A stretch of 25,187 bases of DNA, taken from a virus. Below, one piece after another: positions 1-25,187 of this stretch; the first letter of the stretch is position 1, and each line of letters begins with the position of its first letter. The translations under genes were made by a program, and so were the position numbers. Under the pieces are notes generated by a model. It worked only from the letters and a program-made list of their open reading frames with translations, did not search any database and was not told the DNA's origin. The DNA lies in IMG/VR virus record IMGVR_UViG_3300037635_003489, positions 1 to 25,187 of that record; one strand, written 5' to 3'.

Positions 1-100
1 AGAAGTAGTGATTCCAGCCACTAGGCTTATCAGGCTTAGTGTACACCCAGTCAGGCTCACTAGCATAATCATACGGAGTATTAGGGTCAGCGTTGCTCAT
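1..100 (-). CDS. Unknown protein, N-terminal fragment (33 codons, runs off the left edge)
   Basis: A leftward reading frame opens with ATG at 98-100 and stays open to the window edge. It begins MSNADPNTPYDYASEPDW and continues with VYTKPDKPSGW; the visible part is rich in Asp, Pro, Tyr and Trp. I do not recognise the family and too little is visible to assign a role. The start is supported by a promoter whose -10 box (TACAAT) lies six bases before the ATG with no ribosome-binding site between them, the same arrangement as at five other genes in this window, so translation is probably leaderless. It is the first gene after the two tRNA genes, in the same direction. Confidence 0.7.
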   Translation of the reverse strand, partial: MSNADPNTPYDYASEPDWVYTKPDKPSGWNHYF

Positions 101-106
101 GCCGCT

Positions 107-135
107 ATTGTACCACACTCACCTGTGTAGGTCAA
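107..135 (-). promoter_or_regulatory. Sigma-70-type leaderless promoter for the gene at 1-100
   Basis: On the minus strand TTGACC (130-135), a 17-bp spacer, TACAAT (107-112), then six bases and ATG. A TG dinucleotide one base upstream of the -10 box gives an extended -10. The spacer holds CACA-N6-TGTG, an inverted repeat also seen at the tRNA and thioredoxin promoters. Confidence 0.7.
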
Positions 136-148
136 TACTACACTTGTG

Positions 149-228
149 TCCCGTGGGAAGGAATCGAACCTCCCTAGCCAACGGCAGCAGGTTTACAGCC
201 TGCCTCTACTCCCAGGTAGTTCCACGGG
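149..228 (-). tRNA. tRNA-Tyr (GTA)
   Basis: The minus strand folds as a class II tRNA: acceptor CCCGTGG (222-228) pairs with CCACGGG (150-156), discriminator A at 149; D stem CTAC/GTAG; anticodon stem GCAGG/CCTGC around loop CTGTAAA, anticodon GTA (194-196); long variable arm GCC-GTT-GGC; T arm GGAGG-TTCGATT-CCTTC. The 3' CCA is not encoded, so it must be added by the host. It follows tRNA-Ser after only two bases and is probably processed from the same transcript. Confidence 0.9.
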
Positions 229-230
229 TA

Positions 231-318
231 TGGCGGAGCGAGTGGGATTTGAACCCACGGAGGCTTTCACCTCGCTTGTTTTCAAGACAAGTACATTCGG
301 CCGCTCTGTCACCGCTCC
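231..318 (-). tRNA. tRNA-Ser (TGA)
   Basis: Class II tRNA on the minus strand: acceptor GGAGCGG pairs with TCGCTCC (one G-U pair); anticodon stem CTTGT/ACAAG around loop CTTGAAA, anticodon TGA (282-284); long variable arm GAGG/CCTC; T arm GTGGG-TTCAAAT-CCCAC; discriminator G as usual for tRNA-Ser. CCA is encoded (231-233), unlike the neighbouring tRNA-Tyr. Its first base lies seven bases after a -10 box, so the primary transcript may begin at or very near the mature 5' end. Confidence 0.92.
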
Positions 319-325
319 GATGCTA

Positions 326-355
326 ATGATAGCACACTTTATCGTGTGCGGTCAA
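326..355 (-). promoter_or_regulatory. tRNA promoter whose whole spacer is a palindrome
   Basis: Minus strand: TTGACC (350-355), 18-bp spacer, TATCAT (326-331), then seven bases to the first base of tRNA-Ser. The spacer is exactly GCACAC-GATAAA-GTGTGC (332-349), a perfect 6-bp inverted repeat with a 6-base centre. It could be an operator lying between the two boxes. It lacks a following T run, so I prefer promoter/operator over terminator of the lysozyme gene. Confidence 0.6.
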
Positions 356-356
356 G

Positions 357-1013
357 TCACAGATTGCGATACAAGCAACTATAGTTTCCACCTGTGGCCC
401 ACGGGCCGTTACCACAGACTTTACGCAAAGTAATAGCCGCATTAGCCCACTCAGAACTCAGAGTGTTTTGACGGGTACGCAGGCCGTGGAGAGCCATCAG
501 CCAGCCGCCGTCACCGAAATAGCGTCCCCCGAAGTAACCTGCTCGGTTATGCACTGGGTTAAGTTGCACAACACCCGTGTCTCCAGAACTTTCATTTAAA
601 GTATCTGTACCGCAACGAGTCTCCCTGTAGGCAATTCCACCGTCCACAAAAAATGCGGCAGAGTTTCCACTCGGATCGTAATAGTTAAACACTCGTCTGA
701 CTGACTCACAGTCGCCAGGAATGATCGAAGGGGGTCCAGAGGGGGCAGGAATCCTCTCAGCGGGCGCAGGCTGTTCAGGAGCCGTCTCAGGGGCCTGTGT
801 GGCCGGAGGAGCCGTTACGGGCGGCTGTGTGGCCGGAGGAGCCGTCTCAGGGGGCGGTGTAACACGAGGAGGCGGGGGATTGACCCTGACCGCCGTCTCA
901 GTAACCGTAGCCGGTCGATTGAGAATCCCTTCGTGCCACGGGTACGGTTCCGCTTCCACAGCAGCCGATCCCATAAACAGGGCGAGCACAAAAACACCTA
1001 GAAAAACCTTCAT
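357..1013 (-). CDS. Secreted lysozyme / lytic transglycosylase-like protein with Pro-rich linker
   Basis: 218 aa. Likely cleaves host peptidoglycan, probably as the lysis enzyme. Residues 1-21 look like a signal peptide (Lys, hydrophobic core, Ala-rich end). Residues about 45-95 are a Pro/Thr/Ala linker with repeats such as TAPPAT. Residues about 102-218 are a lysozyme-like domain: YRETRC with E131 as candidate catalytic acid, then SSGDTGVVQLNP, the usual second motif, and a C-terminal NAAI-type Trp/Arg segment. Four Cys in this domain suggest disulfides after export. I chose ATG at 1011-1013 over the upstream GTG because GAGGTG (1020-1025) is a ribosome-binding site six bases before it. An extended -10 promoter lies about 50 bases upstream. 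The exact glycosidase class is uncertain. Confidence 0.8.
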   Translation of the reverse strand: MKVFLGVFVLALFMGSAAVEAEPYPWHEGILNRPATVTETAVRVNPPPPRVTPPPETAPPATQPPVTAPPATQAPETAPEQPAPAERIPAPSGPPSIIPGDCESVRRVFNYYDPSGNSAAFFVDGGIAYRETRCGTDTLNESSGDTGVVQLNPVHNRAGYFGGRYFGDGGWLMALHGLRTRQNTLSSEWANAAITLRKVCGNGPWATGGNYSCLYRNL

Positions 1014-1064
1014 TGTTAACACCTCGTCGTCCGTATCTGGTTGATTAAAGAACTAACTTAGAAT

Positions 1065-1073
1065 ATTATACCA
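1065..1073 (-). promoter_or_regulatory. Extended -10 promoter of the lysozyme gene
   Basis: Minus strand TGGTATAAT (TATAAT at 1065-1070, TG at 1072-1073). No good -35 box is visible at 17 bp. This would give a leader of about 45-50 bases carrying the GAGGTG ribosome-binding site. Confidence 0.55.
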
Positions 1074-1089
1074 TTTTTGTGGTGTTGTG

Positions 1090-1317
1090 GTAGCCAGTTG
1101 GGGTGCGACCCCTTACACCTCTAGAGGACTGGTAACTCCCCAGCCGTTGTATTTGTACGAATACAACAGATACATGCTAAGCCGTACAGCCTTCAGAGAA
1201 AAGACTGGCAAAGTCTTACGCTGTGAAATGCCATTCACACGCCTCAACGCCACCTCCCCACCCTAGAGTGGGGAACGCTCTGAGCTTAAGTTCTATTTAA
1301 ACGTCGCTCAGACGACG
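1090..1317. ncRNA. Gene-free stretch with many consecutive hairpins; possible structured RNA
   Basis: No convincing reading frame. Near-perfect hairpins follow one another: GGGGT-GCG-ACCCC and CCTCTAGAGG enclosed by CCAGT/ACTGG (1094-1132); GTTGTATT-TGTACG-AATACAAC (1146-1167); AAGACT/AGTCTT (1201-1216); TGTGAA/TTCACA (about 1221-1238); CCCCAC/GTGGGG (1256-1273); GCTC/GAGC near 1276-1284; CGTCG/CGACG (1302-1317). Which strand is transcribed is not shown; leftward read-through from the promoter at 1646-1674 would cover it. The last hairpin sits just after the stop of the 94-aa gene and is followed on the minus strand by TTTAAAT, so it could be a weak terminator. I could not match the region to tmRNA, a group I intron or an omega RNA. 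Confidence 0.4.
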
Positions 1318-1323
1318 GAAGGA

Positions 1324-1608
1324 TCAGCGAACGGACGAGACCACCTCGCCCCACGCCATACCCTTGTTCGCACGAGTGTTCGCCTCACGAACCCAAGCGG
1401 TAGCCGCAGGATTCAAGAAACGGTCGTACTTCCGGCTACCCTGAAGAGACTTGATCTCACGGGGTGAAAGACCGGCAGTGTGAAGAGTGTTGCCAATCAG
1501 GCCACGAGGATGACGATAAGTCACCATCTTCGATGAACGATTCCGGGAAGACGGGGAACGATCCGCCACCTCGGTTGCTGCCTGAATAATTGCCTTCTTA
1601 GTAATCAA
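1324..1608 (-). CDS. Unknown basic protein, 94 aa, probable TTG start
   Basis: I do not recognise the family. The protein is basic and starts, if TTG is read as Met, MITKKAIIQAATEVADR, followed by a Ser/Arg-rich stretch (SPSSRNRSS), a central segment with LSPREIKSLQG, and a C-terminal helix ending WGEVVSSVR. Basic charge and small size would suit a nucleic-acid-binding protein, but no motif proves it. The frame is open upstream to 1680, but that extension would run through the promoter boxes. TTG at 1606-1608 has AAGGAG six bases before it, the best ribosome-binding site in this part of the window, so it is the likely start. It is transcribed alone from a consensus promoter. Confidence 0.65.
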   Translation of the reverse strand: MITKKAIIQAATEVADRSPSSRNRSSKMVTYRHPRGLIGNTLHTAGLSPREIKSLQGSRKYDRFLNPAATAWVREANTRANKGMAWGEVVSSVR

Positions 1609-1645
1609 CTTGATCTCCTTTTGTTTGTCGTTGTTGATACTGGCT

Positions 1646-1674
1646 AGTATAGTAGCCTCGGCGCAGTCTGTCAA
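1646..1674 (-). promoter_or_regulatory. Consensus sigma-70-type promoter
   Basis: Minus strand TTGACA (1669-1674), 17-bp spacer, TATACT (1646-1651). This is among the closest matches to consensus in the window. It would start a transcript near 1639, leaving about 30 bases with AAGGAG before the TTG start of the 94-aa gene. Confidence 0.75.
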
Positions 1675-1698
1675 GACCAAACTTTTTAAATCAACACC

Positions 1699-1866
1699 TT
1701 ACTTAACTTCAGGTGATCCAAAAACTTGTCGCAGCTTTCCCTCGGCATCCTCGCCACGCTCTTTTTTCTTAACCTCAGCAGGAGCCACTACCTCTTTAGA
1801 CAAGCAGTCAGCCGGGGGGCGGTCTCCCATCATCTCAGGCGGCAGATCATCCCACAGGTCAGGCAT
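1699..1866 (-). CDS. Small acidic/charged unknown protein, 55 aa
   Basis: ATG at 1864-1866 shares TGATG with the thioredoxin stop, so the two are translationally coupled. The product starts MPDLWDDLPPEMMGDRPP and ends KLRQVFGSPEVK, with acidic residues first and a Lys/Glu-rich second half. No family recognised and no membrane segment. The coupling start and the frame filling the gap to TAA at 1699-1701 are the main support. It could be a partner of the thioredoxin or simply a small phage protein. Confidence 0.6.
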   Translation of the reverse strand: MPDLWDDLPPEMMGDRPPADCLSKEVVAPAEVKKKERGEDAEGKLRQVFGSPEVK

Positions 1867-2252
1867 CAGGCGTCCTTTGTCTCCACCCAGATGTACGCAC
1901 CCAGTTCTTTCTCTAACATCCCAAGCGGCCTCCCGCCTACCAAGCTGTACTCTGCTTTACCGTCCACAAAGACCATCAAAGTAGGGATGCTGGTAATGTC
2001 GAACCGCTCCATGAGCAACGGTGCTTTCTCCGCTTCAACTTTAATGACCTGAATCTCATCTGCATACTTTGCGGCAAACTCATCCAGAACAGGTGCCATA
2101 GCCTTACACGGTCCACACCATTCAGCCCAGAAATCTACAAGCACCGGCTTTGCCGACGTGGATACCATGTGCTCAAACTGCTTCTCGTCTACTGGAACGG
2201 CAAATCCTTCTGCCACCACAACACGCTTTACTGATTCTTCGTCTCGTTTCAT
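1866..2252 (-). CDS. trxA: Thioredoxin
   Basis: 128 aa, a full thioredoxin fold with about 20 extra N-terminal residues. The active site WCGPC is at residues 45-49 after VLVDFWAE, and the cis-proline is P90 in TSIPT, followed by LMVFVDG and a C-terminal Gly-Gly segment as in the family. It should act as a cytoplasmic dithiol reductant; phage thioredoxins may serve ribonucleotide reductase, DNA polymerase processivity or repair of oxidised proteins, and here a link to the redox-type genes in the oxygenase operon is only a guess. Start ATG at 2250-2252 lies six bases from a TAGAGT -10 box with no ribosome-binding site, so the mRNA is probably leaderless. The gene is divergent from the oxygenase operon at 2323 and coupled to the 55-aa gene downstream. 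Confidence 0.93.
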   Translation of the reverse strand: MKRDEESVKRVVVAEGFAVPVDEKQFEHMVSTSAKPVLVDFWAEWCGPCKAMAPVLDEFAAKYADEIQVIKVEAEKAPLLMERFDITSIPTLMVFVDGKAEYSLVGGRPLGMLEKELGAYIWVETKDA

Positions 2253-2258
2253 GGTACT

Positions 2259-2287
2259 ACTCTACCACAAATTGTGTAGGCAAGCAA
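2259..2287 (-). promoter_or_regulatory. Leaderless promoter of the thioredoxin gene
   Basis: Minus strand TTGCTT (2282-2287), 17-bp spacer, TAGAGT (2259-2264), six bases, ATG. A TG one base before the -10 gives an extended -10. The spacer contains the 11-bp inverted repeat CACAATTTGTG. Its -35 box directly abuts the -35 box of the rightward promoter. Confidence 0.6.
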
Positions 2288-2316
2288 TTGCACCAACCCA
2301 CATATTTGACTAAAAT
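2288..2316 (+). promoter_or_regulatory. Leaderless promoter of the rightward oxygenase operon
   Basis: TTGCAC (2288-2293), 17-bp spacer, TAAAAT (2311-2316), six bases (ATAGAC), ATG at 2323. There is no ribosome-binding site. Its -35 box starts at the base after the thioredoxin promoter's -35 box; the junction reads GCAATTGC, a palindrome. Confidence 0.65.
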
Positions 2317-2322
2317 ATAGAC

Positions 2323-3024
2323 ATGTACGTCCAAGATAACTTCCTCACCGACCCAGACTTGATTCAAGCCATCAAAGAAGATGAGAGCTTCTTCCCTCCC
2401 CTCATGGACACCTTTGAGGACCGCAATAATATTGGGGACTCTCACGGCATGATGTACCACACCGAAGCGTCATCGTGTTTTGCGCCGTACATGTTTTGGG
2501 ACGGCTGGTGGAACTCTCCTGCCGACACTCTAAAGAAGCAAGTAATTCAGGCTATCTGGGAAAACCCTGCGATAAGAAACTTTAGTTTAGACGACGTTAT
2601 TGGATTTGAGTACTGGACAAGATCATGTGTACCCCCGCAGTACCTCGCACACCACGTCGATGAAGACACATTTCTTTACGCAAAGTATAAAAGATTCAAC
2701 GCTCCGATTGCGGGAAGTGTGTGGTACGGATTCACTGAAGCGCCTGAAGGCGGAATGTTAGAAGTTCATAAAGCCAGCATTGAGGGCTTCCCTGACAATA
2801 TCTTAGAGCAAGAATCAGTAGAAGCGTACCTGTCTCCTAAGGATGATCGAGAACGTATTGCATATGTGCCTAACAGAGTAGTATCGTTTGATGTAGGCAG
2901 GAGAATGCACGAAACTACACCGGTCCTATCAGGAATTCGTCAGGTGCTAGTTGTTAACGTGTGGCATAAGGATCGTCCACCGTTTGCGTTAGAGGCAGGG
3001 GAATTTTTCTATGAGAGTAAATGA
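2323..3024 (+). CDS. 2OG-Fe(II) oxygenase-like protein, first gene of the rightward operon
   Basis: 233 aa. Predicted double-stranded beta-helix dioxygenase using Fe(II), O2 and 2-oxoglutarate; substrate unknown. The iron triad fits H111-x-D113 (in AHHVDED) and H196 (in RRMHETTP), with R206 ten residues later as the 2OG carboxylate ligand (SGIRQVLVVNVW). N-terminal residues 1-90 are rich in Trp, Phe and Asp. It is more divergent than the prolyl-hydroxylase-type proteins downstream: the usual NDxYxGG strand is replaced by APEGGMLEV. The start is fixed by the -10 box six bases upstream. It overlaps the next gene by 14 bases. Fe(II)-dependent function is a motif-based inference. Confidence 0.75.
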   Translation: MYVQDNFLTDPDLIQAIKEDESFFPPLMDTFEDRNNIGDSHGMMYHTEASSCFAPYMFWDGWWNSPADTLKKQVIQAIWENPAIRNFSLDDVIGFEYWTRSCVPPQYLAHHVDEDTFLYAKYKRFNAPIAGSVWYGFTEAPEGGMLEVHKASIEGFPDNILEQESVEAYLSPKDDRERIAYVPNRVVSFDVGRRMHETTPVLSGIRQVLVVNVWHKDRPPFALEAGEFFYESK

Positions 3025-3823
3025 ACTTGATTACGGTGTTATCTACATTGAAGATGCGCTACCTAACGCTGCCGAGTTTATGCGTGTAATTGAAGAACAC
3101 GACACTAACGCCGATTTGTATCCAGTTATCCCAGCGTGGGAAGAATGGTACGACGGCGGTCCAGTACGCACCGAAGACGGCTGGAAACAGATTGTAGAGC
3201 ATACCCATGAAAGCCACAGAGGGCGAGCAAAGCATTTCGACTGGGACCTAAACGAAAATCAACACTGGCCCCGGAAACAAACAACTCCAGATTTTAGTAA
3301 AGCGCACAACCTAGCTGACAAGATAATCAACTTAATTGAACCAGACTACATTAAAGCTCTGGATGTTTGGGCAGGGATAACCGGCAACACGATGCCCGCC
3401 TATATTACACGCAACTACTGCTTACGAGAGTACAGAACTGGTGGCGCTATGGGCGCACACATTGACAAAAACATTGAAAATCCTATAAACACAATGGATT
3501 GGACTGCATTGCTTTACTTAAACGATGATTACGAAGGGGGCGACCTTTCCTTCCATGCCCGTTCACCGGAAGAATTAGACGCACTAGGCACGGACTACAA
3601 TAAACACGCTGATTTTTTTCTGTCCCCTAAAGCCGGAAGTATCGTGATGTTACCGTGTACCGTAACGCACGCCGTTTCAGAAATAACAGCAGGTAATAAA
3701 GCCTATCTCTTTCTGTTTATGCACACCAAGACCAACATAACCAGCGGATTAGGTGAGCCATACTATCCCATAAACGACGCTATCGAAAGGCACCAAAAAG
3801 AAATGAACCACGGCAATGTCTGA
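3011..3823 (+). CDS. Prolyl 4-hydroxylase-type 2OG-Fe(II) oxygenase (Lys variant)
   Basis: 270 aa. The C-terminal catalytic domain (about 128-240) has H150-x-D152 (GAHIDKN), the strand LLYLNDDYEGGDLSF, and H220 (VTHAVSEITAG). The residue ten after H220 that should bind the 2OG carboxylate is K230 (GNKAYLF), as in animal collagen prolyl 4-hydroxylases, rather than the Arg seen in most neighbours. The N-terminal 120 residues are specific to this protein (WEEWYDGGP, HFDWDLNENQHW) and may bind substrate. ATG at 3011 has GGGGAA upstream and lies inside the end of the previous gene; it overlaps the next by 8 bases. Substrate unknown: peptidyl proline is the default for this family, but free amino acids or other small molecules are possible. 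Confidence 0.85.
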   Translation: MRVNELDYGVIYIEDALPNAAEFMRVIEEHDTNADLYPVIPAWEEWYDGGPVRTEDGWKQIVEHTHESHRGRAKHFDWDLNENQHWPRKQTTPDFSKAHNLADKIINLIEPDYIKALDVWAGITGNTMPAYITRNYCLREYRTGGAMGAHIDKNIENPINTMDWTALLYLNDDYEGGDLSFHARSPEELDALGTDYNKHADFFLSPKAGSIVMLPCTVTHAVSEITAGNKAYLFLFMHTKTNITSGLGEPYYPINDAIERHQKEMNHGNV

Positions 3824-4658
3824 GCACTTAGGAATGGGAATCGTCAGGATTGCAGACGCAGTATCCATTGATTCAAACATCTTCCCTACCATTGAGGCCC
3901 TAAGAGCCGAAGCCTTAGCGAAACACTACACATACATTTATGACGACGCCGGTAATGTGCTACACGCCACCAACTTAAGTGGACACCGCTTCACACCAGA
4001 AGAAATTGAAGCAAACTGTGTCAGGATAAATAACTTTAATGACCTTCAACACGAGTGGGAACAAAGCTATTTTAAAACCATAGAAACAGAAGTCTACAAC
4101 GCACTGTTACAGTACGCCACAGAGTTTCCTATGATTGTTCCCTGCCTCTGGTGGAAAACAAAAGGACACGTACTTTCGTACAAGGCGGGATCGGCACTTG
4201 GACTACACGCTGACAATGACATCAACTACCAGCCCCACTACGAGCCAGACTTTCAACTAGGCGTCAAACACGTTTTGGCTGCGATTGCATACTTGAACGA
4301 CGACTATGAAGGAGGCGACATTGTTTTCCCCTACGCCAACGTGACGTACTCGCCTAAGGCCGGAGACGTACTCCTGTTTCCCGCAAACTTTGTTTGTGCT
4401 CACGAAGTCAACCCAATTACCGCAGGCAACCGCTATGCGTACTTATCATACTTTGGACAAGGTTCATCTGCCCCGGAATATGGAGTCAACATAGTAGAGG
4501 ACAGCAGTAACATTTACAGCGGTCAAGTCTGGATGCACGACTTTTTTGTAGACTACGAAGAATATGTTACAAATCATGAACTCAGTGGAGACTTACTTCT
4601 CCCTGTGCTAAGATCGTTCAACTCAAAAGGTACCCGAAAGGAACTTAGTAATGGATAA
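3816..4658 (+). CDS. Prolyl 4-hydroxylase-type 2OG-Fe(II) oxygenase, WWK-KGH subgroup
   Basis: 280 aa. Catalytic residues H131-x-D133 (GLHADND), H196 (CAHEVNPITAG) and R206, with the family strand AYLNDDYEGGDIVFP. Upstream of the triad is CLWWKTKGHVLSY (110-122) and downstream is YFGQGS plus VWMHDFFVDYEEY. These three extra motifs are shared with the leftward genes at 5214, 5981 and 7702, so the four are close paralogues. Overlaps of 8 bases with both neighbours suggest translational coupling. Most likely role is hydroxylation of a protein or small-molecule substrate; nothing in the sequence identifies it. Confidence 0.87.
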   Translation: MSEHLGMGIVRIADAVSIDSNIFPTIEALRAEALAKHYTYIYDDAGNVLHATNLSGHRFTPEEIEANCVRINNFNDLQHEWEQSYFKTIETEVYNALLQYATEFPMIVPCLWWKTKGHVLSYKAGSALGLHADNDINYQPHYEPDFQLGVKHVLAAIAYLNDDYEGGDIVFPYANVTYSPKAGDVLLFPANFVCAHEVNPITAGNRYAYLSYFGQGSSAPEYGVNIVEDSSNIYSGQVWMHDFFVDYEEYVTNHELSGDLLLPVLRSFNSKGTRKELSNG

Positions 4659-5247
4659 AAAATCACTAGTCAATATCCCCTTCTTCCAAGGACATCTTGA
4701 TGACATCGACAACGAGTTAATCTCCCATCAAATCACACAGTACGGTGAACCCTGTGGCGATGAAGAGGAGCCGTGGGACGACCAAGACATTCTGTTACCC
4801 GACACCCCGGAGATAAACGAGCTACTAACTCGCATGACTCGTCTAGTTCAGTATGGCGCAGAAAACAATGACTTAATTCTGAAGAACCAGTGGGCACTAA
4901 ACTTACAGCACGGGAAGAGTGTCGGACCTCACTCTCACCACGCCAACTTTCACATTCACCCCGAAGACTACTGGTCGGCAGTCTACTACCCTATAGCCGA
5001 TGAGAAATCTGCCAAACTCATCCTATCAGCCACTTGGTGTAACACAGTACACAGAAACACACACGTACAGCCGCAATCGGGAATGTACGTTATTTTTCCG
5101 TCCTACGTCCTACACTGGACAGAACGCCAACAGTCACCGGAGACACGTCTTGTAATTGGCGCAAACTTTGATCCCGCAGAACCAAACATGAACGCAAATG
5201 TAGACTTCTCAATCTACGAACGGCGTCCTTCTGTTGACCCCGCCTGA
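4651..5247 (+). CDS. 2OG-Fe(II) oxygenase of the Oxy_5 type (PF13759-like)
   Basis: 198 aa. Resembles the putative 2OG-Fe(II) oxygenase family common in marine bacteria and phages: NQWALNLQHG, then PHSHHANFHIHPEDYWSAVYY (broken here only for description) with candidate iron ligands H94 and H96, then PQSGMYVIFPSYVLHWTE with H155, and R166 in ETRLVIGANF. The family usually ends on this NF segment, as here. ATG at 4651 has AAAGGAAC before it and lies in the last codons of the previous gene (8-base overlap). It is the last gene of the rightward operon and its final 34 bases overlap the end of the leftward gene at 5214 on the other strand. The exact iron ligand set (HxH rather than HxD) is unconfirmed. 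Confidence 0.8.
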   Translation: MDKKSLVNIPFFQGHLDDIDNELISHQITQYGEPCGDEEEPWDDQDILLPDTPEINELLTRMTRLVQYGAENNDLILKNQWALNLQHGKSVGPHSHHANFHIHPEDYWSAVYYPIADEKSAKLILSATWCNTVHRNTHVQPQSGMYVIFPSYVLHWTERQQSPETRLVIGANFDPAEPNMNANVDFSIYERRPSVDPA

Positions 5248-5981
5248 CTGTCAGCAATCAGATTGGGCATCCAAATCCTAGCGCCTTCTTGCCCGACAAT
5301 CTCGTTGTTCGGGGTATCCACACCATAGCAGGCCATGCTTAAAAAGGCAACTCGTCTCCCTGACTCTACAGGATACACTTCATGCCTTCCGACATAACTG
5401 GAGGGGTAAATAGCGACCGACCCAGCTTCCGGCGTAAACGCATAATCTGCATGAGGGAAGTTAATTTCTCCGCCAGTATAATCCGTCCCACAGTTGTTTA
5501 GATAAAGATTAATGCTGGTACTGTTGTGCATCGAAACCTGATTAGGTGGAGATTCACCCCATTCAAACGGTACCTGATCGTCACAGTGGGGACCAATGTG
5601 CTGCCCTGCGTCGTACACCGCCACATGCCCCTTCGGTCGCCACCAAGCCGTTGTAGCCGCATCCGGGAAGATCGTGCAGTACTCTACAAGTGCCCGATAC
5701 AGTGCATCCTCACACGAGTCCACAAAGTCTAAGTACTCCTGAGGAACTTCAGTTGCACGGCTAGCCCCACGAGTTTCCAAGAAGCGCTGTGGGGCCATCC
5801 CGATATCCTCAAGGCTAAACTTGAACCCTGTCTGATTAACGGCATGATCTTTCTCAAACTTAAAAGTCTGCTCCGACTCACCCGTAAGCCAACCACAATA
5901 CTTCGCAAAAAAGTCAGGATCAACTTCCAATACGTTGCGGCAAATCACAACGCCCATACCAACATGCTCTGCTTGAATCAT
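5214..5981 (-). CDS. Prolyl 4-hydroxylase-type 2OG-Fe(II) oxygenase, WWK-KGH subgroup; end of the leftward operon
   Basis: 255 aa. H132-x-D134 (GPHCDDQ), H200 (VGRHEVYPVESG) and R210 complete the Fe/2OG site; the strand reads LYLNNCGTDYTGGEINFP. It has the subgroup motif TAWWRPKGHVAVY (111-123) and the C-terminal IWMPNLIADS. The N-terminal half carries a short VVICRNV strand typical of this group. Ribosome-binding site GGAGGGG lies in the last codons of the upstream gene, whose TAA shares an A with this ATG (TAATG). It is the last gene of the leftward operon and converges tail to tail with the rightward operon with a 34-base overlap, leaving no room for a separate terminator. Confidence 0.87.
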   Translation of the reverse strand: MIQAEHVGMGVVICRNVLEVDPDFFAKYCGWLTGESEQTFKFEKDHAVNQTGFKFSLEDIGMAPQRFLETRGASRATEVPQEYLDFVDSCEDALYRALVEYCTIFPDAATTAWWRPKGHVAVYDAGQHIGPHCDDQVPFEWGESPPNQVSMHNSTSINLYLNNCGTDYTGGEINFPHADYAFTPEAGSVAIYPSSYVGRHEVYPVESGRRVAFLSMACYGVDTPNNEIVGQEGARIWMPNLIADSQAGSTEGRRS

Positions 5982-6874
5982 TACCCCTCCGAGTTTAACA
6001 AAGTAGTTCTGTATTGCTCTGAGCGCTCGTCATAGCCACGCTCTTCTAAAAAGGCCCGGTAATCTTCACGCAACGTGGGCATCCACACATTCGTACTGGA
6101 TTCAGCCCCTTCAGGATTTACCAAAGGATCAATAACGTCTTCCCGGACAGCGGAATTAGGGGTACCCTGAGAGTACCAACCCAAATACGACATCCTACGC
6201 CCCTTCCCCACCGGGCAAACTTCGTGAGCCGCCACATAGTTAGAAGGGAAGAATATAATCGTGCCCGCCTCAGGGACAATAGGGTCGATATTTAAATAGT
6301 TGAAATTGTGGGCACCTTCTGTAAAGTTTCTAGCGTTCAACTCTGACTCAGGCACAGAAGAGTTTAGATATGTCACATTAGACACAACATTACGTAAAGC
6401 TAACTCCTGCGATGTCCGGTGAACTCCGTACACATACTCAGCACTGATATCTGAGTGTGATCCTAGATAAACACCGTCACCATAGGACACCACATGCCCC
6501 TTCACCTTCCACCAAACGCAATTGTACGCCAAAGGGTAACAAGTAAAATACTTAAGTAAACAAGCGTCTTTAGCATCTTCCAGCGCACGTAGCAAGTGTC
6601 TTACATCTTCTCGTGGGTTTAGGTGAAGAGAAGAACCACGGCGGGGCATAGACTCGTATGTGTCTAACCCAAACAGATATCCACTTTTGTTCTCGTAAGC
6701 AATCTCGCCCGTTTCAGGGTTGGTGACCTCTGTGTACATTCCGGCATACTCTTCGTCAACAAGCAGAGAAACCTCATCATAAAGTTTCTCCCACTCGCAC
6801 GAAACGGCATTGCGGAAAACAACTACACCGCCGCCTAAATCTTCTGGCTCGGGATCATTGTACGAAACAAACAT
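5981..6874 (-). CDS. Prolyl 4-hydroxylase-type 2OG-Fe(II) oxygenase, WWK-KGH subgroup
   Basis: 297 aa. H140-x-D142 (GSHSDIS), H217 (AAHEVCPVGKG) and R227; subgroup motif CVWWKVKGHVVSY (119-131) and C-terminal VWMPTLREDYRAF. It starts MFVSYNDPEPEDLGGG, and the segment EDLGGGVVVFR is almost identical to EDLGGGVMVFR in the gene at 7702, pointing to a fairly recent duplication. The strand normally reading LNDDYxGG is loosened to an insertion (LNSSVPESELNARNFTEGA), which also occurs in the 7702 protein. The gene has its own leaderless promoter (TAGACT six bases before ATG) in the nine-base gap after the upstream gene, so the last two oxygenases can be expressed separately from the rest of the operon. 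Confidence 0.86.
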   Translation of the reverse strand: MFVSYNDPEPEDLGGGVVVFRNAVSCEWEKLYDEVSLLVDEEYAGMYTEVTNPETGEIAYENKSGYLFGLDTYESMPRRGSSLHLNPREDVRHLLRALEDAKDACLLKYFTCYPLAYNCVWWKVKGHVVSYGDGVYLGSHSDISAEYVYGVHRTSQELALRNVVSNVTYLNSSVPESELNARNFTEGAHNFNYLNIDPIVPEAGTIIFFPSNYVAAHEVCPVGKGRRMSYLGWYSQGTPNSAVREDVIDPLVNPEGAESSTNVWMPTLREDYRAFLEERGYDERSEQYRTTLLNSEG

Positions 6875-6880
6875 ACACGT

Positions 6881-6909
6881 AGTCTACTGAAACAGAGAAG
6901 CACTGTCAA
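6881..6909 (-). promoter_or_regulatory. Internal leaderless promoter before the oxygenase at 5981
   Basis: Minus strand TTGACA (6904-6909), 17-bp spacer, TAGACT (6881-6886), six bases (ACGTGT), ATG. The boxes lie within the last codons of the upstream gene. No ribosome-binding site is present. Confidence 0.7.
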
Positions 6910-7705
6910 TGGCTGGGTGGCTGCAAAAGTAGCCTAAAAACTTTCGCTCACTCTGCTTAAAGCCACCAGAAACAGCGTGTGACATCGTAAACAAATCGCT
7001 CACAAGCATATCCCCCACTTGCCAATTCCAAGTCAGTCTACGTTTAAGGTCCCGCATAATTTCTACTTGAATAGTATCAACATGCGCTTCAAGCTCATCT
7101 ATCTCACTAGGTGAAGGATCACGCCCGTCAAAAGAAACTAGAGACACATACCCCTGACAGACTCTAATGACTTCTGCATCTTTAAACGGGTGGCGCTCAA
7201 CTGCGTGACGTAAATTGATAGAAGCCCTATGACCCTTCCTGTCCACAATATCTTGGTCAGAAATCACACACTTCCGTAAGAACTTTACCACCTCTGCGGG
7301 CAAGTCCTCAACTAACTTAGAGTTATCTTTAAAGTATGTCGCCCCCACATCCGTCGAACAATCAAACTTAAGCATGTTCCAGAACCCTGCCACTGTAGAA
7401 TTCTCTAATGATGCCTCAACATGCTCTAAATGCCAATTCACGGAAAGATCACTGCCGGTATGCTCTCCATAGTCAAACGTGTGCGAATGATCTTCAACAT
7501 ACCGGCGAAGACAAGACCGATCAAAGTCAGCAGTCCGTGGAACCCACCCGATCTCGTCACCTAACGCCACAATAATGTTTAACTGTTCTTCTTCGGTAGC
7601 GTGTAATCCACGCAACCCAAAAACCCCATCGTGTAGAAACTTATCGGCAAAGTATGCAGAATCGTTAATTACATCGCTGTAACAGCAATCAATTACATCA
7701 ATCAT
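6884..7705 (-). CDS. TauD/clavaminate-synthase-like 2OG-Fe(II) oxygenase with HxE motif
   Basis: 273 aa. Different fold subgroup from its neighbours: residues 89-95 (VNWHLEH) match the WHxD/E motif of the TauD/TfdA superfamily, with H92 and E94 as iron ligands; the C-terminal GDMLVSDLFTMSHAVSGG gives H243, and R254 (QSERKFLGYF) would bind 2-oxoglutarate. An HxE rather than HxD pair is known in the clavaminate synthase, VioC and AsnO type enzymes, which hydroxylate free or carrier-bound amino acids, so an amino-acid-like substrate is plausible. The N-terminal FGLRGLHAT segment also suits this family. ATGA overlap with the upstream gene. H95 next to E94 leaves some doubt about the exact ligand pair. 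Confidence 0.7.
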   Translation of the reverse strand: MIDVIDCCYSDVINDSAYFADKFLHDGVFGLRGLHATEEEQLNIIVALGDEIGWVPRTADFDRSCLRRYVEDHSHTFDYGEHTGSDLSVNWHLEHVEASLENSTVAGFWNMLKFDCSTDVGATYFKDNSKLVEDLPAEVVKFLRKCVISDQDIVDRKGHRASINLRHAVERHPFKDAEVIRVCQGYVSLVSFDGRDPSPSEIDELEAHVDTIQVEIMRDLKRRLTWNWQVGDMLVSDLFTMSHAVSGGFKQSERKFLGYFCSHPAIDSASLFQ

Positions 7706-8769
7706 GGCTCAATCGGCGCACCCTCCGTACCACAGTTAGCCGCCCCGTCAAGTTCTTCGGCCTCGTGAGTATCCCCGTACTGGGCCACACACCGCCCCTG
7801 ATACACGGGATTGATCCCGATGTTCTGTTCCTCGCCCGTAGAAAAGCGAGAATAGTCAGACTTGCAGTACCGCTCATAATCATCGTAAATGTTATTCATC
7901 CACATTGCGGGACACCACTGAAAGCTGTCGTCTGGCTCTACGATATTGATGTTTCCTTCTTGGTGCGGAGAGCCTTGACCAAAGAAAGATAGATAAGTAT
8001 AACGTACCCCAGCGTCCATTCGGCTTACCTGATGGGACGCCATGTAATTCGTTGGGAAAAATACGATGTCGCCTTTCTTGGGCTTGTACTCAATACCCAG
8101 ATGAAAGAACTCTAGCATTCCGCCAGTAAAGTTTGTACCGTCTAACTCGTCTTCACTCTCAACAGAGTCGTTTAGATACACTAGGCATCCACAAGTCTGC
8201 CGTGCGGCCATCTGCCCACGAGGCATATAACGCACGCCCTCGGTTACTTTATAGTTTGTATCATTATCGCAGTGAGCGCCCAAGATACCTTCATCGGCAT
8301 AACGAAGAATGTGCCCCCGATTTTTCCACCACACGCACCCAACAAGCAGCGGGAAGTAGTCGATATAACGCAGAAGCGCTTTGTAAATCGTGTCCTCCAT
8401 GCCGTGAAAAAACTCACGTGGGACATCCGGCGTGTCTTTTGTTACAGGGTGAAGTAACCGAACGGGTGTTGCAGGAATATCTTCAGGCCGATATCTAAAA
8501 CCATCTTCGTTGATGCCATACTTTTCCCCGTCCTCACCAACAATATACTCCCACCTGTTCTGATGAGATACCTCGGACTGTGCATCAATATACTTGAATA
8601 CTTCTTCTGTATCTCCTGTAACGGCCTTTCTGAACACCATAACACCGCCGCCCAAGTCCTCTACCTCAAACTCACCAATTTCCTTGAGAGCAGCATCATC
8701 AATAACAGGTGTGTCGGGATGGGGGTCCCCACTACGCCAATCGTCGGGCTGAACATTGTCGTCGGTCAT
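7702..8769 (-). CDS. Prolyl 4-hydroxylase-type 2OG-Fe(II) oxygenase, longest WWK-KGH member
   Basis: 355 aa. H166-x-D168 (GAHCDND), H246 (ASHQVSRMDAG) and R256; subgroup motif CVWWKNRGHILRY (145-157), then FFGQGSP and MWMNNIYDDYERY. It is longer than its paralogues because of an acidic, Asp/Pro-rich N-terminal extension (1-35) and a C-terminal tail of about 50 residues rich in Glu, Gly and Cys (GRCVAQYGD, ANCGTEG), which might bind a metal or partner. An insertion between the triad halves (SVESEDELDGTNF) resembles one in the 5981 protein. The ATG is one base after the TAA of the upstream gene; only a weak purine-rich AAAGAAG precedes it. Confidence 0.87.
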   Translation of the reverse strand: MTDDNVQPDDWRSGDPHPDTPVIDDAALKEIGEFEVEDLGGGVMVFRKAVTGDTEEVFKYIDAQSEVSHQNRWEYIVGEDGEKYGINEDGFRYRPEDIPATPVRLLHPVTKDTPDVPREFFHGMEDTIYKALLRYIDYFPLLVGCVWWKNRGHILRYADEGILGAHCDNDTNYKVTEGVRYMPRGQMAARQTCGCLVYLNDSVESEDELDGTNFTGGMLEFFHLGIEYKPKKGDIVFFPTNYMASHQVSRMDAGVRYTYLSFFGQGSPHQEGNINIVEPDDSFQWCPAMWMNNIYDDYERYCKSDYSRFSTGEEQNIGINPVYQGRCVAQYGDTHEAEELDGAANCGTEGAPIEP

Positions 8770-8770
8770 G

Positions 8771-9514
8771 TTACTTCTTTACTAAAATTTGGAACCCAAT
8801 TGCATGAGGGATATGGTAGCTTGTAATGTCTGTGCGTTCATCAAGCGCCTCGTACAAGTCGTACAACGGCTCAATGTAGTAGTCAGGAGAGTAGAGACGC
8901 ATCATTTCGTTCACGCCTGAAAGATACAGCGCCCCACCGGAATTTGTAATATCAACAATCTTCCCGATCAGCGCAGGATTAAGAGTAAGGTCAGGTGAGT
9001 GCATGTGAACGAAATCAAACTGTGGCTCTGTCATTGCTTCTAATTCGGCATACTCAATTACAGTGTAATCTCCAGTGAACTTGTATTCAGGGTGTGTGAG
9101 AACATGCGCCTCAAAAGCCTGTAAACAATCGTTATTTAAGAAAGTTAAAGCACACCCCCTTCTGTTTAAATCTGAAACAAAGTCAAAGTTTCTATCGGGT
9201 GACGCAACTAACGCCGAAGTCGGTTTAATCAAATCGACAACCATCTGCGAGTAGATACCAGTGGAAATGTAAACCATCTCTTTCCAGCCCGCAACTTTGC
9301 CTGATAGCAAGTCCCACACATGCATATAAAAGTCGGTGCCGACCGCAATTGAACGACGGTCAAGATTCTTAGAGCGCCAGTCAGCGTTAACCGCCCGGAC
9401 AATATCATCATGCACCGAAAAGAAATCGTAGTCAAGCTCCTGAGATGCGTTTTTGGAAAACTCGTAAGTCAGTGCGTTCGCAATTAAAAACTTATTACCT
9501 AGAATCTTATCCAT
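8771..9514 (-). CDS. Methyltransferase-like (Rossmann-fold) protein
   Basis: 247 aa. Tentative class I SAM-methyltransferase-like fold. The segment MVYISTGIYSQMVVDLIKP (about residues 80-98) sits where motif I (EIGTGYGxS) and the following helix would be but is degenerate, with a single Gly; ALVASPDRNFDFV would be the next strand, FDFVHMHSPDLT a motif IV-like strand, and ITNSGGALYLSG the post-III strand. The C-terminus GFQILVKK is a typical last beta strand. A methyltransferase in an oxygenase operon could tailor the same substrate, but activity is not assured given the weak SAM motif. ATG at 9514 has GGAGAG eight bases upstream and overlaps the preceding gene by 8 bases; a TTG two codons earlier is an alternative. 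Confidence 0.6.
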   Translation of the reverse strand: MDKILGNKFLIANALTYEFSKNASQELDYDFFSVHDDIVRAVNADWRSKNLDRRSIAVGTDFYMHVWDLLSGKVAGWKEMVYISTGIYSQMVVDLIKPTSALVASPDRNFDFVSDLNRRGCALTFLNNDCLQAFEAHVLTHPEYKFTGDYTVIEYAELEAMTEPQFDFVHMHSPDLTLNPALIGKIVDITNSGGALYLSGVNEMMRLYSPDYYIEPLYDLYEALDERTDITSYHIPHAIGFQILVKK

Positions 9515-9806
9515 TAACAATACTCTCCGCTAGCTGCCAGCGATGCCACAGTCGCCGCACATTCACCATCAATAACACGTTAATTTCCTTCAATGCATCG
9601 TTAGAAGCTAATGTGTGGCCCTGCTCTAAACGAATGAAAGGGAAGGTTGATTTAATACCAGCAACGATCTCATCAAACGAAGAAGACGAAATAGTTTCTG
9701 TATTCATGCCGAGAGAGTACATCACCGTAATTAACTCTCGCTCCACATGCGCCAAATCTGCTACAGCATTATAAGCCGGTGAACTTGCATTCCCAACCCT
9801 ACTCAT
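9507..9806 (-). CDS. Unknown helical protein, 99 aa
   Basis: No family recognised. The sequence starts MSRVGNASSPAYNAVADLAHVE and is predicted mostly helical, ending WHRWQLAESIVNG. It has no Cys and no membrane segment. The start ATG (9804-9806) overlaps the end of the upstream gene by 8 bases and its own end overlaps the next gene by 8 bases, so it is firmly part of the operon. Start choice is uncertain by two codons (TTG at 9812). Confidence 0.6.
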   Translation of the reverse strand: MSRVGNASSPAYNAVADLAHVERELITVMYSLGMNTETISSSSFDEIVAGIKSTFPFIRLEQGHTLASNDALKEINVLLMVNVRRLWHRWQLAESIVNG

Positions 9807-10074
9807 CGGCAAACTCGTCTAAGCTCTCAGCGGACAACGGTAAAGAAGTCCTTAACGGATCAGTGTCACCGGAGTAGAAATGACAAAGGAAGCCCTCGCC
9901 CGAAGGCACATTCCACGCAGTCGTGGACGAATCGAACTTTACAGGCTCTTCAGACACCCGAGAAGCGTCTGTCGGCTCTGGGCCTTGGTCAGACTCCCCA
10001 AAGGCGTTAATATCTACACCGTCTGCTGCGGCCTCTCGCTCCACGGAGCTATCAACGACGACATACTTCTTCAT
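9799..10074 (-). CDS. Unknown acidic small protein, 91 aa
   Basis: No family recognised. It begins MKKYVVVDSSVEREAAADG, has a long Asp/Glu/Ser/Pro-rich, probably disordered middle (about residues 20-48), then TTAWNVPSGEGFLCHFYSG, and ends acidic (ESLDEFADE). ATGA overlap with the upstream gene couples their translation. The single Cys lies in the GFLCHFY segment. Low complexity and small size leave open a structural adaptor, a regulator or a peptide substrate of the operon's enzymes; none is supported directly. Confidence 0.6.
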   Translation of the reverse strand: MKKYVVVDSSVEREAAADGVDINAFGESDQGPEPTDASRVSEEPVKFDSSTTAWNVPSGEGFLCHFYSGDTDPLRTSLPLSAESLDEFADE

Positions 10075-10289
10075 GATTCCAAGGCTTCCAAGTTGCCTAC
10101 CATCGTCAAAAGCGAACGATACGCAGGGTAATCAGTGTCATTCTCGGACACCGGAATAACATAGCTTGACGTTAGTGTGCTCGGATCAATGTTCAGCATC
10201 ATCGCCATAGACACAATGTTTTGATTTAAAAAATCCATTGCTTTTTCTTTAGCTTTTTGCCGCTGGGCATCGGAAACTGTTACAGCCAT
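10071..10289 (-). CDS. Unknown small protein, 72 aa
   Basis: No family recognised. Starts MAVTVSDAQRQKAKEKAMDF with a charged helix, followed by a hydrophobic Met-rich helix (NIVSMAMMLNIDPSTL) and a C-terminal helix ending VGNLEALES. Seven bases separate it from the upstream gene and it has an ATGA overlap with the next. Upstream purines (GTGAGAAACC) form only a weak ribosome-binding site. Confidence 0.6.
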   Translation of the reverse strand: MAVTVSDAQRQKAKEKAMDFLNQNIVSMAMMLNIDPSTLTSSYVIPVSENDTDYPAYRSLLTMVGNLEALES

Positions 10290-10296
10290 AGGTTTC

Positions 10297-11148
10297 TCAC
10301 AATCTTCCTAAATCTTTCTCGATGTTCTTATATGATACACAATCAATGTATAGTTGCGCAAGTATCGGGCGAGGCTCTTCCATCAGATTCTTCGTTGCCG
10401 CCCAGAGCCTGAAAGACAAAGGCATGTCGGGGGTAACTTGATTCAGAGAACACTCCCCCGTTCTCACATATTGTGCCACCTGCATATCGGGAAGAGCCAT
10501 CAAATCCCGAACAATTTCGTTAGAATCCTCTTCGTCAACATGCAATTCAAAATACTCCAACACGTCACTTGCTAACTGAGCAACCGGCTCGGTGTTATCT
10601 GCGTACAGCAAAGCCCACTGCCACTCCAGTAAAAGTTTAAAGAACTCATGCAAAGAGCAGGCAGCAGTGTACGGATGAGTCATCTGTAACTTTTCAATAA
10701 TTCCTGCACCCACATCAGAGTCAACTTGCGTATAAATGATATGAGCCAGCCCTTCGTGGTGTAACAGAGTTAAATGCTTTTCAATCATTCTCAGAAAATC
10801 AGAACCCGTGTGGTCCAGAACAGTAGACTTGTAGTCTTCTCTACCATATAACTCGTCTACGGTCATAGGCATATGCGTCTCTGTAGAAGAGCACAGCGCA
10901 TTCATCCAATGATCGGGATGGTCGGTACGTGGCACCGACGCCCACAGCCTATAACCTCCTCTGAATCTAACTGGATCGCCATCATTAATGATGGGCATCA
11001 TGCCCGGAATTGTATCAATTAAATCCTGAACATCTGGATACTCGTCAGGATCAATACCCTCCAGCCGCATAGACTGTTCTAAAAATGGACGAAGCCGACT
11101 CAACTTATCTTCAAGCGCAATTTTCTGCACACTGTTTCTTAAACGCAT
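10297..11148 (-). CDS. Unknown alpha-helical protein, 283 aa
   Basis: No family recognised. Mostly helical with no signal peptide or membrane segment. Noticeable features are a central HLTLLHHEGLAHIIY segment with clustered His (about residues 125-140), which resembles but does not match a metal site, and many Trp/Met/Leu helices afterwards (LLLEWQWALLYADN). The C-terminal third has FRLWAATKNLM. The His cluster is worth noting in an operon of metal enzymes: a helical di-iron or HD-like protein would use such residues, but the spacing I see does not establish one. ATG with AAAGG upstream; a TATAAT box in the 32-base gap upstream may give it its own promoter. Confidence 0.7.
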   Translation of the reverse strand: MRLRNSVQKIALEDKLSRLRPFLEQSMRLEGIDPDEYPDVQDLIDTIPGMMPIINDGDPVRFRGGYRLWASVPRTDHPDHWMNALCSSTETHMPMTVDELYGREDYKSTVLDHTGSDFLRMIEKHLTLLHHEGLAHIIYTQVDSDVGAGIIEKLQMTHPYTAACSLHEFFKLLLEWQWALLYADNTEPVAQLASDVLEYFELHVDEEDSNEIVRDLMALPDMQVAQYVRTGECSLNQVTPDMPLSFRLWAATKNLMEEPRPILAQLYIDCVSYKNIEKDLGRL

Positions 11149-11170
11149 AAAAGTACCTTTCGCTACTACT

Positions 11171-11176
11171 ATTATA
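11171..11176 (-). promoter_or_regulatory. Possible -10 box in the gap before the 283-aa gene
   Basis: Minus strand TATAAT, 22 bases before the ATG at 11148, in one of the few real gaps of the operon. No fitting -35 box at 16-18 bp (a TTGACG lies 21 bp away), so only a candidate. Confidence 0.35.
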
Positions 11177-11180
11177 CCGT

Positions 11181-11798
11181 TTAGTAGTCCAGTACCTCGT
11201 CAATGCACTCTCGGATTGTCCAACTTTCACCAGTAGTTAGAGGAACGTCGTCTAGCGGATCGCTCTGCCAATTGAAACGAGTAATCATCTCACCGCTCCT
11301 GCTGACAACAAACTTTTCCCAACTGTGCGGAATACGGGCGACTGCACCACCCGACTTGTTCCAGCCTAAATATGCCGCCTCTGAAGTGTCGGCAGGAGAC
11401 GCATCCTTAACACGGGTCACGTTACCCAGTAAAGCAGAGTACACTAGACTTCCGCCCTTACCGTTAACTTCAATTTTTTCAGACAGCGGAAAATTAACAA
11501 ATGGATACGTCTGCTTTACCCACTCAGAAATCTCCTCGTTTTCACCAGGCTCCATCTGCCCGAACTGATTGCAGGGGAAGCCAACAACGCTAAACCCACG
11601 ATCTTTAAACTCGTCATGAACTTTCTGTAACTGCCACAACTGGCGTGTCGTGCGTCCAAAAGACCAGAAGGTGCTGCACTGGGGAGTATACCCCAACTTT
11701 GACACAATGTTCACGACCAGCGTCACCTTACCATCAAATTGTTGCATGAAGTCTGCTTTGCCATCAATTGACTTCATCTGCACATCATAAACGCTCAT
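11181..11798 (-). CDS. Glutathione-peroxidase-fold protein lacking the catalytic tetrad
   Basis: 205 aa, slightly longer than usual family members. Clear family signatures: KVTLVVNIVSKLGYTPQ (24-40), GFPCNQFGQMEPGENEEI (73-90), and the C-terminal WEKFVVSRSGEMITRF. However the four residues that form the peroxidase tetrad all differ: the peroxidatic Cys/Sec position is L35 (SKLG, normally SKCG), the Gln of NQFGxQEP is M82, and the Trp-Asn pair of the WNF motif is H158-S159. C41 (TPQCSTFW) and C76 remain and could form an alternative redox site. There is a roughly 10-residue insertion after C41. It may be a non-catalytic relative or a diverged thiol enzyme. ATG chosen at 11798, with GGAGGG upstream and ATGA overlap with the preceding gene. 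Confidence 0.8.
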   Translation of the reverse strand: MSVYDVQMKSIDGKADFMQQFDGKVTLVVNIVSKLGYTPQCSTFWSFGRTTRQLWQLQKVHDEFKDRGFSVVGFPCNQFGQMEPGENEEISEWVKQTYPFVNFPLSEKIEVNGKGGSLVYSALLGNVTRVKDASPADTSEAAYLGWNKSGGAVARIPHSWEKFVVSRSGEMITRFNWQSDPLDDVPLTTGESWTIRECIDEVLDY

Positions 11799-12157
11799 TG
11801 GTCCCTCCATTTATATTTTTCGCTCCAAGCAGCATGTTGATCAATCCAAGGATGCGGATTGCTAGAAACTTGTCCGTCGATAGGGCACGAGAACATGATT
11901 TCGCCTGTGTCACTATCACCAATCTCAACAACCCCGGTCAACGTTTCATCACTAGGTGTACACTGTACTCTAACCAAGCAGCTAAATGGGACCTCAGTAA
12001 ATGCAGATAAAACATAAGTCTCATTCATTTTGTTGAACGAAGTAAAATCTAAACTACCCTTAAGCATGTGGGCGCTCCCACAGTTATCTTCCGTGGGTAA
12101 ATCCAACAAGAACTTCTCAATACCCAGAGGGGTGTGTACATTCATTGCGTATGCCAT
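11795..12157 (-). CDS. Unknown protein, 120 aa
   Basis: No family recognised. Starts MAYAMNVHTPLGIEKFLLDL, probably beta-rich in the middle (SCLVRVQCTPSDETLTGVVE), and ends PWIDQHAAWSEKYKWRDQ. Three or four Cys are scattered. ATG at 12157 is preceded by GGAGG and lies 16 bases inside the end of the DUF6065-like gene; the longer frame to 12268 would need a 126-base overlap and lacks support. It couples to the peroxidase-fold gene by ATGA. Confidence 0.65.
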   Translation of the reverse strand: MAYAMNVHTPLGIEKFLLDLPTEDNCGSAHMLKGSLDFTSFNKMNETYVLSAFTEVPFSCLVRVQCTPSDETLTGVVEIGDSDTGEIMFSCPIDGQVSSNPHPWIDQHAAWSEKYKWRDQ

Positions 12158-12870
12158 GATACCTCCGGCACTTCTGGTACGTCTAATTTCACGGACCCCT
12201 CGTAGCGTGGGCCAATCTGATTGCCTTGCTCGTCTAACCCTGTACGGATTCCGTTCATCCAAGTCCACGGCGCTTCCTGCATCTTCTTCATCTTGGCCTC
12301 GCTGTAGCGCATACGGCTTTCCATCAAATCGGGCTTATCCCATAAATTCTCAACATTACACTCAATAGCAGGCATAAGGTTTGTATCAAAAACGAAAAAG
12401 AATGCGAACGGCATACCCTTAGGAAACACAACCTCTTTACCTGGCTCCGTCAGTTTCCAAGCCGTTGGAACTTCATCCGGCCACCAGTCGCTAGGGATGA
12501 TTGAAGACAGCGGGACAGCGCCCTCTACAAAATAGTTAGGGGACCCAGTTACCCACGTATGATAGCCCTCGTCAGTATTGAATGCCCAACCCAACGGAAA
12601 ATCGACCATGCCTATCTTATTGCAGTCCGCAACCATACGGTTGTTGTACTCTCCGCCCGAGACAAGTGTGGGAACAGTGTCACCCCCATCCCACTTTACG
12701 ACAACATCACACGGTAACAAAATTTCCCAACCGTTCACATTTGCCATAGACAAAGGCAAGCAGCGGTAAGCGTGTTTATTGTAAGTGTCGTCCATCCAGC
12801 CACGCATAAGCCGTGACTGTTGAATCTCCGGCGAACCTTGATGGGTACGCAAAAGAGTTAGTTTGCTCAT
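12142..12870 (-). CDS. DUF6065-like protein
   Basis: 242 aa. Resembles proteins annotated as DUF6065 (function unknown): an N-terminal RCLPLSMANVNGWEILLP (about 36-53) followed by WDGG, a central GWAFNTDEGYHTWVTGSPNY, and IIPSDWWPDEVPTAWKLT with FPKGMPFAFFF. These Trp/Gly/Pro-rich beta segments are the family's hallmark as I recall it; I cannot confirm it here. In other genomes such genes are often near oxygenase or secondary-metabolism-like genes, which would suit this place, but that is recollection. ATG at 12870 has GAGGAAAC before it and shares ATGA with the upstream oxygenase stop. Confidence 0.6.
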   Translation of the reverse strand: MSKLTLLRTHQGSPEIQQSRLMRGWMDDTYNKHAYRCLPLSMANVNGWEILLPCDVVVKWDGGDTVPTLVSGGEYNNRMVADCNKIGMVDFPLGWAFNTDEGYHTWVTGSPNYFVEGAVPLSSIIPSDWWPDEVPTAWKLTEPGKEVVFPKGMPFAFFFVFDTNLMPAIECNVENLWDKPDLMESRMRYSEAKMKKMQEAPWTWMNGIRTGLDEQGNQIGPRYEGSVKLDVPEVPEVSWHTQ

Positions 12871-13736
12871 TGTTTCCTCATCTGATCTTGTGTGTAGCCC
12901 TGATTGGCTTCCCAACTAGCAACAGCGTACTTGTGAATCTCATCGTAAATAATTTTGCGTAACTGCTCTTCATCAAAGGCGGCTACCTGTGTCGGGCTAC
13001 TTTCAGGCTGTGTCTGACCGCCCTCAGGGAAGGCAGGCTGAGCAGGTTGCTCAGAAGACTGCCCGAAGTCTCGTGAGAACCCACCATGCTGATGTGAGTC
13101 ATCGTTGTAGTCAAACATTGTTACCGCAGCGTATTTGAACCCTGATGTCACCGGCAGAGATGCATGAGCGTAGATGTACGTTGAAGGGAAAAATATTGAA
13201 TCACCCGCTTCAGGCTTATACGAAATGTCCAGCAGCGGAAAGTGTAGCTCCCCACCCTCGTACCCGTCATTAAAGTACACAATGTTAGATACCGTACAAA
13301 TGTAAGAAAATCCGTGGTCAGTATGCACTGCGAAGTGCTCCCCTGGCCCGTACCGAACAAAGTTGATTGCCTCCATGTAGCGCATAGTAATGTTGTACAT
13401 GCTCTGATAGTGATTCAATCCAGACTTAATCCGGCCCGCAACATCTGTGTACACATTGTTGATCTCCGAAAATGAAGGCGGCGTATTAGGGATGTACTCC
13501 TCAGCCATCTTAAAGTCGGTACAATCCCGGTACTCAGGCATTTTTACGCCCTCACCCACTAACGACTCGTGCCACTTAAAGTAATCGTGTGAACTATCAT
13601 CGAGCGCAGCATGTAAACGGTCAGGAACGTAGTCTACTCCATCTAAACAGTTTTTGTAAACAACAATCCCCAACTGTGGATTACCAATATATTCATAGTC
13701 AAACTCGGATGCTGCGCTATAGTTACCGTAACTCAT
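12867..13736 (-). CDS. Prolyl 4-hydroxylase-type 2OG-Fe(II) oxygenase with disordered Pro/Gln tail
   Basis: 289 aa. H138-x-D140 (FAVHTDHGF), strand IVYFNDGYEGGELHFP, H191 (YAHASLPVTSG) and K201 (GFKYAAV) at the 2OG-carboxylate position, so this is a Lys-type enzyme like the 3011 protein. RYGPGEHFAVH precedes the triad as in typical prolyl hydroxylases. After the catalytic domain (to about 212) follows a His/Gln/Pro/Ser-rich, probably disordered linker (215-253) and a C-terminal helix, a layout unique among the oxygenases here and suggestive of a docking tail. It has its own leaderless promoter (TACGAT six bases before the ATG). Confidence 0.87.
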   Translation of the reverse strand: MSYGNYSAASEFDYEYIGNPQLGIVVYKNCLDGVDYVPDRLHAALDDSSHDYFKWHESLVGEGVKMPEYRDCTDFKMAEEYIPNTPPSFSEINNVYTDVAGRIKSGLNHYQSMYNITMRYMEAINFVRYGPGEHFAVHTDHGFSYICTVSNIVYFNDGYEGGELHFPLLDISYKPEAGDSIFFPSTYIYAHASLPVTSGFKYAAVTMFDYNDDSHQHGGFSRDFGQSSEQPAQPAFPEGGQTQPESSPTQVAAFDEEQLRKIIYDEIHKYAVASWEANQGYTQDQMRKQ

Positions 13737-13742
13737 GCTGTT

Positions 13743-13771
13743 ATCGTATCAGACGTATCGGGTAGAGTCAA
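13743..13771 (-). promoter_or_regulatory. Internal leaderless promoter before the oxygenase at 12867
   Basis: Minus strand TTGACT (13766-13771), 17-bp spacer, TACGAT (13743-13748), six bases (AACAGC), ATG. The -35 lies within the end of the upstream gene. No ribosome-binding site. Confidence 0.68.
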
Positions 13772-14321
13772 ATCTTTCTAGGACATGCCAAAACGTAGTG
13801 ATGTTTAATCGCTCACCAGACTGAATTTTAGCCACTTGATGCAGATACTTTTCGCTTGTTGGGAACGCAACCAGTGTCCCTGCTTTTGGAAAAATAAACA
13901 AATCTTGATTCGGCATAAAAAGATCACCACCAGTAAAATCGGTGCCGTGATCGTTAAAATACAGAAGCGTGGAAATGTCACGGGAGGGGTAGCCTCCGTA
14001 AGTTCCTAAGTTCAAGGCCGTATCTTGAAGGGTGTCAGCGTGAAGCTGTAACTCCCATCCGGGAAGCCCACTAACTAGCGAGGCTAGTTCTTCATGCCCG
14101 ACCACACATGAATAGTAGTCTTCAATAAACTCTTTAACATTTGATCTTAAGTCTCCCATCAAGGGACTCAAGACATCGCTCTCACCCATCTGAACACACT
14201 TATCGTATAAGTGGTCTTCAATATCGTGACGAGGGAGCTTGGATATTTCTTCGGTAAACAGCGCAACAGTGTCAGGAGCTAAAAAATCAGGTACAACTAC
14301 TACACCATCTCGCTCTTTCAC
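13749..14321 (-). CDS. Compact prolyl 4-hydroxylase-type 2OG-Fe(II) oxygenase
   Basis: 190 aa, close to a minimal catalytic domain. H94-x-D96 (QLHADTL), strand LLYFNDHGTDFTGGDLFMP, H161 (YLHQVAKIQSG) and R171 (ERLNITTFW). The start VVVVPDFLAPDTVALF is the usual first strand and helix of the family. GTG start at 14319-14321, with GAGGGGG upstream, overlaps the TGA of the preceding gene (GTGA). Paired with the next oxygenase upstream, whose YYNDDFTGGELYFP strand is similar, so the two may be an older duplication. Confidence 0.86.
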   Translation of the reverse strand: MKERDGVVVVPDFLAPDTVALFTEEISKLPRHDIEDHLYDKCVQMGESDVLSPLMGDLRSNVKEFIEDYYSCVVGHEELASLVSGLPGWELQLHADTLQDTALNLGTYGGYPSRDISTLLYFNDHGTDFTGGDLFMPNQDLFIFPKAGTLVAFPTSEKYLHQVAKIQSGERLNITTFWHVLERFDSTRYV

Positions 14322-14956
14322 CAGGCCCCCTCGTTATAGTTCTCCACAACAGTATAAAACGACGGCGTGGTCCAGCGTTCACCACTCGTTACCGTGCGGA
14401 CCCCATGAAGATAGTTTCGATCACCTACGAACATTACTGCCAAACCTGGCTTTGGGGTAATTTCAATATCGTGGTCAGGGAAGTACAGTTCCCCACCAGT
14501 AAAATCGTCGTTGTAATAAATTAGAGAGTTGAGGTCATACGTGGGAAAAGGATTGGGGCTTCCGCAATTTAGCTCTTTGTCAGCGTGCGGCTGTTGCTCA
14601 ATACCCTCAAACCATCGCATCAAAACAGGGTTACGTGATGACACTTTAACGTTGAAAAACTCCTGCACTTTACCGGCCATCTTTTCAATATATTTTTCAA
14701 TAGTCTGGTACACCACAGGATTCTTTCGTCCTATAATCCCACCACTGCACATACGATCATTCCAATAGGCAGCATCATAAATGCATACACCGTTCTCGTC
14801 GTACTCCGTATCTTTACCGTTGTCCCATTCATCAATCGTGGGTAAGAAAGCCTGAACCAGACTTAGATCGTCAGGGTCAATAAAATTTTCAAACACAACG
14901 ATGTTGTTAGAACTGTCACCAAAGTACCCTGAAGGGATAATTGAAACTTCTTCCAT
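14318..14956 (-). CDS. Prolyl 4-hydroxylase-type 2OG-Fe(II) oxygenase, first gene of the leftward operon
   Basis: 212 aa. H124-x-D126 (QPHADKE), strand LIYYNDDFTGGELYFP, H184 (YLHGVRTVTSG) and R194 (ERWTTPSFY). VVFENFIDPDDL at the N-terminus is the family's opening strand and helix; the middle has a Cys-containing, Trp-rich stretch. Start fixed by a leaderless promoter with the -10 box six bases upstream. It begins 38 bases after the stop of the FFPP-repeat fibre gene, in the same direction, so the fibre and the oxygenases may also be co-transcribed by read-through. Confidence 0.87.
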   Translation of the reverse strand: MEEVSIIPSGYFGDSSNNIVVFENFIDPDDLSLVQAFLPTIDEWDNGKDTEYDENGVCIYDAAYWNDRMCSGGIIGRKNPVVYQTIEKYIEKMAGKVQEFFNVKVSSRNPVLMRWFEGIEQQPHADKELNCGSPNPFPTYDLNSLIYYNDDFTGGELYFPDHDIEITPKPGLAVMFVGDRNYLHGVRTVTSGERWTTPSFYTVVENYNEGAW

Positions 14957-14962
14957 ACCGTT

Positions 14963-14991
14963 ATTCTAACGCACACTCCCGGCGAAGTCAA
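14963..14991 (-). promoter_or_regulatory. Leaderless promoter of the leftward oxygenase operon
   Basis: Minus strand TTGACT (14986-14991), 17-bp spacer, TAGAAT (14963-14968), six bases (AACGGT), ATG at 14956. It fills nearly the whole gap between the fibre gene stop (14995-14997) and the operon. No ribosome-binding site. Confidence 0.75.
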
Positions 14992-14994
14992 TCC

Positions 14995-16050
14995 TTACTT
15001 GAACGCCGGGGGAAAGTACGGTGGGAAGTAAGGCGGGAAGAACGGTGGGAAGAACGGTGGGAAGAAGGGCGGGAAGAACGGGGGGAAGTAAGGCGGGAAG
15101 AAGGGCGGGAAGAACGGGGGGAAGTAAGGCGGGAAGAACGGTGGGAAAAAGGGCGGGAAGTAAGGCGGGAAGAACGGTGGGAAGAACGGCGGGAAGTAAG
15201 GCGGGAAGAACGGGGGAAAGAACGGCGGGAAGAACGGGGGGAAGAACGGCGGGAAGAACGGTGGGAAAAAGGGCGGAAAGAACGGGGGGAAGTAAGGTGG
15301 AGCCACAGGGGTGACCGTTACAGTATTCGACCAGTTTCCAACAATATGATCGTTTTCTAACCTACCTCGGATACTGTACTCAGTACCATTAGTCAAGCCA
15401 GAGAGAACCTTAGACGAAGACGTAGGAGAGTTTGTAATAGTTGTTGTTGAAGCGCTGCCACCCGCAGGGGTAACCTCCAACTTGATATAGTTGTCGTAAC
15501 TTTCATCATAGTAGTCTGAACTGGAATCCGATGCGCCGAAGTTACCTACAGTATGTGCTGTCCAAGAAACAGTAGTACTAGCGTCATCACCAGTAGTAGC
15601 ACTAATAGTGTTCAAAGTGGAGGGCTTTTTGACTGGAATGAAATCACCGATTTCTTCAGTCTCTGTAGTGCCGTCTTCCGCAATAGTGGACCGCATGAAC
15701 GTGTAAGCAAAACCTGCCCTCACCTCATCTTGCGCAGAAGTGTGAGAGGTAACAACGTCAAACGTACAGTCCTGCTCTACCCCCTGCGCTACGTTAGCCG
15801 CACCCGCAGAAGTAGCGGAAGGGCCACCCTTGCCCGCAGTGTCAGAACCGGCAGGTCCAGTAGTGTTAGTCCAGGCCCGGATATCTGCTGTGTTGCCTTT
15901 ACCTGTGTAGGACGCAGTAATACCAAACGTCACGTCGTTGGCAGTTGAGTTGCCAATGAGAGGCGTACCTCCGCCAGACTGCCCCGGAGATTTAGTTACA
16001 GTGCTCTCGGGCAGCTTACCGCCTTGCCCTACATCTTTGCCTACAGCCAT
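14995..16050 (-). CDS. Fibre-like structural protein with fibronectin III-like domain and (F/Y)FPP repeat tail
   Basis: 351 aa. The N-terminal 140 residues are Gly/Thr/Ser/Ala-rich, with TSAQDEVRAGFAYTFMR near the end of this part. Residues about 145-250 look like a fibronectin type III domain (TTVSWTAHTVGN, YIKLEVTPAGG, VLSGLTNGTEYSIRGRLEN, SNTVTVTP). Residues 253-348 are 24 uninterrupted tetrapeptides, 17 FFPP and 7 YFPP, ending AFK. Such a tail should form an extended, very hydrophobic polyproline-like rod, and each Pro-Pro would need EF-P for smooth translation. It could bind the host surface or another fibre. It is next to, and in line with, the prolyl-hydroxylase operon. ATG has AAGGTG upstream. 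Confidence 0.8.
   Translation of the reverse strand: MAVGKDVGQGGKLPESTVTKSPGQSGGGTPLIGNSTANDVTFGITASYTGKGNTADIRAWTNTTGPAGSDTAGKGGPSATSAGAANVAQGVEQDCTFDVVTSHTSAQDEVRAGFAYTFMRSTIAEDGTTETEEIGDFIPVKKPSTLNTISATTGDDASTTVSWTAHTVGNFGASDSSSDYYDESYDNYIKLEVTPAGGSASTTTITNSPTSSSKVLSGLTNGTEYSIRGRLENDHIVGNWSNTVTVTPVAPPYFPPFFPPFFPPFFPPFFPPFFPPFFPPFFPPYFPPFFPPFFPPYFPPFFPPFFPPYFPPFFPPFFPPYFPPFFPPFFPPFFPPFFPPYFPPYFPPAFK
15005..15304. repeat. 25 tandem 12-bp units encoding (F/Y)FPP
   Basis: Plus-strand units of the form aacggygggaag or taaggcgggaag, 25 in a row with third-position and Phe/Tyr changes. The reading frame is kept throughout, and synonymous changes between units (ggc, ggt, ggg) show the protein repeat is being kept. 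Fits expansion by slippage or unequal recombination. Confidence 0.95.
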
Positions 16051-16061
16051 ACCTCTACACC

Positions 16062-18947
16062 TTAGTCAGAAAGGTCGCCAACAGCAACCCACGTATCTGT
16101 GCCTCTTTTTATTAGTGTAGCAGATGACCACTGGTCACGCAACTTAAGTCCTGGCGTCCCGTTAACAGTAACACCCGCCCCCGCAGTAAGCGTGGTCTGC
16201 CCAGCACCAGTCTGTAACACAGTAATTTGAGTGCCTATCGGAAAAGCAACTGAAGAGTTAGGCGGAACCGTCACAGTGTTAGCGCCGCCTGCACCTATTT
16301 CCACAAGCTTATCCTTGTCAACCAAGCTGAGTGTCCAACTTGAAGTCTGTGCGTTGGTCTTTAAGGTAGAGGACGCAAACTCACGCTGTGTAGAGCCATC
16401 GCCAACAATAATCTTGTCATTCGTGGCATCCCACGCAATGCGGCCCTCCGAAGAAGAGGCAGTAGTCGAAAGCAGCGAAACTGCAACAGCCGTACCAAGC
16501 GCTGAAGCCGACAGAACAGAAGTATTGTTGATGTAGAATGCTTTACCCGATGCAAGATCAATATGTTCTGATGAAGTCCACGAATCAGTAGCATTTACCC
16601 AGTTGAAAGTTTTATCCGTTGCGCCCTTAAGAGTGATACCACCACCGTCCGCAGTTGTGTCACTGGGACTGGCAACAGAACCTAGTTCAATGTTTTTGTC
16701 ATCTACAGTAATCGTGGTAGAATTAATGGTCGATGTGGTGCCGTCAACTGTTAGGTTTCCCGAGACTGTCACATCACCAGCTACTGAAAGACCCACACCA
16801 TTAATTAACTGTAGTTCGTCGGCCCTTTGTCTACTAACAATTGTGAAGGAGCCGCCACCCTTGATCGCTGTCTCAATCAACCCGTCTTCAGTGGTGTGTG
16901 TAGCATCAAGAATTTTACCAGTAACTTTAGCGTAAATTTCTGTTCCGCCGTTTGAGTTCTCACCGGAATACTGAATCTGTCCAAGATAGTCAGCGGCGGT
17001 AGGAGACGAAGAGTTGCGGTAAAGCTCAATAATGGGTCCGGCTGAAGAACCAGCGTCTGTTGAAGTTAACGTCAAATCTCCAGCAATCGTAGCATTATCG
17101 TCAATTGCAACGGTACCCCCAGCAGAATCAAGTGTGAGATTACCTGAAGACGTATCAATTTCATTATCCCCTGCAATACCAAACTGAAGATTACCTGAAG
17201 TTACGTCCCCGGTGATGTTTCCTGCCAGAGTCGTGGTAGTGAGAACACCCGTGCTAGGATTATACGACAAGCCCGTGTCGGTTTCTAACCCTTGACTGCC
17301 TGTCGCCCCATCTACAAAAGTTAAGTAAACTGTCTCATCAGTAGAGTTGTTTGCAGTAATTGTCATCTGATTCACCGACGTTGCAGTGTCTGCATTGCCT
17401 GTCAGATCGCCCGTTAAGTTAAACGCCGCATTGGAAACCGTTGCACCGTTAAGGTTTACTGTGCCTGAGAACGTAGATGTTCCAGAAGATGTGATATTTC
17501 CTGTCACGTCACCAGTAACATCACCGACAACACTACCCGTAAGTTGAGCGTCTGTGCCGTCAGTTCCGTTATCTAAAATCTTACTTGTTCCGTTGGATGC
17601 AAAAACATCTCCAGTTAAGTCCCCTGCGACATCACCCGTCACATCGCCAGTAACGTTGCCAGTAAGAGCACCAGTCACATCACCCGTCACGTTACCCGTC
17701 ACGTTGCCAGTTACATCACCCGTCACATCGCCAGTCACGTTACCAGTAAGAGCACCAGTCACATCACCCGTCACATCGCCCGTCACGTTACCCGTAACGT
17801 TGCCAGTAAGGGCACCAGTCACATCACCAGTCACGTTGCCCGTGACATTACCCGTAAGGTTGCCGGTTGCATTACCAGTTAGATCGCCTGTCACGTCGCC
17901 CGTGACGTTGCCGGTCACGTTACCAGTCAGATTACCCGTCACAGAAGTAGTTCCAATAACTCCAGTACTCGGATTGTAAGTCAACCCCGTGTCGGTTTCG
18001 ACACCCTGCGTACCCGTGTCACCGTCAACAAATGTGATATAAACTGTTTCATCAGTAGAGTTATTAGCAGTAACAGTCACACTTGTCGCAAGGGATGATG
18101 TGCCCGTAACATCACCGGTAACATCGCCAGTCACATCGCCAGTCACGTCGCCTGTGAGATTACCAGTCACATCGCCAGTCACACCGCCTGTGAGATTACC
18201 AGTCACGTTACCAGTCACGTTACCGCTAACATTACCAGTCAAATCGCCAGTGACATCACCAGTCAAACCGCCCGTAAACGCAGTAGACGTAACAGCCGAC
18301 AAACCAGTCAAAGAAGCATCAAGGTTAATCGTGTTACCTGTCTTCGTCAAATTTGTTCCAGCAGTAACAGAACTGACACCCGAAAACTGTGTATACGTCA
18401 AAGAATCCGTACCGAGCGTATGCACCTCATTAGTACCACTACCCTCAGACGTAAGGATAAAACCCTGATTAGCGTTAGACGATCCGCCCAAAACCCACGT
18501 AGCATCACCAGCATAAAGACTTGAGTCATTATCGGTCGCACGAGTTAACACATACGCAGTTGAACCATCACCCTGAGTTGTGACCGCATAAATACCATTC
18601 TGAGCCGCAGCCGCCTGATTCTTAACAAGAACCCTATCACCCACCGTACCATTCACACCATCAACAGCGATACGTGCATTAGAGCCAGCCGTAAGCGTAG
18701 CCCCAACACCAGAAGAACCATTGTCATACGTGGGAGAATTAGGAAGCACAGCCGCAGTCGCTAAGTCTACAGCCTCGTTCCAACGCACACCAGTTTCAAC
18801 AGTTGAGTCCACGTACTCTGTCGTCGCTATGGCACCAGAAGCGCTACTGACCACGATAGACCAGTATGTTCCGTTCCATTGCCATGTACGGTTGCTGACT
18901 GTGTGGGTGTCGTTTACGGATGGGGAATCAGGAAAATTGATAGCCAT
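16062..18947 (-). CDS. Large tail-fibre protein with VTGD/VTGN tetrapeptide repeats
   Basis: 961 aa. Residues 1-60 hold a short attachment-type start (WQWNGTYWSIV). Residues about 60-195 match the T4-like/cyanophage fibre domain with TYDNGSSGVGATL, VDGVNGTVGDRVLVKNQ, NGIYAVTTQG and LTRATDND. Then come two blocks of (L/V)TG(D/N) tetrapeptides at about 225-283 and 335-447, each followed by a repeated module (TANNSTDETVY...TDTGL.YNPSTGV). Residues about 640-960 are the usual distal fibre part (SGNLTVDGTTSTINSTT, DDKNIELGS) ending in a small beta domain (AGAGVTVNGTPG, DTWVAVGDLSD). Probably a trimeric beta-helical fibre for host recognition. TAATG overlap with the upstream fibre gene, GGAGAA upstream. 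Confidence 0.88.
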   Translation of the reverse strand: MAINFPDSPSVNDTHTVSNRTWQWNGTYWSIVVSSASGAIATTEYVDSTVETGVRWNEAVDLATAAVLPNSPTYDNGSSGVGATLTAGSNARIAVDGVNGTVGDRVLVKNQAAAAQNGIYAVTTQGDGSTAYVLTRATDNDSSLYAGDATWVLGGSSNANQGFILTSEGSGTNEVHTLGTDSLTYTQFSGVSSVTAGTNLTKTGNTINLDASLTGLSAVTSTAFTGGLTGDVTGDLTGNVSGNVTGNVTGNLTGGVTGDVTGNLTGDVTGDVTGDVTGDVTGTSSLATSVTVTANNSTDETVYITFVDGDTGTQGVETDTGLTYNPSTGVIGTTSVTGNLTGNVTGNVTGDVTGDLTGNATGNLTGNVTGNVTGDVTGALTGNVTGNVTGDVTGDVTGALTGNVTGDVTGDVTGNVTGNVTGDVTGALTGNVTGDVTGDVAGDLTGDVFASNGTSKILDNGTDGTDAQLTGSVVGDVTGDVTGNITSSGTSTFSGTVNLNGATVSNAAFNLTGDLTGNADTATSVNQMTITANNSTDETVYLTFVDGATGSQGLETDTGLSYNPSTGVLTTTTLAGNITGDVTSGNLQFGIAGDNEIDTSSGNLTLDSAGGTVAIDDNATIAGDLTLTSTDAGSSAGPIIELYRNSSSPTAADYLGQIQYSGENSNGGTEIYAKVTGKILDATHTTEDGLIETAIKGGGSFTIVSRQRADELQLINGVGLSVAGDVTVSGNLTVDGTTSTINSTTITVDDKNIELGSVASPSDTTADGGGITLKGATDKTFNWVNATDSWTSSEHIDLASGKAFYINNTSVLSASALGTAVAVSLLSTTASSSEGRIAWDATNDKIIVGDGSTQREFASSTLKTNAQTSSWTLSLVDKDKLVEIGAGGANTVTVPPNSSVAFPIGTQITVLQTGAGQTTLTAGAGVTVNGTPGLKLRDQWSSATLIKRGTDTWVAVGDLSD
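17607..17943. repeat. Tandem 12-bp repeat coding (V/L)TG(D/N), large block
   Basis: About 28 imperfect 12-bp units (plus-strand form gtcacatcrccm) within the fibre gene at 16062. Occasional units read ALTG or ATG-type variants, giving a higher-order period. Confidence 0.85.
18102..18276. repeat. Tandem 12-bp repeat coding (V/L)TG(D/N), small block
   Basis: About 15 imperfect 12-bp units of the same kind as the block at 17607-17943, separated from it by a repeated module encoding STDETVY. Confidence 0.85.
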
Positions 18948-21649
18948 TAGTTATTCTCCAATACTTCAATACGAGCCACTAGGTCAGCCACACTTCTCTC
19001 AGCCCTACGACGAGCGTGAATAGCTGCCGCCGCTCGATCTCGCATCTCGTCTCTATCCTCTAACAGATGGGTTACCGTATTAATAAGTTCGGTTGTAATG
19101 ACAGCGTAATCAATACCAAGGTGACCGCCGTGGGCGTCTCGTGAAACAGCCTTCGGATAGATTTCCTTAACTTCCTCAGCAATCAAGCCGGGACGGTCAA
19201 CATGCCGCTCAATCAGCCAACATGGCTCTTCGTTAGTTCCCCCACACAGGTAGTCGTCGCACACGTGCAACTTCTTGATCATGTTGTCTTTTCCGTCACA
19301 CTTGGCTTCAGTGCATTCGTCACGAGTTTCATGAAGCCCATCAGGGCATCCGTCCCACTCATACAGAGTTTCCTGAACGGCGTCATCAAAGATCACCGGA
19401 CGCAACTTGCGTGCCTGCTTGAACGCCATTTTGCGGGGACCTGGTACAGCGTAGTCCAACACGCCACGCTCGTCCCTGCCGGTGCGAATACGCTCCTTCG
19501 TTTCGGCACTTGAACTGACCGTATAGAACGCCGCTTGATGTCCGGTCCACGCCGTGTTCTCATAGTTACGCCAAGTCATTACGTCGCCGCTACTCCAAAA
19601 TACTCGGCCATGCACGTGACGATCAGTGCTGTACGTAGTCTGACAAAGAAAACCAGTCAGCCCGCCCGTCGCCTCGCTGGAAGAAGAACGGCTAACGATA
19701 CGCAACCCTGCTTTCTTACCTGCGTCCGTGTAGCTGTCTACCTGTCCCTGATAGATCAGCGCCGAACCGTTTACGTTCGCCGCAGCGTCCAACGTCATAA
19801 CCGTCGTACCGGAGTCTTGTAGCGACAAGTTTTCGTTGTATGACGACACCTTGCCTTCATCAACCCAAATTTCTTTGTTGATGTAGAACTTGCCACGGTC
19901 AGTTTCAAGGCGACCCCAAGTACTGTCCGCACCCAGCGTACACCAACCGGTGTTGAGCACCTTGATGCGGCCAGGGTAAAACTCGTGACGGACGGACCCG
20001 TCAGCAATCAACTTAAAGTAGTTAGTTGAGTCGTCGTAATCAATGTAGTCGTTTGCGCCCATGTAGATGTTGCCAGCAATGTAGGCATTCCGCCAAAAAT
20101 CCGACGACGTACCAAGGTCGTAAGTGTTGGAAGCGGATGGTGCGAAGTGGCCTGTCAACGTCAGGCGGTCTGTGTCTCCTGGCTCCTGATACATCGTGAC
20201 GTTCGGCCAGGCGATGCCCTCGCCCTCGTCGTTGATCGTCATCTGGTTGACGCCAGTAATGTTGTAGTTGTCGCCAGCGATGCCGTCGTTAGCTAACGTC
20301 AATCCGTCGATACCGTTTGCCGCCGTCAACTTGCCAACAGAGCGAACCGTACCGTTAACATCTAACGTGTACGACGGTGAACTATCACCAATTCCGACAT
20401 TGCCAGACGAATTAACAATTAAGCGCCGAGAGCCATTAGTCATTATTGCAAAAGAATGAGACGAAGTTGACCCAACAGACAAGTATGGTTCTGAATCATT
20501 AGCGGTTAATGCAGCAATACGCCCACCAGTTGTACCAATTTTTATGGCTCCAGAAGTACCAGCGTCAATATGCAACAAATCGCTAGGCGACGTGGTGCCG
20601 ATACCGACATTGCCAGAGGAGTCAATCGCTATCCGAGTGCTGTTGTTGTAGCCTCGCAACTGCAACTGGTTAGCAGAAGTATCAAAACCGATACCGCCAC
20701 GAACAGCATCAACCTGATCGCCAAAATAGATAAACGGGTCGCTACTGTCCGTTGACTGGAAACGAATCTCAGGATTAGATGCACCCTTGATATCCAACTC
20801 TGCGCTAGGTGACGCTGTACCGATACCGACATTGCCAGAATCGTTGATACGCATACGCTCAACGCCGTCGCTCTTAAAGACGATATTCGTACCAGCCTGT
20901 TCATTGCTGAAGTCAGCATCAATAATCAATGATCCGACACTAGAAGATGCGGAAATCCGAGATTCTGCGTTCGTGTCCGTGTCAGTAAAGATCAAATACG
21001 GGTCTGCGTTGCTGATGTGTATGTCTCCGGCCACATCTAATTTGTAAGCAGGAGAGGTTGTACCGATACCGACATTGCCCGACGCATCAATAATCATCCG
21101 CTCCGAACCAGCAGTATCAAAACGAATCTTATCCTCATCCGAAGACTCCTCAACCTGAATCTTCGTATCTTCATCCAAATCCGTAATAAAAGGAGACGAA
21201 GGTGGCGATGCACCAACCTCAATCCAAAACGAATCATAATAAACAAATGTTTTGCCCGTGTCCGACTCGTACCAAATTTGACCAGTCGCCGGAGACGACG
21301 GAGGGGTCTCAGACACCGACGCATTCGCAGAAACATCAGACCAAGTTAACGTACCAGAACCATTAGTCGTAATAACCTGATCCGCAGAACCATCCGACGT
21401 AGGGAAAGTAAACTGGCCCGTAACAGCCAAAGACGTGGCAGTGAAAGCATCATCCGTCTTCAGAGTATCAGCGGTAGCCCTGTAAAGTGTTGTGTCGCCA
21501 GTGGCAGAACCAGAACCCCAAGTAATCTTACCGCCCGCATCAATATTGATACGATTCTGTGAATCACCATCTACATTAGCAGCCAGCGCCTGCGAAGAAG
21601 CAGAGCCTAAATCGTCAATAGTTATAGGAGTCTTGAATTTTCTTGCCAC
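18947..21649 (-). CDS. Tail fibre with C-terminal S74 self-cleaving chaperone domain and Cys-rich insert
   Basis: 900 aa. The N-terminal 150 residues carry the attachment-type motif PATGQIWYESDTGKTFVYYD. Residues about 185-430 hold four copies of the (D/N)xSGNVGIG(T/D) repeat typical of beta-solenoid fibres. The C-terminal about 190 residues match the S74 intramolecular chaperone: catalytic-type S713 and K718 (SAETKERI), then RPGLIAEEVKEIYP, GIDYAVITTELI and a final coiled coil. This domain folds the fibre trimer and cuts itself off at the Ser. Unusual is an insert (about 765-812) with six Cys (C768, C779, C784, C797, C802, C810), possibly zinc- or disulfide-stabilised. GTG start at 21649 with a weak TGAGG before it. 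Confidence 0.88.
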   Translation of the reverse strand: MARKFKTPITIDDLGSASSQALAANVDGDSQNRINIDAGGKITWGSGSATGDTTLYRATADTLKTDDAFTATSLAVTGQFTFPTSDGSADQVITTNGSGTLTWSDVSANASVSETPPSSPATGQIWYESDTGKTFVYYDSFWIEVGASPPSSPFITDLDEDTKIQVEESSDEDKIRFDTAGSERMIIDASGNVGIGTTSPAYKLDVAGDIHISNADPYLIFTDTDTNAESRISASSSVGSLIIDADFSNEQAGTNIVFKSDGVERMRINDSGNVGIGTASPSAELDIKGASNPEIRFQSTDSSDPFIYFGDQVDAVRGGIGFDTSANQLQLRGYNNSTRIAIDSSGNVGIGTTSPSDLLHIDAGTSGAIKIGTTGGRIAALTANDSEPYLSVGSTSSHSFAIMTNGSRRLIVNSSGNVGIGDSSPSYTLDVNGTVRSVGKLTAANGIDGLTLANDGIAGDNYNITGVNQMTINDEGEGIAWPNVTMYQEPGDTDRLTLTGHFAPSASNTYDLGTSSDFWRNAYIAGNIYMGANDYIDYDDSTNYFKLIADGSVRHEFYPGRIKVLNTGWCTLGADSTWGRLETDRGKFYINKEIWVDEGKVSSYNENLSLQDSGTTVMTLDAAANVNGSALIYQGQVDSYTDAGKKAGLRIVSRSSSSEATGGLTGFLCQTTYSTDRHVHGRVFWSSGDVMTWRNYENTAWTGHQAAFYTVSSSAETKERIRTGRDERGVLDYAVPGPRKMAFKQARKLRPVIFDDAVQETLYEWDGCPDGLHETRDECTEAKCDGKDNMIKKLHVCDDYLCGGTNEEPCWLIERHVDRPGLIAEEVKEIYPKAVSRDAHGGHLGIDYAVITTELINTVTHLLEDRDEMRDRAAAAIHARRRAERSVADLVARIEVLENN
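20382..21090. repeat. Four dispersed copies of the SGNVGIGTTSP-coding repeat
   Basis: Copies near 21057-21090, 20815-20845, 20590-20620 and 20382-20416 share plus-strand cgataccgacattgcc or close variants, spaced about 210-240 bp, inside the fibre gene at 18947. Confidence 0.8.
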
Positions 21650-21706
21650 GGCCTCAACCGATCCTTAGAACAGTGTGCCCTCAAGCACATCAGTAGTACT
21701 ACCCTT

Positions 21707-21715
21707 ATTCTAGCA
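21707..21715 (-). promoter_or_regulatory. Candidate extended -10 promoter before the S74 fibre gene
   Basis: Minus strand TGCTAGAAT (TAGAAT at 21707-21712), about 58 bases before the GTG start. No good -35 box. Sits just after the stem-loop at 21721-21750, as expected for a new transcription start after a terminator. Confidence 0.4.
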
Positions 21716-21720
21716 CAAGA

Positions 21721-21750
21721 GGTGGGGCGGATTCTACAACCAGCCCCACC
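21721..21750 (-). terminator. Strong stem-loop in the gap between two fibre genes
   Basis: GGTGGGGC (21721-21728) pairs perfectly with GCCCCACC (21743-21750), loop 14 bases. In the minus direction it is followed by TCTTGTGC, only partly T-rich, so it may terminate weakly or act as an RNA-stability element. The 196-base gap (21650-21845) holds this stem-loop, a smaller CACGG/CCGTG hairpin near 21819-21839 and the candidate promoter; I see no gene. Confidence 0.45.
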
Positions 21751-21845
21751 CCTTGTCGGGTAATCGCCTGCACGGCGGAGTAACTACTGATCCTCACTGT
21801 CGCATGGACCCGTAGCGCCACGGTTTGTTTTCCCGTGACATCTTA

Positions 21846-23720
21846 TCAGCCAATAATAACGACCCGGAGAGCGTTAGTGTCGGGGGCTGAGGAGAACGTC
21901 AATGTGACCTCGTTAGCACTTGTACGGTCAACATCACAAATAACAGTTTCTTTAGTGGCGGCGTCGTAGACTTCGACAATTACATCCTCAGACCCGAGGC
22001 TGTGTGTCACGGCGATTGCAGCGTCGGAGTTATTTCCAATTGTCGCCGCATACCGGGTCATAAACCCTAGATTGGTTTTAGCTCCAGCCGCATCAGAAGC
22101 GCCCGTACCGCCGTGGGCAACAGCAACATCCGTAGCAGCCCACACACCTGTAGCAATGGTACCGAGAGAGGTCAACGAAGAAGTAACAACCGAAGAGTTT
22201 AGCTCCGTACCAGTGAGTGTACCCGCTGCCGCAGTTACAGTAATATTTGCTGTACCGTCAAAAGAAACACCGTTAATTGTGCGGGCAGTCTCTAGGGCAG
22301 TAGCGCTAGCTGCGTTGCCTGACGTATCCTGATTACCCGACGTATTGACGCCAGGCAGATCAATATTAGCTGTCCCATCAAACGATACACCGCCAATAGT
22401 GCGAGCAGTTTCCAGCGCCGTAGCCGTACCAGCGTTCCCAGTAATGTCACCCTCAATATTGGCGACAAGCGAAGCAATCGAATAGCCCGTACCGCCGATA
22501 TCCACGGTACCGGTCGGAGCCGCCTGCGAATCCTTAAACAAACGGAACTTACCGTCTGAAGCGTCACGGAAAAGGCCAGCGTATAGGTCTTGTGAACCCG
22601 AGGTGTCGTAAAGGCCGTAAAAACCAATGTCCACCGAATCAGCAGCATCGTTACCACTAGCTAAAATGATAAGAGAGTCTTCAACAGAAAGGGTAGCAGT
22701 GTTAATAGTTGTCGTCGTACCGCTGACCGTCAGATCGCCAGATACCGTAAGATCATTGAAAGTTACATTGTCGCTAGTCCCTACAGCCTGACCAATCGCC
22801 ACAGTAGGAGTCTGGCCTTCACCAGAAGTAACCGAAACAGATACACCGGTTCCAGCAACAAGATTCTGAACATAATCTCCGGTAGTATGCGTCCCAAGAT
22901 CGACACTATTATTTGCCATCGCTGTAGTTAAAGTGATGTTACCTGTTCCATCAAAAGCTACGCCCGAGGCAGTAACATCACCAGAAAGTCCGATAGTGCG
23001 GGCCGTTTCAAGCGCAGTGGCCGTAGCCGCATTGCCTGAAGTGTCTTGATTGCCCGACGTGTTTACGCCTGGAAGGTCGATGTTCGCTGTGCCGTCAAAC
23101 GAGACTCCGCCGAGGGTGCGAGCAGTTTCAAGAGCAGTCGCTGTATCTGCGTTACCCGTAACGTCACCTGTCAGATCAGCAGTAACAGAGTTGAACGTAA
23201 CATCAGCAGTAGTGCCTACCGCCTGACCAATTGAAACCGTAAGTGAATCAGAAGAATCGTTAGCAGACGTGCTGACACCAGTGCCGCCAAGAATGCTCAG
23301 TGTGCCGCCATTAAGGGCAACACTAGCAGACGTGGTGTTGTCATCTGTGAACGCAAGGTTGGTTGAAATGGAGGCTGTGCTAACCGCAGTCAAGCGGCCT
23401 TGTGCATCCACGGTAAATGTAGGAATAGAAGTGGCAGAGCCATACGAGCCTGCCGAAACAGCAGTGTCCGCTAAGTTTACTGTAACCGTACCACTGGTAC
23501 CGCCGCCAGACAACCCAGTGCCCGCAGTAACGCCAGAAATGTCACCTTCGTGAAGGTTAATCCACGAGGTACCGTCATAAATCTTTAGAGCGTTGTCGCC
23601 CGTATCAAAGTAAACTTGACCATCTTCAGGAGAACTAGGAGCAGTGCCAAGATTCTGAATCTTAGCGTTCTGCAACTCATTCTTATTTAGATCAAGATTA
23701 GTTAAGAATTTTTGAGCCAT
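21846..23720 (-). CDS. Tail-fibre protein with duplicated internal module
   Basis: 624 aa. N-terminus MAQKFLTNLDLNKNELQNA with SSPEDGQVYFDTGDNALKIYDGTSWI, a common attachment segment of phage fibres. The middle is beta-rich Thr/Ser/Gly repeats including TALETARTxxGVSFDGTANI and VNTSGNQDTSGNA, present in two copies (residues about 181-243 and 421-483). Between them is the SGDLTVSGTTTTINTATL segment shared with the fibre at 16062. The last about 80 residues (GFMTRYAATIGNNSDAAIAV, VIVEVYDAATKE, LTFSSAPDTNALRVVIIG) form a small terminal beta domain. GGAGAGGC precedes the ATG, and its start overlaps no gene; the upstream structural gene ends 13 bases before. Confidence 0.87.
   Translation of the reverse strand: MAQKFLTNLDLNKNELQNAKIQNLGTAPSSPEDGQVYFDTGDNALKIYDGTSWINLHEGDISGVTAGTGLSGGGTSGTVTVNLADTAVSAGSYGSATSIPTFTVDAQGRLTAVSTASISTNLAFTDDNTTSASVALNGGTLSILGGTGVSTSANDSSDSLTVSIGQAVGTTADVTFNSVTADLTGDVTGNADTATALETARTLGGVSFDGTANIDLPGVNTSGNQDTSGNAATATALETARTIGLSGDVTASGVAFDGTGNITLTTAMANNSVDLGTHTTGDYVQNLVAGTGVSVSVTSGEGQTPTVAIGQAVGTSDNVTFNDLTVSGDLTVSGTTTTINTATLSVEDSLIILASGNDAADSVDIGFYGLYDTSGSQDLYAGLFRDASDGKFRLFKDSQAAPTGTVDIGGTGYSIASLVANIEGDITGNAGTATALETARTIGGVSFDGTANIDLPGVNTSGNQDTSGNAASATALETARTINGVSFDGTANITVTAAAGTLTGTELNSSVVTSSLTSLGTIATGVWAATDVAVAHGGTGASDAAGAKTNLGFMTRYAATIGNNSDAAIAVTHSLGSEDVIVEVYDAATKETVICDVDRTSANEVTLTFSSAPDTNALRVVIIG
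22272..22458. repeat. Internal duplication in the fibre at 21846, distal copy
   Basis: Encodes ITGNAGTATALETARTIGG to the second TALETARTING; partner copy at 22991-23178 differs at many third positions, so it is not a very recent duplication. Confidence 0.75.
22991..23178. repeat. Internal duplication in the fibre at 21846, proximal copy
   Basis: Encodes VTGNADTATALETARTLGG through TSGNQDTSGNAATATALETART; pairs with 22272-22458. Confidence 0.75.
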
Positions 23721-23733
23721 TGCCTCTCCAAAC

Positions 23734-24213
23734 TTATGTTAGGTACGCTTTACCCGCAAATGCAGATTCAAACGAAACTGTCACACTGCTTGTACTATTA
23801 TATGATACCGTACCAACCACCACTGTCCCCGCAGAATCTACAACAGTTACAGACGGGAAACCATCCAAAGTATGCGCAATTGACCAAGAACTAGCAGCAG
23901 ACGCCTGTGTGAAAGTAAACCGTTTAGGGATCAACGGTAAAGGATCGTTCCCCCACGACGTTTCGCCCTTCGGTCCCCAAAGATTACCCGAAGAAGTGTC
24001 AATATAAAAAGCTCCTTCGTCACCTAAAGAGTCGGCAGGGGGAGAGGCAGCATAAAATAAGTTAGACGATGCACCAGCATCATTAATGAACGTAGATGCA
24101 ACAACAGTAACTGCGTTAGCATCAGTTTCCGAAATGGTGATAGCATTAACGATGTCTTGGGCCGTGACAATGTTGCCCGCCGTATCTTCAACAGTTACAG
24201 TATAGTCTGCCAT
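23734..24213 (-). CDS. Tail accessory protein, 159 aa
   Basis: Starts MADYTVTVEDTAGNIVTAQD, has SLGDEGAFYIDTSSGNLWGPKG in the middle, a segment found in many fibre and baseplate-attached proteins, and ends with SWSIAHTLDGFPSVTVVDSA and a VTVSFESAFAGKAYLT-type last strand. This C-terminal domain recurs at the end of short phage tail proteins. Probable role is a fibre adaptor or baseplate component. The ribosome-binding GGAG lies in the last codons of the upstream gene, whose stop is two bases before the ATG. Confidence 0.75.
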   Translation of the reverse strand: MADYTVTVEDTAGNIVTAQDIVNAITISETDANAVTVVASTFINDAGASSNLFYAASPPADSLGDEGAFYIDTSSGNLWGPKGETSWGNDPLPLIPKRFTFTQASAASSWSIAHTLDGFPSVTVVDSAGTVVVGTVSYNSTSSVTVSFESAFAGKAYLT

Positions 24214-24215
24214 TT

Positions 24216-24557
24216 TTACTCCACACTAAACGTGCCCTTAATTAGCCTCACAATAGCAGGCTTGGAGCCAGTTGAATAAACCTCAAGGTCGTACACATGA
24301 TCACCAAGTTCTAAGCCACTTGTTTCGCTAGCCGATAAACTTAATGTTATTTTAGCAGTTTCTGAGTCATGCTGAATCCTACCATTCGTGGTAGATAGTT
24401 CGATGAGAGCAGAATCTGATCTATATGACCTACGCACCTGCATACGTGATCCCCAGTACTGTAACGATGCCACAGCTAAATCTGGATTCTGTACAGTAAT
24501 TGTGCCTGTAAAATCGGAACCCGGAGTGCAAAAAAAGTCAGCCCTAGCCGCAGTCAT
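24216..24557 (-). CDS. Small tail/baseplate structural protein
   Basis: 113 aa. Starts MTAARADFFCTPGSDFTGTI, then SLQYWGSRMQVRRSY, ISL-type strands and LELGDHVYDLEVYSTG ending IKGTFSVE. This order (G-x-DF, mQvR, YDLEV, G-x-F-V) is that of a common family of small phage structural proteins found just before fibre genes; its function is unproven. I chose ATG at 24557, preceded by GGGGG, over ATG at 24584, which would overlap the upstream gene by 41 bases. Confidence 0.7.
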   Translation of the reverse strand: MTAARADFFCTPGSDFTGTITVQNPDLAVASLQYWGSRMQVRRSYRSDSALIELSTTNGRIQHDSETAKITLSLSASETSGLELGDHVYDLEVYSTGSKPAIVRLIKGTFSVE

Positions 24558-24882
24558 CAATCGCACCCCCGGCAATGTAATCATCCGCAGCCATAATCAT
24601 GCCACGGGCCACCCACTCAGGCATGTTGTCTGACGTGACAACCATTAAGTGAGCAGTACCGTCTTCATCAATAACTTCGCCAGCAAAAATAAAATGACCT
24701 AAAATGCCGGTCTCGCCTCGGGAATCAAAAACGTTGGAAACTAACTCGTCCACCACTTCACTAGGGGTTCCGTGCTTTGTGGGAGATTTAGTTTCTTCTA
24801 AGGCGTCAGCAAGCAGACCTAGCAAATCATCTACTGACTCATCATCGCTACGCTCACTCCACGGCACAACATCTTCTGACAT
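24544..24882 (-). CDS. Unknown acidic protein, 112 aa
   Basis: No family recognised. Starts MSEDVVPWSERSDDESVDDL, is strongly acidic at the N-terminus, then has a helical part (VVDELVSNVFDS) and a beta-rich end (GHFIFAGEVIDEDG, HLMVVTSDNMPEWVARGM). TAGGAGAG before the ATG. It overlaps the next structural gene by 14 bases and lies in the tail block, so a structural or assembly role is likely. Confidence 0.65.
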   Translation of the reverse strand: MSEDVVPWSERSDDESVDDLLGLLADALEETKSPTKHGTPSEVVDELVSNVFDSRGETGILGHFIFAGEVIDEDGTAHLMVVTSDNMPEWVARGMIMAADDYIAGGAIDDCG

Positions 24883-24891
24883 GTAACTCTC

Positions 24892-25173
24892 CTAATCATA
24901 TAGTGAACGTAGCCTCAACAATTCTGCTTGCATATCAGCATTTTTTTGCTCTAAGACCGAAATCTCCTCTTGCAGATGATGGCTTATATACCTTAGCCGA
25001 TTGTTTTCTTTTCTCTGTAATGCGTATTCTATACGACTTTGCTTCACTAAGTCTAGCCAGACAATATCTTGTGCAGCATCCATATCTAAGTTTAGCTTTT
25101 GAGTTTTTCGACGGTTTGAAAAAATAATTCCGCTAAACGTGACCGCCGAACCAACCAAAGCGGGCACAGTCAT
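24892..25173 (-). CDS. Membrane-anchored coiled-coil protein, 93 aa
   Basis: N-terminal hydrophobic segment (about residues 2-19, VPALVGSAVTFSGIIF) followed by basic NRRKTQK, then one long helix/coiled coil rich in Leu, Glu, Gln and Arg to the end (LEQKNADMQAELLRLRS). This layout (one N-terminal membrane helix with positive cytoplasmic flank and a coiled coil) is seen in spanin-like, holin-like and membrane-tethering phage proteins; I cannot choose. ATG at 25173; a TACAAT box at 25182-25187, at the window edge, lies eight bases upstream and no ribosome-binding site is visible, so it too may be leaderless. Confidence 0.65.
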   Translation of the reverse strand: MTVPALVGSAVTFSGIIFSNRRKTQKLNLDMDAAQDIVWLDLVKQSRIEYALQRKENNRLRYISHHLQEEISVLEQKNADMQAELLRLRSLYD

Positions 25174-25187
25174 GTTTAAAAATTGTA

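Follow-up and report, generated by a model that had tools for sequence, protein, structure and literature searches.

Eleven probable 2OG-Fe(II) oxygenase genes linked to the gene for an [F/Y]FPP repeat protein in a phage

Results

Organization of the Gene Cluster

The window analyzed here is the whole 25,187-nucleotide stretch of DNA from an environmental bacterial virus (IMG/VR record IMGVR_UViG_3300037635_003489). Between positions 2323 and 14956 we counted 19 genes, including 11 for 2OG-like proteins, all of which were present where the initial annotation had placed them. The two operons converge, as that annotation had described, with the genes at 4651..5247 (+) and 5214..5981 (-) meeting in a 34-bp overlap. 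Many neighboring genes in both strings overlap or almost touch, such as 13749 and 14318 (genes are referred to by their lower coordinate), which overlap by 4 bp. Immediately upstream of the leftward operon, outside the segment 2323-14956, is a gene for a repeat protein (14995-16050), to which the initial annotation had drawn no connection. The features are listed below, with the basis of each assignment in parentheses.

2323..3024, +, putative 2OG oxygenase, motif only, H111/D113/H196/R206 (orthologue alignment, weak profile match)
3011..3823, +, putative 2OG oxygenase, PF13640, H150/D152/H220/K230 (Pfam, orthologue alignment)
3816..4658, +, putative 2OG oxygenase, PF13640, H131/D133/H196/R206 (Pfam, orthologue alignment)
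4651..5247, +, putative 2OG oxygenase, PF13759, HxH (H94/H96), distal H155 (Pfam, orthologue alignment)
5214..5981, -, putative 2OG oxygenase, PF13640, H132/D134/H200/R210 (Pfam, orthologue alignment)
5981..6874, -, putative 2OG oxygenase, PF13640, H140/D142/H217/R227 (Pfam, orthologue alignment)
6884..7705, -, putative TauD-type 2OG oxygenase, HxE (H92/E94), distal H243 (PF02668, orthologue alignment)
7702..8769, -, putative 2OG oxygenase, PF13640, H166/D168/H246/R256 (Pfam, orthologue alignment)
8771..9520, -, operon gene, relatives in 63/79 7702-type loci (linkage)
9507..9812, -, small gene, relatives in 63/79 7702-type loci (linkage, synteny)
9799..10074, -, small operon gene (ORF, linkage)
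10071..10289, -, small operon gene (ORF, linkage)
10297..11148, -, operon gene, relatives in 28/79 7702-type loci (linkage)
11181..11810, -, glutathione-peroxidase-fold protein, Leu39 at the presumed peroxidatic position (PF00255, residue check, linkage)
11795..12268, -, ORF, relatives in 67/79 7702-type loci (linkage)
12142..12870, -, DUF6065 protein, predicted dUTPase-like fold (PF19541, model, linkage)
12867..13736, -, putative 2OG oxygenase, PF13640, H138/D140/H191, K201 (Pfam, orthologue alignment)
13749..14321, -, putative 2OG oxygenase, PF13640, H94/D96/H161/R171 (Pfam, orthologue alignment)
14318..14956, -, putative 2OG oxygenase, predicted prolyl-hydroxylase fold, H124/D126/H184/R194 (PF13640, model, triad)
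14995..16050, -, candidate substrate, 351 aa, fn3-like, C-terminal [F/Y]FPP array (ORF, repeats, 2OG linkage)
15014..15292, -, [F/Y]FPP repeat array, 12-bp period, 23 copies (repeat analysis)
16062..18947, -, fibre-like protein, VTGDVTGN-type repeats (sequence, synteny)

Identity of the Oxygenases

Ten of the 11 proteins passed the Pfam cut-offs for a 2OG-oxygenase family: PF13640 for 3011, 3816, 5214, 5981, 7702, 12867, 13749, and 14318 (eight), PF13759 for 4651, and the TauD family PF02668 for 6884. The exception was 2323, which had no 2OG match in Pfam or NCBIfam and no PDB sequence match. Its match to the 14318 family profile was weak (probability 2%, P 0.025), with the HxD motif, the distal H, and SGxR aligned, and its H, D, and H were invariant in 56 sequences; by its motif alone, 2323 is a probable 2OG oxygenase. 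It was also noted that some PHROG names on matches of the 2OG proteins, for example "DNA endonuclease", look like inherited labels.

The iron triads that had been read from the single sequence (HxD, HxE, or HxH followed by H) were retained in the orthologues of all 11 genes. In alignments of 7 to 92 sequences per gene, both ligands of the first motif were invariant in 11/11 groups, and the distal H was invariant in 10 groups and present in 35/37 sequences of the 4651 group (absent in 2/37). The 2OG anchor position was occupied by Arg in 14318 and 13749, unlike the Lys that anchors the 2OG carboxylate in collagen-type prolyl 4-hydroxylases (P4H). A Lys as in the collagen-type enzymes was found in 12867 (K201; 52/58 Lys, 6 Arg), the top PDB sequence matches of which were prolyl 4-hydroxylases, and in 3011 (K230; 7/7).

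Amino acid differences between ten of the genes and their orthologues in locus L134 were far below those at synonymous sites. Since L134 contained no 3011 orthologue, its comparison for that gene probably involved a paralogue; against L132 and L135, 3011 gave pS values of 0.80-0.81 and pN values of 0.23-0.24. Judged from these substitution patterns, the oxygenase genes are under purifying selection. The 11 genes are probable oxygen-using (2OG-Fe(II)) hydroxylase genes. Furthermore, 5 to 12 PF13640 matches per record were found in 26/26 whole records hand-picked from the 79 7702-type loci, from which we conclude that the clustering of multiple oxygenase genes is more than expected by chance.

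The initial annotation had anticipated double-stranded beta-helix folds, and for 14318, the one of the 11 that was modelled (pLDDT 93), the predicted fold matched known members. The 50 PDB matches listed were all prolyl hydroxylases (Z 15.9-17.5), among them P3H1 (Z 17.5), PHD2 (17.2), chlorovirus vCPH (16.9), and P. putida P4H (16.5), so that, among the matches listed, the model places 14318 closest in fold to known prolyl hydroxylases. Sequence identities to these proteins were 13-20% in the listed alignments, and the best PDB sequence match was to P3H1 (8k0e, E 4e-12).

The Repeat Protein and the Partner Genes

The protein encoded by 14995-16050 contained 24 [F/Y]FPP tetrapeptides at its C-terminus, ending ...PPAFK-stop, and had an fn3 match below the Pfam cut-off (E 0.02). 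The units of the array varied at third codon positions and between F and Y at residue 1. In 105 ORFs, residue 2 was F in 1095/1097 units, in a search that permitted F, Y, W, H, or L only at that residue. These substitution patterns show that the FPP repeat is conserved at the protein level. The fibre gene 16062-18947 adjoined the FPP gene in many relatives.

Among the remaining genes of the leftward operon, a DUF6065-like gene had been proposed and was confirmed (PF19541, 4e-44; start at the ATG at 12870). The predicted structure of its product was dUTPase-like (best Z 11.5, 4.5 A over 122 residues; Foldseek E 5e-5), its Pfam and NCBIfam matches included no dUTPase family, and across loci the gene was linked to the repeat/2OG module. 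The name DUF6065 was absent from the literature searched, and a tblastn search of the phage collection gave no match. For the proposed peroxidase-fold gene, 11181, the fold was upheld (PF00255, 3e-27) but a peroxidase function is doubtful, as Leu replaces the peroxidatic Cys at position 39, which we take to be the peroxidatic Cys/Sec position; the family had Cys there in 53/119 aligned sequences. No Pfam, PHROG, or NCBIfam match was obtained for 10297..11148, nor for 8771-9520, and the methyltransferase-like label given to the latter is therefore unconfirmed.

Linkage of the Repeat and the Oxygenase Genes

To select loci by the repeat, we scanned at the DNA level for three [FY]FPP units, with nothing else required, which yielded at least 120 viral stretches. 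A 2OG gene was present in 88 of the 120 listed with trained HMMs and in 85 by phmmer with the 11 proteins of the window. In the fibre-repeat control, 118 stretches remained after two that were already FPP loci (L020 and L038) had been set aside, and 2OG genes were found in 3 (HMM) and 2 (phmmer), or in 4/120 and 3/120 with the two restored; in the collagen-like GPP control the numbers were 7/120 and 2/120. Relatives of the window's oxygenases were thus seen in 85/120 FPP loci listed versus 3/120 fibre-repeat and 2/120 GPP loci. Over whole records, PF13640 matched 42/50 FPP records (41 above the cut-off), leaving eight without a match, versus 8/50 fibre-control records. The FPP loci are not independent, as 96 of the 120 listed fell into one nucleotide-linked group; counted by group, a 2OG gene was present in 10/19 FPP groups versus 3/78 control groups. 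When the repeat was carried by unrelated domains, a 2OG gene was located within 3 kb in 7/12 clusters, and the clusters without one included one of 8 proteins and one of 2. The same scan of 257 Gb of cellular genomes gave 13 stretches, and 3 of the 4 with arrays of at least 6 units held these 2OG genes.

Loci were also selected by the enzymes. At least two [F/Y/H]FPP-like units were found in 72/77 14318-profile loci and in 48/48 when only loci 10 kb or longer were counted, and the strict three-unit pattern in 65/77 and 43/48, respectively; DNA shared with loci from the FPP scan was present in 13 of the 77. The loose pattern was found in 0 of the 118 and 120 control loci, L020 and L038 left out. 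The strict pattern was seen in 29/32 picked 7702-relative records versus 1/32 picked control records, and this single control record had five PF13640 matches. Because close relatives of one enzyme nearly always adjoin the repeat, the repeat is probably the target of some of the enzymes. The initial annotation had suggested that related viruses be searched for co-occurrence, and this was conserved: the genes form a linked module in relatives and are thus not independent, unlinked insertions. However, eight phage records picked from the search matches contained relatives of 12867, 7702, or 14318 and no FPP array, so enzymes of this kind have other purposes as well.

The 2OG gene nearest to the array was 12867-, 14318-, or 13749-like in 86/91 loci and was located 3' of the array in 87/91. 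The 14318 type was on the 3' side of the repeat in 71/72 loci, although 43 were on the opposite strand. Within the 2OG-holding loci, the distance to the nearest 2OG gene was only slightly shorter from the array than from a random point: this gene was less than 1 kb away in 64 loci, versus a mean of 53 and a maximum of 65 for random points in 200 draws.

Discussion

We consider it likely that the cluster is a cassette for the modification of a virion protein, with 14318, 13749, and 12867 as the enzymes that hydroxylate prolines in the repeat. The phage would make a tail-region protein (14995-16050) with a C-terminal [F/Y]FPP run, and the three enzymes, encoded directly behind the repeat gene, would hydroxylate its prolines before or during assembly, using host 2-oxoglutarate, Fe(II), and O2. 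This would yield an aromatic tip rich in hydroxyproline, which could be sticky or resistant to proteases and may serve in attachment to hosts or surfaces. The DUF6065 and GPx-fold proteins would be accessory parts, and the other eight 2OG enzymes may modify further residues of the repeat protein or of neighboring fibres. The dedicated multi-step system, rather than a single helper enzyme, that the initial annotation had proposed is thus supported in kind by the conserved linked module, in which the eight oxygenases away from the repeat may or may not act as further steps on one target. Of the targets then suggested, the evidence favors the virion protein, with the FPP repeat protein as the candidate, whereas we found no sign of a nucleotide, small-molecule, or surface-polymer target save the TauD type of 6884.

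A narrower form of this explanation, the probability of which overlaps with it, is that the FPP tail is modified by only the three enzymes encoded beside it and that the other eight belong to a second pathway, maintained next to the first and acting on other fibre residues or on a small molecule or surface sugar. Such a division is a serious possibility, a shade short of an even prospect: the FPP loci are dominated by the 14318 and 12867 types (125 and 116 genes), and the 7702, 5981, 5214, 4651, and 2323 types are rare there (5 to 13 genes each), but both halves stay linked in the 7702-type loci despite inversions and divergence, and the repeat is carried by 29 of the 32 picked 7702-relative records. 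We consider it unlikely that the enzymes are helpers acting on host metabolites, 2OG pools, or, in an AlkB/TET-like manner, on DNA or RNA, the roles usually suggested for the 2OG genes of cyanophages. The close linkage, seen in both directions, with a repeat protein encoded next to fibre genes speaks against such a role, as do the exclusively protein prolyl hydroxylase matches of 14318 among the 50 PDB matches listed and the Pfam results, in which no module gene matched a nucleotide-metabolism family above the cut-off. In favor of it, the family of the TauD-type 6884 includes small-molecule enzymes, and passages in PMC3037559 and PMC9602691 suggest effects on DNA repair and on nitrogen and energy metabolism.

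Two further explanations start from the fibre genes. The VTGDVTG-repeat fibre next door, which adjoins in many relatives, could be hydroxylated instead of the FPP repeat, but this is quite improbable given that loci selected by the fibre repeat alone are almost without 2OG genes (4/120, counting the two FPP loci); the FPP repeat, in contrast, is a predictor of such genes. Fibre-gene neighborhoods are also a usual place for cargo genes, and the 2OG genes could be mobile passengers of a tail-fibre diversity hotspot, unrelated to the repeat. The cassette adjoins fibre-like genes and, in 2OG-rich loci, 2OG genes are barely nearer to the array than to a random point; against this, other repeat-bearing loci mostly lack 2OG genes (4/120 and 7/120), the same enzyme types stay 3' of the array, and the genes are under purifying selection, which makes mere passengers very unlikely.

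The proposed pairing of enzyme and repeat can be compared with several known systems. The human collagen prolyl 3-hydroxylase P3H1 and the HIF hydroxylase PHD2 were the top listed fold matches of 14318, and P3H1 was its top PDB sequence match. PHD2 anchors 2OG by an Arg, as does 14318, but the substrate motifs of P3H1 and PHD2 are collagen and LxxLAP, whereas the candidate substrate of 14318 is [F/Y]FPP. Mimivirus encodes a repeat structural protein together with a modifying 2OG enzyme, its collagen lysyl hydroxylase/glycosyltransferase system, in one virus, like the pairing proposed here; it differs in being a giant virus with collagen Gly-X-Y repeats modified at lysine, in contrast to FPP repeats in a bacteriophage. 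The chlorovirus enzyme vCPH is, like 14318, virus-encoded and of the same fold (5c5t: Z 16.9, 3.5 A over 169 residues), but is a single enzyme of a eukaryotic algal virus, whereas the window combines many enzymes with DUF6065 and a repeat gene linked to them. Passages in PMC7019647 and PMC9301287, which cite Eriksson et al. (1999) for this PBCV-1 prolyl 4-hydroxylase, describe it as active on proline-containing peptides and mention no linked repeat gene. According to the passage in PMC7019647, hydroxyproline was not found in the virion proteins despite this activity on peptides, which by analogy would count against hydroxylation of the repeat.

Cyanophage 2OG sets (PHROG 61) comprise several PF13640/PF13759 genes per phage, as here, but, unlike the window, the eight phage records tested had no FPP array. 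The S-SCSM1 cyanophage has 24 2OG-Fe(II) oxygenase genes according to a passage in PMC9602691. In its genome, six 2OG genes are located around two annotated tail-fibre genes. High oxygenase counts per phage are thus not new, and the number of 11, although correct, is less special than the initial annotation had implied. The same source presents the cyanophage genes as metabolic, with functions not investigated, and in passages of PMC3037559, PMC9602691, and PMC12774648 the substrates in aquatic phages are guesses, such as DNA repair, nitrogen/energy metabolism, or host reprogramming. No earlier account of the pairing of enzyme and repeat was found.

Among the "auxiliary" genes of aquatic phages, those for 2OG-Fe(II) oxygenases are widespread, and the near-constant gene partner provides a directly testable enzyme-substrate pair, while DUF6065 gains a genomic context and a predicted fold. 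If the proposed modification is true, some phage particles bear enzymatically hydroxylated proline repeats, which would be unusual among bacterial viruses, and some of the "metabolic" phage genes would in fact be particle-maturation genes. More tentatively, there may be a hitherto undescribed class of phages with a hydroxyproline-rich, Phe/Tyr-rich tail adhesive, in which genetically encoded [F/Y/H]FPP arrays are matured by as many as a dozen dedicated hydroxylases, prolyl and possibly others, with DUF6065 as a partner. Plant extensins and mussel foot protein are functional likenesses for such an adhesive. If so, the combination of repeat and oxygenase would be a general principle of phage virion maturation, variants of which would include the RQPR-type repeat fibre of S-SCSM1.

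Eleven Oxygenase Genes in Two Converging Strings

A search of 50,697 named phage records gave no close DNA relative of the window, a virus record of 25,187 bases. The initial annotation described 11 2OG-Fe(II) oxygenase (2OG) genes in 2 converging operons, and both the genes and the arrangement were recovered. The 2 gene strings meet at 5214-5247, and neighboring genes overlap or lie close to each other. The features discussed here, with oxygenase genes named by their lower coordinate, are:

148-318, minus strand: adjacent tRNA-Tyr and tRNA-Ser genes
357-1022, minus strand: protein with a TAPPATQ/PPVTAPP-type proline-rich linker, with 30-bp tandem repeats at 777-860
2323, 3011, 3816, and 4651, plus strand: 4 oxygenase genes
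5214, 5981, 6884, 7702, 12867, 13749, and 14318, minus strand: 7 oxygenase genes
8771-9520, minus strand: gene without Pfam, PHROG, or NCBIfam matches
11181-11810, minus strand: GPx-fold gene
12142-12870, minus strand: DUF6065 gene
14995-16050, minus strand: FPP gene, with a C-terminal [F/Y]FPP array
16062-18947, minus strand: fibre gene with VTGDVTGN-type repeats

The assignment to the 2OG-Fe(II) oxygenase family held above the Pfam cut-off for 10 of the 11 proteins, whereas 2323 did not pass one and was tentatively assigned from an HxD...H...SGxR motif, a weak profile match, and H/D/H residues that were invariant in 56 aligned sequences. Both ligands in the first motif were invariant in all 11 orthologue groups, and the distal histidine was invariant in 10 groups and present in 35 of the 37 sequences of the 4651 group. 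In comparisons of 10 genes with their orthologues in the fetched locus L134, amino acid changes were far fewer than synonymous changes. Because L134 contains no 3011 orthologue, this gene was compared with those in L132 and L135, which gave pS values of 0.80 to 0.81 and pN values of 0.23 to 0.24.

Conservation of the Module in Related Viruses

Gene order was compared in loci of at least 17 kb with relatives of 7702, of which 35 were left once identical order strings had been dropped. The order in the closer relatives was fibre gene, FPP gene, 14318, 13749, 12867, DUF6065, GPx fold, small genes, 8771, 7702, 6884 or 3816, 5981, and 5214, with 2323 and 4651 at the terminal position of the module. 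In distant relatives, with about 40% to 60% identity in the core enzymes, the order was rearranged and partly inverted, and the genes were still together. The exception among the compared loci was L206, which had 2 weak 2OG matches and lacked the module. All 26 whole records tested contained 5 to 12 matches to PF13640. Since the module genes are kept together and occur in such numbers, they are linked in related phages and are not the independent, unlinked insertions that the initial annotation had set against its proposal of a dedicated system.

One relative of 210 kb contained matches to terminase, portal, and major head proteins within about 16 kb of the module. A gp23 profile, used to check for T4-like affinity, was silent in 31 records, as was its control. 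No relatives of 14318 were found on plasmids.

The DUF6065 gene had relatives in 62 of the 120 FPP loci listed, in 65 of the 79 7702-type loci, and in 5 of the 118 fibre-control loci (L038, left out of this control, also has one). Its product, modeled at pLDDT 90, has a predicted dUTPase-like fold (best Z 11.5); it had no match in the phage collection, and no mention of DUF6065 was found in the open-access library. The GPx-fold gene was identified in 22 of the 120 FPP loci listed, in 70 of the 79 7702-type loci, and in none of the 118 fibre-control loci. The protein in the window has a leucine at the peroxidatic cysteine position, which is occupied by C, A, L, F, Y, or T in its relatives.

The FPP Repeat Gene

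The gene at 14995-16050 is located directly upstream of the leftward operon and encodes a protein that ends in 24 [F/Y]FPP motifs. The DNA units of the array vary at third codon positions and in the choice of F or Y at residue 1, so it is the peptide rather than the DNA that is conserved. Neither this protein nor one other FPP protein had a match in the phage collection, both searches being limited by low-complexity masking.

In some FPP proteins (L043:6071-7390, L061:517-1863, L087:8069-9304, and L093:372-1652), a Hint/intein-like region comes after the array. These regions matched PF14890 or PF13403 with scores below the Pfam cut-offs, or in L061 were recognized by eye only, and a Hint or intein domain is for this reason not claimed. 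Through such a region, the array could be released as a free C-terminus.

Linkage Between Repeats and Oxygenases

Viral contigs were scanned for 3 [F/Y]FPP units without the use of the oxygenases, which yielded at least 120 stretches. Among the 120 stretches listed, 106 contained an in-frame array by an ORF criterion, and 88 contained a 2OG gene according to HMMs trained on the FPP-scan and 7702-type loci (344 genes in 1,068 kb). The control consisted of 120 stretches with fibre repeats, reduced to 118 by leaving out L020 (no 2OG genes) and L038 (3 2OG genes), which were already FPP loci. Among these, the 2OG genes identified by HMM numbered 5 in 1,013 kb and were confined to 3 loci, or to 4 of 120 with L020 and L038 restored. 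As the trained HMMs might favor FPP loci, the loci were counted again by plain phmmer and by Pfam. The phmmer counts were 85 of the 120 FPP stretches listed versus 2 of 118 control loci (3 of 120 with L020 and L038 restored), and a second control of collagen-like repeats gave 2 of 120 by phmmer and 7 of 120 by HMM. Matches to PF13640 were found in 42 of 50 whole FPP records versus 8 of 50 control records, the record lengths being unmatched.

The association was also seen in the reverse direction. A profile of the 14318 family retrieved 77 newly fetched loci, 13 of which share DNA with FPP-scan loci. A loose pattern of 2 repeat units was present in 72 of the 77, including all 48 of at least 10 kb, and in 33 of 35 nucleotide clusters; the strict 3-unit pattern was present in 65 of the 77 and in 43 of the 48. 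The loose pattern was absent from all 118 fibre-repeat and 120 collagen-like control loci, with the FPP loci L020 and L038 left out. Records carrying a relative of 7702 had the repeat in 29 of 32 cases, the other 3 being 23 to 34 kb long; among 32 control records, it was present in 1, which had 5 matches to PF13640.

In 257 Gb of cellular genomes, the repeat was almost absent (13 stretches). Arrays of at least 6 units occurred in L327, L331, L336, and L337, of which L331 and L336 were from one bin; genes similar to 14318 or 12867 were present in 3 of the 4, and the L336 array is at the end of its stretch. L327, L331, and L336 also contain relatives of the fibre genes in the window and so may be phage contigs. 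L327, from a Verrucomicrobiales MAG, contains 2 FPP ORFs, 14318- and 12867-like genes, and 3 consecutive TauD-type (6884-like) genes.

Geometry and Independence of the Association

Among 91 loci (88 viral and 3 cellular-bin contigs), 86 had a 12867-, 14318-, or 13749-type gene as the 2OG gene nearest to the array, and in 87 the nearest 2OG gene was located 3' of the array. The 14318-type enzyme was 3' of the array in 71 of 72 cases, at a median distance of 400 bp, and was encoded on the opposite strand in 43. A single enzyme was located beside the array in the fetched stretches L015, L019, L061, L079, and L108, and the whole records can hold more enzymes (7 matches to PF13640 for L015 and 6 for L019).

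The FPP loci are not independent, with 96 of the 120 listed belonging to a single nucleotide-linked group. By nucleotide group, 2OG genes were present in 10 of 19 FPP groups versus 3 of 78 control groups (Fisher P = 2e-6, control side without L020 and L038). Counted by unrelated carrier domain, a 2OG gene was located within 3 kb in 7 of 12 clusters; this was the case for 50 of 63 and 17 of 26 members in the 2 large clusters and for 5 of 8 singletons. No 2OG gene was found within 3 kb in the L014-type (0 of 8) or L018-type (0 of 2) clusters, the nearest in L018 being about 4.5 kb from the array. The genes in between (L018:4919-6905) include those for an Asp/Asn beta-hydroxylase, a sulfotransferase, and a methyltransferase-like protein, which suggests additional modification steps. 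Within 2OG-bearing loci, the array was barely nearer to a 2OG gene than a random point: the distance was less than 1 kb in 64 loci, and 200 draws of random points averaged 53 such loci and reached at most 65.

Related enzymes also occur in 8 phage records that had no FPP array; 5 of these records are described as complete Synechococcus phage genomes. In phage S-SCSM1 (MK867354.2), a gene annotated as "short tail fiber" (L541:2081-3346) carries a repetitive RQPR/FR-rich insert of 235 residues, and the L541 stretch has 3 annotated 2OG genes upstream and 3 downstream of this gene. The insert is possibly a second type of repeat substrate.

Fold and Candidate Substrate of the Enzymes

The initial annotation had called for structure prediction, which for 14318 gave a model (pLDDT 93) that matched known prolyl hydroxylase folds. 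The best 50 structure matches listed were prolyl hydroxylases only, including P3H1 (Z 17.5; 2.6 A over 171 residues), PHD2 (17.2), vCPH of PBCV-1 (16.9), and the P. putida P4H (16.5). Searches of PDB sequences with the 14318 profile likewise identified P3H1 (E = 4e-12) along with bacterial and chlorovirus P4Hs, and the 12867 profile identified P4Hs (E = 9e-6). A nucleic acid enzyme of the AlkB/TET type is not favored for 14318, with P3H, P4H, and PHD entries ranked on top and a Tet-like entry appearing only at E = 0.04. We kept a small-molecule pathway as a rival explanation because 6884 is of the TauD type; its best PDB match was marginal (E = 0.085), and 7702 had no PDB sequence match.

The dedicated modification system proposed in the initial annotation was right in kind, and the candidate target is now the FPP tail of the protein encoded at 14995-16050. 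We infer that 14318 acts catalytically on FPP. The 3 repeat-adjacent enzymes (14318, 13749, and 12867) probably hydroxylate the tail; that all 11 do so is rather unlikely, and less likely than for the adjacent 3.

Published reports give 1 to 5 2OG genes in cultured T4-like cyanophages and 24 in S-SCSM1 (PMC9602691, PMC3037559), and describe the functions of such genes in viruses as not specifically investigated (PMC9602691). They also mention a likeness of phage 2OG proteins to human EGLN3 detected with Phold (PMC12774648). According to a Baltic study of AMGs, which also refers to collagen in viral tail fibers, it "remains cryptic" how viruses use prolyl 4-hydroxylase (PMC9301287). The chlorovirus P4H is described as hydroxylating proline peptides, with hydroxyproline undetected in virions (PMC7019647). 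Among the titles and abstract openings listed in searches of the open-access library, none reported FPP repeats or their pairing with 2OG enzymes. Virus-encoded protein hydroxylation is already known, and the module in the window would be a case of it with an unusually clear candidate substrate.
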